Below the pieces are notes generated by a model, which saw nothing but the letters and a program-made list of their open reading frames with translations, did no database searches and had not been told where the DNA came from. From Mariniphaga sediminis (GTDB lineage: Bacteria; Bacteroidota; Bacteroidia; Bacteroidales; Prolixibacteraceae): DNA of 64,000 bases. The position numbers were made by a program, and so were the translations under genes. Below are positions 1 through 64,000 of the stretch, piece by piece; position 1 is the stretch's first letter; every line of letters begins with the position of its first letter. The stretch lies in assembly GCF_003573545.1 (NCBI RefSeq), contig NZ_QWET01000001.1:248001-312000 (forward strand), in the 5' to 3' direction.

Positions 1-225
1 GTCAAGTACCAGTATCCGGGCATATAAAGAATCATTAATTAATCTATTGATATCCTTTCTCGTAATATTAACTTTGGCAATGCCAGCTTTAAGTTGGGCA
101 GCATCTGCTACGATAGTTCCTAGCAGAAGGGATAGTCCTGTCAAAAGTAGTATAAGGTATATTTTGAGCGAGATAAAAATATGCTTACAGGTAAATTTAA
201 AATTCGAACGATAAAATAAACTCAT
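1..225 (-). CDS. Neutral-ceramidase-like hydrolase, N-terminal fragment cut by window edge
   Basis: Reading leftwards from an ATG at 225, the frame stays open for 75 codons to the window edge, so only the N-terminus is present. It has a basic N-terminus and a hydrophobic export segment (about residues 16-42), then the start of a mature domain (KAGIAKVNIT and NDSLYARILVLD). These two blocks match the same part of the neighbouring gene (KAGVAKVDIT, NDSLYVKALVLE), so the two are tandem paralogues. By that similarity it should be a secreted member of the neutral/alkaline non-lysosomal ceramidase N-terminal domain family. It lies 23 bp downstream of the neighbour on the same strand and probably ends the same transcript. 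Catalytic residues are outside the window, so activity cannot be judged. Confidence 0.85.
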   Translation of the reverse strand, partial: MSLFYRSNFKFTCKHIFISLKIYLILLLTGLSLLLGTIVADAAQLKAGIAKVNITRKDINRLINDSLYARILVLD

Positions 226-248
226 TTCCGCTTCAGATTAATTTGTTA

Positions 249-1790
249 TTATATATTGTTTAATATATCTAAAACTTTTTCTTCATATATCTCTTGCCAT
301 TCAGGTGCGATAAAGCAATCACAATCCTCCTGTACGCCTCCATTATATTGTTCAATTGTTGGGGCATAGTAGATGTAGCCATTAGTAAATCCTGCTGTGA
401 ATGTAAATTTATGAGGTGACATATTTTTAATGTTCAATCCTACTTCTACTGAAACCTCACCCGGAAAAGTTACCATAACAAAATTTCCAATTCTTATACC
501 CTGTATTTCGATATCGATTGTAGGTTCACCTGCATCTTCATTGGATTTTTGATGCTCTTGCAGTAAAGAGATATTAGCAAGAAGGCCTGCCAGTCTGTCC
601 ATTGCATAAATATTGCTAAGATATTTATCAATATGACCCCTGTTCTCCTTATCCAGTTGTTTCAGGTCGTTCCTGCCAATACTCTTTTCGTGCAGATATC
701 TGTGTGAATAATAAGACGGATACTCCTCAAAAAGATTATACTTGATATATAGTGGTAGAAAAGTTTTAAAATTGAGACTGGTATTTCTCAGTGATTTAAG
801 AAGCCTGTCTACTTCAACTTCCATAGATTCAATTCGTTTCTGGAAATCTGTCCGGCGGGGTAATTTTATTATTTCATTTACAACTTTCAAACTGCCATTA
901 TTGGTGGTTTGAATTGTTTTAAGTGCCGACATTGTGCTAATTCCCAGCTTAGTGCCTAATACTTCAGCATCCCGGGGAGTATTCACATCTTTGTAAAGGA
1001 TTGTTGAGATATCACCTCCAAACCCCTGAATAAATAAGGCTATTGTACCCTCACTAAGATTATCCTCAATTATCTTTGAGGCAAATCCAGGGAAATCAGC
1101 TGTTGCTTCCTTGTTAGGGACTCCTTGGTAAGGATGTCCTGCAAAATTGTAAACAACAGCTAAGGTTTCTCCATTCAACTTATCAAGGCGTAATATACCT
1201 ATTTCATAATCTTGCGGGCCAAGGTCAATAACCTCTTCGTCAGGTGGCATAGGATAAGCATGCCTGATGTCTGCCTCTTTCCCATTTTTAAGCTTAAATC
1301 TTCTGTTTTCAGTGATTCTGTCTTCGTATCCCTTGCCAACACCTGTCCTTACTGGAACCATATTTTGCATTGCTGATTTGACAGCTTTTACTGTTCGCTG
1401 TGCAATATCGGGACAGACGTTATAGCCAGCACCATGAAGATGGCTTGCATTGACAAGAATATTTTTACTAATTATATTTAGGTCCCTTTCTATTTCTGAC
1501 CTTACTCTTTCAAGATAACCATCATCTATTGATCCAATTCCTCCAATAGCCACAGCATCGACAGTTATTATTGCGGCTCTGACCCCATCGTTTTCAAGTA
1601 CCAGGGCTTTCACATATAATGAATCATTAACAGCAGGATATGAATCTGTATTTGTTATATCTACCTTTGCAACACCTGCTTTTAGCCAGGCAGCCTCAGC
1701 GCTGCCTGAATATATAATTCCTGAGATCCCGGGAGAAATAATAGTATATAAAATCAACCTTTTGAGAATTTTCTTTGTCAGTAAAGCCAT
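249..1790 (-). CDS. Secreted neutral/alkaline ceramidase-like hydrolase
   Basis: A 513-residue exported protein of the neutral/alkaline non-lysosomal ceramidase N-terminal domain family. Residues 1-34 look like a signal peptide. Motifs expected of the family are visible: NASHLHGAGY at 114-123 (H117 and H119, candidate zinc ligands), NFAGHP at 215-220 (H219), and GGDIS at 258-262, matching the GDVS block whose Ser is the nucleophile in characterised ceramidases. Many Bacteroidota proteins of this family have no proven ceramidase activity, so the substrate (ceramide or another amide/ester) is open. The gene is the penultimate member of a sigma/FecR/SusC/SusD-led cluster and is followed by a second copy. 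A role in degrading a lipid or conjugate imported through the SusCD pair is an inference. Confidence 0.8.
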   Translation of the reverse strand: MALLTKKILKRLILYTIISPGISGIIYSGSAEAAWLKAGVAKVDITNTDSYPAVNDSLYVKALVLENDGVRAAIITVDAVAIGGIGSIDDGYLERVRSEIERDLNIISKNILVNASHLHGAGYNVCPDIAQRTVKAVKSAMQNMVPVRTGVGKGYEDRITENRRFKLKNGKEADIRHAYPMPPDEEVIDLGPQDYEIGILRLDKLNGETLAVVYNFAGHPYQGVPNKEATADFPGFASKIIEDNLSEGTIALFIQGFGGDISTILYKDVNTPRDAEVLGTKLGISTMSALKTIQTTNNGSLKVVNEIIKLPRRTDFQKRIESMEVEVDRLLKSLRNTSLNFKTFLPLYIKYNLFEEYPSYYSHRYLHEKSIGRNDLKQLDKENRGHIDKYLSNIYAMDRLAGLLANISLLQEHQKSNEDAGEPTIDIEIQGIRIGNFVMVTFPGEVSVEVGLNIKNMSPHKFTFTAGFTNGYIYYAPTIEQYNGGVQEDCDCFIAPEWQEIYEEKVLDILNNI

Positions 1791-1859
1791 ATATTATTTT
1801 TTAGATTATTCGAATTCCCTACATCGTAGAGAAGCATGAAATGTCTAATAGTCAATTTT

Positions 1860-4181
1860 TTATTTTAGTTTTAAATACTTGTCAAGAAATTGTAATGTTC
1901 CTACTCCATGAATCTCATGGGGCCCGTTAAAAAATTCAATCGTAGTACGATCACTAATTCCCAAGTTAGCATATAGTCGCCTAACCTTAGCATATTCATA
2001 AGCTACCCACTCATCAGGTGCAACTCCATCCATATGTCCCCGTTCTACCATAAAAGGTTTTGGGGCAATAAGTCCTGCCAATTCTGAATAATTAATAATA
2101 TTACCAAAATCAAATTCAAATATTTCATATTCACCAACTAGCATGTAACTGGATTTAAAATCTACTGAGGTTGTTTTCCATATCCACTGATTGAAATCAC
2201 CAGAACAAATCACCACCGAATAATTATTTAAAATAGGAGGTACTCGCATTGCTGTCTTACCTCCATAAGATAAGCCGTAAAACCCAAAATGTTCTTTGTC
2301 AACAAATTGGAGTTGTCTTAACCATTTTAGTGTCTGTTCATGCTGGCCTATGATTACTGAGTACAAGGATTTTTTTAGTGGATTGGCCATTCTTTGAATT
2401 GTGCGAAAATTTTCAATCCCATAAGGATCTTGTGGAGTGTAAACTATATACCCCTGATCGGCTAAAGTTGATCCAAAAGAATAATAGGCTGATTTAATAT
2501 TGGGATCTATAAGTGGTTCAGGGCGGCCACCCAAGCCATGTTGAAAAACCACTACAGGACGTTTTTCTCCTGGCTGGATATCTTTTGGAACCAACAGAAT
2601 TCCTCCGGCTATTATTCCCGGCCATACATCCAATTTTACCCAATAACCACGCCAATTAGGTGTTTCATATGTCAATCTGGTGCGAGGATTAAAAGATTGG
2701 GTGGGTGATGGCATCTTTCCAATTATTTCTTCATGAAAATATTTCCTGTATGGTTTTGTTGTTTCTACCCATTGTTCCACTGAGGTGTCATCTGCCTTAT
2801 CCCAAAACTTTTTCCGCTCATCGCTACTGTGATTAATTACTTTGTCCAAATGCCTCACTAATTCCATAAACTGATTGCGCATACGTAAACCAGAATCAAA
2901 ATCATGTCGTAACTTAGTGATTTTATTATAAGCTGGAGATTCTTTATTTTCAATACCTAGACCGGAAAAAAGTTTTTCTAATGCACTCTTTGAACCTGGC
3001 AATCCTTTCCCATTGCCACTTACCACAACCTGCATTTTTTCGGGGACACCTAAATTTATAAATACTTTTTCAGCTCTACGTGCTTCTGCTTGCACCGATT
3101 CGAGAGAGGGAGTTTTTAAGAATCCTGGAGCTGCGACATTTCTGCGCTTTCCCTTAGCTGCTGGTGGACCATCTACCTGTGGCCCTTCGCACGCTTCTAT
3201 AACTAGTAGTCTTGGTGCTATAAGGCTTGCGATTTCAGCATCTCCAAACTCTTCAAGTAATCCCCATACATTCCTGTAAATTGGCTCTTCCCAAATTTGT
3301 TCTCTTTCCTGAAAATATCCGCTGACCAATGTTCCATCAATGCGGGTGTCTATGGCAGCACTATATAAAGCAATTAGTCCTCCTTCTCCGTATCCTGCTA
3401 CAGCAACAGGTAAATCCGCTGACTGATTTTTAAACCAGTCTACTGCTGCCAATACCTTTTGAACTTCATATCCTATAATATGTCTTCCCACTTCAAATGC
3501 CCGACGATAAATAAATTCCCTGTGAGGTTGGTTTGTCATAACAATTTCCGGGTTTCCTGACCAGGTATCCTTCCTATCAATCAAAAGCGGAATAATTAGT
3601 CGACATCCCTTTTCTGCTAACCTACGTGCAAACAGAGCTTTTGAAGGTACTTCCGGATTTAATCCCATTAGTTCTTCTGGTGATTGATCTGCATCCGGTA
3701 CAACTACTATCTGAGCCTGAACTGTTGTATGGGGTTCTATCCACAAACCTGTCCCGGTAACATTTTCCAGAACCTGCCAACTGACACTATATACATTGTA
3801 GGCATCAGTTTTGGCTATTAAAGCCTCTAGAGTTGTACTTTTATTTAGAATTAATTCATGTGTGGCTTTTCGCTCGTCCACCACACCTGTGATTTTTTTA
3901 ATTCGAGTACGATTTGAAGCAACAGATTTAATATAATCTGCTGAAGATGTATAGTTTCGGTGCCAATGTGTTTCACGGTTTTTTACAGAGGTTTTCAGTT
4001 CATTAGAAAAATGCTGGCATATGCCCTCAATCATTTGAGGGCGTAAACTTTCCACTTCAGCTACTGACATAAGCTTTGTTCCCCATAAATAACCTGATGG
4101 ACTTTCCTGTGCCTGTCCTGAAGGTATAATTCCAAAACTGATTAGAAAGCTTAAGCATATGTATTTACATACTAATTTCAT
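1860..4181 (-). CDS. Exported tandem alpha/beta-hydrolase (dienelactone hydrolase/acetyl-xylan-esterase-like)
   Basis: A 773-residue protein with a signal peptide (about 1-24) and two alpha/beta-hydrolase modules. The C-terminal module looks complete: oxyanion region HGLGG at 548-552, nucleophile elbow GLSYG at 636-640 (Ser638), an acid candidate near RGHMDG at 714-719, and the terminal HEIHG at 755-759 supplying the His. The N-terminal module has GYGEG at 263-267 where GxSxG is expected, so its nucleophile position is Gly and it is probably not catalytic. The family includes carbohydrate and acyl esterases and prolyl-oligopeptidase-like enzymes. The exact ester is not predictable. It lies in the SusCD-led cluster between the Gfo/Idh/MocA oxidoreductase and the ceramidase-like genes. 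Confidence 0.82.
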   Translation of the reverse strand: MKLVCKYICLSFLISFGIIPSGQAQESPSGYLWGTKLMSVAEVESLRPQMIEGICQHFSNELKTSVKNRETHWHRNYTSSADYIKSVASNRTRIKKITGVVDERKATHELILNKSTTLEALIAKTDAYNVYSVSWQVLENVTGTGLWIEPHTTVQAQIVVVPDADQSPEELMGLNPEVPSKALFARRLAEKGCRLIIPLLIDRKDTWSGNPEIVMTNQPHREFIYRRAFEVGRHIIGYEVQKVLAAVDWFKNQSADLPVAVAGYGEGGLIALYSAAIDTRIDGTLVSGYFQEREQIWEEPIYRNVWGLLEEFGDAEIASLIAPRLLVIEACEGPQVDGPPAAKGKRRNVAAPGFLKTPSLESVQAEARRAEKVFINLGVPEKMQVVVSGNGKGLPGSKSALEKLFSGLGIENKESPAYNKITKLRHDFDSGLRMRNQFMELVRHLDKVINHSSDERKKFWDKADDTSVEQWVETTKPYRKYFHEEIIGKMPSPTQSFNPRTRLTYETPNWRGYWVKLDVWPGIIAGGILLVPKDIQPGEKRPVVVFQHGLGGRPEPLIDPNIKSAYYSFGSTLADQGYIVYTPQDPYGIENFRTIQRMANPLKKSLYSVIIGQHEQTLKWLRQLQFVDKEHFGFYGLSYGGKTAMRVPPILNNYSVVICSGDFNQWIWKTTSVDFKSSYMLVGEYEIFEFDFGNIINYSELAGLIAPKPFMVERGHMDGVAPDEWVAYEYAKVRRLYANLGISDRTTIEFFNGPHEIHGVGTLQFLDKYLKLK

Positions 4182-4232
4182 CTTTTATACATGTAAGGAT
4201 TTTTCGAGATTTATCACTCTTGTAAAGGAAGA

Positions 4233-4271
4233 TTGCTGAAAACCTTGCCGAAAAAGGTAGGTTTTCAGCAA
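4233..4271. terminator. Intergenic 13-bp perfect hairpin between oxidoreductase and hydrolase genes
   Basis: Arms TTGCTGAAAACCT (4233-4245) and AGGTTTTCAGCAA (4259-4271) pair perfectly around a 13-nt loop. It lies just after the minus-strand oxidoreductase gene and before the hydrolase gene. The tract that follows in the minus direction is only moderately T-rich, so it may be a partial terminator or a 3'-end stabiliser that sets relative expression within the cluster. Confidence 0.6.
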
Positions 4272-4304
4272 AATCTGATATTTATTACTCAGTTTTCTTC
4301 AATT

Positions 4305-5720
4305 CTATACCTGATCTGGTATCTTCCAGGGAGACCGGCCTCCATCTTGTCGTGCCAGTAGCTTATTCGCTTCATTATTATCAATAAATGTTTCTGTTGA
4401 ACCATCAATTTTTAATAGCTGGTTTCCGGTTCTATATGCAATATAGGCCATATGTGAAATGGCTTGTGAAATATGTGCCCTTTCCACATCTGCATTAGGA
4501 GTTTCGCGGGTACGAATACAATCCATAAAGTTGGCTATATGCTTTTTGACCGGATTATTGCCTGTCATAATAGCTATAGTTTCTCCTTTCTCATTAAAAG
4601 CCTGCCAGCCTCCACCATGCCGTCCTAAATACATCATCCCGTTAGTTCCATATATCTCAATCCTAGTACCGGTAAATTGCCAGTCAGGGAAGAGTGCTTT
4701 GCTGGCTCTGATTTCATGTGGAACTTTTATTAAACTTGTCCACCAGTCAACTTCCAGAGACAAAGTAATGTCTCCATAATCATATATAGCTGTCAGAGAA
4801 TCAGGAATATCAGCTACATGCTCCGGATATCGTACTTCCCCTTTCCCATATACAGAAACCGGATAATCTATTCCAGTAAGAGCAGACGCTACCCAACGAG
4901 CAACATCCAACTGATGTATTGATTCCGAATCACTTCCTGAATATTCCCAAAAATAACGCCATACGCCAGGCCCTGTCTTTTTGGGATTATAGGGTAATTT
5001 TGACGCAGGACCGCACCACATATCATAATCGAATTCACTCGGTATAGACACTTCCGGATAAGGCCCAGGATAACCCAGTTGTCCTTTCAGCATGTTTAAG
5101 ACTTTTATATAGTGTATTTTACCAATATTTCCTGCTTTTAAATACTCAATAGCTTTTTCATGATATTGGCCACTTCTGTTTTGTGATCCCACTTGTACAA
5201 TTCTTGAATATTTTCGAGCAGCCTCCACCATTTTTCGTCCTTCATAAACATTGGGAGACATAGGTTTTTCTACATAGACATCCTTGCCTGCCTGGCATGC
5301 CATAATTGTTGCCAATGGTGCCCAATGGGTACCGGGAGAGATGATCATGGCTGTAACTTCTTTATCTTCTAGAATTTTTCTAAAGTCTTGGGTCGTTTTT
5401 GGAATTCTGCTTTGTCCCATGCTTGCTTGTGTTACTTCCCAATCCTGTTCAGTTCTGTGTTGCCAACTTTCTCCGCTACATGCCTTTAGTCCATTTGCTA
5501 TGCGCCGTTTGTCAACGTCGCAAATGTATGCAATCTCAGCACCTTGCTTTATAAATTCCTCTATGAGATAAAGATTTCTTCCTCCTAATCCCATGACTCC
5601 AAGAATGATTTTGTCGTTTGCATTAACTTTTTTAGCAATGGCAGAATTATAAATTCCACTAATAACTACTCCTGATCCTATTAAAGCACTTTTTGCTATA
5701 AACCTTCTACGATTTATCAT
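4305..5720 (-). CDS. Tat-exported Gfo/Idh/MocA family oxidoreductase
   Basis: A 471-residue NAD(P)-dependent oxidoreductase of the Gfo/Idh/MocA family. The N-terminus carries a twin-arginine export signal (RRRFIAKS at 4-11, then a hydrophobic stretch), so it is probably folded with its cofactor and exported. The Rossmann nucleotide-binding loop is GVMGLGGR (41-48), and the family motif EKP is at 151-153 (VEKPMS). The C-terminal part carries the substrate-binding sheet (HQLDVARW region and the TNGMMYLG block). Exported Bacteroidota members act on sugars or cyclitols, some as glycosidases with a tightly held NAD. The substrate here is unknown. It is placed directly after susD, so it probably acts on the ligand handled by that SusCD pair. 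Confidence 0.88.
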   Translation of the reverse strand: MINRRRFIAKSALIGSGVVISGIYNSAIAKKVNANDKIILGVMGLGGRNLYLIEEFIKQGAEIAYICDVDKRRIANGLKACSGESWQHRTEQDWEVTQASMGQSRIPKTTQDFRKILEDKEVTAMIISPGTHWAPLATIMACQAGKDVYVEKPMSPNVYEGRKMVEAARKYSRIVQVGSQNRSGQYHEKAIEYLKAGNIGKIHYIKVLNMLKGQLGYPGPYPEVSIPSEFDYDMWCGPASKLPYNPKKTGPGVWRYFWEYSGSDSESIHQLDVARWVASALTGIDYPVSVYGKGEVRYPEHVADIPDSLTAIYDYGDITLSLEVDWWTSLIKVPHEIRASKALFPDWQFTGTRIEIYGTNGMMYLGRHGGGWQAFNEKGETIAIMTGNNPVKKHIANFMDCIRTRETPNADVERAHISQAISHMAYIAYRTGNQLLKIDGSTETFIDNNEANKLLARQDGGRSPWKIPDQV

Positions 5721-5759
5721 GTCTCGTCTTTTTAAAAGTGTTGAAAGAAATTAATTTCG

Positions 5760-7391
5760 TTAATTATATCCAGGATTTTGATGTAAATTATCATTAATGT
5801 CAAGTTCTGGCAGTGGAATGGGCCACAGGTAATTGTGATCATGAAATTCAATGCTTCCTATTATTAAATGACCATCCTCTGTAATAGCATATAGCCCTTC
5901 ATATTCATCAGGATTATCAGTGATTTTCATCCCATGAAGTTCCTGACTTGCTTCTTCCTTAAGGGTTCTCCATCTTTTTAAGTCAAAATAGTCTATTCCT
6001 CCTTCAAAAGTTAGCTCAATTGCTCTTTCTCTTCGGACAATATCTCTCAGTTTATTCAAATTTGTCTCGGTGACAATAGGCATGTTTATAGCTTCACGTT
6101 GCCTAACAAGATTTATAGTATTGTCAAGTAGCTCTTGAGTGATAGAATTTCCCGCTTCCAATTCAGCCTCAAGTCTGCTTAAAAGTATTTCAGCATAACG
6201 TATTTGAGGATAATCACCTCCATATTGTCTTGGATTACCTTCATAATCTTTATCCCAGAATTTTTGTAGAATATAACCTGTTATATTAGGACCAGTTTGG
6301 CCTGTTTTTGCTATAGTTTCTGGATCTCCCTCAAATATTTTTCCATTTACTTCTGAGTAACCAGTTATTAAAACTGTAGAATACAATCGGGGATCTCTGT
6401 TTTGAAAAGGATTCTCTGGATCATAAATTCCCGATACTGAAATTGACTCCCCATCAACCATTGGAAACTTGTCTAGTACATGCTGGAATATATTGCATCC
6501 ATTAAAACCTCCATATAATGAACTTTTTATTATATGCTGTGTAATTGTTTCTCCAAGTTCATTTTCCATATATTGGTTGGCAAAAATTATTTCATCACTA
6601 TTTTCTCCTTCATCTTCAAAAAGTTCTTTATACCGTGGGTCAATTATATATCTGTTCAAATCCATTATTTCTTTATATGTTACTGCTGCTTCTGACCATT
6701 TTTCCTCAGCTAAAAGTAATCTGCCTTTTAAAGCAAGAGCTGCTCCTTTTTCTACTCTGCCTTTAGCTGATGCGGCTTGTTTCACAGGAAGATTCTGTGC
6801 TGCCTCGGTTAATTCAGTTAATATAAAATTCACCAATTCTTCTTTTGATGCTTGGCTTATTGAATTGGCTTGGTCAGCTGTTAATGTAGTTTTTATTAAA
6901 GGAACATTTTCCCATAACTGGAGAAGCCAGAAATATGTAAAAGCCCTTAAAAACTTTACTTCACCTTTCATTGCAGTCTTTCTTGTTTCATCCATGTCTA
7001 CCTTGTCAATATTATCAAGAAAATAATTTGTTCGGGCAATTTTTTTAAATGCATTTCTCCATAAAGTAGTTATAGTTCCATGAATTGGACTTATTTCTCT
7101 TTCCCTACCATAGCCAAAATCTCTCCAGCTTGAATATCCAGCCCAATGGGACATATAAATCATAGTTTTGTCTAAATCCAAGAGTCTCTCAGGCCACCCT
7201 CCATTATAAGCATAACAACCCATTAATGCTTGATGTGCTTCTTCTTCAGATTGCCAAAAAATTGCTTCACTTAATGATGTCTTTGGATTTTCCACTAAAT
7301 AATTTTCTTTACATGCTGGAGTTAATAAGATCATTAAAACCAGAATTAAAAGATTTTTTTTCGCTATTCTATTTAAATTTTCGGTAGTCAT
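5760..7391 (-). CDS. RagB/SusD family nutrient-uptake outer-membrane lipoprotein
   Basis: A 543-residue SusD-type surface lipoprotein. The N-terminus has a hydrophobic signal ending in LLTPAC, with Cys27 as the lipidation site. The mature chain opens with the family pattern ENPKTSLSEAIFWQSEEEAHQA, here a split of conserved blocks, followed by helical TPR-like segments and the usual C-terminal block RERAIELTFEGG...DLKRW. The C-terminus WPIPLPELDINDNLHQNPGY is typical of the family. It forms a lid-and-barrel complex with the SusC partner encoded 11 bp upstream on the same strand, capturing an oligosaccharide or other ligand at the cell surface. Length is normal. The ligand is unknown. Confidence 0.95.
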   Translation of the reverse strand: MTTENLNRIAKKNLLILVLMILLTPACKENYLVENPKTSLSEAIFWQSEEEAHQALMGCYAYNGGWPERLLDLDKTMIYMSHWAGYSSWRDFGYGREREISPIHGTITTLWRNAFKKIARTNYFLDNIDKVDMDETRKTAMKGEVKFLRAFTYFWLLQLWENVPLIKTTLTADQANSISQASKEELVNFILTELTEAAQNLPVKQAASAKGRVEKGAALALKGRLLLAEEKWSEAAVTYKEIMDLNRYIIDPRYKELFEDEGENSDEIIFANQYMENELGETITQHIIKSSLYGGFNGCNIFQHVLDKFPMVDGESISVSGIYDPENPFQNRDPRLYSTVLITGYSEVNGKIFEGDPETIAKTGQTGPNITGYILQKFWDKDYEGNPRQYGGDYPQIRYAEILLSRLEAELEAGNSITQELLDNTINLVRQREAINMPIVTETNLNKLRDIVRRERAIELTFEGGIDYFDLKRWRTLKEEASQELHGMKITDNPDEYEGLYAITEDGHLIIGSIEFHDHNYLWPIPLPELDINDNLHQNPGYN

Positions 7392-7402
7392 ATCTATAGT
7401 TG

Positions 7403-10400
7403 TTAAAATTGAACACTAATTCCTACACTCCATAAGCCAGTAATGGGATAATAGCTCGGATTTTGTCCGCCTGTAGTTGTCATCTCAGGATCCCATCCAG
7501 GATAATAATGATCAAAAGACTTAATATTTTCACCATTTACATATACTCGGAATTGGTCGATAAAAGTTCTTTGTAATAGTTTTGATGTGATATTATATCC
7601 GAGTTGGATAGTTTTTACCCTTAGAAAACTAGCATCTCGCGTCCAGTAATCTAAATTTACCTCCCAAGGATATTCATGTAAGGCCATTTCCAATCTAGGA
7701 TATTTTGCATGCCGATCTGGATTTTTTTCTGTCCACCGGTTATCTATATGCCATTGTTGAATATTACCATTATTGACAAATGCTAATTCTTTTCCTTGAA
7801 TCAGTTTTTCTAATCCAGCCTGTCCTTGAAGTTGGAGATAGAAATCAAAGCCCTTAAAGTCAGCTGTTATCCCCATTCCAAAAAGATATTTAGGAAATAA
7901 ATTTCCAATTATTGTTCTGTCATGTGCTGAAGTAATTATTCCATCAGGAACTCCGTCAGGTCCACTTATATCTTTAAAACGGGGGAATCCAGGTTTAGCA
8001 GTATAATTTTGGGTAGCGTAGTTGGCTATATCAGTTTCATCAATAAAAAGGCCTTCAGTTTGATATCCATAAATAGAGTTTAATGGATGTCCAATAAATA
8101 ACCCTTTCCCAATATCTTGCTCCACTTCAGCTAGATCAAGAACTTTATTATGGTTAACTGAAAAATTTGAAAAAATGCTATAGGAAAAATCTTTTATCCT
8201 ATTTTTATGATTTATTTCAAATTCAAAACCTTTATTTTCTACTGCTCCTGCATTTTGCTCACCCACTGACATACCTAAAACCTGAGAAACAGAAATATTA
8301 TAAAGAATATTTTCAGTTTTCTTATAGTAGTAGTCTCCAACTATAATTAATTTTCCACCAAATAAACCCAAATCAACTCCCCCATTTGTTATTTTAGTCT
8401 CTTCCCATGTAATACCTGAAAAGGGTAAATTAGTTAATTGTATTCCTGGCAGTATGGTTTCTTCTTCTCCAGTAGCATATTTCGAGCTTAAATTAAGCAC
8501 CTTTTGATATGGGTAATCTCCAATCTGCTGATTCCCTAAGATACCATGAGAACCACGTATTTTTAAATTCTCAACCCAGGGGACTTGAAAGAATTTTTCT
8601 TCAGAAATAATCCATGCTGCAGAGAAGGAGGGGAATAATCCAAATCTTTCTCTTGTCGAAAAGCGTGATGACCCATCATAACGAATATTTCCTTCTAATA
8701 GATATCTTCCAAGGAGTGAATAGTTTAATCTTCCAAAGTACGATATTAACTTCCAAGTATTGCCATATTCAGAATTTTCGTCATTTGATGGCGATGCAGC
8801 ATCTAGAAAATGAAGATTATTGCTGGGGAAATTATCTCTATAACCGGTTAACGTTTCTCCATCATAGGATTCATTTGAAAATCCAGCAAGTATTTGTAAA
8901 CTATGATTCCCGAATGATTTGTCATAGTTTAGTATTATATCATTTAAAAGTTCTCTGCTTAGAGATGAATTAACGTATGCTTGGTTCGGGCCAAAAGACC
9001 AATTTGGATCTGCCGTAAATTTTGCACCAAATAATCTATATTTTGAATGGCCATATCGATAACTAAATCTCCCAGCTATTTTTAAAGATTCTACTATTTT
9101 CCACTCCAATGAAATATTAGAGCTAAAACTTGTACCTTTTGTTTCACTAAAGGAGCCACTAGCCAAATGGCCTTCAGCAACAGGATGCCCCATAAAAGTC
9201 CCGTATGTGCCATCCGATTTTTCCCCAGGAACAGTTGCGTTATATGCATTTGCAGCAGTTATTACACCGACTAAATCACTAGTGCGTGCACCATCGTCAG
9301 TAATCCCTGCAGGTCGATTCCTAATTGATTGACTTCCGTTAAATTTTACATTTAAGGTCAAATTATTATTCAATTTACTGTTAACATTTAAAAGCATGTC
9401 GTAACGATCGTACTCATTTTGTTCGATAAGACCATTTTGTTTAAGATATCCAGTTGAAAACAGATATTGTGCCCCTTCTGTGCCTCCATTAAAAGTTATA
9501 TTGTGTTTCATTTGAAGGCCATCGCCTGAATTAAATAAATCTTTAAGATGGTGTTTGTTGGGATAATTATCAGGATCAACACCGGATCTAAATTTTTCAA
9601 TTTCTTCTTGTGTAAATTCAGGATTTTGTCCCATATTAATCCGTGCTTCATTTTTCATTTCAGCATAAGTCCAAGAATCTACATATTGCGGTAATTCAGT
9701 TGCCTGTTGTTTCCCAACATAGGATTCATAATGTACTTGTAACATACCTTCTTTTCCTCTTTTTGTTTGAACTATAATTACACCATTTGCTGCCCTTGAA
9801 CCGTATATAGCAGCAGATGCAGCATCCTTGAGTACAGATATGCTTTCGACGTTATTAGGGTTTACAGAATTTATGGAGCTTGGAACACCATCTACTAAAA
9901 CTAAAGGGCCTGTTCCTGCTCTACTAAAAGTTCCGAGACCTCGAATTCTTAATGAAGCTGCGTCCGAGCCAGGTTCCCCTGAGGTTTGGGTGGCTGTTAT
10001 ACCACTCATTACACCTTGTAACAGCTGTGAGGCTTGTGATGCTGCTCTTTTGCTAAGTTGCTCACTACTTACTGAACTTACAGAACCAGTTAAATTTACT
10101 TTTTTCTGTGTTCCATAGCCAATTGCAACTACTTCTTTTAGCCCAATTGCCTCTTCTTCCATGACTACATAAATACTCGTTTGGCTGCCCACTGCAATTT
10201 CCTGAGCTTTCATTCCCACGAAAGAAAATAGTAATCTGGCATCTAATGGAATATTTACTATTGAGTAACTTCCATTTGCATCGGTAACTGTACCTTGTGT
10301 AGTCCCTTTAACCACAACCGTTACACCTGGTAAAGGTTGACCATCGGAATCGGTTACTTTACCGGAAACTGTTTTGGCCTGATCCGGTAGCAATTTTTCA

Positions 10401-10765
10401 TTGAAGGTGGTTAGAACAATTTGACGATCGTAAACAAGGTAGTTGACATTGGTGCCGGAAAAAAGTGTTTGCAGAATATTGTCAATGGTTTTTTGTTCCA
10501 CGTCAATATCTACTTTCCTTTCAATATCTACTAATTTTTGGTTGAAAAGAAAATAAAAGTCACTCTGGTTTTCAATTTCATCCAATACGTCAATGATTCT
10601 TGAATCATTCATTTTGATAGTTAGTTTGGTTTCCTGGGAATATCCGGATAGAGCCCAGGCGTGTGACAAACACACGAACAGAAAAAAAGCACTTAATCGC
10701 ATAATTTTCCACATTTTAGGTTCGATGCAAAATAGCAATGCATCACGAATCCACTTTTTTTTCAT
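7403..10765 (-). CDS. SusC/RagA TonB-dependent outer-membrane receptor with STN signalling domain
   Basis: A 1120-residue SusC-type TonB-dependent transporter. In order: a long basic N-terminus and signal segment (to about residue 45), an STN domain (about 48-115, with SDFYFLFNQKLVD and YLVYDRQIVL), a carboxypeptidase-regulatory-like beta-sandwich (GKVTDSDGQPLPGVTVVVKG, about 133-215), the plug with VLVDGVP and VLKDAASAAIYGSRAANGVI, and a 22-strand barrel ending in aromatic VGISVQF. The STN domain is the part that contacts FecR-type anti-sigma factors, so this receptor should both import its ligand and signal it to the FecR/sigma pair encoded just upstream. The start at 10765 gives a complete signal region. 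Confidence 0.96.
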   Translation of the reverse strand: MKKKWIRDALLFCIEPKMWKIMRLSAFFLFVCLSHAWALSGYSQETKLTIKMNDSRIIDVLDEIENQSDFYFLFNQKLVDIERKVDIDVEQKTIDNILQTLFSGTNVNYLVYDRQIVLTTFNEKLLPDQAKTVSGKVTDSDGQPLPGVTVVVKGTTQGTVTDANGSYSIVNIPLDARLLFSFVGMKAQEIAVGSQTSIYVVMEEEAIGLKEVVAIGYGTQKKVNLTGSVSSVSSEQLSKRAASQASQLLQGVMSGITATQTSGEPGSDAASLRIRGLGTFSRAGTGPLVLVDGVPSSINSVNPNNVESISVLKDAASAAIYGSRAANGVIIVQTKRGKEGMLQVHYESYVGKQQATELPQYVDSWTYAEMKNEARINMGQNPEFTQEEIEKFRSGVDPDNYPNKHHLKDLFNSGDGLQMKHNITFNGGTEGAQYLFSTGYLKQNGLIEQNEYDRYDMLLNVNSKLNNNLTLNVKFNGSQSIRNRPAGITDDGARTSDLVGVITAANAYNATVPGEKSDGTYGTFMGHPVAEGHLASGSFSETKGTSFSSNISLEWKIVESLKIAGRFSYRYGHSKYRLFGAKFTADPNWSFGPNQAYVNSSLSRELLNDIILNYDKSFGNHSLQILAGFSNESYDGETLTGYRDNFPSNNLHFLDAASPSNDENSEYGNTWKLISYFGRLNYSLLGRYLLEGNIRYDGSSRFSTRERFGLFPSFSAAWIISEEKFFQVPWVENLKIRGSHGILGNQQIGDYPYQKVLNLSSKYATGEEETILPGIQLTNLPFSGITWEETKITNGGVDLGLFGGKLIIVGDYYYKKTENILYNISVSQVLGMSVGEQNAGAVENKGFEFEINHKNRIKDFSYSIFSNFSVNHNKVLDLAEVEQDIGKGLFIGHPLNSIYGYQTEGLFIDETDIANYATQNYTAKPGFPRFKDISGPDGVPDGIITSAHDRTIIGNLFPKYLFGMGITADFKGFDFYLQLQGQAGLEKLIQGKELAFVNNGNIQQWHIDNRWTEKNPDRHAKYPRLEMALHEYPWEVNLDYWTRDASFLRVKTIQLGYNITSKLLQRTFIDQFRVYVNGENIKSFDHYYPGWDPEMTTTGGQNPSYYPITGLWSVGISVQF

Positions 10766-10822
10766 ACTTTTGACACATTAAGTAGTTTAACAATTACATA
10801 AAAGAATTACACTGCTTGATTT

Positions 10823-10851
10823 ACAGGAGGGTGCCGCAAACACCCTCCTGT
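10823..10851 (-). promoter_or_regulatory. Conserved hairpin between fecR and susC (locus 1)
   Basis: An 11-bp perfect stem (ACAGGAGGGTG, loop of 7, CACCCTCCTGT) lies immediately after the fecR stop and 57 nt before the susC ATG. Read in the gene sense the loop is TTTGCGG. No T-run follows on the transcribed side, so it is not a standard terminator. The second sigma/FecR/SusC locus at 60934-60962 has an equivalent hairpin with changed but still paired stem bases, which suggests a conserved RNA element tuning susC expression. Confidence 0.7.
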
Positions 10852-10853
10852 TT

Positions 10854-11915
10854 TCAGTTAAAGGCTTTAAGCCTTTTTTGGTCTAATTTAACTAAGACTA
10901 TTCGTTTTTGGTATATATTATCATCGCCTGTAGCGCGGGGTAAAATTTTATAGGTATAGGGAGTGGTGAGGGCCATAAATTTTAGTACTTCCTCCAGGGG
11001 TTCATCAATAAAGGTGGCATGAAACGAATGCTCCAGCAGCTCTTCATCTTCTATTCTTATCTCTGCATTGTACCACCTGCCCAAACGTTCGGCTACCTGC
11101 TGCATATTCTCATTCCGGAAAATTAGTTTTCCTTCAATCCAGCCAATGTACTGGGATGCTTCAACACGGGTCGTTTTATAGATTCTTTTTTCGGTATCCA
11201 ATACCAGTTTTTGATTCGGCTGAAGTATGTCGAGTTTTGCTCCGTTTTTTGTGGCAATTTCTACTTTCCCGTTGTTAAGAATAACTTCCTCGTTTTTATC
11301 ATCCTCATAAGCAATAACATTGAATTGAGTGCCCAGGACTTTTACATTTAAATGGGAAGTATGCACCACAAATGGATTTGATGGGTCATGTGTAACGTCA
11401 AAATAGGCCTCCCCGGAAACCGTTACGTTACGTTCTCCCGAAAAACGAACCGGGTATTTCAGTGTGGAGCCACTGTTCAGAAATCCGGTGGTCCCGTCGG
11501 GAAGCTGAAACCTTGTACGTACTCCTAGTGGACACTGAATCTCGGCATAAGCCGTGTTTTCAACAATGGGTTTCGGCGGGCTTTCTTTCCCGGATTGAAA
11601 ATAAAAAACGGCCAAAAAAGAGAGCAGCAGCGGGATAATAAGTATGGCCGCCACTCTTTGGAAAACTGTAAGGAAGCTAATCCTGTGTGAAGTGCCTTTT
11701 TCAAGACTTATTTTATGATGAATTTTGTCCAATAGGTGTTCCACTGTTTCCGGAGGCATTTCTTCCCTGGAGAAATCATTCCAGTGGCTCTCTACGTATT
11801 GTTTCAGTTTTGACCTTGTCTCCAGGTCGCTGAAAACAGATTTTATATTCAGGTAATCTTTGCGGGAGTAAGTTCCTTTGAAAAAGCGGTCTACTATTTT
11901 CGGATCAAAATCCAT
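10854..11915 (-). CDS. FecR family anti-sigma factor (DUF4974 C-terminus)
   Basis: A 353-residue single-pass inner-membrane regulator. A cytoplasmic N-terminal helical region (1-80) should bind the ECF sigma factor. A transmembrane helix spans about 86-106. The periplasmic FecR domain follows (about 118-230; RFQLPDGTTGFLNSGSTLKYP and GEAYFDVTHD are family blocks), and the C-terminal DUF4974 module (about 260-340; GKLIFRNENMQQVAERLGRWY) should contact the STN domain of SusC. It lies between the sigma gene and susC on the same strand. The ligand-loaded receptor would release the sigma factor through this protein, by analogy with the FecA-FecR-FecI system. Confidence 0.93.
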   Translation of the reverse strand: MDFDPKIVDRFFKGTYSRKDYLNIKSVFSDLETRSKLKQYVESHWNDFSREEMPPETVEHLLDKIHHKISLEKGTSHRISFLTVFQRVAAILIIPLLLSFLAVFYFQSGKESPPKPIVENTAYAEIQCPLGVRTRFQLPDGTTGFLNSGSTLKYPVRFSGERNVTVSGEAYFDVTHDPSNPFVVHTSHLNVKVLGTQFNVIAYEDDKNEEVILNNGKVEIATKNGAKLDILQPNQKLVLDTEKRIYKTTRVEASQYIGWIEGKLIFRNENMQQVAERLGRWYNAEIRIEDEELLEHSFHATFIDEPLEEVLKFMALTTPYTYKILPRATGDDNIYQKRIVLVKLDQKRLKAFN

Positions 11916-11967
11916 CTATCACGTTTTATTGACTTTCATTTTTATATAAATATATAGGGACGGAAAT

Positions 11968-11983
11968 GAAAAATCCCCCAGTA
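11968..11983 (-). promoter_or_regulatory. Candidate fecR promoter element shared by both FecR loci
   Basis: In the gene sense this reads TACTGGGGGATTTTTC and ends 52 nt before the fecR ATG, followed by an AT-rich tract (CCTATATATTTATATAA). The other sigma-fecR gap has TACTGGGGATTTTTCC at 59765-59780, also followed by a TATAA-containing tract. A block kept in two otherwise unlike spacers suggests an ECF-sigma-recognised promoter or a leader element. The function is inferred only. Confidence 0.5.
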
Positions 11984-12258
11984 AAAAATGAAAAAAAATA
12001 TTATTATTAATGAATGATCTCATGTTGAGGTTTTTACGAGATTCGTTTTTTCAGTCATAGTACAGGAGAAAAATCGTATTTCATTTAAAAATCTTTGAAA
12101 TTTCAAGTGACCCATCCATGCCTTAACTTTTATATTGGATGGATTAACGGAAGATTTTTGGAAATACCGGTTCATCCTGTTTAACTTTCAAAATGATTTC
12201 CCTTCCTATCTTTCTAATATATATCAAAACCACACTAATGTCATGTCAACTTCAAAAT

Positions 12259-12333
12259 GTCATTTCGACCCCCAGGGAGAAATCTGTTGGAGTATTGAGA
12301 TTTCTCATCTTCGTGCCTCAGATTCGAAATGAC
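12259..12333. repeat. REP/MITE-like nested inverted repeat
   Basis: The outer arms GTCATTTCGA (12259-12268) and TCGAAATGAC (12324-12333) are perfect, and the inner arms GAGAAATCT (12277-12285) and AGATTTCTC (12298-12306) are also perfect. This arrangement resembles small intergenic palindromic repeats common in Bacteroidota genomes (recalled pattern, not checked). No second copy was seen in the window. It lies between the sigma gene and fecR. Confidence 0.7.
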
Positions 12334-12380
12334 TGCACGAGACAATTTATGTTTGATATGACACTCAAAAATATTTCAAA

Positions 12381-12968
12381 TCAAGGTTTTACAAAAAGGG
12401 CAAAAAACAGCATGGCCGAAATGTTGTCCTCTCCCAATTTTTTCCGGATAGTTTTTAACGCTTCAGTAAGGTGGTTTTCAACTGTTTTGGGGGCTATTCC
12501 CAGTTGTTCTGCAATTTCCTTTACCGGAATATCTTCTTTCCGGCGTTTAATAAGGATTTCTTTCTGACGTGAGGGGAGTTGTTCAATGAGCTGATCTACC
12601 TTTTCAAGCAGAAGTTGATAATTCAGCCTGTCTTCATTTCCGGAGGTGAATTGTATGGATTCTTCTATCAGCTGATCTTTATATACCTGTTGCCGGGACG
12701 CACGTTCGAAATACTCCAGGATAAAATGCCAGGCAATTTTAAACAGGTAAGCTTTGAACGACAGCTCCGGTTTTATGCTTTTCCGGTTTCGCCAAATACG
12801 AAGAAAAACTTCCTGGACAACCTCTTCTGCATCTTCTTTGGACTTCAGATACCCGTAAGTAAAATGGTAAATGCGGATCCCATATTGGGAGAACAGCTCA
12901 TCAAAAGCTTTGGCATCTCCTTTTTTTAAGGCTTTTAGCAGTAATATTTCATTCTCTCCAGGGTTCAA
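12381..12968 (-). CDS. ECF RNA polymerase sigma-70 factor (SusC/FecR-linked)
   Basis: A 195-residue group 4 sigma factor with region 2 (about 22-90, DELFSQYGIRIYHFTYGYLKSKEDAEEVVQ) and region 4 (about 120-178, with the HTH VKEIAEQLGIAPKTVENHL). It should recruit RNA polymerase to the downstream fecR/susCD cluster when released by FecR. The reading frame can only start at TTG (12968), because an in-frame TGA directly precedes it and there is no early ATG or GTG. The C-terminus is a short hydrophobic tail (AMLFFALFVKP), a feature shared by the other three ECF factors in this window. Confidence 0.93.
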   Translation of the reverse strand: MNPGENEILLLKALKKGDAKAFDELFSQYGIRIYHFTYGYLKSKEDAEEVVQEVFLRIWRNRKSIKPELSFKAYLFKIAWHFILEYFERASRQQVYKDQLIEESIQFTSGNEDRLNYQLLLEKVDQLIEQLPSRQKEILIKRRKEDIPVKEIAEQLGIAPKTVENHLTEALKTIRKKLGEDNISAMLFFALFVKP

Positions 12969-13124
12969 TCAGCTTACAATTAGTTTATATGTCAACCAGC
13001 CAAAGGTAGAATTTTTATTATTTCCTTTCAAAGAAATATTTTTTATTCCTTCCTCCCTTTTCGTTTCCAGTTTTAAAAATTTAAATCGGGGGCTCTTTTC
13101 TGTCTTTTTACCCGGAGGGTTTGA

Positions 13125-13209
13125 ATGCTTATAGACAATAGAGCAGTGTAATACGGTTCGACTCCGGCCGGAGTCGGATTTCAGCACCCGGTAACGTTTC
13201 TATAAGCAT
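13125..13209. repeat. 85-bp concentric inverted repeat with GC-rich core palindrome
   Basis: The outer arms ATGCTTATAGA (13125-13135) and TCTATAAGCAT (13199-13209) pair perfectly. At the same centre lies the perfect 18-bp palindrome CGACTCCGGCCGGAGTCG (13159-13176). The intervening halves pair poorly. It sits upstream of the sigma gene and downstream of galU, with no T-run typical of a terminator. It could be a regulator-binding site, a small mobile palindromic element or a transcript-end structure. Confidence 0.65.
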
Positions 13210-13267
13210 GTGATGCTGTTGGCATCTGGGATTTGGAGATTTAGCCGTATTGTAATCCCTCAGTTTT

Positions 13268-14137
13268 TCAGAGTTCTTTTGCAAACTCCTTTAGCCACTT
13301 TCTTAGCGGAACGGCAATCTCTTCGTGTTTCAAACCATAAATGACATTGGTTTTTAAAAAATCGAGTTTATTGCCAATATCGTAACGTGTACCTTTGAAT
13401 TGCAGGCCGTACATGGCATATTTTTTCACCATATCGCGCATGGCATCAGTCAGTTGAATTTCATTGTTTTTGCCCGGTTGGGTTTTGTCGAGGTAATTAA
13501 AAATCTCGGGTGTAAAAATATATCGGCTGGCAATGGCCAGGTTCGACGGCGCCTCTTCCGGTGCCGGTTTTTCAATAAAATCTTCCGCAATCAGCACATT
13601 CTTTTCCAGCTTTTTCCCTTTAATCACACCGTAGCGGTGCACATTATCCATGGGTACTTCTTCCAGTGCCACAACCGAACTTTTGTACCGTTCATACACA
13701 TCAATAAGCTGTTTGGTGATGGGATCTCCTTTCCCGCTGATGAGTGTATCGCCCAATAATACGGCAAACGGCTCGTTACCGACATGATCCCGGGCATAAC
13801 GGATGGCATCTCCCAATCCGTTCATCTCCTTTTGCCACACAAAGTGAATGTTGGCCAGGTTCGATATTTTTTTGATCTGTTCCAGTAAATCAAACTGTTT
13901 TTTCTTCACCAGTGACTCTTCCAGTTGCGGACTCCGGTCAAAATGCTCCTCAATGGCCCGTTTCCCTTTCCCGATAATCATCAGGATGTCAGTAATGCCA
14001 CTTGCCACAGCTTCTTCTACCACATACTGAATGACAGGCGTGTCCACAATAGGGATCATCTCTTTGGGCTGTGATTTGGTGATGGGTAAAAATCGGGTTC
14101 CCCAACCGGCGGCGGGGATGACAGCTTTTTTTATCAT
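13268..14137 (-). CDS. galU: UTP--glucose-1-phosphate uridylyltransferase
   Basis: A 289-residue nucleotidyltransferase making UDP-glucose from UTP and glucose-1-phosphate in the cytoplasm. The signature loop AAGWGTRFLP is at residues 9-18, followed by the KEMIPIVDTPVIQYVVEEA block, the GLGDAIRYAR substrate loop, LLGDTLISG and the FIEKP motif, all typical of bacterial GalU. Length matches the family. It is the last gene of a three-gene minus-strand operon, 7 bp after a glucuronokinase-like GHMP kinase gene. This raises the possibility that it, or another pyrophosphorylase, activates the sugar-1-phosphate made by that kinase, but GalU proper prefers glucose-1-phosphate. Confidence 0.95.
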   Translation of the reverse strand: MIKKAVIPAAGWGTRFLPITKSQPKEMIPIVDTPVIQYVVEEAVASGITDILMIIGKGKRAIEEHFDRSPQLEESLVKKKQFDLLEQIKKISNLANIHFVWQKEMNGLGDAIRYARDHVGNEPFAVLLGDTLISGKGDPITKQLIDVYERYKSSVVALEEVPMDNVHRYGVIKGKKLEKNVLIAEDFIEKPAPEEAPSNLAIASRYIFTPEIFNYLDKTQPGKNNEIQLTDAMRDMVKKYAMYGLQFKGTRYDIGNKLDFLKTNVIYGLKHEEIAVPLRKWLKEFAKEL

Positions 14138-14144
14138 TTTGAAA

Positions 14145-15143
14145 TCAGTTTACTATGTTGGGTTTTATTACGTCAATATTTTTTTTAGCCAGCGCTTTTA
14201 TCAACTTCTGATACATTTCTTCGTTTTCGTATGTGCCAATAATAGCGCCTCCTGAACCGGTAAACTTGGCAGATGCACCCACTGAGCGGGCTGCTTCCAC
14301 CATCTCAATGTTCCCTGGGGTAATGGCAATTAGGTTGCGTCGCAGATCGAAATTAGCGTTTATCAGTTCGTGCATGGTTTTGTAGTCGTGCGATTTCAGC
14401 GCTTCCCTGAAATCTTCTGTGTAACCAGCCCATGTTTTCATTGCTTCAAGAACTTTTTCTTCTCCAATGTTGAAACGTGCCCGCAGGTTATTGTGTAACA
14501 CTTCGGTCCCTTCCGAAAGGTTTTTGCGAAAGGCGATATACATATTGGGAAACAAAGAGGCATCCAGCACTTCATAATTTCCGAAGCCCTGTTTTTCCAT
14601 TGTTTTTTTGTTGAAGTCCATGTAAACCGGTTCGCTATATGCTTGTGCCACTCTGTCCTGCAGCCCGGCTGCAATACCGAGTTCTTTATCTTCCACGCTC
14701 AGTACCAGGTTGGCTAAAATGGGTTTGGGAATGGCCACGCCGTAGAATGAAATCAATGCTTTCATGCAGGCGGTGATAATGGCACTGCTTCCTGCCAATC
14801 CCAGGCGCAGAGGGATATTCGAATCATATCGAATGGTGAAATTTCGATTGTCGAGTTGGATGTTGCATTCCCGGCAGTAGTCATAGAACACCTTGATGGT
14901 GGCCTTTAAAAGCCGGATGCCTCCGTAGTAGCCTGAAAGATTTACGTTTTCAACCAACTCCCTGATACTGTGAAAACGGGTATTATCAAGCCTCTGTGGT
15001 TGAATGTCAAGTTCCGGTGTTTGGTACAATTGCACTTTCGCCTGAAAGTTGGAGAAAAGAAAAGCAATTGTTTTCCCAAAATAACCATCCGACGGGTTCC
15101 CGATAACCGCTGCCCGGGGGTAACTAAACGTTTCAATTATCAT
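14145..15143 (-). CDS. GHMP kinase, glucuronokinase-like
   Basis: A 332-residue GHMP-family sugar kinase. The N-terminal block AAVIGNPSDGYFGKTI (11-26) resembles the opening of plant glucuronokinase, which phosphorylates glucuronic acid at C1. The ATP-binding motif is GLAGSSAI (115-122) and the C-terminal glycine-rich motif is AKFTGSGGAIIG. A product of glucuronate-1-phosphate is inferred from recalled family similarity. Mevalonate-kinase-type annotation is less likely given the NPSDG block. It is flanked by an acyl-activating enzyme gene (18 bp upstream) and galU (7 bp downstream) on the same strand, forming an operon. Substrate assays are lacking, so the specific function is tentative while the family call is secure. 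Confidence 0.82.
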   Translation of the reverse strand: MIIETFSYPRAAVIGNPSDGYFGKTIAFLFSNFQAKVQLYQTPELDIQPQRLDNTRFHSIRELVENVNLSGYYGGIRLLKATIKVFYDYCRECNIQLDNRNFTIRYDSNIPLRLGLAGSSAIITACMKALISFYGVAIPKPILANLVLSVEDKELGIAAGLQDRVAQAYSEPVYMDFNKKTMEKQGFGNYEVLDASLFPNMYIAFRKNLSEGTEVLHNNLRARFNIGEEKVLEAMKTWAGYTEDFREALKSHDYKTMHELINANFDLRRNLIAITPGNIEMVEAARSVGASAKFTGSGGAIIGTYENEEMYQKLIKALAKKNIDVIKPNIVN

Positions 15144-15161
15144 AATCCGGGGTCTCTTTTT

Positions 15162-17066
15162 TTATGTGTTCCATTTTTTTATGGCTTCCAGGTTCATTTC
15201 ATTTTCAATGTTCCGTGCCTGCGGCAAATATAAAAACTCAAGTTCCTTACTGAAGTATTCGCAAATTTTGCCACGCACTGTTTTCATGGTCGTATTTATT
15301 AACCCGTTTTCCTGGTTAAATGTTTCAGGCAGCACCACAAAAGTTGCCGGTAACCAGCGTTCCGGAAACATTTCCCCGTACTCCCCGCCTTTTTTGTAGG
15401 CATTTATTTCTGCATTCAGAATCTGCACTGATTCCCTGTTCCCTTCCTCGCTGCCGGGCTCAATACCTCGTTTCTTCAATTCCAGGTTGATGGCACTGAT
15501 GTCGGGTACAATCATAGCCGAAGTAAAAGGGCTTTGGTTATTGTACAGCATCATTTGCTGAATGTAGGGAGACTGTTCCACAATGGCCTCTTCAATTCCT
15601 TCCGGGCTGTATTTTTCGCCGTCATTTCCAATCAACAGGCTTTTAAACCGGCCCAGCACATAAAGGAAGCCGTCTTTATCCATGTACCCCATGTCGCCGG
15701 TGTGCAGCCAGTTGTTTTTAATGGTTTCGGCAGTGGCTGCCGGATTGTTCCAGTATCCCAGCATCACATTGTCGCCTTTGACTACAATTTCACCTTTTTG
15801 CCCCTGGGGCAGTTCGTTGCCGTCTTCATCCAGAATTTTTAGATCAAGGTGTTTTACGAGGCGGCCTGAAGAACCAAACTTGATGGCGTGCAGGGCATTG
15901 GAGGAGATAACCGGCGAGGCTTCGGTAAGCCCGTACCCCTGGCAAACGGGGATGCCAATGGTGTAGAAGAAGCGTTGTAATTCCGTGTCGAGCAATGCAC
16001 CGCCTCCGATAAAGAACTGTAGCTTCCCACCAAATCCTTCCCGTATTTTTTGGAAAAGGATTTTATCAAATACCCACAACAATGGCTTCAGGATAAACTT
16101 CCAGCCTTTGCCTTTGTTGTAGCCCACGCCGTTGTATGTATAACCCACCTTCAAGGCAAACTGAAAAACTTTAAAGAGAGTTTCCCCCTTTTTCCGGATT
16201 TGACCTTCAATATTTTGTCTGAATTTTTTGGAAAACGCCGGAACACTCATTAACAGGGTAGGCTGAATTTCTTTAATATTCTGAGGTATATTTTTTAGCG
16301 TTTCAAGCGGTGTTTTTCCCACTTCCACCGAAGCAATGCTGGCCCCTTTATACATAAATGCATAGAGGCAGCAGGTGTGGGCAAAGGCGTGGTCCCAGGG
16401 AAGGATAGCCAGTGTTCTCCAATCGGAATGGAGCTCCATGAGCGTGTTCGATTGTACCACGTTGGCGGCGTAATTCAGGTGCGATAGCATGATCCCTTTA
16501 GGATCGGCTGTGGTCCCTGATGTGTAACTGATATTGGCCAGGTCGTTGGGTTTTATATTTTTCCAGGTGGCCTCCAACTCTATTTCATGTGTTTTCAGGT
16601 ATTCTTCCCCTTGTTTTATTAATTCCCGGTAATCGACATCGTTTTTGCCTGGATTTTCTTTCCCGTCAAGATAGATCACTTTTTCGAGGTCAGGCAGATT
16701 GTCGCGGATGGCTTCCACCTTGGCGGCATGCGCCCCGGAAACAAAAATAAATTTACTTCCACTGTGTTTTAACCTGAACGTCAATTCACTTTCGTGTAAC
16801 CGGATGGAAAGAGGAACATTCACACCGCCTGCGTAAAGCATTCCCAGTTCGCTGATGATCCAATCGTTTCGGCCATCGGATATCAGCCCTGAGCGGTCTC
16901 CCTTTTTCATGCCAATAGAAACCAGCCCGGCTGTGAGGTTCAGCACCTGGGCCCTTGTTTCCTGGTAAGAGGTACCTTGGAATTTACCGTCTTTTTTTTC
17001 CCAAAGATAAATATTGTCAGGGTAGTTAGCGACTGCTGTTTCAAAAAGTTCGATTATCGTTTTCAT
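15162..17066 (-). CDS. AMP-forming long-chain acyl-CoA ligase-like protein
   Basis: A 634-residue member of the ANL adenylate-forming family, closest in layout to FadD15-type long-chain fatty acid-CoA ligases. Visible motifs are the P-loop YTSGTTADPKGIMLSH, the A5 motif GYGLTEASPVISSN, and the A7/A8 region TGDMGYMDKDGFLYVLGRFKSLL. The frame extends 13 codons upstream to 17105, but the residues there are unlike the family, so ATG 17066 (MKTIIELFETAVANYPDN) is chosen. It would activate a fatty acid with ATP at the membrane for beta-oxidation or lipid synthesis. It begins an operon with the GHMP kinase and galU. The functional link to sugar nucleotides is unclear. Confidence 0.92.
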   Translation of the reverse strand: MKTIIELFETAVANYPDNIYLWEKKDGKFQGTSYQETRAQVLNLTAGLVSIGMKKGDRSGLISDGRNDWIISELGMLYAGGVNVPLSIRLHESELTFRLKHSGSKFIFVSGAHAAKVEAIRDNLPDLEKVIYLDGKENPGKNDVDYRELIKQGEEYLKTHEIELEATWKNIKPNDLANISYTSGTTADPKGIMLSHLNYAANVVQSNTLMELHSDWRTLAILPWDHAFAHTCCLYAFMYKGASIASVEVGKTPLETLKNIPQNIKEIQPTLLMSVPAFSKKFRQNIEGQIRKKGETLFKVFQFALKVGYTYNGVGYNKGKGWKFILKPLLWVFDKILFQKIREGFGGKLQFFIGGGALLDTELQRFFYTIGIPVCQGYGLTEASPVISSNALHAIKFGSSGRLVKHLDLKILDEDGNELPQGQKGEIVVKGDNVMLGYWNNPAATAETIKNNWLHTGDMGYMDKDGFLYVLGRFKSLLIGNDGEKYSPEGIEEAIVEQSPYIQQMMLYNNQSPFTSAMIVPDISAINLELKKRGIEPGSEEGNRESVQILNAEINAYKKGGEYGEMFPERWLPATFVVLPETFNQENGLINTTMKTVRGKICEYFSKELEFLYLPQARNIENEMNLEAIKKWNT

Positions 17067-17573
17067 TCTCAAACGGGTTGAATTTTTTTCGTTTTTGATT
17101 CCCAAAAGTAAAAAAAAAAGGCAATAAACTGCTTCGGAGGTGAATACCGGGTTTAACCGGAAAAATGGTGGGTGTTGTACGACGGAACTTTAGCCCGGTG
17201 AAAAAAGGGACAAATGATTCTGGTACCACTCGTGACACCACACAGAAGTTGAACTGTTTAATCTGTGCTCCTTCATGGTATCAAACATTTGTCGTTAAAT
17301 TTTTCCCTTCAGCTACTGAAAAACAGACACTGTCTTCCAGAGCGAAAGTTCAAAAGAGATAAAGCAAGGATTGAACGCGGGAATAATTTTGCGTTTTTAC
17401 CCCGCATTGTTTTCCCCGGGCTTCACGCGGAGCTATTTTTATTTATGTCCTTTGGACATTTCTTTATCCCGAAAGGGATTAAACGATAATAGCCACGGGG
17501 TTTTCCCGCGGTAATGAAGTGGATACGAGAAGAACCCCGAAGAGGGTTCAACCCTTGCATTAGTTATCCGTTT
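17067..17573. other. 507-bp gene-free gap holding a multi-palindrome repeat
   Basis: This gap separates the acyl-ligase operon from galM. The half next to galM (about 17370-17560) is a chain of short GC-rich palindromes, listed separately. The half next to the ligase start is ordinary sequence and presumably holds the operon promoter, though no strong -33/-7 pair was identified. Short open frames here follow the repeat and are not credible genes. Confidence 0.6.
17370..17560. repeat. Multi-palindrome intergenic repeat element
   Basis: This stretch is a chain of small hairpins: GTCCtttGGAC, TCCCgaaaGGGA, a CCACGGG/CCCGCGG pair with one mismatch, and GAACCC/GGGTTC. The arrangement resembles a widespread Bacteroidota intergenic repeat often mis-annotated as a short protein (recalled, not searched). 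No second copy was found in the window. Position between two transcription units is typical for such elements. Confidence 0.65.
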
Positions 17574-18623
17574 TTACTCTGAAGAAAACCGATACACTGT
17601 TTTTTCATTGTAAGTTTCCCCGGGTTTGAGCAGGGTGGTGGGGAAGTGCGGATGATGCACCGAGTCGGGGTAGTGCTGGGTTTCCAACGCCACACCAGCA
17701 TAACTGCCGAATTTTTTCTTCCCGCCTATAGTCAGTTCCGGGATCCAGTATCCGGTATAAAGTTGCATCCCCGGTTGGGTCGTGAATACATCTACCTGTC
17801 GGGCACTGCTCTTTTCGCGTAGGGTACCGGTAAATTTCAGCTCGCCTGCTTCATTGTCCAAAACAAAGTTATCGTCATACCCGGTTGGTAATTGATTCAA
17901 ATCACGGGCAAACGTTTTGAATTCGCTGAAATCGAATGGAGTTCCTTCCACCGGTAATATTTTACCCGTAGGAATCTGTTCCACAAATTCGGTTATTTTC
18001 TTAGCGGCAAGTTTGAGTTCGTGGTTAAGGATATTCTCTTTCCCGCCTGTGAGGTTAAAGTAGGTATGGTTCGTAAGGTTCACAACAGTTGCCTGGTCGG
18101 TTTCAGCAATATATTCTATTCCCAGTTCATTTTTATTGTTAAGTGAATAGATGCACATCACCTTTAGGTTCCCGGGATAGTTTTCTTCCAGATGAGGACT
18201 CAGATAGGAGAGTTCAACTCCAACAGCATCGTCTGTCTGAAATGTTTGAGCTTCCCATAAACGTTTGTCAAACCCGGTTATCCCTCCATGCAGATGATTG
18301 GGGCCGTTGTTGACAGCCATCTGGTATGTTTTGCCTTCTACTTCAAGATGCCCGTTGGCAATACGGTTTCCAAACCGCCCGATGATGGTGCCAAAATACG
18401 GATAACTGCCAAGATATTCATCGCTGAGATAGTCTTCCAGTTTATCAAAACCACAAACCAAATTATCTGACTCTCCATTTTTGCCAGGCTGTTCAATACT
18501 TGTAATAGTACATCCGTAGTTGGTGATTTTTACCGTCAATCCTTTGTCGTTTGTCAGCGTAAAAAGTTGAGTTTCTTTTCCGTTGGGAAGCTTTCCGAAA
18601 ACTGTTGTACGTGCGTTCATCAT
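17574..18623 (-). CDS. galM: Aldose 1-epimerase (mutarotase)
   Basis: A 349-residue galactose mutarotase interconverting alpha and beta anomers so that galactokinase receives its substrate. Catalytic and binding residues are visible: NGPNHLHGG at 107-114 (His110, His112), NLTNHTYFNLTG with His186 as the acid, and ALETQHYPDS with Glu314 as the base. There is no signal peptide, so it is cytoplasmic. It is transcribed away from the GntR regulator gene and so is split from galK and the symporter, but a candidate operator (18716-18735) matching one before galK lies in the shared upstream region, which argues for common control. Confidence 0.95.
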   Translation of the reverse strand: MMNARTTVFGKLPNGKETQLFTLTNDKGLTVKITNYGCTITSIEQPGKNGESDNLVCGFDKLEDYLSDEYLGSYPYFGTIIGRFGNRIANGHLEVEGKTYQMAVNNGPNHLHGGITGFDKRLWEAQTFQTDDAVGVELSYLSPHLEENYPGNLKVMCIYSLNNKNELGIEYIAETDQATVVNLTNHTYFNLTGGKENILNHELKLAAKKITEFVEQIPTGKILPVEGTPFDFSEFKTFARDLNQLPTGYDDNFVLDNEAGELKFTGTLREKSSARQVDVFTTQPGMQLYTGYWIPELTIGGKKKFGSYAGVALETQHYPDSVHHPHFPTTLLKPGETYNEKTVYRFSSE

Positions 18624-18715
18624 GCTTATTTTTATGTTCTGGTATCCTGGCTCAGGCCAGAGTTAAACCTGATACTTTATTCTTATTTGCAAAAATGCAT
18701 ATTTTGATTCAGCAA

Positions 18716-18735
18716 ACTGGTAGGTACTGGTAGTG
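18716..18735. promoter_or_regulatory. Candidate GntR operator, copy 1 (galM/gntR divergent region)
   Basis: The sequence ACTGGTAGGTACTGGTAGTG matches, at 18 of 20 positions, the reverse complement of 19871-19890 in front of galK. It contains a tandem ACTGGTAG. The location about 90 bp upstream of galM and 50 bp upstream of gntR fits a shared regulatory site for the GntR protein encoded next to it. Binding is inferred. Confidence 0.7.
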
Positions 18736-18768
18736 TTGTAGAACATGTTTCGTTTATGTGGTTTCTGC

Positions 18769-18776
18769 TATATTTG
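18769..18776 (+). promoter_or_regulatory. Bacteroidota -7 box for the gntR gene
   Basis: TATATTTG fits the TAnnTTTG consensus exactly. A convincing -33 TTTG is not present at the usual 19-bp spacing. If it is used, transcription would begin about 10 nt before the ATG at 18786 or closer, which supports 18786 rather than the in-frame upstream codon at 18756 as the start. Confidence 0.5.
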
Positions 18777-18785
18777 CCCGAACCA

Positions 18786-19799
18786 ATGACAAATACCTTG
18801 AAGAGAGTTATAAAAATCAATGCAAAATCACCAAAGCCGAAATACCGGCAGATTATTGATTCAATTTATAATTCCATTGAAAACGGGGCGCTGAAAAAGG
18901 GAGACAAAGTTCCTTCCATCAACCAGGTTTGTGATGCGTTCGGACTTAGCCGCGATACAGTAATGTTGGCCTTTGGAGAGTTAAAATCCAAAGGTGTTCT
19001 GATGAGCCAGCCGGGAAAGGGCTACTACATTGCTACCACCGAAATCCGTCGCGACGAACGGGTTTTTGTGTTGTTCGACGAACTGAATGCGTTTAAGGAA
19101 GACTTGTACAACTCGTTGGTGAATACCATGAAAGGGAAAGCCAGTGTAGAAGTGTATTTTCATCATTTCAATTATAAGGTTTTTAAGAATCTTATTCAGG
19201 AGAGCGTCGGGCACTACACTTCTTATATTATTATGCCTGCCACATTTGATAATACCAGTACCCTGCTTGCCAAACTTCCGCTGGAACGGGTATTTATTCT
19301 GGACCGGATGAAAGCCGATTTGAAAGATTATCCGGTTGTTTACCAGGATTTTGAATTGGATTTTTATGAATCATTGAATGAAGGAGCGCCTCTTCTGAGA
19401 AAGTATAGAAAACTGGTCTTTGTCCACCCGGGAGGAAAGGAACCCGATGAACGGGTAAAAGGTTTTGAACGGTTTTGTCTCGAGAAAAAATTCAAATATG
19501 AGATCATTAAATCGCTCAGTGATATCCGTCCGGGGCTTTATGAAGCATGGTTCCTTATTTCGGATCGCGATTTAGTGCAACTGGTAAAAATTGCCAAAAA
19601 TTATAAGTTGAAGTTAGGGCGGAAATTTGGGATTGTTTCGTTTAACGATACCATGCTGAAAGAAGTAGTGGCCGGAGGAATTACCACCATCTCAACCGAC
19701 TTTACTGAAATGGGAAAAACGTTGGGTACGATGTTGCTCAATCATAAAAGCGGACAAGTGCGGAATCCTTCGAAGCTGATTGTCAGAAAGAGTCTTTAG
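18786..19799 (+). CDS. GntR family transcriptional regulator with sugar-sensing domain
   Basis: A 337-residue regulator with an N-terminal GntR winged helix (about 12-75; PKYRQIIDSIYNSIENGALKKGD and the recognition segment SRDTVMLAFGELKSKG) and a C-terminal region resembling periplasmic-binding/LacI-type effector domains (about 85-330; DRVFVLFDELN-type opening and the SFNDTMLKEVVAGGITTISTD block near the end). This architecture is typical of Bacteroidota sugar regulators. The start is placed at 18786; the in-frame extension to 18756 overlaps the predicted promoter. It is divergent from galM and upstream of galK and the symporter, so it probably represses or activates these in response to galactose or a phosphate of it. 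Confidence 0.9.
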   Translation: MTNTLKRVIKINAKSPKPKYRQIIDSIYNSIENGALKKGDKVPSINQVCDAFGLSRDTVMLAFGELKSKGVLMSQPGKGYYIATTEIRRDERVFVLFDELNAFKEDLYNSLVNTMKGKASVEVYFHHFNYKVFKNLIQESVGHYTSYIIMPATFDNTSTLLAKLPLERVFILDRMKADLKDYPVVYQDFELDFYESLNEGAPLLRKYRKLVFVHPGGKEPDERVKGFERFCLEKKFKYEIIKSLSDIRPGLYEAWFLISDRDLVQLVKIAKNYKLKLGRKFGIVSFNDTMLKEVVAGGITTISTDFTEMGKTLGTMLLNHKSGQVRNPSKLIVRKSL

Positions 19800-19832
19800 C
19801 AGCGGAGTGTTGTAAAACATTTTTTTCAAAGG

Positions 19833-19863
19833 TTCGTTTTTCAGTTTTTAAAATATATATTTG
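19833..19863 (+). promoter_or_regulatory. galK promoter (-33/-7 pair)
   Basis: TTCG at 19833-19836 (3 of 4 to TTTG), a 19-bp spacer, and a perfect -7 box TATATTTG at 19856-19863. The candidate operator begins 7 bp downstream, overlapping the expected transcription start, which is a repressor arrangement. Confidence 0.65.
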
Positions 19864-19870
19864 TGCTTAT

Positions 19871-19890
19871 ACCTACTAGTACCTACCAGT
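19871..19890. promoter_or_regulatory. Candidate GntR operator, copy 2 (galK)
   Basis: ACCTACTAGTACCTACCAGT lies just downstream of the galK -7 box and 36 bp before the ATG. Its reverse complement matches the site in the galM/gntR gap at 18 of 20 positions. Placement over the start of transcription suggests repression by the neighbouring GntR regulator. Confidence 0.7.
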
Positions 19891-19926
19891 CGAAATAGAA
19901 TGTAAATATTAATCAATGAAATAATT

Positions 19927-21216
19927 ATGACAAAAATTAGCAACTTAATTGAAAAGATCAACGGGGGGAATAATCCGTTGTTTCACGAGTTGTACGGGAC
20001 TGATGCAAAGGTTCTGAAAGAACAGGCCGACAGGTATGCCGGTTTAATGAATGACTTCCAAACAACCTTCGGTACAGATGATGTTCAGCTTTTTAGTTCA
20101 CCCGGAAGGACGGAGATTGGCGGAAATCATACCGATCATAACCACGGACGTGTTTTGGCAGGAGCTGTAAACCTCGATAACATTGCGGTTGCGGCTTCCA
20201 ACGGAAGTAACGTCATCCGGATTAAATCGGCAGGTTACCCGGAATTTCAGGTGGATCTTTCAGATTTGGAAATAGATGAGTCGAATTTCTATACTTCAGG
20301 TTCGCTGGTAAAAGGTATTTGTGCGCGAATGAAAGAAAACGGATATCAAACCGGTGGATTTAATGCATGTATTGAAGGCCGTGTACCCAAAGGTTCGGGG
20401 CTCAGTTCTTCGGCATCGTTTGAAGTGCTGGTGGGTACTATTGTAAACGAACTGTTTAACGACGGGAAAATGCCGGCAGTGGAAAATGCCATCGTCGGAC
20501 AGTGGGCCGAGAACAATTATTTTGGAAAACCTTGTGGTTTAATGGATCAGACAGCCTGCTCAGTGGGAGGTTTAATTACCATCGATTTTAAAGATCCTGC
20601 CAACCCGGTTGTAAAAGAGGTGGATTTTGATTTTGTTTCTACCGGTTTCTCCCTGGTAATTACCGATGTGGGTGGCGGACATGACGATGCTGCTTCCCAG
20701 GCAGAGTATGCTTCGTTACCAACCGAAATGAAGTCGGTAGCAGCCGAGTTGGGGGCAAGTGTGTTGAGAGAAGTCACGCTGGAACAAATTGTGGCGAAAA
20801 TGCCTGAGATCCGTAAAAAAACAGGGGATAGGGCTCTTCTGCGCGCTATCCATTTTCAGGGCGACAACAAACGGGTTGCAGATCAGGTCGCTGCCCTTGA
20901 AAACAACGATTTCCAGGCATTCCTCAAAATGGTTGTGGAGTCCGGCTACAGTTCCTACATGTATAATCAGAATATTTTTGATGTTGTTCATAAACACGAG
21001 CAGGTAGTTTCCCTGGCTTTGGCCCTGAGCGAAATGGTTTTGAAAGGTAGCGGCGCCTGGCGTGTTCATGGAGGAGGGTTTGGCGGCACCATTCAGGCAT
21101 TTGTTCCGCAGAATAAATTGGATGAATATGTAAAAACGCTGGAACATGTTTACGGAGAAGGTACTTGCCACAAATTGTTTATCAGAAATATGGGGTCGGT
21201 AAAACTGGAATTTTAA
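19927..21216 (+). CDS. galK: Galactokinase family protein (variant sugar-binding motif)
   Basis: A 429-residue GHMP kinase predicted to phosphorylate galactose at C1 in the cytoplasm. Motif 1 is SSPGRTEIGGNHTDHNHG (57-74), motif 2 KGSGLSSSASFEVL, a catalytic-Asp block CGLMDQTACSVGG, and motif 3 GGGFGGTIQAFVP near the C-terminus. In canonical galactokinases motif 1 reads GRvNLIGEHTDY, where the Glu contacts the sugar. Here Asn occupies that position, so the substrate could be a galactose relative. Context (galM, GntR regulator, symporter) supports a galactose-type sugar. It is preceded by a promoter and candidate operator and followed 135 bp later by the symporter gene. Confidence 0.88.
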   Translation: MTKISNLIEKINGGNNPLFHELYGTDAKVLKEQADRYAGLMNDFQTTFGTDDVQLFSSPGRTEIGGNHTDHNHGRVLAGAVNLDNIAVAASNGSNVIRIKSAGYPEFQVDLSDLEIDESNFYTSGSLVKGICARMKENGYQTGGFNACIEGRVPKGSGLSSSASFEVLVGTIVNELFNDGKMPAVENAIVGQWAENNYFGKPCGLMDQTACSVGGLITIDFKDPANPVVKEVDFDFVSTGFSLVITDVGGGHDDAASQAEYASLPTEMKSVAAELGASVLREVTLEQIVAKMPEIRKKTGDRALLRAIHFQGDNKRVADQVAALENNDFQAFLKMVVESGYSSYMYNQNIFDVVHKHEQVVSLALALSEMVLKGSGAWRVHGGGFGGTIQAFVPQNKLDEYVKTLEHVYGEGTCHKLFIRNMGSVKLEF

Positions 21217-21351
21217 TAAGTTTCGGTCTTAAATATTTTTGGAAACAATAATTTAATATTTTTACGGCAAATTAAACTTTTCAGAAGTATTTATAGCGGT
21301 AAAACCGACAGTATTATAAAGATGAAGTGAATCAATTTAAATCTATAAATA

Positions 21352-22821
21352 ATGAATAAGAACAAAAGTTATGTCGTGCCAATTATTATGATGATCCTTC
21401 TTTTTGGGATGATCTCATTTGTTACGAACCTGGCAGCGCCAATGGGTATTGTATTAAAAAATCAGTTTAATGTTTCCAACTCATTGGGAATGTTGGGTAA
21501 CCTGGCAAACTTTATTGCTTATGCCGTTATCGGTATTCCCGGAGGAATCCTGCTTCAGAAGGTCGGGTATAAAAAGACTGCTTTGATTGCGGTAGCCGTC
21601 GGGTTTGTCGGAGTAGGAATTCAATATCTTTCAGGCCATGCCGAAAGTTTTGGAATTTATCTGTTAGGTGCATTCATTGCAGGTTTCTCTATGTGTTTGT
21701 TGAACATTGTTGTAAACCCAATGCTGAATACACTTGGCGGAGGCGGCAACAAAGGAAACCAGCTTATTCAGGTTGGAGGTTCGTTTAATTCAGTAATGGC
21801 CACTTTTACTCCGGTTTTTGTTGGTATCCTGATTGGAGAGGCAACAAAAGCCAGAATAAACGATGTTTTTCCCATCATGTATATTGCCATGGGAGTTTTC
21901 GCTTTAATATTTTTCATTTTGTTGATTGCTTCGATTCCTGAACCACATGCAGACCAGCCTAAAGAACCGCTGGGTAGCCTTATGTCCGGTGCATTGAAAT
22001 TTCGCCATTTTGTATTGGGTGCCGTTGCCATATTTGTTTATGTGGGGGTTGAAGTCGGAACACCCGGAATGGCAAACTTATATATGACTACCCCTACAGA
22101 GGGTCAGGCACAGGAAATTATTGATAAATACAATAAACAACAGTCGGATGCGGCATACCTTCAGGAAATTACCTCTCTGGATAATCAAAATAAAGATAAA
22201 GAAGGATATAAAACACAGGTAATTAGCGAAATCTCATTTGAAAGTGCACAAAAGATTGTGGATGGCAGGGATACCCCGGGATTGGGTATTGGTGCCGGAA
22301 TTGCAGGTGGAGTAGTTGGTATGTACTGGCTGCTTATGCTCGCCGGCCGTCTGTTTGGTGCATCTTTCGGTGACAGGATTGCCAGTAGTAAAATGTTAAG
22401 TACGGCTTCATTTGTTGGGTTGGTTCTTATTCTTTTATCCATTTTCTGGCCGGAAAAAACCTTATTTTCCATGCCCACTTTTAATGTGATAGGAGGAGAG
22501 ATTAAGTTTGGATTAGTTCCTGTTCCTATCAAATTTTTCTTCATTGCGCTGGTTGGATTGTGTACCTCCATTATGTGGGGAAGTATTTTCAACCTGGCCG
22601 TTGAAGGATTAGGTAAATACCTGGCCGCAGCATCCGGTATTTTTATGGTACTGGTAGCCGGTGGGGGGATTCTTCCTGCCATTCAGGGATGGATTGCCGA
22701 TGTTGCAAACTATCAGATAAGTTACTGGTTGATTGTTGCTGGTTTGGGCTACCTGTTCTTCTATGGTACTATCGGCAGCAAAGTGACGAAAAGAGCCGAT
22801 GATCTTACTCTTGAAAGTTAA
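21352..22821 (+). CDS. MFS sugar:proton symporter (FucP/GluP-like)
   Basis: A 489-residue inner-membrane protein of the major facilitator superfamily with about 12 hydrophobic helices. The N-half has the pattern of FucP/GluP-type sugar:proton symporters (GILLQKVGYKKTALIAV between helices 2 and 3, NIVVNPMLNTLGG in helix 4-5). A hydrophilic stretch of about 65 residues (246-310), rich in Gln, Asp and Lys, interrupts the second half and is longer than usual for the family. It follows galK on the same strand, so it probably imports galactose or a related hexose. A strong terminator lies 33 bp after the stop. Confidence 0.9.
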   Translation: MNKNKSYVVPIIMMILLFGMISFVTNLAAPMGIVLKNQFNVSNSLGMLGNLANFIAYAVIGIPGGILLQKVGYKKTALIAVAVGFVGVGIQYLSGHAESFGIYLLGAFIAGFSMCLLNIVVNPMLNTLGGGGNKGNQLIQVGGSFNSVMATFTPVFVGILIGEATKARINDVFPIMYIAMGVFALIFFILLIASIPEPHADQPKEPLGSLMSGALKFRHFVLGAVAIFVYVGVEVGTPGMANLYMTTPTEGQAQEIIDKYNKQQSDAAYLQEITSLDNQNKDKEGYKTQVISEISFESAQKIVDGRDTPGLGIGAGIAGGVVGMYWLLMLAGRLFGASFGDRIASSKMLSTASFVGLVLILLSIFWPEKTLFSMPTFNVIGGEIKFGLVPVPIKFFFIALVGLCTSIMWGSIFNLAVEGLGKYLAAASGIFMVLVAGGGILPAIQGWIADVANYQISYWLIVAGLGYLFFYGTIGSKVTKRADDLTLES

Positions 22822-22854
22822 TAGAGATAATCTCTATATCAATTCGTTATTATT

Positions 22855-22887
22855 AAAAAGGCTGTCCGTTTTTCGGACAGCCTTTTT
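22855..22887. terminator. Bidirectional rho-independent terminator
   Basis: A 14-bp perfect stem AAAAAGGCTGTCCG / CGGACAGCCTTTTT with a five-T loop lies between the convergent symporter and ettA genes. A and T tracts on both sides allow it to stop transcription from either direction. Confidence 0.93.
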
Positions 22888-22908
22888 TGTGGTATTTAAG
22901 ATAAATTT

Positions 22909-24594
22909 TTACTGAAGTTTTTTGTATTTCACCCTTTTGGGAGCGGCATCGCCCAACCGTTTCTTCCTGTTTTCTTCGTATTCGGTAAATGAACCTTCGA
23001 AGAAATAAGCCTGGGCATCTCCTTCAAAAGCCAGAATGTGTGTAGCGATGCGGTCGAGGAACCAGCGGTCATGGGAAATAACCACGGCACAGCCGGCGAA
23101 ACTATCCAGCCCTTCCTCCAGGGCGCGCAGGGTATTTACATCAATGTCGTTGGTGGGTTCGTCCAGCAGCAGCACATTGCCTTCTGATTTGAGCGCCAGG
23201 GCAAGGTGCAGCCGGTTGCGTTCACCACCGGAGAGTACGCCGCATTTTTTTTCCTGGTCAGCGCCTGTGAAGTTGAAGCGTGCCACATAAGCGCGGGCAT
23301 TCACCTGCCGGTTTCCCAGCATAATGGTTTCCGTTCCCCCGGAAATAACCTGAAATACTGTTTTTTCAGGATTGATGGCCTGGTGGGTTTGGTCCACATA
23401 ACTGATTTTTACCGAGTCGCCAATTTCAATTTTACCTGAATCTGTTTTCAGCTGATTCATAATCAGTTTGAACAATGTGGTCTTTCCTGCGCCATTGGGG
23501 CCTATAACGCCAATGATGCCGGAACGCGGAAGGCTGAAACTCAGGTTTTCAAAAAGCAGGCGGTCGCCAAACCGTTTTGAAACGCCCTCCATGTCAATTA
23601 CTTTGTCGCCCAGTCTTGGTCCGTTGGGAATAAATATCTCAAGTTTTTCTTCTTTCTGCTTTGCGTCTTCGTTCAGCATTTTATCGTAAGCATTCAAACG
23701 GGCTTTTGATTTGGCATGCCTTGCTTTTGGCGCCATTCGTACCCATTCCAGTTCGCGTTCGAGCGTTTTTCGCCGTTTCTGACTGCCTTTTTCTTCCTGC
23801 TCCAGTCGTTTGGCTTTTTGTTCCAGCCATGAGCTGTAATTTCCTTTCCACGGAATTCCCTGGCCTCGGTCGAGTTCCAGTATCCAGCCGGCCGCATTGT
23901 CCAGGAAATAGCGGTCGTGGGTAATACAAATCACCGTTCCTTTGTACTGTTTCAGGTGCATTTCGAGCCAGAGAATGCTTTCGGCATCGAGGTGGTTGGT
24001 GGGTTCGTCGAGCAGCAGTACATCGGGCTCCTGAAGCAGCAGGCGGCACAAGGCTACCCGGCGGCGTTCGCCTCCGGAGAGTTCGCTCACCGGCTGATCG
24101 TCGGGCGGGCATTGTAATGCATCCATGGCGCGTTCCAGGCGGCTGTCAATGTTCCAGGCATCCAACTGGTCAATTTTTTCCTGAAGCTTTGCCTGCTCCG
24201 TCATCAGCCTCTCCATTTCATCCGGATTTTCATACACTTCCGGCAGTCCGAATTTTTGGTTGATTTCCTCGTATGTGTTCAGGACATCCACCACTTCCTG
24301 TACCCCTTCTTTTACCACTTCAATCACGGTTTTACTCTCATCCAGTTGAGGCTCCTGCTCCAGCAATCCCACCGTATAGCCAGGAGCAAAAACAAGTTCG
24401 CCGTTGAAGTTTTTATCGGCTCCTGCAATAATTCGTAAAAGCGTTGATTTCCCGGATCCGTTTAAGCCGATGATTCCTATTTTGGCGCCCAGGAAAAAGG
24501 AAAGGGAAATATCTTTGATAATGGTTTTATTACTTTGCGGGTAAGTCTTACTCACCTTGTACATCGAGAAAATTATCTTCTTGTCGTCACTCAT
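22909..24594 (-). CDS. ettA: Energy-dependent translational throttle protein EttA (ABC-F ATPase)
   Basis: A 561-residue ribosome-associated ABC-F protein with two ATPase domains and no membrane segments. Domain 1 has Walker A GLNGSGKST (43-51), signature LSGGERRRVALCRLL and Walker B LLLDEPTNHLD. Domain 2 has GPNGAGKTT, LSGGERNRLHLALAL and LLLDEPTNDIDV. The arm and linker between them carry the charged helical segment of EttA. It gates entry into the elongation cycle according to ATP level, by binding the ribosomal E site. The frame extends upstream to 24618, but ATG 24594 (MSDDKKIIFSMYKVSKTYP) matches the family opening. Length is close to that of E. coli EttA. It stands alone, convergent with the galactose genes. 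Confidence 0.96.
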   Translation of the reverse strand: MSDDKKIIFSMYKVSKTYPQSNKTIIKDISLSFFLGAKIGIIGLNGSGKSTLLRIIAGADKNFNGELVFAPGYTVGLLEQEPQLDESKTVIEVVKEGVQEVVDVLNTYEEINQKFGLPEVYENPDEMERLMTEQAKLQEKIDQLDAWNIDSRLERAMDALQCPPDDQPVSELSGGERRRVALCRLLLQEPDVLLLDEPTNHLDAESILWLEMHLKQYKGTVICITHDRYFLDNAAGWILELDRGQGIPWKGNYSSWLEQKAKRLEQEEKGSQKRRKTLERELEWVRMAPKARHAKSKARLNAYDKMLNEDAKQKEEKLEIFIPNGPRLGDKVIDMEGVSKRFGDRLLFENLSFSLPRSGIIGVIGPNGAGKTTLFKLIMNQLKTDSGKIEIGDSVKISYVDQTHQAINPEKTVFQVISGGTETIMLGNRQVNARAYVARFNFTGADQEKKCGVLSGGERNRLHLALALKSEGNVLLLDEPTNDIDVNTLRALEEGLDSFAGCAVVISHDRWFLDRIATHILAFEGDAQAYFFEGSFTEYEENRKKRLGDAAPKRVKYKKLQ

Positions 24595-24636
24595 TTCGCA
24601 GATTTTAATTTTGCTCAAAAATACAATCTTATTAGA

Positions 24637-26442
24637 TTACTCATGCGAAAAATCCTGTACTGTTTTGCGGTATTTTGAAAAGGCTACTGCCCGCGAGATG
24701 AAACCGAGATACTTACCCTCTTCAATCACGGCAAGATTGTATCTTCCGCAGGTCTCAAACTTTTCGGCCACAATCTCCATGCTGTCGTGGGGCGAAATAA
24801 AAAATTCAGGCATATACATTAAATCTTTCACCTTCACTTTGCCGTACAATTCGTGCTCAAAAATCAGGTTTTTTACATCTGAAAGTTTGACCATCCCCTT
24901 GAGTATTCCGTTTTCATCTACCACCGGGTAAAGGTTCCGGTGTGAACGGGAAATGGCTTTCACCAGATCGCCGAGTGTTGCATTGGGCGGCAGCACCTCA
25001 AAATCGGTTTCAATGAGGTTGCGGACATTCATCATGCGCAGTACCGTTTTGTCTTTATGGTGGGTTAGGAGGTCACCGGTTTGCGCCAGCCGTTTGGTGT
25101 AAACGGAATGAGGTTCGAAGCGCATGATGGTAACGTAAGCCACGGTGGAAGTAATGATAAGTGGAATAAAAAGATCGTATCCACCCGTCATTTCAGCCGT
25201 TAAAAATATGGCAGTGAGCGGGGCATGCATTACGGCCGCCATCATTCCGGCCATCCCGGCTAAAGCAAAATTATTTCCCGGCAGATCAAACTTTCCGGAG
25301 ATATTAAAGAGCAGCGCAAAGAAATAACCGGCAATGGCGCCCATAAATAAGGTCGGCGCAAAGATTCCTCCAATCCCTCCCGAACCGGTGGTGGCTACCA
25401 TGGCAACCACTTTAAAAATCAGGATTCCGGCCAGAAAGATTAAAATCAGGTATTCACTGTCTTTCCAGGAGAAGAACAATGAGTTGTTTAGCAGGTTGAA
25501 TCCTTTTTCATTAAAAATCAATGCAATCTCGCGGTAACCTTCACCCCAAAGCGGTGGAAAAATGAATACCAGCACGCCCATTAAAAGGCCGCCAATCAGT
25601 AACCGCACTGCCCAGGAATGGATGGTTTTAAATTTCTTTTCCAGGTACATGGTCATTCGTGTAAAATAGAGCCCTACCATACCGGTAAACAATCCGAGAA
25701 AAATATAGAACCATACTGTATCAACTGAAAAAGGATGTATTTGCATAAAACGCAATAGCACTTCTTCTCCCATGAATAGATAGGAAATTACGGCGGCTGT
25801 GACGGAAGAAATAAGGAGTGGTATAAGAAAGGCCATGGTTAAGTCGAGCATCAGTACCTCGAGTGTAAAGACGATTCCGGCAATGGGCGCATTAAAAATT
25901 CCGGCAATGGCCCCGGCAGCTCCACAGCCAACCATGAGTGTAATGTATTTGTAGTTTAACCGGAATAAACGTGCCAGGTTAGAGCCAATGGAAGCGCCTG
26001 TAAGTACAATGGGGGCTTCGGCTCCAACCGAACCTCCCAATCCAATGGTAAGCGAACTGGCTACCATCGACGACCAGGTATTGTGTGGCTTTATCCTGCT
26101 GCTTTGCCGTGAAATAGCATACAGAATTTTTGAGACACCGTGTCCAATGTCATCCTTGATAAAAAAACGTACAAAAAACACAGTAAGAACAATGCCTAAG
26201 AACGGATAAATCAGAAAAAGGTAACTGATAGAGTCCACAGCAATCCATTGTGTTAGTCTTTCATCTACAAAATGGATAAGATTTTTCAGGATAAGCGCTG
26301 CAAGTCCGCTTACAATTCCCACTACGAAACTCAAAAGATAAAGAAACTGCCGTTCAGAAAAATTGGCAATACGCCAGGCCACCAGCCAGTTTATCCACTG
26401 CTTTGAATTTTTTCTCCAAAGTATTTTAAACGTGCGAAACAT
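24637..26442 (-). CDS. CLC chloride transport protein with CBS domains (copy 1)
   Basis: A 601-residue membrane protein with about 10 to 12 helices forming a CLC pore, followed by a cytoplasmic CBS pair (about 475-600). CLC selectivity blocks are visible: GHGVS (100-104), GGSVGAEAP (136-144, gating Glu142) and GGIFAPTLFMG. The residue equivalent to the internal proton glutamate (Glu203 of E. coli ClC) is Val196 in FTLEVLML, as in CLC channels, so proton coupling may be weak or absent. Start ATG 26442 is chosen over 26517, which would overlap the upstream gene by 92 bp; the overlap is now 17 bp. It is a tandem paralogue of the upstream gene and probably translationally coupled to it. Confidence 0.92.
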   Translation of the reverse strand: MFRTFKILWRKNSKQWINWLVAWRIANFSERQFLYLLSFVVGIVSGLAALILKNLIHFVDERLTQWIAVDSISYLFLIYPFLGIVLTVFFVRFFIKDDIGHGVSKILYAISRQSSRIKPHNTWSSMVASSLTIGLGGSVGAEAPIVLTGASIGSNLARLFRLNYKYITLMVGCGAAGAIAGIFNAPIAGIVFTLEVLMLDLTMAFLIPLLISSVTAAVISYLFMGEEVLLRFMQIHPFSVDTVWFYIFLGLFTGMVGLYFTRMTMYLEKKFKTIHSWAVRLLIGGLLMGVLVFIFPPLWGEGYREIALIFNEKGFNLLNNSLFFSWKDSEYLILIFLAGILIFKVVAMVATTGSGGIGGIFAPTLFMGAIAGYFFALLFNISGKFDLPGNNFALAGMAGMMAAVMHAPLTAIFLTAEMTGGYDLFIPLIITSTVAYVTIMRFEPHSVYTKRLAQTGDLLTHHKDKTVLRMMNVRNLIETDFEVLPPNATLGDLVKAISRSHRNLYPVVDENGILKGMVKLSDVKNLIFEHELYGKVKVKDLMYMPEFFISPHDSMEIVAEKFETCGRYNLAVIEEGKYLGFISRAVAFSKYRKTVQDFSHE

Positions 26443-28207
26443 CGATAATTTGTTTTCGGTAGCGGGTAAAAACCCGTGCCCGTGAAATAAAACCTTCATA
26501 CCTTCCCTCCTTGTCAATTACGGCAAGGTTATATCGTCCCGAAGATTCAAACTTGTTGGCAACCACCTCCATGCTGTCATCAGGATTAATAAAATACTCG
26601 GGCATATACATTAACTCTTTGATAGTTACCTTGTCATACAGTTCCTGTTTGAAGATGAGTTCACGCACATCGTCCATTTTTACCATTCCCAGCATTTTAC
26701 CATTTTTATCCACTACCGGGAACAGGTCACGGTGGTTGGTCGAAATGGCCACGGTTAAATCGCGTAAAGTTGCGTCGGGTGAGAGTTTCCCAAAATCTTT
26801 TTCGATGAGCTCACGTACTTCCATCATCTGCAGTACATTGGCGTCTTTGTCGTGGGTAAGCAGTTCTTTCCGGCGTGCCAGCTGAAAGTGATACACAGAG
26901 TTGGGCGTAAACGTACGAACAACGATATAGGCAAAAGTGGCTGTTATCATCAGCGGGACAAACAGTTTGTAGCCTCCTGAGATGTCAGCAATTAGAAAAA
27001 TACCTGTGAGCGGTGCATGGAGAACCCCGGCAATCAACCCGGCCATTCCAATCAGGGCAAAATTGTTGGCATTGATTTTTTGATTGCTGAAAAGGTTGAC
27101 TATTTGGGCAAACAACATACCTGTATTTACTCCGATAAAAAGAGTGGGAGCAAAAATTCCCCCAATTCCCCCGGCGCCAAATGTGAGAGAGGTGGCCACT
27201 ACTTTAAAAAGAATTATCAGTCCGAGTAAAACGAGGATGGCCCAAAATTCTTCCCTGAGATCGTAGAACAGACTGTTGTTGAACAGGTATTCCAGGTTTC
27301 CTGCCAGACCGGAATTAATAGATTCGTATCCTTCTCCGTACAAGGCTGGGAACAGGAAAATGATCCCTCCCAGGCCTACACCGCCAATTAGTAAGCGGGT
27401 AAACGGACTTTTTAACCGGTCAAAAAAATCACTGAAAAACATATAAACCTTGGTGAAATATACGGAGACAAAACCAGCAACAATTCCCAGCAGAATATAA
27501 AAGGGAAGATCATGCAATTCAAAAGTTTGCGTTACCTGAAACGGATAGAGTACATCTTTCCCCAGAAAGAGGTAAGAGACAACTACCGCTGTGGCAGATG
27601 AAAGGAGCAACGGAACCAGTGAAAAAACGGTGAGGTCAATCATGATTACCTCCACTGCAAAAACAATGGCGGCAATGGGGGCTTTAAAAATAGCAGCCAT
27701 TGCCCCTGCGCAGGCACAAGCCAGAATGAGGATGGTATTTTTGTAATTCAGCCTAAAGGTTTTGGCCAGCCAGGATCCCCAGGCTGTACCGGTGGCAACA
27801 GTGGGGCCTTCCAGTCCTACCGAACCGCCAAAACCTACAGTGAGCGAGCTGGTAACGACCGATGAAATGAGGTTATGGGAGCTAATTCGTCCTTTCTTTT
27901 TGGAGATTCCGTGAAGTACTGTCGGAATTCCATGGGTTACATTCCGGCGGATAACATATTTTATGATGAGGACCGTCAATGTGACACCAATAATCGGAAG
28001 GGCGAAGTAGATATAGTTATGCACCTCTTGTGAGACCAGAGAATCGACCAGCCGGTAAGTGATGTTGACTGTATTTTTCAACACCACCGCAGCCATCCCC
28101 GAAAACAGTCCAGCAAGGATGCTCATCACTGCGAGAAAAGCGCGCTCGCTCATGTTTCTCTTTCGCCAGCGATGAAACCGGGCCATCATATTTAAAGTAA
28201 TGCTCAT
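26426..28207 (-). CDS. CLC chloride transport protein with CBS domains (copy 2)
   Basis: A 593-residue CLC protein with the same layout as its downstream neighbour: transmembrane pore (about 20-440) and a C-terminal CBS pair (about 465-590). Motifs are THGIP (91-95), the canonical gate block GGSVGLEGP (127-135, Glu133) and GGIFAPTLFIG. Here too the position of the proton glutamate is Val (Val187 in FAVEVIMI). The CBS pair may sense adenine nucleotides. The start is placed at ATG 28207 (MSITLNMMARF), because the 30 upstream codons in frame do not resemble a CLC N-terminus. It is divergent from an orphan sigma factor gene. Confidence 0.92.
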   Translation of the reverse strand: MSITLNMMARFHRWRKRNMSERAFLAVMSILAGLFSGMAAVVLKNTVNITYRLVDSLVSQEVHNYIYFALPIIGVTLTVLIIKYVIRRNVTHGIPTVLHGISKKKGRISSHNLISSVVTSSLTVGFGGSVGLEGPTVATGTAWGSWLAKTFRLNYKNTILILACACAGAMAAIFKAPIAAIVFAVEVIMIDLTVFSLVPLLLSSATAVVVSYLFLGKDVLYPFQVTQTFELHDLPFYILLGIVAGFVSVYFTKVYMFFSDFFDRLKSPFTRLLIGGVGLGGIIFLFPALYGEGYESINSGLAGNLEYLFNNSLFYDLREEFWAILVLLGLIILFKVVATSLTFGAGGIGGIFAPTLFIGVNTGMLFAQIVNLFSNQKINANNFALIGMAGLIAGVLHAPLTGIFLIADISGGYKLFVPLMITATFAYIVVRTFTPNSVYHFQLARRKELLTHDKDANVLQMMEVRELIEKDFGKLSPDATLRDLTVAISTNHRDLFPVVDKNGKMLGMVKMDDVRELIFKQELYDKVTIKELMYMPEYFINPDDSMEVVANKFESSGRYNLAVIDKEGRYEGFISRARVFTRYRKQIIDVSHV

Positions 28208-28370
28208 TTTGGCATGTAAAAGTAACAAAACATCGTGGTATGAAACAATAACCGACTCAACTTCCTGGGTTAAATTATTGTTGTCATAATTATACAATTT
28301 ACAATTTTAATAACTTTGGTACTGGAAATACAGGCAGACCGCTTTTTTGTTAGCATAAAACTACCTGAAA

Positions 28371-28964
28371 ATGAACGAGAAAAATTACGAGGAGTTATTT
28401 ATTTTTAACCGCATGGCAGAAGGAGATAAGGAGGCTTTTCGGTTCTTTTTTGAAAGATACTACTCCGACCTTTGTAACCTTGTCAATATTTATATTAATG
28501 ATTCGGTAATTTCAGAAGAAATCGTTCAGGATATGTACATTTATTTTTGGGAAAAGAAAGAGAAAATTGCGATTGAATCATCTGTTAAATCCTATCTTTA
28601 CCGGGCTACCAAAAACAAAAGCCTCAATTATATTCGTAATGAAAAGGTTCAATTGAGTATCCGGGAGAAACTGTCCAAAGTTACCGAACACAGCGCAGAA
28701 TTACCTGACAGTATAATGGATGCCTCCCAGCTTCGTGAAATCATTGAACAATCAATAAACAGCCTGCCGGAAAAATGCCGTGAGGTGTATATTCTGGGTA
28801 AGGAGAAGAGTCTTTCTTACAAAGAAATTGCAGAGGAGCTGGGAATTTCGGCAAAAACAGTAGAAAACCAAATGGGGAAAGCGTTGAAAAAGCTGAGGGA
28901 ATTGCTTGAACCTTATTATAAGGATATATTCATTTTTTTTCTGGTGTTCCTCACCATTTCTTAA
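28371..28964 (+). CDS. Orphan ECF RNA polymerase sigma factor
   Basis: A 197-residue group 4 sigma factor with region 2 (about 15-85, with EEIVQDMYIYFWEKKEKI) and region 4 (about 125-180; HTH YKEIAEELGISAKTVENQM). It begins with ATG, unlike the other three ECF genes in the window. No FecR or SusC gene is next to it: the flanking genes are a CLC transporter (divergent) and an asparaginase-like enzyme (convergent, 14-bp overlap). Its anti-sigma factor and targets are therefore unknown. The C-terminus is strongly hydrophobic (IFIFFLVFLTIS), more so than in ordinary sigma factors. Confidence 0.9.
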   Translation: MNEKNYEELFIFNRMAEGDKEAFRFFFERYYSDLCNLVNIYINDSVISEEIVQDMYIYFWEKKEKIAIESSVKSYLYRATKNKSLNYIRNEKVQLSIREKLSKVTEHSAELPDSIMDASQLREIIEQSINSLPEKCREVYILGKEKSLSYKEIAEELGISAKTVENQMGKALKKLRELLEPYYKDIFIFFLVFLTIS

Positions 28965-29946
28965 ACCAGGCATCGGCTTCTTTTAAACCGGCAAAATTTT
29001 TGGTTTTTAAGGCATATTCAAATCCGGGCTGAATACTAGCAGCACCGGTTTCTCCTGATTTGTGCAAGGCAATAAACCCGACCTGGTGTTCCTGGTAATC
29101 GGGTATTTTTTCTGTAATCCGAAGGATTGCAGCATTACAGGCATCAGAGGGCGACATGCCGTTTCGCATAAATTCCACAACGAGAAAAGAGCCCAGGGTT
29201 TTCATTACCAGTTCACCTGTTCCGGTGGCAGCAGCACCCCCTATCTCACCATCCACAAACAGGCCTGCACCAATAATGGGTGAGTCGCCCACTCTCCCAT
29301 GCATTTTAAAGGCCAATCCACTGGTGGTACAGGCTCCGCATAACCGGCCTTCTTTGTCAAGGGCGAGCATGCTGATGGTATCATGATTTTCCAGTCTTTT
29401 GTTTTCGATGTTAATTTCCGGACTAAACTGCCGTTCTTCCTTTTTCCATTCTTTCCAGCGTTTTCGCATTTCGGGTGTCAGTAGTTTCTCTTTTCCGAAG
29501 CCGTTTTCCAGTGCAAACTGCAGAGCGCCTTTTCCGCTAAGCATCACATGAGGCGTTTTTTCCATAACCAGCCGCGCAACAGAAATTGGATGTTTGATGT
29601 GTTGCAGGTAGGCTACGCTTCCGGCACGGCCTTTCTCATCCATAATACAGGCATCAAGGGTCACTTTGCCACTGGCGTCGGGAATGGCACCGTAACCAAC
29701 TGTCGTTACGTTGGGATCGGCCTCGGAAACCTTAACCCCGGCTTCCACGGCATCGAGCGCGTACCCTCCATTGGCAAGAATTTCCCAGGCAGCTTCATTG
29801 GCAGGCAAACCATGCCTCCAGGTGGAAATAACCACAGGAAGCTCATTCTTGCTAAAAAGAGAAACCGGAGCGGCCACTTTTGTCAGGCTTAGCCCGGCTA
29901 TTCCGAGGGATGTTTTTGCCAGAAAAGAACGTCGGGTAGTTTTCAT
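28951..29946 (-). CDS. Tat-exported N4-(beta-N-acetylglucosaminyl)-L-asparaginase-like Ntn hydrolase
   Basis: A 331-residue member of the glycosylasparaginase/isoaspartyl peptidase family, which removes the Asn from N-glycan stumps or hydrolyses beta-aspartyl peptides. The N-terminus has a twin-arginine signal (TRRSFLAK). The precursor is expected to cleave itself before Thr190 in NHDTIS, exposing the Thr nucleophile. Ligand contacts GRVGDSPIIGAG (217-228) and the GTGELVMK block follow. Length fits the family. The sigma gene on the opposite strand overlaps its 3' end by 14 bp. Its presence near envelope hydrolases and a sulfatase in the window suggests glycoprotein use, which is an inference. 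Confidence 0.92.
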   Translation of the reverse strand: MKTTRRSFLAKTSLGIAGLSLTKVAAPVSLFSKNELPVVISTWRHGLPANEAAWEILANGGYALDAVEAGVKVSEADPNVTTVGYGAIPDASGKVTLDACIMDEKGRAGSVAYLQHIKHPISVARLVMEKTPHVMLSGKGALQFALENGFGKEKLLTPEMRKRWKEWKKEERQFSPEINIENKRLENHDTISMLALDKEGRLCGACTTSGLAFKMHGRVGDSPIIGAGLFVDGEIGGAAATGTGELVMKTLGSFLVVEFMRNGMSPSDACNAAILRITEKIPDYQEHQVGFIALHKSGETGAASIQPGFEYALKTKNFAGLKEADAWFKKW

Positions 29947-30091
29947 TGGATTTTTAATTAAAATTTCGTCTCACATACAAGGCATTAGGTATTCTCTTTT
30001 TTTCAACGAGTTGAACGTGGCTTTGGCAAATTGCGAAACATCACTGCCTGGTGCAAAGCTGGCAGAGTTGAATTGCAGTGCTTAATCCGGA

Positions 30092-30724
30092 TCACCGCTT
30101 TACCGGTTTCCCGTCCACTTCTATCCAGTCGAGGCGCGAACAGGCCGCCGATTTGCCTCCCGGCATCAGGTCGGTAAATCCAATTTCTTCCACATTAGAC
30201 AGGTCGGGTTTTTCAAGTGGCCCCGTTTCTGTTACCCTTTCAATGTCAAGCCGGTGCCATTTTATATCCTGAATGTTAAACTCTTTGATACGCCAGTCTT
30301 TGGATGGGCCGTCAGAAAGGTTGCTGACCAGCCAGGTTCCGTCGGCCAACTTCAGGGCAATGTGCAGGCTCCGCACCCCGGCTTGTTTTGTCCTCCATCT
30401 GATTTTGGCAAAGCCAGTTAAATCTACGTTGTTTTGTTTATGCTTTAAAGAAACCAGCCAGTTGCCAAGGCACAAACCCGACCAAACGTAATAGGGATCG
30501 TCTGCCGGACGTTCGTGATTACTTTTTTTCAGGCTGTCTTTCCCCGCTCCATATAATTGGACCATCAAATCAGGATTATTTACATGTTTCTGGGAAAGTG
30601 GAATTTCTGCCGGTATTTCTTTCCAGTCTTCCCTGAAAAATAAACCCGGTCGGTAATTTGCCTGGGCAAATATAGTGGTGGCCCCTAAAATAAGAAGGAG
30701 TGCCAAAGTCATTTTTTTATTCAT
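30092..30724 (-). CDS. Small exported protein, beta-rich, function unknown
   Basis: A 210-residue protein with a signal peptide (MNKKMTLALLLILGATTIFAQ, split here by its cleavage region around residue 20). The frame extends upstream to 30799, but ATG 30724 gives a normal signal sequence. The mature part has repeated beta-strand-like segments (YVWSGLCLGNWLVSLKHK, HIALKLADGTWLVSNLSDG, WHRLDIE) and ends with a SRLDWIEVDGKPVKR block, resembling a jelly-roll domain such as those that bind or decorate sugars. I do not recognise the family with certainty. It lies after the asparaginase-like gene on the same strand, 145 bp apart. Confidence 0.75.
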   Translation of the reverse strand: MNKKMTLALLLILGATTIFAQANYRPGLFFREDWKEIPAEIPLSQKHVNNPDLMVQLYGAGKDSLKKSNHERPADDPYYVWSGLCLGNWLVSLKHKQNNVDLTGFAKIRWRTKQAGVRSLHIALKLADGTWLVSNLSDGPSKDWRIKEFNIQDIKWHRLDIERVTETGPLEKPDLSNVEEIGFTDLMPGGKSAACSRLDWIEVDGKPVKR

Positions 30725-30876
30725 GCTTTTGTAATTGTTAATTTTCAAAGATATAATACATGGCCGACTAAGCAACCCCATCAAACTGTGAATTTGCATG
30801 TATTTTAATCATTCTCCTGGGAGTAACTATTTTACATGCTCTTTTCATAACTTGTTTCCGTTTCTTTTGAAAGAAA

Positions 30877-31269
30877 TTATTTTAGAAGCACCTTAATTTT
30901 AGCCAGCAAATCATCTTTTTTGATGGGTTTGGTTATATAGTCGTCACAACCAGCCTCAATAGCTTTTTGGTTGTCGCCTGAAAGGGCATAAGCAGTCTGG
31001 GCTATAATGGGGATATTTTTATTGAACTCCCTGATTTTTTGCGAGGCTTCATATCCGTCCATGACAGGCATTTTCAGATCCATGAGGATAAGGTCTGTTT
31101 CCGGGTTGTTTTTGAGTAGTTGGATGGCTTGTTTCCCGTTAGTGGCATATAATAGCTCATAATTACCAGAAGCCAGTAAAGCTTCCAGTAACAGAAAGCT
31201 GGTTTCGTCGTCTTCCACAATGAGAATGGTTTTTTTTTCTTCTTTTGGGATACTAACTTTTTCGTTCAT
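30877..31269 (-). CDS. Single-domain response regulator
   Basis: A 130-residue receiver with no output domain. Acidic pocket residues Asp20-Asp21, phospho-acceptor Asp64 (LILMDLKMP), Thr92 and Lys114 (YITKPIK) are all present, so it should be phosphorylated. It lies 18 bp downstream of a histidine kinase gene on the same strand and is probably its partner. With no DNA-binding or enzymatic domain it would act by protein contact, possibly within a phosphorelay. Confidence 0.95.
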   Translation of the reverse strand: MNEKVSIPKEEKKTILIVEDDETSFLLLEALLASGNYELLYATNGKQAIQLLKNNPETDLILMDLKMPVMDGYEASQKIREFNKNIPIIAQTAYALSGDNQKAIEAGCDDYITKPIKKDDLLAKIKVLLK

Positions 31270-31287
31270 GACGATTTTTTTGTAAAA

Positions 31288-33660
31288 CTATGAATATTTT
31301 ACTGAAAAATAAAATGTACTTCCTTTTCCTTCCACCGATTCTACTTTGATAGAACCACCTAACATATTTGCATACGCATGGGCGATGGCAAGTCCCAATC
31401 CGGACCCTTCGTAAGGACGCGATATTTCCATATGACCTTGTACAAACCGTTTAAAAATAACATCGAAGCGGCTGGAGGGAATTCCCCTTCCTGTATCTTT
31501 AACATAAAAAAGAAGGTCGTTTTTTTTCATGGTATAGCCTAGTTCCACATAGCCATCCGTTGTAAATTTCAATGCATTTTTAATAAAGTTGGATAGAATA
31601 GACTCCAGTTTGGTTTTGTCTGTTTTTAGAAAAAATGGTTCGTTTTTAGGATCAAATGAAAGTTTCATCTCAAGTCCTTTTTTTAAGGCTTCGGTTCGAA
31701 AAAAATTAAACAGAAAATCCATTGTTTTTTTTATGTTCACATTCGAAATATCCATAGGAATCTGCCCAGACTCAATTTTTGAAATTTCGATGATGTCGTT
31801 GATGGTATTAAGCAGCCTGTCGCTGCTTTGTTTTACCAGTTTCAGGTATGCTGATTGCTCTATCCGGGGAAGGTCATTGTTTTGAAGTAAGTCAATAAAT
31901 CCGAGAATACCGTTCATAGGCGTCCGGATTTCGTGGCTCATATTTGTCAGAAAAGCAGATTTCAGCCGTTCGCTTTCTTCTGCTTTCTCTTTCGCAGCCA
32001 GTAATTGTTTCTGGTAGCGCAGGGAGTCCAGCGCACTGGCAATGGCGCTGGCAACCGATTTTAGGATTTCAATAATATGGTTTTCCCATGTTTTTTCTTT
32101 TTGTACCGAATCGAACCCCATAAATCCCAGTAGCTCGTCGCCGATGAATATAGGTACTACCAAAACAGAAAGAATATTCTGTGACGCGAGTATTTCTTTT
32201 TCAGCTGCTGCTGCAGGTGGCATGTTTTTTATGTTGGAAATACAAATGTATTTTTTCCTGCGAAGTTTTCTCATCCACCAGGGGAATAGTGAAGAAGACA
32301 GACCCCGCAGATTCTGTATCTCCGGCTCAATATCGGGGGCACACCATTCGTGGGTGTTATCCATTTTTGTCCCGTTTTCTCTCAAAAGAAATATGTAAGA
32401 ACGATCAACCTGGGCAAAACGGCCGATTCTGGTAATAGCAGCCTGAATTTTTTTGTCGAAATTTTTAGCGTTAACATCGATCAATTCTGCCGATATTTGG
32501 GCAGCGATTGCAGAATATTGTTCTGTTTCTTCGGCGGTCTTTTTTGCTGCAACAATTTGTTGCTCCATACTTTTACGCTCAGAAACATCGAAACAATTGC
32601 CAATGTAACCGATGAATTCCCCTTTGTAATTGTAGTTTGGAGAACCAAAGTCCTGAATCCACCTGTAATTTCCATCAGCATGGCGCACCCGGTATTCCAT
32701 GTTAAAAGATGTCCGTTTATCGAAAGCCTTATAGTAAGTGTTCAGGCAATACTCCAGATCTTCAGGGTGCACCCCTTTTGCCCACCCATTCCCTAGTTCA
32801 TGCTTTAACGGTCTTCCGGTAAACTTTAACCAGGGGTCGTTAAAATAGTTAACCAGTTTATCTGTTCCGGCAGTCCAAATCATTACCGTTCCTGAATTGG
32901 CCAGTGCACGGTATTGAGCCTCTCTTTCGCGCAAGGCATCTTCCGACTTTCTCCTTTCTGTAATGTTACTTATAATATGGACGGCTCCGATTAATTTTTC
33001 TTCCGGATCAAAAATAGGATCGACTACAACTTCAAAAACAGAGTCGCCCAAATTTATTTCTTCCCTTTCCTGTTTCCGGCTTTTTAGAACCCGGGTAAAT
33101 GGACAGTTCTCTACCGGGCATTTTTGGCCGTGAACTATCTCGTAACAGAATTTTTTTTGCAGGTCATTTCCATTTCCTTTTACTAACCTGTGAAAAGATT
33201 CATTGTACTGGAGAATACGATTCTCGTTGTCAATCAGTACAATCGCGTCTTTAATCGTGTTAAATACTTTATTCCAGTTTTCCTGGGTTTGTCTTTGTTG
33301 AGTCACATCGCGGATGTAGCCTCCAATACCTGTTTCTCCGTTTTTTAGCTTTACGGGAAACTTGCGGGTTTCATATATCCGGTTATCTATTATTTCTTCC
33401 GATAAAACGGGTTCTGCTTCATCCAACGTTTGTTGGTCGGTTGCCCTGCAAGTTGTTGCCCCATTATAATCCATCAAATCGAAATCGGTTTTCCCTACAA
33501 TCTCCTTTTCCTTCTTGTTGAAAAAGGCAGCATAATTTCTGTTGACAAACACATAACGAAATGTTTCATCTTTCAGAAAAGCCATGTCAGAAGTGGCATT
33601 TAAAAAAGTATAACATAAATCTTTGCTTTTATCAAGCTTTTGAGAAATTGATTTAGTCAT
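31288..33660 (-). CDS. Soluble multi-PAS/GAF sensor histidine kinase
   Basis: A 790-residue kinase without transmembrane segments. Domain order: PAS (about 10-120), PAS with a Cys cluster (about 130-235; Cys172, Cys181 and Cys186 around a HGQKCPVENC core), PAS (about 245-365, PAC block YRWIQDFGSPNYNYKGEFIG), GAF (about 385-545), dimerisation domain with phosphoacceptor His576 in NMSHEIRTPMNG, and ATPase with N box NFIKNALKF (691-699), G1 DTGRGIP and G2 GSGLGLA. It lies 18 bp before the response regulator gene. The Cys-containing PAS type may bind a metal, cofactor or redox signal, which is uncertain. It is divergent from an orphan sigma factor gene. Confidence 0.95.
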   Translation of the reverse strand: MTKSISQKLDKSKDLCYTFLNATSDMAFLKDETFRYVFVNRNYAAFFNKKEKEIVGKTDFDLMDYNGATTCRATDQQTLDEAEPVLSEEIIDNRIYETRKFPVKLKNGETGIGGYIRDVTQQRQTQENWNKVFNTIKDAIVLIDNENRILQYNESFHRLVKGNGNDLQKKFCYEIVHGQKCPVENCPFTRVLKSRKQEREEINLGDSVFEVVVDPIFDPEEKLIGAVHIISNITERRKSEDALREREAQYRALANSGTVMIWTAGTDKLVNYFNDPWLKFTGRPLKHELGNGWAKGVHPEDLEYCLNTYYKAFDKRTSFNMEYRVRHADGNYRWIQDFGSPNYNYKGEFIGYIGNCFDVSERKSMEQQIVAAKKTAEETEQYSAIAAQISAELIDVNAKNFDKKIQAAITRIGRFAQVDRSYIFLLRENGTKMDNTHEWCAPDIEPEIQNLRGLSSSLFPWWMRKLRRKKYICISNIKNMPPAAAAEKEILASQNILSVLVVPIFIGDELLGFMGFDSVQKEKTWENHIIEILKSVASAIASALDSLRYQKQLLAAKEKAEESERLKSAFLTNMSHEIRTPMNGILGFIDLLQNNDLPRIEQSAYLKLVKQSSDRLLNTINDIIEISKIESGQIPMDISNVNIKKTMDFLFNFFRTEALKKGLEMKLSFDPKNEPFFLKTDKTKLESILSNFIKNALKFTTDGYVELGYTMKKNDLLFYVKDTGRGIPSSRFDVIFKRFVQGHMEISRPYEGSGLGLAIAHAYANMLGGSIKVESVEGKGSTFYFSVKYS

Positions 33661-33983
33661 GGCACTCCACTTTTATCTTTTGTAACTGATCTTCACGTCA
33701 CTGTCAATTTTGGAAAAAAGGTTTGTAAAATATTTTGGATACTAAAAGTAAAAATATTTTTTGACTTTGTATAAACTCTTTAGATGATCTGGTTGCGTTT
33801 ATTCATTCTTCGGAGGTTGTCATTTTTTGTTCAATATTGAATGTGAACTTTTTCCTGCGGGATTATGTTTTTCTATTTTGAACAGAAGTTTTCTTTAAAA
33901 GAATATTTAATAAAAGGAGGCAGGAGTGATTACAAAATTGTTACTTTAGCAGAAGGAATAGAGAATCTAAATAAACCGAAATA
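33661..33983. other. 323-bp divergent gap between kinase and orphan sigma genes
   Basis: This is AT-rich and holds no gene. It must contain the promoters for the kinase (minus strand) and the sigma gene (plus strand), but I found no convincing TTTG-N19-TAnnTTTG pair and no strong hairpin. Confidence 0.6.
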
Positions 33984-34574
33984 TTGAATAGAGCGGACGA
34001 AAGGGAATACTGGGACCTTATTTGGGAGAAATTCAGGACTGGTGACCGCAGGGCTTTCGAAACCATTTATAATGAATATGTTGATGCTTTGTTTGCCTAC
34101 GGTTCGAAGATAACAATTCACCGGGATTTGCTGGAAGATGCTATCCAGGATTTGTTTCTCGATGTATATTCTTATGGGAGCCGGTTACGAAAGCCTGAAT
34201 CACTTGAGTTTTACCTGTATAAAACATTAAAAAGAATCATTTACCGGAAACTGAAAGAAAAATTCCGGTTTACCCATCCTGAACATCTTGTTGAGCAGTT
34301 TGATCTGACATTTCCGTTAGAGGAAGCTGATCTGGAGAAGTTGGAAGAACACACTGGAATGCTCCGGAAAGAATTAAAAAGCCTGGATGTCAGAAAAAGG
34401 GAACTCCTGTTTTTAAAGTTCAATAGCGGAATGACCTACAATGAAATTGGTAAGTTACTCGACCTGAAGCCTGATACGGTTAAGAAACAGGTTTCCCGTG
34501 TTCTGAAATTCCTTCGTGGCAAGCTGGGGGAAAGTTTCCTGGATTTATTTGTAGTCTGTTTCAGGAAATATTAA
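33984..34574 (+). CDS. Orphan ECF RNA polymerase sigma factor
   Basis: A 196-residue group 4 sigma factor with region 2 (about 12-85; FETIYNEYVDALFAYGSKI) and region 4 (about 125-178; HTH YNEIGKLLDLKPDTVKKQV). The frame opens at TTG 33984: only three codons (ACC GAA ATA) separate it from an in-frame TAA, so no ATG or GTG start is possible. No anti-sigma gene is adjacent, as the neighbours are a histidine kinase (divergent) and a C69 dipeptidase (convergent, 25-bp gap). The C-terminal tail FLDLFVVCFRKY is hydrophobic. Its targets are unknown. Confidence 0.88.
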   Translation: MNRADEREYWDLIWEKFRTGDRRAFETIYNEYVDALFAYGSKITIHRDLLEDAIQDLFLDVYSYGSRLRKPESLEFYLYKTLKRIIYRKLKEKFRFTHPEHLVEQFDLTFPLEEADLEKLEEHTGMLRKELKSLDVRKRELLFLKFNSGMTYNEIGKLLDLKPDTVKKQVSRVLKFLRGKLGESFLDLFVVCFRKY

Positions 34575-34598
34575 ATGATTTTACGCTGATTTGGTTTT

Positions 34599-36281
34599 TT
34601 ACTCCGCTACTTCAAAATGTTTCCCTGTTTGTTTGACAATCATTTTGTACCACCACTCCGGATAGCCGGGGAATAGGGGAGAGGCTGGCATTCCTGTTTC
34701 GGTGCGTTCAAACTTCCCGTCCTTTTCCCGTTTTACATTGCCATCCATGTACTTCACCAAAAGGTATTGTCCCAGCTCTTTCCACTGTTTTGTCATGTTG
34801 TTGGCTTCGTTAACAGAGTATTGCGTGACAAATTCACGTGCTTTTTCTGTTTCCCCTTTTTGATAAAGTGTTTCCGCAGCTTTGTCAATCACAGGAACAT
34901 AAGTCACAAATTTGTCTTCCAGGCTTTTTTGTACGCCTTGAACGTCTTTTATCATATCATTGTAACGCAGGTAGGTAAAATTGGCTACAAAATTGAATGT
35001 CCAAAAAGCTGACGTTTCGCTGTAGGTAAGCAAATCGCCATTGCCCACTGCAAAGCATTCCGGAATTTCAGTAATGCCGCAATACATGGGGACATAGCAG
35101 GTACTGTAGGCATCATCTACACCAAACCAGAGAATTCCGCCAATAGGATCGGGAAGCCAGTTTCGGCTTTGGCTAACAAACGAGAAACCGGTTTGCTGGG
35201 TTGAAATAGCTCTTTCATTACAATATTCCACGGAATCGACAGTCCAGGTTAGCCCTCTCCAGCGGTAGGGAAGTTTATAAGGCCCGGCGCCGATATCCTG
35301 CGTCATATCCAGTTCCGTTCCTTCAAAATGGTCGCGCATCATATCCATAACATCCTGCACTGTTAGTTTTTTGTCAGGTTTAATCCACAGTGGTAATCTG
35401 TTCGAAGCAAAATCATTGGGGTCTTTATGTTCGATGATCCCTTTGGCGTAATCCGTGTATTTATCCATTCCATCAGCCACTTTGTTGAACCCGGCCCACA
35501 CGCGCGCATCACAAAACCGGGCGCCGCCAAAATCAACCGGTGCATATACATCAGAAAAACTAAAATCCTCGTCTGATCCCTTATACCAACCCTTTTCGCG
35601 GGCAAATGAAATCACGTCTTCTGCATACACACAGTTGTCCGGGTCATTTTTCGGGAAAGTGGTAATCCGTGCCTGGTTGGCATGCCCGCTTATATACCCG
35701 TCAGGAACCCTTACTGCCACCCAAACAGCCCCTTTTTCGCCTTCTCCTTTTCCAATCATTTCAAGGATCCACACTTCATTGGGGTCGGCAATGGAAAACG
35801 ATTCGCCCGAGCTATAATACCCGTATTTTTCTGACAGGCCGGTCATCACGCGAATGGCTTCGCGGGCAGTTTTGGCACGCTGGAGTGTAACGTAAATCAA
35901 ACTTCCATAATCCATTATGGCGCCCTCCTGACTGGAGAGTTCCTTGCGCCCTCCAAACGTAGTCTCGCCAATGGCCAGCTGGAATTCATTCATATTTCCT
36001 ACCACACTGTATGTGTGACGTGGTTGCGAAATCTGACCCAGGTATTTGCCGGTGTCCCATTCGTAAATATCGCGCATGGAGCCTTCAGGATGGTCCTGTG
36101 CCGGCTGGTAGTAAAGTTCTCCGTAAAGAACATGTGAATCAGCTGCGTATGTGATCATTGTCGATCCGTCTGCTGACGCTCCCCTTGTTACCAAAAAGTT
36201 GGTACACCCATTTGAAACCTGGTAATTTACCAGGAGAAATACCAACGTCACTATCGCGGTTACTGCACTTGCTTTCTTCAT
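34599..36281 (-). CDS. C69 family dipeptidase
   Basis: A 560-residue exported Ntn-type peptidase. After a signal segment the chain has Cys26 in NGCTNFLVTRG, which is the expected nucleophile exposed by cleavage. Typical family blocks are GASADGSTMITYAADSH, the GNMNEFQLAIGETTFGG region and GESFSIADPNEVWILE. It cleaves dipeptides, in this case probably in the periplasm, in line with peptide-based nutrition common in this phylum. It is convergent with an orphan sigma gene. Length is normal for the family. Confidence 0.93.
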   Translation of the reverse strand: MKKASAVTAIVTLVFLLVNYQVSNGCTNFLVTRGASADGSTMITYAADSHVLYGELYYQPAQDHPEGSMRDIYEWDTGKYLGQISQPRHTYSVVGNMNEFQLAIGETTFGGRKELSSQEGAIMDYGSLIYVTLQRAKTAREAIRVMTGLSEKYGYYSSGESFSIADPNEVWILEMIGKGEGEKGAVWVAVRVPDGYISGHANQARITTFPKNDPDNCVYAEDVISFAREKGWYKGSDEDFSFSDVYAPVDFGGARFCDARVWAGFNKVADGMDKYTDYAKGIIEHKDPNDFASNRLPLWIKPDKKLTVQDVMDMMRDHFEGTELDMTQDIGAGPYKLPYRWRGLTWTVDSVEYCNERAISTQQTGFSFVSQSRNWLPDPIGGILWFGVDDAYSTCYVPMYCGITEIPECFAVGNGDLLTYSETSAFWTFNFVANFTYLRYNDMIKDVQGVQKSLEDKFVTYVPVIDKAAETLYQKGETEKAREFVTQYSVNEANNMTKQWKELGQYLLVKYMDGNVKREKDGKFERTETGMPASPLFPGYPEWWYKMIVKQTGKHFEVAE

Positions 36282-36371
36282 TATATCGAATTTTTTTGTT
36301 TGTCAGAAAGAGGCAAATATAGTCAAATTGAGAAACAGAAAGATGATATATGTCGTGCCGGGAAACAGAAT

Positions 36372-37439
36372 TCAGGCCGGATAAATGATGCCTGAACTAC
36401 TGTCTTTCCGGGAGCCGGTTACCGAAGCGTAACAATTGATTTGACCTAAAAAACGCAGTAACCCAAGGAAAGCAAATACGATCGCTTCCTTAAAGTGGAT
36501 AAGTTGATCCGTTGGAATTGTAATTTCAGCCTTTGAATGCGTTTTGATGCATTCCATTAAAAAGGAGTTGAAAGTACCACCGCCGGTTACCAGCATTTTT
36601 CCACTTCCGGGGACAGTGCCGGAAATTTGTAATGCAATGTGCTCATATACCGTCCGGAGTTTATCCGCGATGGGTATTTGGTAACTGTTTATTACCGGTA
36701 GAAAGTATTCGTTCATCCACTCGCGTCCAAGTGATTTGGGAGACGATTGACTGTAAAAATCCAGTTGGTTTAACTGTCTCAGTAGTTTTTCGTCTGTATT
36801 ACCTGCCCGGCCAAGGTTTCCGTTTTTGTCGAAAGGCAATCCGAGTTTTTCAGCCAGATCATTCAGTATAAAATTTATAGGACAAATATCGAAAGCCACC
36901 CGTTTTTCATTTTGCTCAAACGAAATATTGGCAAAACCACCCAGATTTAGGCAGTAGTCATATTCCGGGAAAAGGAGTTTGTCTCCTACTGGTACCAAAG
37001 GTGCTCCATGACCGCCCAGCGCCACATCGGTTGATCGAAAATCGGCTACTGTTGTAATCCCGGTTTCGGCGGCAACGCTGGCGCCGCTTCCTGCCTGAAA
37101 TGTAAATCCATTTTCGGGCTGGTGAAAAACGGTGTGGCCGTGAGACGCAATCAATTCAACAACGAGATTGTTTTGTCGCAGAAAACGGTTTGCTTCCTGC
37201 CCGATAAACCGCCCGTATTCGTTGTGCAGTGCTACCAGTTTTTCTCCCGGCAGTTCCGGGGCATTTTTTAATTTTTGATACCATTCACCGGAGTATTGGG
37301 CAGTTTCTGCGGAGATTATCGAAAAATTCCAGCGGTTTTGTTTGTAACTGAAATCAACCACTGCCAAATCGATTCCATCGAGCGAAGTACCGGACATTAT
37401 TCCAATCACCCGGTATTTATTTCCAGAATGAGGCTTCAT
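36372..37439 (-). CDS. anmK: Anhydro-N-acetylmuramic acid kinase
   Basis: A 355-residue sugar kinase converting 1,6-anhydro-MurNAc, released during wall turnover, to MurNAc-6-phosphate with ring opening. The opening block VIGIMSGTSLDGIDLAVVDF (11-30) is diagnostic, with later GHTVFHQP and FDICPINFILNDL blocks and the glycine-rich ATP site TGGGTFNSF. It is cytoplasmic. Its start overlaps the end of an M23 peptidase gene by 23 bp, so the two are probably translated together, linking wall cleavage to recycling. Confidence 0.95.
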   Translation of the reverse strand: MKPHSGNKYRVIGIMSGTSLDGIDLAVVDFSYKQNRWNFSIISAETAQYSGEWYQKLKNAPELPGEKLVALHNEYGRFIGQEANRFLRQNNLVVELIASHGHTVFHQPENGFTFQAGSGASVAAETGITTVADFRSTDVALGGHGAPLVPVGDKLLFPEYDYCLNLGGFANISFEQNEKRVAFDICPINFILNDLAEKLGLPFDKNGNLGRAGNTDEKLLRQLNQLDFYSQSSPKSLGREWMNEYFLPVINSYQIPIADKLRTVYEHIALQISGTVPGSGKMLVTGGGTFNSFLMECIKTHSKAEITIPTDQLIHFKEAIVFAFLGLLRFLGQINCYASVTGSRKDSSSGIIYPA

Positions 37440-39120
37440 AAATATTGATATTATTGTTGTTGTCGGTAACTGTTAAAATGAGGTGGTGACGTTTGCCCAA
37501 CTCAAATCGTTCAGCATCAAAATAGTGCGTTATAATCTCTGACTTGGCATCGTACTCAAACAACGCCCACTTTCTGTTGAGCGTACCTTCGTATCTTTTT
37601 ATCCCCGACAAATCATCTGAAATACGAAACCGGATACGCGAAGTTTCGGTAATGGCTGATTTGTCGCGAATGCTGAGCGGTACAATTTGTGGCGGAATGG
37701 TATCCAGTGTAACGGCATAATTTCCCAATTCTTGTATGTGTGCGGTAACCCAGCCGTTGCCAAAAGTTCCCCCCACAGCAGAAAGCTTCCCTGAAACGGT
37801 ATCAACCCTAACCAGCAGCGCTTTTTCACGGAGAATTTTTTCCGGTACTTCAGCTTTTATGGAGAGTTGGGCGCTATGGTGCAGCGGTACCGTGTTTTTA
37901 TGAACCACATGAATATCGGAAAGAAATGCTCCTGCTGACGGGATCTTTTCCCAGATGAATTCTACATCATCGTAAAATGTTCCCTCCCCAAAATCGATCC
38001 GGATGCCATCCTTGCTGAAATGATTTTCCCGGTCATACTTCATTAAGCGGTTGAACTTAGTTTTTTCACGTTTTACCTTTTGTGACTTGCTTTCCACATT
38101 AAAATCGAGTGTGGATGTATTGCCATATAAATCAGTCAGTTCAAATCGAACGTGATGAATGTTGCCATCGGTTATCCGCAAGGTGCCTTCGTTTCGTACA
38201 TAGTCATAAATTTTTAGCCGGTTGCCGGGATCGAGCCATGCCTTTTGGTATCTGTGCCGGGAAAGAATATATTCTTCGTAATCGATATGACTGTTCAGGT
38301 AGCGTGTTTCGTTAAACGAAAAGCGATCCATACGAAAAGAATAGTACAATTCGCCGTCAAAGAACATCCGCATGGAGTACACACCGCACTTGTTGTTCGA
38401 ACCATCAAAATAATCGTTGGCTCTGATGGCAAACCCGATTTTACCATACACCGGGATGATGGGGTTATTTTGCAGGAAATATTTTCCTTCGGAATAACTC
38501 ACGGGAAAAGATTTTTTTTCTGCCTGAAAATCTACGTGTCCAAATTCGTTGAGAGGGACTATCAGCAACGAAAAAATACGGGGGGCGATGTTGTCTTTTA
38601 CCGGAAAATCAAATTGAAGCGGATTTAAAGGTTCTTCCGTTTCTGTGTCCCTTATTTCGAAATGAAGGTGAGGGCCGCCCGAACTGCCGCTGTTTCCGCT
38701 TTTTGCAATAAAGTCGTCTTTTTTTACTGGGAAAAGATTTTTTTCTGCCGGAAAATCTGTTCTGAATGATTCTTTGGCGTACTGAATGTTTTTTACATGC
38801 CGTGCAATGTCTTCCCGGAAGCTTTCCAGGTGGCCGTAAACGGAAGTTGTGCCGTTCGGATGACGGATATAAAGCGCCCGTCCGAACCCCGTTGGCGAAA
38901 CCACAATGCGCGAAATGTATCCGTCATTTATCGCATAAACCGGTGTCCCGGTAACTCCACGCGTCTTAATATCGATGCCTGAATGAAAATGGTTGCTGCG
39001 GAGTTCGGCAAAACTTCCGCTCAACAAAATGGGAATTTTGACAGGCGGGGAATATACGGGAGCCTGCCCGAAAACAACCATCGAACAGAATGTCAGAAGA
39101 ATTATTATGAAGTATTTCAT
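37417..39120 (-). CDS. M23 family metallopeptidase (LytM-type peptidoglycan hydrolase)
   Basis: A 567-residue exported protein. Residues 1-19 form a signal peptide. The M23 domain lies near the N-terminus: zinc ligands His46 and Asp50 in HFHSGIDIKT and the HLHFEIR motif with His151 and His153. The rest (about 170-567) has beta-rich segments of unknown role, typical of long Bacteroidota M23 proteins. All ligands are kept, so it is likely an active endopeptidase cutting peptidoglycan cross-links. The gene overlaps anmK by 23 bp. Confidence 0.94.
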   Translation of the reverse strand: MKYFIIILLTFCSMVVFGQAPVYSPPVKIPILLSGSFAELRSNHFHSGIDIKTRGVTGTPVYAINDGYISRIVVSPTGFGRALYIRHPNGTTSVYGHLESFREDIARHVKNIQYAKESFRTDFPAEKNLFPVKKDDFIAKSGNSGSSGGPHLHFEIRDTETEEPLNPLQFDFPVKDNIAPRIFSLLIVPLNEFGHVDFQAEKKSFPVSYSEGKYFLQNNPIIPVYGKIGFAIRANDYFDGSNNKCGVYSMRMFFDGELYYSFRMDRFSFNETRYLNSHIDYEEYILSRHRYQKAWLDPGNRLKIYDYVRNEGTLRITDGNIHHVRFELTDLYGNTSTLDFNVESKSQKVKREKTKFNRLMKYDRENHFSKDGIRIDFGEGTFYDDVEFIWEKIPSAGAFLSDIHVVHKNTVPLHHSAQLSIKAEVPEKILREKALLVRVDTVSGKLSAVGGTFGNGWVTAHIQELGNYAVTLDTIPPQIVPLSIRDKSAITETSRIRFRISDDLSGIKRYEGTLNRKWALFEYDAKSEIITHYFDAERFELGKRHHLILTVTDNNNNINIYEASFWK

Positions 39121-39495
39121 CTTAACGTAATTAATTTTAAAAGTGTAGCTTGTCTCATTCTATCTAATATTCTATTGCATCCAGATAGAATTTGTAAGCC
39201 TGATTCGATGTAACGCTCGTTATAATGGTTCTTCTGTGTGGAATAATTTTGCCGTGTTCGTTTCATTTGAAATTTACTAAAACTGACAAATTTATAAATA
39301 AAATTTCATGTGCCTGTCATTGTTTGGTTTCAATGGCAGCACATGTAACTCCTGCGAAAATTATAATCATTTTTTGTGTGAATGGCTTTGTTCATGCTTG
39401 TTTCAAGCGGGTGGATGCATTATTTTTTGCATAATTTTGCAAACGTTTTCTCAATAGGGTAAAAATATTAACTTTGTGCCTGAATTGCAGTAACA
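39121..39495. other. 375-bp divergent gap between M23 and ZapB-like genes
   Basis: This AT-rich gap carries a 9-bp inverted repeat close to the M23 start (ATTCTATCT 39157-39165 and AGATAGAAT 39183-39191) and a promoter for the zap operon at its right end, listed separately. Nothing else was recognised. Confidence 0.6.
39446..39476 (+). promoter_or_regulatory. Promoter of the zapB-like/zapA operon
   Basis: TTTT at 39446-39449 (3 of 4 to the -33 TTTG), a 19-bp spacer and a perfect -7 box TAACTTTG at 39469-39476, about 20 nt before the first ATG. Confidence 0.6.
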
Positions 39496-39789
39496 ATGAC
39501 CGACGAAGATCGTTTGCTTCTGAATGAGTTGAGAGCCAATGTGCAACGGTTATTTCAGGAATATGAAAAACTGAAAGCCGATAAGGAAATGCTCGAAGGC
39601 AAAATAGCTGTTTTAACAGGTGAGATTGCCCGGCTTGAACAGGAAAAGAACAATCTTGGCCGGCAGAACGAAAAAATAAGACTTGCCAACCAGTTTCTTG
39701 CAGGAAAAGATCAGGACGGGGAGGCAAAAAAGAAAATAAATAGTATAGTACGGGAAATTGATAAATGTATCGCATTACTCAATAAGTAA
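39496..39789 (+). CDS. Coiled-coil protein, ZapB-like
   Basis: A 97-residue protein that is almost wholly a coiled coil (about residues 5-70, LRANVQRLFQEYEKLKADK then heptads of Leu/Ile with Glu and Lys), with a short C-terminal helix. It has no export signal. It ends immediately before zapA (the stop of one gene shares a base with the start of the next), which suggests it works with ZapA at the division septum, as ZapB does in other bacteria. Sequence homology to E. coli ZapB is not claimed; the call rests on structure and neighbour. Confidence 0.75.
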   Translation: MTDEDRLLLNELRANVQRLFQEYEKLKADKEMLEGKIAVLTGEIARLEQEKNNLGRQNEKIRLANQFLAGKDQDGEAKKKINSIVREIDKCIALLNK

Positions 39790-40097
39790 TGAACGGTGAC
39801 AACGAACAACTTAGAATAAATATCAGGATCGAAGGGAGAGCTTACCCGCTGAACATCGATCGAAAGGATGAAGAGAGACACCGGATTGCTGCAAAAACGG
39901 TAAATGAGACGGTGAACAAATACAAGGAACTGTTTCAAAATAAAGATTCGCAGGACATACTGGCTATGGCAGCATTTCAGATTGCGCTGAACTATGTGGA
40001 GTTGAAAGAGCGTGACGACAAGTCACTTTTCATTGATGGACTGAAGGATTTGAATGATGATATTTCAGACTTTTTGAAAGAGAAGACGAAAGTATAA
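39789..40097 (+). CDS. zapA: Cell division protein ZapA
   Basis: A 102-residue ZapA: an N-terminal beta-rich domain (LRINIRIEGRAYPLNI) and a C-terminal helix (about 60-98). ZapA dimers bundle FtsZ protofilaments at mid-cell. It overlaps the preceding coiled-coil gene by one base and is followed by a hairpin and then rny. Length is normal. Confidence 0.9.
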   Translation: MNGDNEQLRINIRIEGRAYPLNIDRKDEERHRIAAKTVNETVNKYKELFQNKDSQDILAMAAFQIALNYVELKERDDKSLFIDGLKDLNDDISDFLKEKTKV

Positions 40098-40125
40098 GGA
40101 ACTAAGGTTAATAAAATTATCGATG

Positions 40126-40177
40126 ACCCGTATTGAATTACTTTGAATGTTCAGAGTGATTTTTTGCGGGTTTTTTT
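40126..40177 (+). terminator. Probable terminator between zapA and rny
   Basis: ACCCG (40126-40130) pairs with CGGGT (40167-40171) and an inner ATTACT/AGTGAT pair with one wobble extends the stem. A T-run (40171-40177) follows. It would stop or reduce read-through from zapA into rny. Confidence 0.6.
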
Positions 40178-40202
40178 ATGTGAATAAATTAAAATAATTG
40201 TA

Positions 40203-41765
40203 ATGGATTGGATACAAATACTGATAGGTGCCGCTGCCGGTTTTATGGGTGGAGGAACCTTGGCTTATTACATCTGGGACAAGGCTTTGAAAAATAAGAA
40301 GCGAAAAATCATCAGTGAAGCCAAAAGCGAAGGGGAGGTGATCAAAAAAGATAAAATCCTCCAGGCAAAAGAGAAATTTCTGCAATTGAAAGCGGAGCAC
40401 GAAAAATTCATTCAGGAGAAAAGTTCGAAAATAGGTCAACTGGAGAACAAACTGAACCAACGCGAAAGCAACATTAACCAGCGGCGGGAAGAATTGCAAA
40501 AGAAAACCAAGGAGTTTGAGATTACCCGCAAAGAGGTGGAAGCTGTTCGTGAAAACCTGAATATTCAGCTTCAACGCGTGGAGAACAAAACAGAGGAACT
40601 GGACAAGATTCACCGGCAAACTCTGGAGAAGCTGGAGCAACTGTCGGGCTTGTCGGCAGAAGATGCCAAAGCCCAGTTGGTTGAATCGCTGAAAGATGAA
40701 GCAAAATCGGAAGCAATAGCTTACGTGAACGAGATTATAGAAGAAGCCAGGCAAACAGCCAATAAAGAGGCGAAAAAGATAGTGGTGAAATCCATTCAGC
40801 GGGTGGCAACCGAAACGGCTGTTGAAAATGCCGTGACTATTTTTCATATTGAAAGTGATGAAATTAAAGGCCGTATCATTGGCCGTGAGGGAAGAAACAT
40901 TCGTGCTCTTGAAGCTGCTACCGGCGTGGAGATTGTGGTGGACGATACCCCCGAGGCCATTGTCCTTTCGGCATTCGACCCGGTGCGCCGCGAAATTGCC
41001 CGCCTGGCGCTGCATCAACTGGTAACCGACGGACGTATTCACCCGGCACGTATTGAAGAAGTAGTGGAAAAGGTGAAAAAGCAGGTGGAAGAAGAGGTGA
41101 TTGAAACCGGTAAGCGTACTGCTATTGACCTGGGAATTCACGGATTACATCCTGAGTTGATTCGGCTGATCGGAAAAATGAAATACCGCTCATCCTACGG
41201 GCAAAACTTGTTGCAGCACTCTCGTGAGGTGGCCAATCTTTGTTCCATTATGGCCTCTGAATTGGGATTGAATCCTAAAAAGGCGAAACGCGCAGGGCTG
41301 TTGCACGATATTGGTAAAGTCCCCGATGATGAACCGGAATTGCCACACGCTGTATTCGGGATGAAGCTGGCCGAGAAATTCAAGGAAAAACCAGATATCG
41401 CGAATGCAATTGGTGCACACCACGATGAGGTGGAAATGGAAACACTGCTGGCGCCAATCGTTCAGGTGTGCGATGCCATTTCAGGAGCCCGTCCGGGAGC
41501 CCGCCGCGAAGTGGTAGAGTCATACATTAAACGGTTGAAAGACCTTGAGGATTTGGCCCTTTCGTATCCTGGTGTTACCAAAACTTATGCTATTCAGGCC
41601 GGACGTGAACTTCGTGTAATTGTTGGTTCCGACAAAATGAGTGATCAGGAAGCCGAACAGCTTTCCTATGACATTTCAAAACGGATTCAGGATGAAATGA
41701 CTTATCCTGGACAGATAAAAATTACGGTTATCCGCGAAACCCGTGTTGTAAGTTACGCGAAGTAA
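40203..41765 (+). CDS. rny: Ribonuclease Y
   Basis: A 520-residue membrane-anchored endoribonuclease that starts mRNA decay. Residues 3-25 form the single membrane helix, 35-190 a long coiled coil, 218-262 a KH RNA-binding domain ([20 protein letters not shown]), and about 330-440 the HD domain (His339 in QHSREVANL, and HDIGK at 368-372). Layout and length match the family exactly. A larger minus-strand frame overlaps it but is only its antisense shadow. Confidence 0.96.
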
Positions 41766-41853
41766 AAGTCAAAGATATTTATGGGGATGTTTGCATTAAT
41801 GGTAAAACAAATGATTCTGAATTTATTATAAGGAAGACATTGAATCGAAAACA

Positions 41854-42180
41854 GTGAATTGGATTCTATTAATCATAGCAGGATTATTTGAAGTGGCCTT
41901 TGCTGCATGCCTCGGAAAAGCAAAAGAAGCAACTGGAATTGAAGCAACATACTGGTATGCCGGGTTTTTAATATGTCTGGCAATCAGTATGTTCCTTCTT
42001 GTAAAAGTAACTCAGCAATTACCCATAGGAACGGCTTATGCTGTATGGACAGGAATTGGCGCCGTAGGAACAGTTCTCATTGGAATTGTGCTGTTTAAAG
42101 AACCAGCTACATTTTGGAGAATGTTTTTTCTAACCACATTAATTGCTTCGATTGTTGGTCTTAAAGTAGTTTCCAATTGA
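41854..42180 (+). CDS. gdx: SMR family exporter, Gdx/SugE type
   Basis: A 108-residue four-helix small multidrug resistance protein. The essential Glu13 (LFEVAFAACLGKAK) is present, and the block GTAYAVWTGIGAVGT in helix 3 is of the Gdx (guanidinium) subtype rather than the EmrE drug type. It likely swaps guanidinium for protons as an antiparallel dimer. The start is GTG. No guanidine riboswitch was recognised in the 88 bp before it. It stands between rny and the yccF-like gene. Confidence 0.88.
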   Translation: MNWILLIIAGLFEVAFAACLGKAKEATGIEATYWYAGFLICLAISMFLLVKVTQQLPIGTAYAVWTGIGAVGTVLIGIVLFKEPATFWRMFFLTTLIASIVGLKVVSN

Positions 42181-42237
42181 CGACTCATCATAAGCAATAT
42201 CCGGTTTTAACTGAAGAACTTAACTGAAGAAAAGGAT

Positions 42238-42606
42238 ATGAAAATTCTGGGCAACCTTATCTGGCTTGTTTTTGGCGGATTTGCCATATTTCTGGAGTAC
42301 ATACTGGCTGGTTTGGCTTTATGTATCACCATTGTAGGTATCCCTTTTGGGATTCAGTCTTTTAAGCTTGGGTTACTGGCGTTATGGCCTTTTGGTCAGC
42401 GCATAGAATACATGGATTACGCGCCCGGCTGCCTTTCAACAATTATGAATATTTTGTGGCTGATTATAGGGGGTATTTGGATTGCACTTACGCATCTGTT
42501 TTTTGGGATTCTTCTGTTCATTACCATCATTGGAATTCCCTGGGGCAAGCAACACTTTAAAATGGTTTCTCTGGCGCTGACTCCGTTTGGAAGGAGGCTG
42601 GTTTAA
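42238..42606 (+). CDS. YccF-like inner-membrane protein
   Basis: A 122-residue protein with two copies of a hydrophobic unit containing the pattern ITIVGIPFGIQSFKLGLLALWPFGQ and ITIIGIPWGKQHFKMVSLALTPFG, each here a split of a conserved block. This internal repeat is typical of the YccF family of inner-membrane proteins, whose function is unknown. It lies 57 bp after the gdx gene on the same strand. Confidence 0.88.
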   Translation: MKILGNLIWLVFGGFAIFLEYILAGLALCITIVGIPFGIQSFKLGLLALWPFGQRIEYMDYAPGCLSTIMNILWLIIGGIWIALTHLFFGILLFITIIGIPWGKQHFKMVSLALTPFGRRLV

Positions 42607-42822
42607 CGTCTGGCGCCTTTGAAGTTTCGCTAGGTGTTCCTGTTTCTATCGCAAGCAGCAGTTCAATATACTAAAAGAGGTGTCTCTATATGACTGGTTT
42701 CCATCCTGGGAAAAGCAACCTCACATTGCTTTTAACGCTACATTTCAATTGTTTTTGGAACATGCTGGGAGGTCAGAGAATAAACAGAATGAAAAAATAA
42801 GTTTGTGCATGGAGGTAAAAAC

Positions 42823-42853
42823 AAGAAGGTCCTGAGTGTATCAGGGCCTTCTT
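42823..42853 (-). terminator. Terminator overlapping the stop codon of the small ORF
   Basis: AAGAAGGTCCTGA (42823-42835) and TCAGGGCCTTCTT (42841-42853) form a 13-bp stem with one G-T pair around a 5-nt loop. Read on the minus strand it is followed by GTTTTT. The first three bases of the right arm are the complement of the small gene's stop codon, so the hairpin forms over the end of its coding sequence. Confidence 0.8.
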
Positions 42854-42999
42854 GCTTCCAGACGCTCGAGATAGCGTTCTTTCGCTTCTTCCGGATCCTG
42901 ACCTTCTTCAATATAAATGCGGGTCCTGGAATTTATAATTACTTCCTGCATTTTGTGCAAATCGGGTGAATTGAAACTGTTGTGTTTTTTGTCGAACAT
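42841..42999 (-). CDS. Conserved-looking 52-residue small protein
   Basis: A 52-codon frame from ATG 42999 to TGA 42841. The product starts MFDKKHNSFNSPDLHKMQEV and contains VIINSRTRIYIEEGQDPEEA and KERYLERLEARRP, here overlapping pieces. It is charged, probably helical at its C-terminus, and has no export signal. Small proteins with the SRTRIYI...PEEAKERYLERL pattern occur in related Bacteroidota (recalled, not searched). A strong terminator overlaps its end, which supports a real transcript. It stands alone between the YccF-like gene and the sulfatase gene. Function unknown. Confidence 0.75.
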   Translation of the reverse strand: MFDKKHNSFNSPDLHKMQEVIINSRTRIYIEEGQDPEEAKERYLERLEARRP

Positions 43000-43460
43000 G
43001 ATTAATATCCTTTCATTTAAGTTAATATTAAAGTATGCATTGAACCCAATGCAGCTTTATTTTCGTTCAGATATGAATTGATAGATTTTATGTCAGATTC
43101 CCGGTAAATTTCCGGAATTTGGTGCAAAGATACATTAAATATTTGATAAACAGTAATTTTCACATTTATTAATAGGCTACTAGTTTGGATAATTAAAGTT
43201 TTTTTTATTTACAAAGAAGTAGCTGGGTTTTTTAAGAGGCTAAGTGACTGGATATTATTAAAAAGAAATCGGCTTTTCGTATGAGTATTGTATTCCATCA
43301 GATGAATTAAGGAAATACTACCTGTGGAGATGAAAATCGATTTGTACTCCGGGAAAGGGGCAATGCTGTGAATACAAAACTGGTTTGAAACGGTTTAGTT
43401 GGAAAATCTAAACCGTTTCAAATGCACCACTTCTGCCAAGTGAAATATTTTTGTCTCAGG
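43000..43460. other. 461-bp gap between the small ORF and the sulfatase gene
   Basis: This AT-rich gap must hold the small gene's promoter. The only strong structure is the hairpin at 43384-43422. No gene or RNA was recognised. Confidence 0.6.
43384..43422. terminator. 15-bp perfect hairpin downstream of the sulfatase gene
   Basis: TTTGAAACGGTTTAG and CTAAACCGTTTCAAA pair perfectly around a 9-nt loop, 38 bp past the sulfatase stop. In the minus direction the following tract has only four T in a row, so it may be a weak terminator or a transcript-end stabiliser. Confidence 0.65.
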
Positions 43461-44894
43461 CTAATCTATTTTCCCTGGTTCCCGGCGGTTTTTACCGGGA
43501 TTTTCTGTCAGGTCATCGCCTAAATCTTCGCGGGCTTCGGCAGCAATTTTTTCCAATCTTTCTGCTATTTTCGGATGATATTCCAGCAAATTGTATCGTT
43601 CGCCGGGGTCACGTCGCAGATCGTACAGTCCGGCCCCGAAGGGATAATTCTCGTCGACGGTGCCTGGTTGTCCGTCTTTTCCCGGTTCAAAGCCGGTGTA
43701 GGTACGTCCGGGATGCGGAAAAACCAATTTCCACCTGCCGTCCTGAACGGCTTCTAAGCTATTGCGACGGTAATAATACCAGAACGATTTTCGGGGTGGT
43801 TCCGCGGTCTCTCCTTTTATTAAGGGCAGAATGCTTACTCCGTCAATTTTCTTTTCCGGAAGCGGGGCATCTGCAATTTCTGCCAGCGTAGGAAGTATGT
43901 CAATGCCAGAGATCAGATTGTTGTCGACGGTTCCGGGAGAAATAACCCCCTTCCAGTACATGAGGCAGGGCACGCGTTGTCCTCCTTCAAAAGAGGTGCC
44001 TTTCCCTTCGCGCAGTCCACCGGTACTTCCGGCATGGTTACCGTAATTAATCCATGGTCCGTTATCTGAAGTGAAAACGACCAGTGTGTTTTCATCGAGC
44101 CCGGTTTCTTTCAGGGTTTGAATGATTTGTCCCACGCTCCAGTCGATTTCCATCAACACATCGCCGTATAATCCTTGCTGCGACTTTCCTTTAAATTTGT
44201 CCGAAACATACAGCGGGACATGCGGCATGGGATGGGCAAGGTAAACAAAAAAAGAATTTTCACGGTTTTCCTGAATAAAAGATACCGCACGCTCGGTAAA
44301 AGCAGTGGTAAACTGTGCCTGGTCTTCAGGGCCCACAGCCGGGTTAACGATGGTTTCGTTTTCAAAAAGGGGAAGGTCAGGGAATGAGCCAGGCCCACGT
44401 GGATGGAGTGGCCACATATCATTTGAGTAGGGGATACCGTAAAACTCGTCGAACCCGTGACGGGTAGGCAAAAATTTATCCTGGACACCCAAATGCCATT
44501 TTCCGAAAATAGCGGTAGAGTAGCCTTTCTTTTTCAATACTTCGGCAATGGTTTCTTCCTCCGCAGAAATTCCGGTTTTTGATCGATGGCTTAATGCGCC
44601 GGCAAAACCAATCCGGTTTGGATAACAGCCGGTTAGCAGCCCGGCACGCGAGGCGCTGCAAACAGCCTGAGGGGCGTAGTAGTGAGAGAAGAACATTCCT
44701 TGTGCAGCCATTTGATCGAGGTTGGGGGTGCGGTACCCAATGGCGCCGGTCTGGGTAAGATCGCCATATCCCATATCATCCAGGTAGATGACAACAAAGT
44801 TGACTGGCTTTTTTACTTTTTCCGGTTGACTACATGCAGTTAACAAGATCATCAGTGTTGCAAGGAGAAAAGAAGAAGTGGCAATTGATTTCAT
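43461..44894 (-). CDS. Sulfatase lipoprotein (type I, formylglycine-dependent)
   Basis: A 477-residue arylsulfatase-type enzyme. The signal ends in LLTAC with Cys21 as the lipidation site. The activation motif is CSASRAGLLTG starting at Cys79, which an anaerobic or aerobic maturase must turn into formylglycine. Metal ligands Asp39 and Asp40 (VIYLDDMGYGD) and KWHLG with SDNG further on (VVFTSDNGPW) are kept. The substrate (a sulfated glycan or aryl sulfate) is not evident, and no glycosidase gene is next to it. A marine or gut-type sulfated polysaccharide diet is an inference. Confidence 0.93.
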   Translation of the reverse strand: MKSIATSSFLLATLMILLTACSQPEKVKKPVNFVVIYLDDMGYGDLTQTGAIGYRTPNLDQMAAQGMFFSHYYAPQAVCSASRAGLLTGCYPNRIGFAGALSHRSKTGISAEEETIAEVLKKKGYSTAIFGKWHLGVQDKFLPTRHGFDEFYGIPYSNDMWPLHPRGPGSFPDLPLFENETIVNPAVGPEDQAQFTTAFTERAVSFIQENRENSFFVYLAHPMPHVPLYVSDKFKGKSQQGLYGDVLMEIDWSVGQIIQTLKETGLDENTLVVFTSDNGPWINYGNHAGSTGGLREGKGTSFEGGQRVPCLMYWKGVISPGTVDNNLISGIDILPTLAEIADAPLPEKKIDGVSILPLIKGETAEPPRKSFWYYYRRNSLEAVQDGRWKLVFPHPGRTYTGFEPGKDGQPGTVDENYPFGAGLYDLRRDPGERYNLLEYHPKIAERLEKIAAEAREDLGDDLTENPGKNRREPGKID

Positions 44895-44966
44895 AATTAT
44901 AATCTATTTTTACCCAAAGATTTGATAAGTTACAAGCAAATTTAGTACTTTTTTTAGGATTAATTT

Positions 44967-44997
44967 TTCGGGCAGGATAACATAAATACTATTTTTG
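44967..44997 (+). promoter_or_regulatory. Promoter of the DUF3078 gene
   Basis: TTCG at 44967-44970, a 19-bp spacer and -7 box TATTTTTG at 44990-44997 (TAnnTTTG). The same TTCG-N19 form is seen at galK. The ATG lies about 35 nt further on. Confidence 0.6.
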
Positions 44998-45031
44998 CGT
45001 TTTGAGAAAAAAGCTGTAAATACAATAAACT

Positions 45032-47032
45032 ATGTTTTCAGGAAAAAGTAAACTTTTTGTTTTGCTCCTCCTTCTTTTATCTGTTGTTAACCCGATCGAA
45101 GCCCAGAACAGAATCGAAAATGATGAGAAAGCACGGGCGCTTGAACTTGGAATCGGATTACTTGAAAGGTATTTTGAGAAGGATGATGCCTGGAAGGTTA
45201 CAGATACGGAAACCGGCGAATCGGTACGCGGACTCATGCGTTTCATCGAAAAGAAACCGCTTGATTCAATTCTGAATGTACTCAATGGTTCCTTGGGAGA
45301 CAGTACTTTCCGGTATGTTTACCGCTTACCCGAGTATGTTCCGGATAGTTTGGAGGTTCCCGGCTATTATCCGGTGGTATCTGTTCATCGTGATTTGGAA
45401 AAATTGGGAAGGCATCTTAGGAAAAAATATTTTGAGGATGAATTATCGGTTCCGGTAAGCCTGATTTCTGATTTGGAAGGAAAGGCCGGAGTAATAAAGC
45501 CGGGAGAAGGAAGAAAACTGCTGGAAGCCGGGATTTACGAATTGCCCGACAGCTTGCAATTGCCCGATATAATTCCGGACTCTATGATGCATTCTTCTTA
45601 TGATTTCAGACGATTTTTGCGACTCGACAGCATTCGCAACAGTTTTATTGAAGAGAAAAGAATGGCATACAATGATTCCATAATGAATGCCTACCGCGAT
45701 TCGGTAATTGATAATTACAGGCGGCAGCGGTATGCGTGGGAATATGAATCACGACGGCAGCATTTGATTGACTCCGTTGAGTTTAATAATTATCAAATTC
45801 TGAAAAACTACAACGATTCGGTGGTGCGGGCTGTTAACGATTCTATTTCATTCGTGGTGGAAGAACTTGCAGAATATGCTGATTTTATTGATACCACACG
45901 CGTTACCATAACAAATCTTGTGGGGGATGAATCGTCCATCCTTCTTCAGAAGAATAATACGTATTATTCTCGCTTATGGCTGAAGAATGAACAAAACGAT
46001 TCCCTCAGGATGATGGTGAAAAATACCGGAAAGCGTTCTATGCAGATGCTTATTGACGACGGGGTAACGTTTAGCCGCTTTAAACCCAGGGAAACCAAAG
46101 ATTTCGATTTTAGTTCGCTGAACAGGGGGGTAACCGGGTTGACCGGGGTCTCTCAAAAGTACCAGGCGTATGTTCCCTGGCGTATTGGAGGCGATGGCTC
46201 AGTGGGCTTTACTCAAACTTATCTTGAAAACTGGAAGAAGGGGGGACAAAGCGCTTTGTCTCTTCAGATAATTCTGAAAGGATATGTCAATTATTCGCGT
46301 CACGACGGAAAAGTAAAGTGGGAAAATTCGGGAGAAATCCGAAATGGCTATATCAGGCCGGGGGGTGATAATCCGGAGTGGCAAAAAAATGACGATAAAT
46401 TTGAAATTACTTCGAGGTTCGGGGTCAGCGCATTCAAAAAATGGTTTTACGGGGCGGAGTTTAACTTTGAAACCCAGTTTTTTAACGGGTACAAGTATCC
46501 CAAATCTACCAATCCCGACCCTATTTCAGCTTTTATGGCGCCCTCCCGTACTTTCTTTAAAGTGGGTCTCGATTATAAACCAAATAATAACTTTTCGCTT
46601 TTCCTTTCCCCGTTAACAGCAAAGAATGTTTTTGTAAAGGATACGGTAAAAGTGGACCAGACGAAATTTGGAATTGATGCTGGCAAACGTGGTTCCTGGG
46701 AGCCGGGTCTTAATACCGATATAAAATACAAAACGCAGATTACCCCAGACATTACGTATGAAACCAAATACAAGATGTTTATTAACTATAAAGGTTTCGA
46801 CAACCTGGATATTAACTGGGAAAACCTGATGGTGATGCGCTTGACCGAACACATCAATATGCGTATGTTGGTTCACCTGATTTATGACTCTAAAGTCCTT
46901 TTCCCGGTTGTTGATGCCAACAATCAACCCACAGGGGAGGTGAAACCAAAATTACAGGTAAGGGAATTTATATCGATTGGTTTTTCATATAAAATAAACC
47001 GGAATATTACACGGGCACGGAGAAAGAACTGA
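45032..47032 (+). CDS. DUF3078 outer-membrane beta-barrel protein
   Basis: A 666-residue exported protein. A signal peptide (about 1-24) is followed by a helical and charged region (about 25-300) with several YNDSI-type repeats, and then a C-terminal DUF3078 barrel (about 375-666) with the opening WRIGGDGSVGFTQTYLENWKKGG, aromatic strands and an ending in FISIGFSYKINRN. DUF3078 is frequent in Bacteroidota and its role is unknown. A promoter lies at 44967-44997. It is monocistronic as far as can be seen. Confidence 0.88.
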   Translation: MFSGKSKLFVLLLLLLSVVNPIEAQNRIENDEKARALELGIGLLERYFEKDDAWKVTDTETGESVRGLMRFIEKKPLDSILNVLNGSLGDSTFRYVYRLPEYVPDSLEVPGYYPVVSVHRDLEKLGRHLRKKYFEDELSVPVSLISDLEGKAGVIKPGEGRKLLEAGIYELPDSLQLPDIIPDSMMHSSYDFRRFLRLDSIRNSFIEEKRMAYNDSIMNAYRDSVIDNYRRQRYAWEYESRRQHLIDSVEFNNYQILKNYNDSVVRAVNDSISFVVEELAEYADFIDTTRVTITNLVGDESSILLQKNNTYYSRLWLKNEQNDSLRMMVKNTGKRSMQMLIDDGVTFSRFKPRETKDFDFSSLNRGVTGLTGVSQKYQAYVPWRIGGDGSVGFTQTYLENWKKGGQSALSLQIILKGYVNYSRHDGKVKWENSGEIRNGYIRPGGDNPEWQKNDDKFEITSRFGVSAFKKWFYGAEFNFETQFFNGYKYPKSTNPDPISAFMAPSRTFFKVGLDYKPNNNFSLFLSPLTAKNVFVKDTVKVDQTKFGIDAGKRGSWEPGLNTDIKYKTQITPDITYETKYKMFINYKGFDNLDINWENLMVMRLTEHINMRMLVHLIYDSKVLFPVVDANNQPTGEVKPKLQVREFISIGFSYKINRNITRARRKN

Positions 47033-47181
47033 AACTATTTTACAGGCGTGATGCGGGTAAAAACCCTTAGATGTTCCCTTTAGATTAAGTTGAAGGTTTA
47101 TTTTTTGAACCGGTAAAATTGCGAAAAGCAGGTATTTACTATTTATTCTGCTTTTTATGGAATAATCAAATCTTAAACGAT

Positions 47182-49017
47182 ATGAAAATATTTTTGAAAT
47201 TGTTTGTTATTGCCTTGTTGGCATCTTTTCAGGTTCATTCTGCCGAGTTTTACGTTTCTTCAAAGGGATTGGATGATAATCCCGGAACGCGCAGTCAACC
47301 TTTTGCCACACTCAAAAGAGCCAGGCAAGCTGCAGAGAAGGTTTTTCAGGAAAACAGGGATGAAAACTGTACTGTTTGGCTGGCTGGTGGAAAATACGAA
47401 ATAAGGGAACCGCTTACTTTTGAGGCATCCGGAATGAAGAACCAAAAAGGTGTGTTGGCTTTTAAGGCAATTCCCGGAGAACATCCTTTGATTTCCGGAG
47501 GTTTTGAAATAACAGGTTGGCACAAACAATCGGATGGAACATGGCGGGCGAAACTGCCCAACGTTTTCAAAAAGGAACCTGCGCCCCGCGAGCTTTTTGT
47601 GGGTAACCAACGGGGCATCCGCGCCCGTTTCCCAAACGAAGGATACCTGCGGGTGAAACAAGCGGGAGCAGATCGCAGAACTCATTTCTTTTTTGCAGAA
47701 GGTGATTTCCCGATTCCGGAAAAAACGAGTGGGACAGAGCTGGTTTTTTTGCATGACTGGTCCATCACCCGCATTCCGGTGAAAGAAATTAACCCGGCAG
47801 AAAATAAGCTTACTGCTGTGGACTCGGTCGGAAACAAGAGTCTGGCATTTTTCAATATCGACAACTGGGAGCCAAACCCACGGTATTTTCTTGAAAATGC
47901 CCGCGAATTTCTGGATGCAGATTACGAATGGTTTTATGATTCAAAAGGAGGGGAGATATATCTGATACTGCCAGAAGCTGTTCACCCCGAAGAAATGGAA
48001 ATTGTGGTTCCGGTTTCGGAAGGCTTGATTATTCTGGAAGGAGAAGCAAACAACCTGGTTAAAAATATACGTTTTGAGGAGATTGCATTTAAACATTGTG
48101 CCTGGCAAATTCCGGAGAAAGGGTATTGCGGGATTCAGGCCTGTCATTTTGATCCCATCCGGGAAAGAGGGAATTGGGTTGCCGTGCCGGCGGCAGTAAA
48201 AGCCGAATGGGCAGAAAACTGTGTACTTGCCCGTTGTTCCTTTGGAAATCTGGGTGGATCGGGGGTTTGGCTGGGGACCGGCTGCCGGAGATGTACTATT
48301 TCCGATTCGGAATTCACAGATATTTCGGGAAACGGAATAATGATAGGTGAAGGGCAGGGGCGCGAAGTGAACGGGGACACCTGGTGGAAAACAGCACCCG
48401 AACAGGTTGCGTTGGGAAATACGGTTGAAGGCAGCACTGTTACTGAATGCGGAAAACAACTTTTTGGAGCTGTGGGTATCTGGTGCGGATTAACGGCTGA
48501 AACAACCATCAGAAACAATAATATTTTCGGGTTGCCGTACTCCGGCATCTCCATTGGCTGGATGTGGAACCCAACTCCTACACCGTGCCGCGAAAATGTG
48601 ATTGAAGGAAATCATATCCACCACATCATGCAGGTTTTAAGCGATGGAGGAGGTATTTATATGTTGGGACTCCAGCCCGGCAGTAAAATACTGAATAACC
48701 ATATACACGATGTAAGTGTCAATGCGGGGAGGGCCGAAAGCAATGGCATGTTTCTCGATGAAGGAACCACCGATGTTGTTGTTGCCAATAACCTCATTTA
48801 CAACATTGCTAAATCACCGTTGCGCTTTCATCGGGCTACTATCAACCTCGTTAAGGGGAATTACCTTTTCTGCACCGATGATAATCCTCCCATTCGTTAT
48901 AATAGCACGAAGGAAGAAGATATTAAAAAGGTAGATAACCATATTTATTCAGAACAGGACCAAGGGTTTGAAGAAGCCCTCCGGGAGGCCGTTGAAACCT
49001 GGAATGAAAAGCACTGA
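47182..49017 (+). CDS. Secreted right-handed parallel beta-helix protein, GH141-like candidate
   Basis: A 611-residue exported protein. Signal peptide about 1-20; the frame extends upstream to 47119, but ATG 47182 gives a normal signal. The N-terminal part (FYVSSKGLDDNPGTRSQPFA, then a GKYEIREPLTF block and an ITGW...RELFVGN region) and the beta-helix coils in the C-terminal half (several SGIxIG/NxIxxI turns) resemble GH141-type enzymes such as an alpha-L-fucosidase. This family link is recalled and needs a search. It is flanked by a DUF3078 gene and an unrecognised exported protein. Conserved acidic residues for catalysis could not be assigned. Confidence 0.8.
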   Translation: MKIFLKLFVIALLASFQVHSAEFYVSSKGLDDNPGTRSQPFATLKRARQAAEKVFQENRDENCTVWLAGGKYEIREPLTFEASGMKNQKGVLAFKAIPGEHPLISGGFEITGWHKQSDGTWRAKLPNVFKKEPAPRELFVGNQRGIRARFPNEGYLRVKQAGADRRTHFFFAEGDFPIPEKTSGTELVFLHDWSITRIPVKEINPAENKLTAVDSVGNKSLAFFNIDNWEPNPRYFLENAREFLDADYEWFYDSKGGEIYLILPEAVHPEEMEIVVPVSEGLIILEGEANNLVKNIRFEEIAFKHCAWQIPEKGYCGIQACHFDPIRERGNWVAVPAAVKAEWAENCVLARCSFGNLGGSGVWLGTGCRRCTISDSEFTDISGNGIMIGEGQGREVNGDTWWKTAPEQVALGNTVEGSTVTECGKQLFGAVGIWCGLTAETTIRNNNIFGLPYSGISIGWMWNPTPTPCRENVIEGNHIHHIMQVLSDGGGIYMLGLQPGSKILNNHIHDVSVNAGRAESNGMFLDEGTTDVVVANNLIYNIAKSPLRFHRATINLVKGNYLFCTDDNPPIRYNSTKEEDIKKVDNHIYSEQDQGFEEALREAVETWNEKH

Positions 49018-49047
49018 TCTTATCTGCAAAAGACTTCGGGATTCTTC

Positions 49048-50205
49048 CTAATAAAACGCCCCCAGACTTACACCAAGGGAGAGGGTGAAATGAAAATCAT
49101 ACCCTTTTGATATTTTCTTGTTTGAAAAAAACTGATCGTATCCGATTCCGGGGCGCAGGAACAGGGCGCCGGAAGGTTCGTAAAAATTTTTGGATTGCCA
49201 GCGTTTTAATACAATGTCGCTTGCAGCTCCAAAACCTGCGAAAAATGCTCCGGAAAGATTATTTTTAGGATTGGACGAATCATCGTTGTCAAACTCGGAA
49301 GATTGTGAATTCATTTCATATCCGCCCAACGAAATATAGGGATATACATTTACTGATCGGTTAGAATAAACGGACCTGCCAATTTTTATCCCGTATTTCA
49401 GGCTGCTAACTTTTTCTTCTTTAGTGTGAACCAGATCTTTCTTTTTTACCGGAAGATCGATATTTGACCTTACTTTACTCACGCTGCCTCCAATAAAAAG
49501 CGATAAATACAGTTGATTTATAAAACCATCAATTTCCATATTCAGAATGTGCAGGTGGTCGGTAAAAACATCTGTAATATCGCCTGCAAGAAATTCATTT
49601 CCGTAGCCAAAGCAAAAATTCATTCTGCCGGTAGAGGTCAGCCCTTTTATTTCACTGGCAAAATATTCGTATTCTGAGTCGGGATATGATTTTTTAAAAT
49701 TTTTGATGGTTTTGTTAAGCTCCGTCATATTTTCATTCATGTAGTAGCGAATGTAGATTTGTATGATCTCCTTATCTTCATCGGGCATCTGCATTTCTTC
49801 AAGATCCTCTGAAACAAAGGGTATTTCCAGTGCAAGGTATTCGCGGAGCTTGTCCATTGTTCCATCGTAGGGAACTGCTTTTGTTTTTCCTTCGAGTAAC
49901 GAGTTGTAATTTTTAGCATTGTAGAGGAAAAGCGGAAAATTTCTGGAGGCAAGCGAAAGCAGCAGTTCCTCTCCGGGGTAAAAAATAACGTAACTTTCAT
50001 CCACGTTATTTTTCAGGAAGTTCAGGGTGTTTATGGCTCCCTTGTGATCGCCCGAAACCGTTTTGTCAATTACCAGTTTTCTGCCGTTCCTAATAATAAT
50101 TTCGGAGCTGTCGGCATAGGAGAGTATTTCGTTTTTTATGTTTTCCTGCGCCAGAAGGATGAGTCCGGACATTACAAGTGCGACTGTGAGCAGAAGTTTT
50201 TTCAT
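49048..50205 (-). CDS. Exported protein with C-terminal beta-barrel, family unknown
   Basis: A 385-residue protein. ATG 50205 (MKKLLLTVALVMSGLILLAQ) starts a clear signal peptide; the upstream extension to 50259 is not needed. The N-terminal half is helical (about 25-200) with charged segments, and the C-terminal half (about 215-385) has alternating hydrophobic strands ending in SLGVSLGAFY, typical of an outer-membrane barrel. I do not recognise the family. It is convergent with the beta-helix gene, and its start lies 58 bp downstream of the carbamoyltransferase stop, on the same strand. Confidence 0.75.
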   Translation of the reverse strand: MKKLLLTVALVMSGLILLAQENIKNEILSYADSSEIIIRNGRKLVIDKTVSGDHKGAINTLNFLKNNVDESYVIFYPGEELLLSLASRNFPLFLYNAKNYNSLLEGKTKAVPYDGTMDKLREYLALEIPFVSEDLEEMQMPDEDKEIIQIYIRYYMNENMTELNKTIKNFKKSYPDSEYEYFASEIKGLTSTGRMNFCFGYGNEFLAGDITDVFTDHLHILNMEIDGFINQLYLSLFIGGSVSKVRSNIDLPVKKKDLVHTKEEKVSSLKYGIKIGRSVYSNRSVNVYPYISLGGYEMNSQSSEFDNDDSSNPKNNLSGAFFAGFGAASDIVLKRWQSKNFYEPSGALFLRPGIGYDQFFSNKKISKGYDFHFTLSLGVSLGAFY

Positions 50206-50262
50206 TGTATATATTTTTGTTTTTATTGTTTCAATTTTTAATGTTGTAGCAGATAGCATTTG

Positions 50263-51261
50263 TTACCCCAGCGTGGCAACCATTACGGCTTTGATTGTGT
50301 GCAGGCGGTTTTCTGCCTGATCAAACACGATGGAGGCAGGGCCTTCAAATACCTCTTCCGTCACCTCCAGTGCCCCGAGACCAAATTTTTGGAAGATTTC
50401 TTCCCCTATTTTTGTGCTACGGTTATGAAAAGCCGGAAGGCAGTGTAAAAATTTTATATCAGGATTTCCGGTAAGTTCCATGGTTTTTTTGTTTACCTGG
50501 TAAGGTTTTAGCAGGTTAATCCGCTCCCCCCACACCTCGGCCGGCTCTCCCATGGAGACCCACACATCGGTGTAAAGGTAATCGCAATCTTTAACCGCTT
50601 CTTCTACATTATCGGTTATCCTGATTGTTGCTCCTGTTTTACTTGCAATCGTATGGCATTGCTGCTGCAAATCGGACGATGGCTGGCATTGTCCAGGAGC
50701 CGCTGCCCGGAAATCCATACCCAGCTTGGCAGCCCCTACCATCAGCGAGTTTCCCATGTTGTTTCGCGCATCGCCGAGGTAGCAAAATTTTATTTGAGAG
50801 AGGGGCTTGTTTGAATGTTCCTTCATGGTAAGGAAATCGGCCAGGATTTGTGTAGGGTGGAACTCATCGGTTAATCCATTCCATACAGGCACTCCGGCAA
50901 ATTGCCCCAGCTCTTCCACAATGTCCTGTCCAAATCCGCGGTATTCAATTCCATCGTACATTCTTCCCAGTACCCGGGCGGTATCCTTTATGGTCTCTTT
51001 GTGCCCGATTTGTGATCCGGAAGGCCCAAGGTAGGTGACGTGTGCCCCCTGGTCATAAGCTGCCACTTCAAATGCACCTCTGGTGCGGGTGGAAGCCTTT
51101 TCAAAAATCAGGGCAATATTCTTGCCTTTCAGGAATTGTTGTTCGGTTCCAGCATATTTTGCTTCTTTCAGTGACTGGGATAACTCCAGCAAATACAATA
51201 TCTCTTTGGGCTGGAAATCCAGCAGCTTCAGAAAATTCCGGTTTTTCAGATGAATAGTCAT
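50263..51261 (-). CDS. argF: Ornithine carbamoyltransferase
   Basis: A 332-residue carbamoyltransferase moving the carbamoyl group between carbamoyl phosphate and ornithine. The carbamoyl-phosphate loop STRTR (57-61), HPTQ and the ornithine motif HCLPAFH are present, which separate it from the acetylornithine form. It lies 11 bp downstream of carbamate kinase on the same strand, an arrangement of the arginine deiminase (arc) pathway where the enzyme works in the catabolic direction (arcB role). No arginine deiminase gene is in the window. Cytoplasmic. Confidence 0.95.
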
Positions 51262-51272
51262 ATTTATTCTTT

Positions 51273-52226
51273 TTATTCATATTCCAGGGTAATCTTTGAG
51301 CCGAATGATTTGTCTTCCAGCTTTTTTGCCTCGGTAATCACGCTTTTTTTTCCGCCGTTTTTAATAAAATCGAGGCAGGCCCTGATTTTCGGTTCCATTG
51401 TTCCCTCGGCAAAGGTACCTATTTCAAGGTATTTCAGCGCATCGGCATAATTTAAAAATTCCAGTTTTTCCTGGGTGGGAAAACCAAAGTCTTTGTAAAT
51501 AAACGGGACATCGGTTAAAATGTAAAGTTCGTCGGCTCCTATGTTGTGAGCCAGCAGTCCGGAGGCCCTGTCTTTGTCAATTACGGCGTCAAGAGTACGC
51601 ATGTTTTCCTCTTCATCGTAATAAACAGGTATCCCGCCACCGCCGGCAGCAATCACAATATTTCCGTTGTTCACCAGTAGTTCAATGGTTTCTTTGTTGA
51701 TGATATTGACGGGAGCAGGCGATGGAACTACTCTGCGGAAGCCATTTTTTGTTTTAGCTGATGGTTTGAATACCCATTTTTTTTCTTGATGCAGCTTGTC
51801 CGCTTCTTCTACATTATATGTTTTTCCAATGCGTTTCGAGGGATTGTCAAATGCCGGGTCTTTTTGGTTGACCTCCACAAGGGTTACCATCGTAATCACA
51901 TTTTTGCGGATTCCGTGTTTGTTCAATACGTTTCGGATGATTCGCTCCACCATATAGCCAATACCGCCTTGTGAGTCGGCCACGCAAATATCCAATGGCA
52001 TGGGAGCAATGTGGTACATTTTTTCGCCGGCATCATTTTGCATCAGTATATTGCCCACCTGCGGACCATTGCCATGGGTAATTACCAGTCCATAATCGTC
52101 TTTAATGAGGTGCACGAGGTTTTCAACGGTTTCGGTTGCATTCAGTTCCTGTTGTTCAATGGTTCCTTCTTCGTTGTCGCGCAAGAGGGCGTTTCCGCCC
52201 AGAGCAACCACAGCAAGCTTTTTCAT
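51273..52226 (-). CDS. arcC: Carbamate kinase
   Basis: A 317-residue amino-acid-kinase-fold enzyme making ATP from carbamoyl phosphate and ADP. The opening VALGGNALL and later [18 protein letters not shown] and [10 protein letters not shown] blocks are typical. ATG 52226 ([11 protein letters not shown]) is preferred to the upstream extension to 52346. It starts an operon with ornithine carbamoyltransferase, so citrulline could be broken down to ornithine, carbon dioxide, ammonia and ATP. It is divergent from ftsK. Confidence 0.96.
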
Positions 52227-52469
52227 CGTTTCAAATTTAGGTTGCAACAAACATAAAAAAAACACGGAGAAAAAGAAATGAATTTGCCTTGGTGTTCGTT
52301 GTTTATATATTGTTATAAAACAGTATTTTATGAAGAAGTTACACATTGTTGCAAAATATATAATATCTGGTTTTAAAATGAAAGAAATACCGGGGCAGAA
52401 TAATTATTTTTTATTTCCCCTCTTCCTGTTTTTTGAACCGGAAAGAAACGGGCAACCTCATTTTTTTGT

Positions 52470-52477
52470 TAAATTTG
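52470..52477 (+). promoter_or_regulatory. -7 box upstream of ftsK
   Basis: TAAATTTG fits TAnnTTTG exactly and lies 26 nt before the ATG. No -33 box at 19-bp spacing was found. Confidence 0.45.
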
Positions 52478-52502
52478 CGGATTATTAAACAAGCGAAGCA
52501 GA

Positions 52503-54893
52503 ATGGCATTTAAACCCAAGAGGACTGGAAAAGCGAAACAGAAGACAAAAAATCCACGCAAACCTTTTTTTCGGAATGAGAAATTCAGGTTTATCCTGGG
52601 TATATTTGTTTTGTTGGTTTCGGCCTATTTGCTTATTGCTTTTATCTCTTTTCTGTTTTATGGTGCGGCGGATCAAAGCCGGCTCGATTTACCCTGGAAA
52701 GATTTGGTGTTAAACTCAGACGTTAAGGTGGAAAACAAAGCAGGAAAAACCGGCGCATACCTTTCGGAGATGATTATAAACCAGGGGTTTGGTTTGGCTT
52801 CGTTTGTGTTTATTTTTTTATTTGCTGTGACAGGATTTAAAATATTGGGACACAATCTGGTAAAATACAGGCGTGCCCTTATTTTTAACCTGGTACTTAT
52901 TCTTTGGATTTCGGTTACACTGGGATTTTTTTTCCAAAAAACAAGCGCAACATCTTTTATTTATCCCGGAGGGCATTACGGAATGGTGTTAAGTAACTGG
53001 TTTAGCTCACTTGTAGGTAAAACAGGGCTGGTTTTTTTACTGCTCATTTCAATACTGGCCATTCTTGTTATTCGGTTTGAAAAAGTGTATGAGTTCCTGA
53101 AAGGATTATTCCGAAGAAAGCCCAGGAAAAAAGCAGAGCAGGAATCTTTGGTGGTAAATGAAGAGGAAGAAGAAATAGAAAATGAAACGGTAGCAGAGGA
53201 TACATTTTCTAAAGTGATAGACGACGATGTGGTGAAGGCCGTTTTTGAACCAGATTTGGAAGAAGAACCAGTAGAAGTGAAAATACCTGAAAAGGAAGAA
53301 GATAGTGAAACGGATGAATTGGAGTTGACCGTTCAGGAAAAGAAAGAGGAGGAAGAGATAGACAAAGAGCATTCAGGGGAAGAAATGGAAGATTATGATC
53401 CAACCCTGGAACTTTCGGGTTTTAAGTTTCCCACGCTCGAACTGCTGGAAGACCACAGTTATGGAAATGCCGAGGTAAGTAATGAAGAGTTGATTGCCAA
53501 TAAAAACAGGATTGTGGAAACCCTGCGGCACTATAAAATTGAGATTACCAAAATCAGGGCAACCATTGGGCCTACTATCACTCTTTATGAAATTGTGCCG
53601 GCGCCGGGAATCCGGATTGCCAAGATTAAAAACCTGGAAGACGATATTGCCTTAAGTCTGGCGGCACTCGGCATTCGTATTATTGCTCCTATTCCCGGGC
53701 GCGGAACCATTGGTATTGAGGTTCCCAACCAGAACCCGGAAACAGTTTCCATGCGTTCTATTTTGAGTTCGCGTAAGTTCCAGGAAAGTACTGCCGACCT
53801 TCCGGTGGCGCTGGGAAAAACCATTTCGAATGAAACCTTTATGTTCGATCTGGTCAAAATGCCGCATATTTTGGTGGCAGGAGCTACCGGGCAGGGGAAA
53901 TCGGTGGGAATCAATGTGATTATTAGTTCGCTGCTTTACAAAAAACATCCATCGCAACTTAAGTTCGTTTTTGTCGATCCCAAAAAGGTGGAATTAAATC
54001 TTTATTCGGTTCTGGAAAAGCATTACCTGGCGAAACTCCCCAACGAGGAAGAACCGGTTATTACCGATATTCAGAAAGTAAAATACACGCTCAATTCCAT
54101 CAATGTGGAAATGGACCAGCGTTATGATTTGCTGAAGAAGGCGCACGCCCGGAATATAAAAGAGTATAATAAAAAGTTTATCAGCCGCAGGCTGAACCCT
54201 GAAAAGGGACATCGTTTTCTGCCGTATATTGTGGTGGTGATTGATGAATTTGCCGATTTGATAATGACTGCCGGTAAAGAAATTGAACTGCCTATTGCGC
54301 GTATCGCCCAGCTGGCCAGGGCAGTGGGTATTCACATGATTATTGCCACCCAGCGTCCTTCTACCAATATTATTACGGGGGTTATCAAGGCCAACTTCCC
54401 GGCACGTATTGCATTCAAAGTAGCCTCGATGATAGACTCACGCACCATTCTTGATACTCCCGGCGCTAACCAGCTTATCGGAAAAGGGGACATGCTCATT
54501 GCATCGGGTAGTAGTATGACACGGGTTCAATGTGCATTTATTGATACGCCTGAAGTGGAAAAGATTTGTTCTTTTATTTCGGAACAGAGGGGATTCCCCA
54601 GCGCCTTTTTACTTCCGGAATACGAGGATGGAGAAGATGCCGGGCCTGGCGAGGTAGACCTCAACAACCGCGATGAACTGTTTGAGGATGCCGCGCGGAT
54701 TGTCGTGTTAAATCAAATGGGCTCCACTTCCATGATTCAGCGTAAATTTTCTATTGGCTACAACCGGGCCGGTCGTATTATGGACCAACTGGAAGCTGCC
54801 GGAGTGGTGGGACCCAGTGAAGGAAGTAAGGCCAGGCAGGTGCTTATGCAGGATGAGTACACTTTGGAACAATTGTTGAATAGTTTTAACTAA
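52503..54893 (+). CDS. ftsK: DNA translocase FtsK
   Basis: A 796-residue septal DNA pump. Four membrane helices occupy about 28-192, an acidic Glu-rich linker about 205-300, the motor about 320-720 with Walker A GATGQGKS (460-467) and Walker B VVVIDEFADL, and the gamma winged-helix domain about 730-796 (MIQRKFSIGYNRAGRIMDQL) that reads KOPS-like sites. It moves chromosome ends during division and activates Xer recombination at dif. It is followed 9 bp later by lolA in the same direction, a pairing common in this phylum. XerD is encoded about 1.2 kb further on. Confidence 0.97.
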   Translation: MAFKPKRTGKAKQKTKNPRKPFFRNEKFRFILGIFVLLVSAYLLIAFISFLFYGAADQSRLDLPWKDLVLNSDVKVENKAGKTGAYLSEMIINQGFGLASFVFIFLFAVTGFKILGHNLVKYRRALIFNLVLILWISVTLGFFFQKTSATSFIYPGGHYGMVLSNWFSSLVGKTGLVFLLLISILAILVIRFEKVYEFLKGLFRRKPRKKAEQESLVVNEEEEEIENETVAEDTFSKVIDDDVVKAVFEPDLEEEPVEVKIPEKEEDSETDELELTVQEKKEEEEIDKEHSGEEMEDYDPTLELSGFKFPTLELLEDHSYGNAEVSNEELIANKNRIVETLRHYKIEITKIRATIGPTITLYEIVPAPGIRIAKIKNLEDDIALSLAALGIRIIAPIPGRGTIGIEVPNQNPETVSMRSILSSRKFQESTADLPVALGKTISNETFMFDLVKMPHILVAGATGQGKSVGINVIISSLLYKKHPSQLKFVFVDPKKVELNLYSVLEKHYLAKLPNEEEPVITDIQKVKYTLNSINVEMDQRYDLLKKAHARNIKEYNKKFISRRLNPEKGHRFLPYIVVVIDEFADLIMTAGKEIELPIARIAQLARAVGIHMIIATQRPSTNIITGVIKANFPARIAFKVASMIDSRTILDTPGANQLIGKGDMLIASGSSMTRVQCAFIDTPEVEKICSFISEQRGFPSAFLLPEYEDGEDAGPGEVDLNNRDELFEDAARIVVLNQMGSTSMIQRKFSIGYNRAGRIMDQLEAAGVVGPSEGSKARQVLMQDEYTLEQLLNSFN

Positions 54894-54902
54894 AATTTTA
54901 AA

Positions 54903-55553
54903 ATGAAGAGTATTTTTCTATTGGGTTTGTTGCTGGCTTCCGTTTTTTTTGCAATCGCTCAACAAGATCCAAAGGCCAAACAGATTTTGGATGAAATGAG
55001 CGAAAAAACACGTTCGTATGAGTCCATTGCCGCTGATTTTGTTTTTTCTTTGGAAAATAAGGAAATGGATATCAGTGAAAAAAATGAAGGTTCTATCAAA
55101 CTGAAAGATCAAAAATATGTTGTTGATCTTCCTGCTCTTGGAGTGAAAGTTTTTTCTGACGGGGAAACGTTATGGAATTACATGAAAGACGGAAACCAGG
55201 TAACCATTTCAAATATAGAGGACGGAGGGAATGAATTAATGGACCCTTCATCGATTTTTACCATTTATGAAAAAGGTTTCCAGTCAAAATTCATGGGAGA
55301 AAAAGTTTCGGGGAATAGTACTGCGTACCAAATCGAACTTTATCCTGATTCCGGAGAGTACGATGTAAGTAAAATCCTGCTTTCCATTGGGAAGTCGGAT
55401 AAAATGATAAAATCGGCTTTACTGTATGGCACCGATGGGAATGTGTATGGTATTATAGTAAAAAAGATGGATACCGATACCAACCTTCCCGATTCCTTTT
55501 TTGTGTTTAATACAAATGATTATGGTGATTTGGAGGTAATCGATTTCAGGTAG
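54903..55553 (+). CDS. lolA: LolA-like periplasmic lipoprotein carrier protein
   Basis: A 216-residue periplasmic protein. Signal peptide about 1-19. The mature chain has the unclosed barrel pattern of LolA (SIAADFVFSLENKEMD, GSIKLKDQKYVVDLP, LWNYMKDGNQVTIS) and ends with a FVFNTNDYGDLEVIDFR strand. It ferries lipoproteins to the outer membrane, such as SusD-type proteins. It lies directly after ftsK, and its end overlaps the convergent aroQ gene by 8 bp. Confidence 0.9.
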   Translation: MKSIFLLGLLLASVFFAIAQQDPKAKQILDEMSEKTRSYESIAADFVFSLENKEMDISEKNEGSIKLKDQKYVVDLPALGVKVFSDGETLWNYMKDGNQVTISNIEDGGNELMDPSSIFTIYEKGFQSKFMGEKVSGNSTAYQIELYPDSGEYDVSKILLSIGKSDKMIKSALLYGTDGNVYGIIVKKMDTDTNLPDSFFVFNTNDYGDLEVIDFR

Positions 55554-55965
55554 AAGCGAAGCTAAACACGGCCAGCTTGTAGGAATCGAGCCCGAAACCC
55601 ATAATGCAGCCCTTGCATACCGGCCCTATAATAGACTTATGCCTGAAATCTTCGCGGGTCAGTGTATTTGAAATGTGTACCTCCACAACAGGGATGGTTA
55701 TGCCTGCAATGGCATCGCGAATGGCTACTGAGGTATGTGTGTAGGCTCCGGCATTTATGATAATACCATCGGCCGAAAAACCATGCTCATGAAGCTTGTC
55801 AACCAATTCCCCCTCCACATTCGACTGAAAGTAGCTAAATTTGATTTCAGTGAAGGCCGCACTCAGCTTTTCAAAATAGTCTTCAAAGCGTTCTGCACCA
55901 TAGATGTTTTGTTCCCTTTTTCCCAGCAGATTTAAGTTCGGCCCGTTGATGATCACTAAATTCAT
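55546..55965 (-). CDS. aroQ: Type II 3-dehydroquinate dehydratase
   Basis: A 139-residue dodecameric enzyme of the shikimate pathway converting 3-dehydroquinate to 3-dehydroshikimate. The opening NGPNLNLLGKREQNIYG (7-23) contains the catalytic Tyr22, NAGAYTHTSVAIRDA the substrate loop and VEVHISN the His97. Length is normal. It is divergent from xerD and overlaps lolA at the 3' end. Confidence 0.96.
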   Translation of the reverse strand: MNLVIINGPNLNLLGKREQNIYGAERFEDYFEKLSAAFTEIKFSYFQSNVEGELVDKLHEHGFSADGIIINAGAYTHTSVAIRDAIAGITIPVVEVHISNTLTREDFRHKSIIGPVCKGCIMGFGLDSYKLAVFSFAST

Positions 55966-56105
55966 TATATTGCAATTTTAATTATTTTTATAGTAACTTT
56001 ATCGTCGTCGAAACGTAGTAAATATCATAATTATTTGGTATAATCTCAAGGAATAGTGTTACAAATATTTAAATCATTTGATTTAATAATTAAAATGGAA
56101 GAGTT

Positions 56106-57005
56106 ATGAAATGGGAGGAAAGCAAAAAAGGATATGAAAATTACCTGAAATTGGAAAAGTCGCTATCGCAAAATTCCATAGCAGCGTATATTAATGACAT
56201 TAACAAATTGATTGAATTTCTGGGTAAAAATGTAAAGAAAACAAGCCCGGATAAAGTCAAACTACAGCACCTTAAAAAATTTGTGGAATGGTTGAACGAA
56301 CGGGGGGTTAGTCCACGTACACAAGCGCGGACCATTTCCGGGATTAAATCATTTTATAAATACCTTTTGATTGAAGGGAAAATTACAAGTGATCCGACTG
56401 CCTTGCTTGAGTCACCTAAAATTGGCAGGAAGCTTCCGGATATTTTGACGATGGAGGAAATTGACGAACTGATTGATGCCATCGATCTGGAAAAGGCGGA
56501 AGGACAACGTAACAAGGCTATGTTGGAAACGCTTTACAGTTGTGGCCTCCGGGTTTCGGAGCTGGTAAGTTTGAAGATTACAAACCTGTTTTTCGATCAG
56601 GGTTTTGTAAAAATTGAAGGGAAGGCAGACAAAGAACGTCTCGTTCCTGTAAGCAGCCGGGCGGTGAAAGAAATTCAAAAGTATATGGATGGTTACCGTA
56701 AAAACCTCAAGATTCAAAAAGAAAGTGAAAATATTCTTTTCCTGAACAGGAGGGGGAAGAAACTGAGCCGGGTAATGGTATTTACCATTATTAAGAATCT
56801 GGCAGATAAGATTCAGCTGAACAAGAAGATCAGTCCGCATACTTTCAGGCATTCGTTCGCTACCCATTTAATAAATGGTGGCGCCGATTTGAGAGCGGTT
56901 CAGGAAATGTTGGGACACGAATCAATTTTAACCACCGAGATTTATACCCACCTGGATCGGGATTACCTGAAGAATACCATTCACCAATATCATCCAAGGT
57001 CTTAG
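56106..57005 (+). CDS. xerD: Tyrosine recombinase XerD
   Basis: A 299-residue tyrosine recombinase that resolves chromosome dimers at dif. The N-terminal SAM-like DNA-binding domain covers about 1-95 and the catalytic domain the rest, with Arg149 (CGLRVSELV), Lys173, His245 and Arg248 ([16 protein letters not shown]), His271 ([14 protein letters not shown]) and nucleophile Tyr280. It lies downstream of ftsK, its activator, and a clear terminator follows it. No sign of an integron or phage integrase context. Confidence 0.95.
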
Positions 57006-57027
57006 TTTATCATAATTATAATTTATG

Positions 57028-57054
57028 GGGCTGTTAAATAAACAGCCCTTTTTT
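57028..57054 (+). terminator. Rho-independent terminator after xerD
   Basis: GGGCTGTT and AACAGCCC form an 8-bp perfect stem with a 5-nt loop, followed by a run of six T. It is 23 bp past the xerD stop. Confidence 0.9.
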
Positions 57055-57155
57055 GTCTGTTTTTACCTGTTCTCGAAATTGTTAAGATAACGTTTAATCA
57101 GCCCCTAAAACCCTTCAAATAACCAGTGTGCTCGCCTTCAAGCGGAAAAATATTC

Positions 57156-57163
57156 TATTTTTG
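57156..57163 (+). promoter_or_regulatory. -7 box upstream of pckA
   Basis: TATTTTTG fits TAnnTTTG and lies 54 nt before the ATG. The -33 region is a poor match (CTCG at a 21-bp spacing). Confidence 0.45.
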
Positions 57164-57217
57164 TCCTATCGACTAGCAAATAAGAATCAGTATTATAAAG
57201 TTAATTATTAGGTAGTT

Positions 57218-58825
57218 ATGGAAAATTTAGATTTAGTGAAGTACGGAATTAAAGACGTACAGGAAGTTGTGCACAATCCCTCTTACGATCAGCTTTACGA
57301 GGAAGAATTGCGAACCGATTTGGAAGGTTATGAAAAGGGGCAATTAACTGAACTCGGAGCTGTCAACGTGATGACCGGCGTATTTACCGGACGCTCCCCC
57401 AAAGACAAATTTATCGTTGAAGACGATATAACCAGGGACACCATCTGGTGGACAACCCCCGAATCACCCAACGACAATAAGCCCGTATCTGCTGAGGCTT
57501 GGAATGAGTTGAAAGAGATTACGGTTAAACAGCTTTCAGGAAAACGTTTGTTTGTAGTGGACACCTTTTGTGGTGCAAATCCCGACTCAAGGCTGAAAGT
57601 CCGCTTTATTATGGAAGTGGCATGGCAGGCTCATTTCGTAAAAAATATGTTCATCCGTCCAACCGAGGAAGAACTTAAAAATTACGGAGAACCTGATTTT
57701 GTGTCTTTGAATGCATCAAAAACTACCAACCCGAATTGGAAAGAACATGGCCTGAATTCAGAAGTTTATACCGTATTCAACCTGACTGAAAAGATGCATG
57801 TTGTAGGTGGTTCATGGTATGGCGGCGAAATGAAAAAAGGAATGTTCGCGATGATGAACTACTACCTTCCTCTCAGGGGCATGGCATCGATGCACTGCTC
57901 TGCCAACGTTGGAGAGAAAGGCGATGTAGCTATTTTCTTTGGACTTTCCGGTACCGGAAAAACAACACTTTCCACAGACCCAAAACGTAAATTGATTGGC
58001 GACGACGAACACGGTTGGGATGATGACGGCGTATTCAACTTTGAAGGGGGATGTTATGCAAAAACCATTAACCTCGATGCTGAAGCTGAACCGGATATTT
58101 ACAACGCCATTAAGAAGGATGCCCTGCTTGAAAACGTGACTGTTGACGCGAATGGCAAAATTGATTTCTGCGATAAATCGGTTACTGAAAATACACGTGT
58201 TTCATACCCGATTTACCATATCGATAATATTGTAAAACCAGTATCGAAAGCAGGACATGCCAACAAGGTAATTTTCCTTACTGCAGATGCATTTGGTGTA
58301 ATGCCTCCCGTGTCGAAACTGACTCCGGAGCAAACCAAGTACCATTTCCTTTCAGGTTTTACTGCAAAACTGGCCGGAACCGAGCGTGGTATTACCAGCC
58401 CGCAACCTACTTTCTCCGCTTGTTTTGGAGCTGCTTTCCTTTCACTCCATCCAACAAAATACGGTGAAGAGTTAGTGAAAAAAATGGAAGAACATGGCGC
58501 TGAGGCATATTTGGTGAACACTGGCTGGAATGGCACCGGTAAACGTATTTCTATTAAAGATACCCGTGCTATTATCGATGCTATCCTTGATGGATCCATC
58601 GAAAGTGCTGAAACCAAAAATATACCGGTTTTCAACCTTGAGGTTCCTACTTCATTGCCGAATGTGGACTCAGGAATTCTTGATCCACGTGATACTTACA
58701 GCGATCAGAACGAGTGGCAGGAAAAGGCGAATGATTTGGCCAGCCGCTTTATCAAGAACTTCGTAAAATACACAGATAACGAAGAGGGTAAAGCATTGGT
58801 TGCTGCCGGTCCGCAACTGGGATAA
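57218..58825 (+). CDS. pckA: Phosphoenolpyruvate carboxykinase (ATP)
   Basis: A 535-residue enzyme converting oxaloacetate and ATP to PEP and carbon dioxide; in many Bacteroidota it runs in reverse to fix carbon dioxide during fermentation. The P-loop [11 protein letters not shown] (from about residue 242), the metal and OAA sites GDDEHGWDD and [10 protein letters not shown] and the [12 protein letters not shown] opening are typical of the ATP type. Length is normal. A strong terminator follows. Confidence 0.97.
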
Positions 58826-58846
58826 AAGATTATCCGCTACAATAGA

Positions 58847-58884
58847 AAAAGGGGTTATCAATTTCAATTTTGATAACCCCTTTT
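58847..58884 (+). terminator. Rho-independent terminator after pckA
   Basis: A 15-bp perfect stem AAAAGGGGTTATCAA / TTGATAACCCCTTTT with an 8-nt loop lies 21 bp past the pckA stop. Flanking A and T tracts support termination. Confidence 0.92.
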
Positions 58885-59018
58885 CGCTTATCTGACTTAA
58901 CAACTTATCCTTTGTTTAACTGAACCAGCCCTCTTTCAAAATAAAAAAATAGAAATAGTCTTTTCTCCGGATGTGTTAATTTTTCCTTTCTTTGTGAAAG
59001 GAAGATAAAGCTAATCCT

Positions 59019-59612
59019 TTGTTTCAAAAAAAAATAAATACTGAAACTGCCTTGCTGAAAGGACTGAAGAATGGCGATCACGCATGTTTTCGTCAATTGT
59101 TTAATCGGTACAGTAAATCTTTGTATCGTTTTTCCTACAGTTACCTGAAGTTAAATGAAACTGCTGAGGATGTCGTTCAGGAGGTTTTTATAAAAATTTG
59201 GAAAAGAAGGAAAGATATTGATACGGAAAAATCTTTTCAATCCTATTTATTCACCATTGCACTCAATGTGGTGAGGAAACACTTTAATAAGCTGGCAGAG
59301 TCCAATCAGCTAAAACACGATATTCTGGTATCTTTTTCTGATAACCCGAAAAAACTGGACGAACAGGAAGATTATGAAAACCTGGTGCTCAAACTGGAAT
59401 CCCTGATCGAACAAATGCCTGAAAGACGACGGGCCATTTTCAGAGCAAAAAAAATAGAGGGAAAGTCGCAGAAAGAGATTGCCGAAGAATTTAATATTAC
59501 TACCAAAACTGTGGAATACCATATTTCCGAAGCCATGCGATCCCTTAAAAAAGAGTTTGAAAAGTTACGATCAAAGGGACTGGTTTTTTTCTATTTGTTT
59601 TTGAGAGGATAA
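59019..59612 (+). CDS. ECF RNA polymerase sigma-70 factor (SusC/FecR-linked, locus 2)
   Basis: A 197-residue group 4 sigma factor with region 2 (about 20-90; FRQLFNRYSKSLYRFSYSYL and AEDVVQEVFIKIW) and region 4 (about 125-180; HTH QKEIAEEFNITTKTVEYHI). The only possible start in the open frame is TTG 59019, since no ATG or GTG occurs between it and an in-frame TGA at 58995. The C-terminus GLVFFYLFLRG is hydrophobic. FecR and SusC genes follow on the same strand, so it forms a second surface-signalling unit like the one at the left of the window. Confidence 0.93.
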   Translation: MFQKKINTETALLKGLKNGDHACFRQLFNRYSKSLYRFSYSYLKLNETAEDVVQEVFIKIWKRRKDIDTEKSFQSYLFTIALNVVRKHFNKLAESNQLKHDILVSFSDNPKKLDEQEDYENLVLKLESLIEQMPERRRAIFRAKKIEGKSQKEIAEEFNITTKTVEYHISEAMRSLKKEFEKLRSKGLVFFYLFLRG

Positions 59613-59764
59613 AAACTGTCTTTTCTGTTGTGCCGCGTTTCAAGATAATGAGACTTTCCCGGTATTACGGTGGTTTTGGGATGATCATGCAGGCGATTTA
59701 ATCCCTCCTTTTTATCGGGGTAATTTGTAGCTATTTAGATAGAGTCTAAAAAAAACATTATTTG

Positions 59765-59780
59765 TACTGGGGATTTTTCC
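59765..59780 (+). promoter_or_regulatory. Candidate fecR promoter element (locus 2)
   Basis: TACTGGGGATTTTTCC lies 113 nt before the fecR ATG and is followed by GATCAGGGATATAA. The same block stands before fecR of locus 1 (11968-11983, minus strand) with one extra G. Possible ECF-dependent promoter. Confidence 0.5.
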
Positions 59781-59848
59781 GGATCAGGGATATAACCATT
59801 GAAAAGGACAGAAGAATTTGTTTTTTTTAATTAGTTAGTTTAGTTAGA

Positions 59849-59883
59849 AAAAGAAGGAGGTATTGCATTGCACTCCTTCTTTT
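59849..59883 (+). promoter_or_regulatory. 11-bp hairpin in front of fecR (locus 2)
   Basis: AAAAGAAGGAG and CTCCTTCTTTT pair perfectly around a 13-nt loop, ending 10 nt before the fecR ATG. It would cover the ribosome-binding region or act as an attenuator. No equivalent was found in locus 1. Confidence 0.55.
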
Positions 59884-59893
59884 AAAAAGGAAA

Positions 59894-60925
59894 ATGAAGA
59901 AAGTAGTAACATATAGAACCCTTGAAAATTTTTCCAAAGGGAAATATTCCTGGAACGATTACCTGCAAGTTCGGGACTGGTTTAGCAATATCCACGATTT
60001 TAAAGAGGTTAAAACTTTTTTGTATGAGCAGTGGAAGGGATTGAATAAAAAGGGTATTCCGGATGATAATTCCTTAAAGCATATTTATGAGCAGATTGAA
60101 TACCACATTTTGCTCGAAGAAAGGCAAGAATTGAAAAGGAAAGGCTTGTGGAGTTTTTATCGTCAGGCTGCAGCCATTCTTCTTATTCCGGTTTTGGCCT
60201 TTTCCCTGTGGCATTTCCTGATGAATAAACAAGCAGGTAATATGAATCTGGCCTGGGTAGAAATTAATTCCCCGCCAGGAGCCCGCACTCAGTTTTTATT
60301 GCCCGATGGTTCAAGCGGTTGGCTCAACAGTGGCTCTACCTTAAAATACAATCCGGTTTTTTCAAACAAACGGGAGGTTGAATTGTCGGGTGAGGCCTAC
60401 TTTGAAGTGATTCCTGACAATTCGGTTTTTACGGTAAATGCTGCCGATCTCAATGTGCGTGTATTGGGTACAAAGTTTAATGTGTCGGCCTATCCCGATG
60501 ATGATTTTACCGAAGTGGTTTTGGCGTCGGGAAAGGTTGCCGTGGAGGGTGAAGATAAGTTTTTCGAAAAGATTTTGTTGCCGAACGAAAAACTGACTTT
60601 TTTGCCGGGTGAGAATAAATATACTGTAAAGCAGGTTGATACAAACTCCTATGTTGCCTGGAAAGATGGCTTTTTACTCCTCGATAACGAGCCACTTGAA
60701 GAGGCAATTAACCGGATCGAGCGGTGGTACAATGTGGTGATTGAGGTGGAAGACGAGACGTTGAAAAGGTACCGGTTTAAGGCCACTTTTCAGGATGAAC
60801 CGCTTGAGGAAGTGTTAAAGTTGCTGGCGGTTTCAACTCCCATGGAATATACATTTGAAAAAAGAGTGGTGGATGACAAAAATTTTTATCAGAAGAAAAA
60901 AGTGACAATAAAACTAAAACAATAA
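59894..60925 (+). CDS. FecR family anti-sigma factor (locus 2)
   Basis: A 343-residue membrane regulator like the one of locus 1. The cytoplasmic part is about 1-88, the transmembrane helix 91-110, the periplasmic FecR domain about 120-230 (RTQFLLPDGSSGWLNSGSTL and GEAYFEVIPDNSVF) and the DUF4974 end about 255-330 (GFLLLDNEPLEEAINRIERWY). It should hold the sigma factor encoded upstream until the SusC receptor encoded downstream signals that ligand is bound. It ends 8 nt before a conserved hairpin. Confidence 0.93.
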   Translation: MKKVVTYRTLENFSKGKYSWNDYLQVRDWFSNIHDFKEVKTFLYEQWKGLNKKGIPDDNSLKHIYEQIEYHILLEERQELKRKGLWSFYRQAAAILLIPVLAFSLWHFLMNKQAGNMNLAWVEINSPPGARTQFLLPDGSSGWLNSGSTLKYNPVFSNKREVELSGEAYFEVIPDNSVFTVNAADLNVRVLGTKFNVSAYPDDDFTEVVLASGKVAVEGEDKFFEKILLPNEKLTFLPGENKYTVKQVDTNSYVAWKDGFLLLDNEPLEEAINRIERWYNVVIEVEDETLKRYRFKATFQDEPLEEVLKLLAVSTPMEYTFEKRVVDDKNFYQKKKVTIKLKQ

Positions 60926-60933
60926 AATGCAAA

Positions 60934-60962
60934 GCAGGAAAGTGGTGCGAACACTTTCCTGC
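60934..60962 (+). promoter_or_regulatory. Conserved hairpin between fecR and susC (locus 2)
   Basis: An 11-bp perfect stem GCAGGAAAGTG / CACTTTCCTGC encloses the loop GTGCGAA, 8 nt after the fecR stop and 56 nt before the susC ATG. Compared with locus 1, two G-C pairs are replaced by A-T pairs while CAGGA..GTG, TGCG in the loop and CAC..TCCTG are kept. Confidence 0.7.
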
Positions 60963-61018
60963 AAGAGTTGCAGAGCGTTTAATCAATTATTTATTAACTC
61001 TACAAAGTGTGTAAATTT

Positions 61019-64000
61019 ATGAAAAAGTTTCTAAAACTAATGTTGTTGTGTGGTTTTGTCATAAGAAGCCGCACCATGTTAAAAATTTTTAAAATGGCAC
61101 GACTAACTGCTTTTTTCATTTTGGTAGGAATGGTGCAGGTGTTTGCGTCGGAATCCTATTCACAGGAAACGAAACTGACGCTGAGGTTTACGAATATTGA
61201 ACTCGAAAAAGTGCTGGGGGCTATTGAAGACAAATCAGAGTTCTTTTTTCTTTACAACAAAGATCTGATTGATGTGGAACAGAAGGTGAACGTCAATTTG
61301 GAGAATAAAAAAATTACTGAAATTCTGGATGTTTTGTTAGAGGGGAAAAACATCCGGTATTTTCTTTTTGACCGTCAGATTGTACTTTCTAATCAGCAAG
61401 GAGAAACGGGCGTTTCCGGACATGGTTCCCTGGTGCAGCAACAGCGAACCGTTTCCGGAAAGGTAACCGACTCAGGAGGACAGCCTCTGCCCGGTGTAAC
61501 AGTGGTGGTAAAAGGAACTACCCAGGGTACAGTCACAGGGGCCGATGGTGAATATACAATTACCAATATTCCTGAAAATGCTACTCTGGTGTTATCGTTT
61601 GTGGGAATGAAGACACAAGAGGTGGCTGTTGGAACCCAAACCAATATTGATATAAAAATGGAGGAAGAAACGATTGGGCTGGATGAAGTGGTTGCTGTGG
61701 GGTACGGAACACAGTCGAAGCACACCGTGACAACTGCTATATCGAAACTGGATAATAAGGTGCTGGAGAATATTCCTTATACCAATGCTGCCAATGCTCT
61801 GAAAGGCACCATCCCGGGCATGAGAGTTCAGACGGTCTCCGGTCAGCCCGGCGCCTCTCCCAGGATTATTATCAGGGGTGGAAGTTCTATCCGGAATCCC
61901 GACAGTGCCACTCCGTTGTATGTAATTGATGGGGTTACCCGCAGTAACATGAACGACATAAACCAGGCAGATATCGAATCAATCCAGATTCTTAAAGATG
62001 CCGCATCTACTGCCATTTATGGTGCCCTCGGATCGAACGGGGTAGTTATTATCCAAACAAAATCGGGCAAAGCAGGGAAAATGCAGGTGAATTACAAGTA
62101 TGACCTGACATTATCTGAAACGAGCAGAAGGTACGATTTGCTGGGGGCCAAAGATTTTGTCTATTATTCAAGGATTGGAATGCACGCCACAGGGCAGATT
62201 CTTCCCGCGATTATGGCACAGCTTGAAGGTTCCACTTATGCTGGTGGGGCAGGGAATGATTTAACCCGGAATTCTTATTCAAGTTTACAATATTTATCTT
62301 CCGAAAATCAGCATAAATTAAATGAAGGGTGGTTGAGCATCCCTGATCCCCTGGATCCTTCTAAAACCCTGATTTTTGAAGACAATGATTACCAGGATTT
62401 ATTATTCCGGACTGGGATTTCTCATAATCATTCCTTCTCTATTACCGGAGGAAGTGAAAGGGCTACCTTCCATTTGGGGATTGGGTATTCTGATAATGAG
62501 GGTATTGCCATTCGAACAGATTACAAACGAGCTACGTTGAATTTTAGCGGAGACATACAGGTTTCTGATAATGTAAGGGCATTTGCAAGGATAATGTATT
62601 CTAACAGAAAAGACAGGCAGGTACATACCAATGATGTATTTAAAAGCGGATTGATTATGCCTCCTACAAACAAACTTTACTACGAAGATGGTACCCTGGC
62701 CATTGGACGAAATTTTGGATATTCAAATCCAATGTATACGACATCCGTTTACCGGCCCAGAAATCTGGCAAATGATTTAACTTTAATAATCGGGGGACAG
62801 GTGGATATTTTGCCCGGATTAGTATTCGAACCACAGTTTTCCTGGAATCAAATTACACGGTATAACCGGAATTTCCGAACAGGATACTGGAATGGCTTTG
62901 CATCGTTTGATACTTCCCGCAATGCAAGCGCCTCTTTTTCCCAGAATTTTAGTCCTCAGTTTAACGGGGTTTTTAATTATACAAAGGAGTTTAAGGATCA
63001 TGACTTAAACCTCATGGGTGGTTTTTCCTATTTTGCAAGGAATAACGATAGTTTTCGCGGAGCTGGTAATGGCGCTGCCACAGATCTTATTCCAACATTA
63101 AATGCATCTGCCTTACCAACTTCTGTCTCAGGTGAAGAGGTTCAGCATTTATTGTTAGGGTATTTTTCGAGGGTGACATACAGTTATAAGCAGAAATATC
63201 TTTTTAATGCAAGTTTAAGATACGATGGCGCTTCAAATTTGGGTGAAAGTAATAAATGGGGTGTTTTTCCCGGAGTTTCTTTGGGATGGCATGTGGATAA
63301 AGAGAACTTTTGGAGTGCTTTGCCCAAAGATTTACTTCAGCTAAAGGTAAGAGGAAGCTATGGCGTAACGGGTAATATCAGTGGTTTAGGTTGGTATCAG
63401 GCCCAGGGGGAATATAGTTCAAACCAAAAATATGATGACAATTCTGCTTTACAGATTTCTGTTTTACCCAACCAGGAGTTGAGATGGGAGCAATCCAAAA
63501 CCCTGGATTTTGGTTTTGATATAGGCCTTTTTAACCGGAGAATCGATCTGGTATTCGATTATTACAGAAGGGTAACCGATAATTTGTTGACTCCTCTGGA
63601 TATGCCGCCTTCAACCGGATTCTCCAGTATTATTACAAACTACGGGTCTTTGGAAAATAAAGGATATGAAATTGGAATAAATGCACATGTAATGCCTCCA
63701 TCATCAGAGTTTCAATGGAACTTGTCCTTTAATGTTGCCAAGGTCAATACAAAAATCCTGAAGCTTCCGCCAAATGGAATTGAAAATAATCGGGTAGGCG
63801 GTGTGTATGTTTGGGATGCAAAACTCGGTGATTATGCCTGGAAGGCAGGATTGCAGGAGGGCGGAAGAATCGGAGACCTGTACGGGTTTAAGCAAGTCGG
63901 TATTTATGCTACCGATGAAGAAGCGGCCGCCGGCCCGGTAGATATGCTCATCCCAAGAGAAGACAAAACAAAACACGGAGGTGACGTAAACTGGTTAGAT
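61019..64000 (+). CDS. SusC/RagA TonB-dependent receptor with STN domain, cut by window edge
   Basis: An open frame of 994 codons from ATG 61019 to the right edge, with no stop. Order: a long basic N-terminus and signal (to about residue 45), STN domain (about 50-115; SEFFFLYNKDLID and RYFLFDRQIVL), carboxypeptidase-regulatory-like domain (about 140-220; GKVTDSGGQPLPGVTVVVKG), plug (LYVIDGVTR and ILKDAASTAIYGALGSNGVV) and most of the barrel; the last residues GDVNWLD are the start of the usual GDVNxxDxNGDG block. It pairs with the FecR and sigma factor genes upstream and would import and signal a second ligand. A susD partner is expected beyond the edge. Confidence 0.95.
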   Translation, partial: MKKFLKLMLLCGFVIRSRTMLKIFKMARLTAFFILVGMVQVFASESYSQETKLTLRFTNIELEKVLGAIEDKSEFFFLYNKDLIDVEQKVNVNLENKKITEILDVLLEGKNIRYFLFDRQIVLSNQQGETGVSGHGSLVQQQRTVSGKVTDSGGQPLPGVTVVVKGTTQGTVTGADGEYTITNIPENATLVLSFVGMKTQEVAVGTQTNIDIKMEEETIGLDEVVAVGYGTQSKHTVTTAISKLDNKVLENIPYTNAANALKGTIPGMRVQTVSGQPGASPRIIIRGGSSIRNPDSATPLYVIDGVTRSNMNDINQADIESIQILKDAASTAIYGALGSNGVVIIQTKSGKAGKMQVNYKYDLTLSETSRRYDLLGAKDFVYYSRIGMHATGQILPAIMAQLEGSTYAGGAGNDLTRNSYSSLQYLSSENQHKLNEGWLSIPDPLDPSKTLIFEDNDYQDLLFRTGISHNHSFSITGGSERATFHLGIGYSDNEGIAIRTDYKRATLNFSGDIQVSDNVRAFARIMYSNRKDRQVHTNDVFKSGLIMPPTNKLYYEDGTLAIGRNFGYSNPMYTTSVYRPRNLANDLTLIIGGQVDILPGLVFEPQFSWNQITRYNRNFRTGYWNGFASFDTSRNASASFSQNFSPQFNGVFNYTKEFKDHDLNLMGGFSYFARNNDSFRGAGNGAATDLIPTLNASALPTSVSGEEVQHLLLGYFSRVTYSYKQKYLFNASLRYDGASNLGESNKWGVFPGVSLGWHVDKENFWSALPKDLLQLKVRGSYGVTGNISGLGWYQAQGEYSSNQKYDDNSALQISVLPNQELRWEQSKTLDFGFDIGLFNRRIDLVFDYYRRVTDNLLTPLDMPPSTGFSSIITNYGSLENKGYEIGINAHVMPPSSEFQWNLSFNVAKVNTKILKLPPNGIENNRVGGVYVWDAKLGDYAWKAGLQEGGRIGDLYGFKQVGIYATDEEAAAGPVDMLIPREDKTKHGGDVNWLD

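Follow-up and report, generated by a model that had tools for sequence, protein, structure and literature searches.

Antisense RNAs opposite susC are already known from gut Bacteroides. The DonS family comprises antisense RNAs of 78-128 nt that repress susC homologs (PMC7366714, PMC10994844); how DonS acts has been described as unknown. For B. theta, ten DonS-like RNAs are described, five of them confirmed by northern blot (PMC7366714), together with 32 PUL-associated antisense RNAs (PMC10994844). Within the records returned by our literature searches, no description of a hairpin between fecR and susC was found.

Here we analyse a 64-kb stretch of DNA (the window) containing two loci in which an ECF-type sigma factor, a fecR anti-sigma gene and a susC-type receptor gene follow one another, and in which a hairpin occupies the gap between fecR and susC. 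Both hairpins are probably the intrinsic terminators of short, predicted DonS-type cis-antisense RNAs. More generally, nearly every fecR-susC locus of this genome seems to carry such a predicted brake RNA.

Results

Two window loci share a perfect hairpin

Hairpin 1 (10823-10851, minus strand) reads ACAGGAGGGTG TTTGCGG CACCCTCCTGT and hairpin 2 (60934-60962, plus strand) GCAGGAAAGTG GTGCGAA CACTTTCCTGC, each a perfect 11-bp stem around a 7-nt loop. They follow the fecR stop by 2 and 8 nt, respectively, and at the other side 57 and 56 nt separate them from the ATG of susC. These positions, stems, loops and distances had been given in a preliminary description of this DNA and were recovered unchanged from the sequence. 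It had also counted two covarying pairs: the compensatory change stands, while the number rises to three stem pairs differing in step, since an outermost A-T/G-C exchange joins the two G-C/A-T exchanges. A scan of the 64 kb found five perfect stems of at least 9 bp with loops of 3-10 nt, both hairpins included, and the folding z-scores of the two gaps are -3.63 and -3.56. As had been remarked, no T-run follows either hairpin on the susC strand; a terminator scan called both as terminators on the opposite strand and neither on the susC strand. Rfam models gave no matches in the window; a search of 20 selected loci returned four, at E-values of 0.11-0.93 and all under their gathering scores. The features of the two loci are as follows.

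Locus 1
7403..10765, minus: susC-type TonB-dependent receptor with STN domain (Pfam)
10765..10772, plus: predicted -7 box of the antisense promoter, TACTTTTG; overlaps the start codon of susC (match to TAnnTTTG, PMC7366714)
10777..10858, plus: predicted antisense RNA 1, with two stem-loops in 82 nt (start set from the box position)
10823..10851, plus: terminator hairpin of predicted antisense RNA 1 (perfect stem; intrinsic-terminator call with tail TTTCAGTTAA)
10851..10858, plus: U-tract after hairpin 1, TTTTCAGT (sequence and terminator call; moderate, imperfect U run)
10854..11915, minus: fecR, anti-sigma, FecR and FecR_C domains (Pfam)
12381..12968, minus: ECF-type sigma factor (Pfam)

Locus 2
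59019..59612, plus: ECF-type sigma factor (Pfam)
59894..60925, plus: fecR, anti-sigma, FecR and FecR_C domains (Pfam)
60926..60933, minus: U-tract after hairpin 2, TTTGCATT, just beyond the opposite-strand fecR stop (sequence and terminator call; moderate, imperfect)
60934..60962, minus: terminator hairpin of predicted antisense RNA 2 (perfect stem; intrinsic-terminator call with tail TTTGCATTTT)
60926..61007, minus: predicted antisense RNA 2, with two stem-loops in 82 nt (start set from the box position)
61012..61019, minus: predicted -7 box of the antisense promoter, TAAATTTA; overlaps the start codon of susC (final base A, not G)
61019..64000, plus: susC-type receptor, continuing past the window end (open frame from ATG 61019; TIGR04056 match C1:309445-312543)

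At both loci the predicted unit would lie opposite the 5' region of susC, between its ATG and the fecR stop. The predicted RNAs fold at -27.9 kcal/mol (RNA 1; z -5.89) and -27.1 kcal/mol (RNA 2; z -4.83), and in neither case did any of 200 shuffles fold as well. The T that opens U-tract 1 is also the final stem base, and the tract overlaps the fecR stop codon of the opposite strand. Two details of locus 2 run against the antisense reading, namely a box ending in A and a predicted RNA whose first base is C.

The hairpin recurs throughout the genome

FecR models matched 72 times in the genome; one match (C9:21704-21973, in a 1114-aa frame) was left out of the analysis. Three of the other 71 loci, with gaps of 6-27 nt, were set aside: in L026 the next gene lacks a match to the susC N-terminal model, in L007 it is a weak match (E 1.6e-8), and in L065 a susC-like gene begins 6 nt after fecR. 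All 68 remaining loci match the susC N-terminal model at E<1e-10 (25 of them were used to build it), and 65 are distinct. L082, L089 and L095, whose flanks end at contig ends, could not be placed in one hairpin survey.

Chance does not account for the window pair: a hairpin is present in all 65 distinct fecR-susC gaps. Across the 68 gaps the best hairpin has a median z of -3.76, with p<=0.05 in 60 and above that value in eight. An alignment (A2) of 42 of the 68 hairpins, picked by hand and with loops of 5-7 nt, contains two-sided changes at all 11 pairs, and 87.1% of its pairing cells can pair against 61.7% after shuffling, a figure inflated by the fold-based picking. Read towards susC, the loop usually has the asymmetric form C...AA; it and the closing pairs (RTG...CAY) are conserved beyond what a plain terminator needs. 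An anticodon-like reading of the loop was rejected, as many loops have 6 nt.

A search model, R1, recovers 27 of the 68 gaps at E<1 (150 of 779 candidates scored) and therefore misses many fecR-susC hairpins. All 28 distinct R1 sites with E<1 lie upstream of susC, most of them being training sequences.

A putative antisense promoter box on the susC start codon accompanies the hairpin

The context YAAANNTATG is found at the susC start codon in 64 of the 65 distinct loci. It is absent from control open reading frames, both those of at least 150 codons (0/226; mechanically called, not all of them genuine genes) and those of at least 300 codons (0/124). Read on the other strand, this context gives TAnnTTTG, the published -7 consensus of promoters in the Bacteroidota (PMC7366714). 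In its strict form, and within -60 to +60 of the susC start, this box occurs on the antisense strand at 48/65 loci and on the sense strand at none. No enrichment of a -33 TTTG was seen for the antisense promoter at the fecR-susC loci; this element is reported to be missing in Flavobacterium johnsoniae as well (PMC7366714). As a sequence feature, the predicted antisense unit has a putative promoter of its own at 64/65 loci, a -7 box without a -33 box.

Evidence from the other end of the unit is more modest. At least five U in the eight positions after the hairpin are found at 44/65 loci (68%) on the antisense strand and 6/65 (9%) on the sense strand, and runs of at least four U at 48 and 7 loci (n=65), respectively. 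The gaps are 44% A, and this contrast between strands is largely due to that richness in A: the same count of five U in eight is reached by chance at 42% of random places upstream of the hairpin for the antisense strand, and at 15% downstream for the sense strand. There is nonetheless a moderate antisense U-tract excess over chance, with 21/65 loci having fewer than five U of eight. Taken as a whole, terminator scans compared with shuffles gave no clear excess (25 against 18.8, sd 5.2; 12 against 12.5, sd 3.6). A GC-rich stem followed by a U-tract, the form of an intrinsic terminator, is present on the antisense strand as a candidate signal with moderate U-tracts, and the start-codon box is the stronger sign of an antisense RNA. 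The hairpin, its covariation, the box and the moderate U-tract excess are directly supported.

The element accompanies the susC start

Among 11 susC genes without an upstream fecR, two (L140 and L144) have the box. In both, a hairpin of -14 kcal/mol or lower that is followed by an antisense U-tract lies 59-67 nt ahead of the ATG. One of the nine box-less genes (L145) satisfies the hairpin rule; its hairpin is weaker and 27 nt from the ATG. The survey that gave the box and U-tract counts at the 65 loci omits L081 and L098, and genes with gaps of less than 60 nt were counted without being scored. Because susC in L144 is preceded by susD instead of fecR and still has hairpin and box, the element belongs to the start of susC rather than to the end of fecR.

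Similar loci exist in Bacteroides oleiciplenus and Lunatibacter, with partial ones in more distant groups; the conserved, covarying hairpin first described from the window is borne out in its own genome and in others. Outside that genome, box and U-tract hairpin are weakly coupled (n=105: both 44, box only 23, U-tract hairpin only 17, neither 21; p 0.04). All features come together in 0/11 loci of f2, 1/6 of f3, 2/8 of f5 and 1/10 of Chitinophaga. A class-wide scan with R1 under strict filters found matches in 9/149 genomes, the source genome included. Of nine hits examined further, three (L214, L216 and L223) precede a susC-like frame, and the other six (L211, L212, L213, L215, L219 and L222) apparently do not, for which reason R1 is a poor marker far from the fecR-susC hairpin family.

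Discussion

A proposed model for antisense control of susC

From these sequences we infer a transcript, its start, its termination and a repressive effect on susC. A sigma-ABfr housekeeping promoter would read backwards out of susC, with a -7 box, TAnnTTTG, that is the start context YAAANNTATG seen on the other strand. Its RNA would start approximately 12 nt upstream of the susC ATG, form a 5' stem-loop and the 3' terminator hairpin, and end beside the fecR stop some 80 nt on; the whole of this RNA would be complementary to the susC mRNA leader. Predicted lengths at the 65 loci, with the start assumed, have a median of 78 nt (10-90% range 61-99). While FecR holds the ECF sigma factor, housekeeping polymerase may make the antisense RNA, which would pair with leaky or leftover susC leader near the start codon and lead to a translation block or decay; polymerase sitting on the start codon may also impede sense transcription. 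Upon release of the sigma factor, strong sense transcription would override the antisense RNA.

Alternative readings

The preliminary description suggested for the hairpin a role in the susC message, as a stabilising, processing or attenuating element. Our results do not support that role; the hairpin might have a second function in the sense leader. We treat a function in the sense leader as an alternative because the terminator scan flagged the two hairpins solely on the antisense strand; the promoter box (64/65 loci) and the U-tract excess likewise lie on the strand opposite susC. In this rather improbable alternative, the hairpin acts in the 5' leader of susC, by stabilising or processing the mRNA, by insulating its ribosome site or as a protein-binding site. 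At ECF loci, transcripts of susC may begin inside the 3' end of fecR, which would place the hairpin in the leader, and in PUL24 of B. theta 5'RACE in an anti-sigma mutant puts a 5' end 291 nt upstream of susC, inside the anti-sigma gene (PMC11501099). The conservation of loop and closing pairs would also suit a leader element, as would a sense-strand mini-ORF (GCCTATG...stop), a conserved start-stop unit that is present from Bacteroidales to Lunatibacter and at many loci immediately precedes the hairpin. This mini-ORF aside, however, no sense-strand signal is tied to the hairpin. Reading GCCTATG as a promoter -10 element was rejected, since the frame of its ATG stops far sooner than the other two. 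Nor was a common motif of an ECF promoter found in the fecR-susC gaps, where sense TAnnTTTG occurs in 2/65.

A terminator or attenuator on the sense strand, reducing read-through from sigma-fecR into susC, would fit near-perfect stems placed between regulator and receptor genes, but we consider it very improbable: its U-tract is wanting, with the 6/65 loci having at least five T of eight falling under the 15% chance level and a mean of 2.1 T of eight, and neither window hairpin was called on that strand. That the inverted repeat is a dispersed repeat, or serves a dimeric regulator as its DNA operator, is hardly credible despite palindromic arms and many copies per genome, given stems that vary with compensation between loci, an asymmetric loop and the location of the R1 sites, mostly training sequences, upstream of susC without exception.

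The antisense reading can be extended further, to a proposal that we regard as tentative and on balance unlikely in its full form. Every ECF-sigma/FecR/SusC module of the Bacteroidota might contain an antisense off-switch whose promoter shares the bases of the susC start codon and sets sigma-ABfr against the ECF sigma factor, and the sense-leader mini-ORF might add a further, so far undescribed component by which a ribosome is made to terminate beside the 3' end of the antisense RNA.

Significance and relation to known systems

If the signature holds, susC antisense RNAs would be predictable from DNA alone, by start-codon box and hairpin, and would be a standard part of ECF/FecR/SusC loci genome-wide and also in other orders, so that what is now a handful of cases would become a general rule of wiring. 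The signature also names the bases to alter for separating antisense from sense function.

By description, the hairpin recalls HMP2_1032, a palindromic candidate structured RNA of Bacteroidetes reported near TonB; that RNA is 106 bp long, and the TonB in question is the periplasmic protein (PMC8040213). In the FopS/GibS system with RbpB of B. thetaiotaomicron, FopS RNAs pair with the translation start region of susC (PMC11697453). FopS, however, is a trans-acting paralogous family at other loci (nine intergenic, four antisense and one 3'UTR-derived), in contrast to the cis-antisense units predicted here, whose putative promoter overlaps the start of susC. DonS of B. fragilis and its relatives in B. 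theta (BTnc009, -055, -077, -123, -249 and others) are closest, being PUL-linked and lying opposite the 5' part of susC homologs (PMC7366714, PMC10994844). The median of 78 nt predicted here falls at the lower end of their published 78-128 nt; about half of our predicted RNAs are shorter than 78 nt, those of the window being 82 nt. Whereas DonS, compared here by description, is a published RNA, the present RNAs are predictions from one genome, with the box at 64/65 loci and the U-tract hairpin at 44/65. At the present loci, the start context of susC includes the -7 box.

Results

Conservation of the hairpin

Both window loci are flanked by genes for an ECF-type sigma factor, a FecR/FecR_C anti-sigma factor and an STN-domain SusC-type receptor; the second susC extends past the window end and was identified by TIGR04056. 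Their hairpins are:

10823-10851, susC on the minus strand: locus 1, 2 nt past the fecR stop and 57 nt ahead of the susC ATG
60934-60962, susC on the plus strand: locus 2, 8 nt past the fecR stop and 56 nt ahead of the susC ATG

The sequence bears out the preliminary description in these distances and in the 11-bp perfect stems with 7-nt loops. The compensatory changes between the stems also exist, although three pairs differ rather than two. The gaps fold with z-scores of -3.63 and -3.56, and an Rfam search of the window gave no match.

There are 72 FecR matches in the M. sediminis genome. Of the 71 loci analysed, 68 have a downstream gene matching the susC N-terminal model (65 distinct loci). 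A hairpin of -6 kcal/mol or lower was found in all 65 distinct gaps. It is absent from L007, L026 and L065, FecR loci whose next gene lies 6-27 nt off; in L065 that gene is susC-like. In a shuffle test p was at most 0.05 in 60 of the 68 gaps (median z -3.76), with eight gaps failing to pass. An alignment of 42 hand-picked hairpins of the 68 has two-sided changes in 11 of 11 pairs, with 87.1% of cells paired (61.7% when shuffled) and a covariation score of 0.643 (0.205 shuffled), figures that are upper bounds because choosing hairpins by fold favours pairing. In 5.83 Mb, a covariance model built from these 42 gives E <1 at 28 distinct sites, and susC lies downstream of every one. Of these sites, 27 are in fecR-susC gaps, mostly training sequences, and one is new (L144). 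Four further sites have E 2.9-6.1; a single one of them belongs to a fecR-susC gap, and the other three fall outside such gaps. The model is specific but weak: with 150 of 779 candidates scored, it retrieves 27 of 68 gaps. The hairpin is real and conserved, and no product of chance.

Three pairs of gaps (L013/L014, L034/L035, L052/L053) are identical in sequence between contigs C4 and C12 of this genome. Their offset is nearly constant (9795-9983 bases), which suggests that part of C12 is present a second time in the assembly as C4.

Strand signals

A terminator scan called both window hairpins opposite to susC (antisense), and neither on the susC strand (sense). The scan total was near the shuffled number, and the whole locus set was therefore tested. 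At least 5 U among the 8 nt after the hairpin occur antisense in 44 of 65 distinct loci (68%) and sense in 6 (9%); runs of at least 4 U number 48 and 7. The gaps are A-rich, and random places satisfy the 5-of-8 rule at 42% antisense (upstream of the hairpin) and 15% sense (downstream), so the antisense U-tracts are a moderate excess and the sense U-tracts none.

A box at the start codon is the stronger sign of strand, and independent of the U-tracts. The susC start context (Y at -7, AAA at -6 to -4, T at -1) is extremely conserved, being present in 64 of 65 distinct loci. Among other, mechanically called ORFs it occurs in none of the 226 with 150 codons or more, nor in any of the 124 with 300 or more. 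Read on the opposite strand, the context becomes TAnnTTTR; the sigma-ABfr -7 consensus is given as TAnnTTTG (PMC7366714). Strict TAnnTTTG lies within 60 nt of the start antisense in 48 of 65 loci and sense in none. The fifth base after the box is preferentially G (35/65), a plausible antisense transcription start. No enrichment of a -33 motif was seen, and PMC7366714 likewise reports finding none in F. johnsoniae.

The start motif AANNCAAANNTATGAAAAA has two extra matches outside the fecR list (G000:C11:32262 and C24:16870). In fecR-linked SusC proteins (e.g. window 61019-61080 and 10700-10765), about 20 residues (MKK...KLLRIMKLT) precede the hydrophobic signal stretch; because they include a second in-frame ATG, annotated susC starts may differ.

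Among 11 susC genes without an upstream FecR match, from a list with 56 of 132 candidates scored, the box is present in two. These (L140 and L144) have hairpins of -14 and -16.1 kcal/mol with antisense U-tracts, 67 and 59 nt ahead of the ATG. Of the nine box-less genes, L145 alone meets the hairpin rule (27 nt ahead of the ATG); eight do not. By this pattern, the element tends to accompany the start of susC rather than the fecR end. L144 (G000:C1:495500-498500) is a second susC near another susC locus, with its own hairpin, U-rich on either side, and antisense box; the non-fecR gene before it (569-codon frame) is, judged by eye, probably susD.

The predicted antisense RNA, from an assumed start to the U-tract, has a median length of 78 nt (range 46-114, 65 loci), and 63 of 65 form at least two stem-loops in raw folds, unadjusted for shuffling. 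Those of the window are 82 nt each, with fold z-scores of -5.89 and -4.83.

Other lineages

The rules applied here were derived on the M. sediminis genome, and the next genes are only partly confirmed as susC.

Table. Loci with each signal in other genomes (loci; box; antisense U-tract hairpin; both)
Same family, gaps of at least 60 nt: 47; 37; 36; 30
Bacteroides oleiciplenus: 10; 6; 7; 5
Lunatibacter: 11; 8; 5; 5
Chitinophaga: 10; 3; 3; 1
Group f2: 11; 3; 4; 0
Group f3: 6; 3; 4; 1
Group f5: 8; 7; 2; 2

The same-family set includes Prolixibacteraceae bacterium UBA12447 (G002 and G283 yield identical matches); sense U-tract hairpins occur in 3 of the set's 47 loci. Across 105 loci outside the own genome, 44 have both signals, 23 the box only, 17 the hairpin only and 21 neither (p 0.04), a weak association. 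Some gaps lack the hairpin (e.g. L102, L118, L130, L265). The full signature is strong in the same family, present in Bacteroides and Lunatibacter, and uncertain further away.

A putative sense-strand mini-ORF

GCCTATG or a one-base variant occurs in 34 distinct loci, at the fecR end or between fecR and the hairpin (one has ATT for ATG). The median distance to a stop is 2 codons in its ATG frame (maximum 6), against 11 and 12.5 in the other frames. Forty loci from other genomes give medians of 3 against 14 and 15.5, with stops within 6 codons in 33 against 11 and 10. The simplest reading is a putative sense-strand mini-ORF just past the antisense terminator. TGCCTATGNNNTAA has 10 genome matches, nine at GCCTATG fecR ends or gaps (reversed pattern, 3). 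Start-stop mini-ORFs, in which a stop comes a few codons after the conserved GCCTATG and in its frame, precede the hairpin by about 15-60 nt, as at L019, L040 and L064 of this genome, L244, L261 and L264 of B. oleiciplenus, and L250 and L272 of Lunatibacter. Both window loci, where the hairpin directly follows fecR, lack one.

Discussion

The strand signals, the size and fold of the predicted RNAs and the published DonS-like RNAs together make it probable that these hairpins are the 3' ends of DonS-type antisense RNAs, the best reading of the sequence. The conserved RNA element of the preliminary description stands; its proposed role in the susC message is not supported, since the box and the U-tract excess belong to the other strand.

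For B. theta PUL24, PMC11501099 maps a 5' end, observed in the mutant lacking the anti-sigma factor, to a point within the anti-sigma gene and 291 nt ahead of susC. If this holds generally, the ECF-driven message would have the entire gap as its leader, and the antisense RNA could pair with about 80 nt of that leader, up to about 12 nt from the start codon. We infer the mechanism throughout: repression might act at the translation start or through duplex decay, and the two promoters may hinder each other.

Ten DonS-like RNAs are reported in B. theta, five of them confirmed by northern blot (PMC7366714). The number of antisense RNAs there is raised to 32, with both correlation and anticorrelation with susC (PMC10994844), and the DonS mechanism is termed unknown in PMC11697453. 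The M. sediminis hairpins would join these known RNAs as predicted members, with two features of note: nearly all fecR-susC loci of one genome are covered, and the promoter box has bases in common with the susC start codon.
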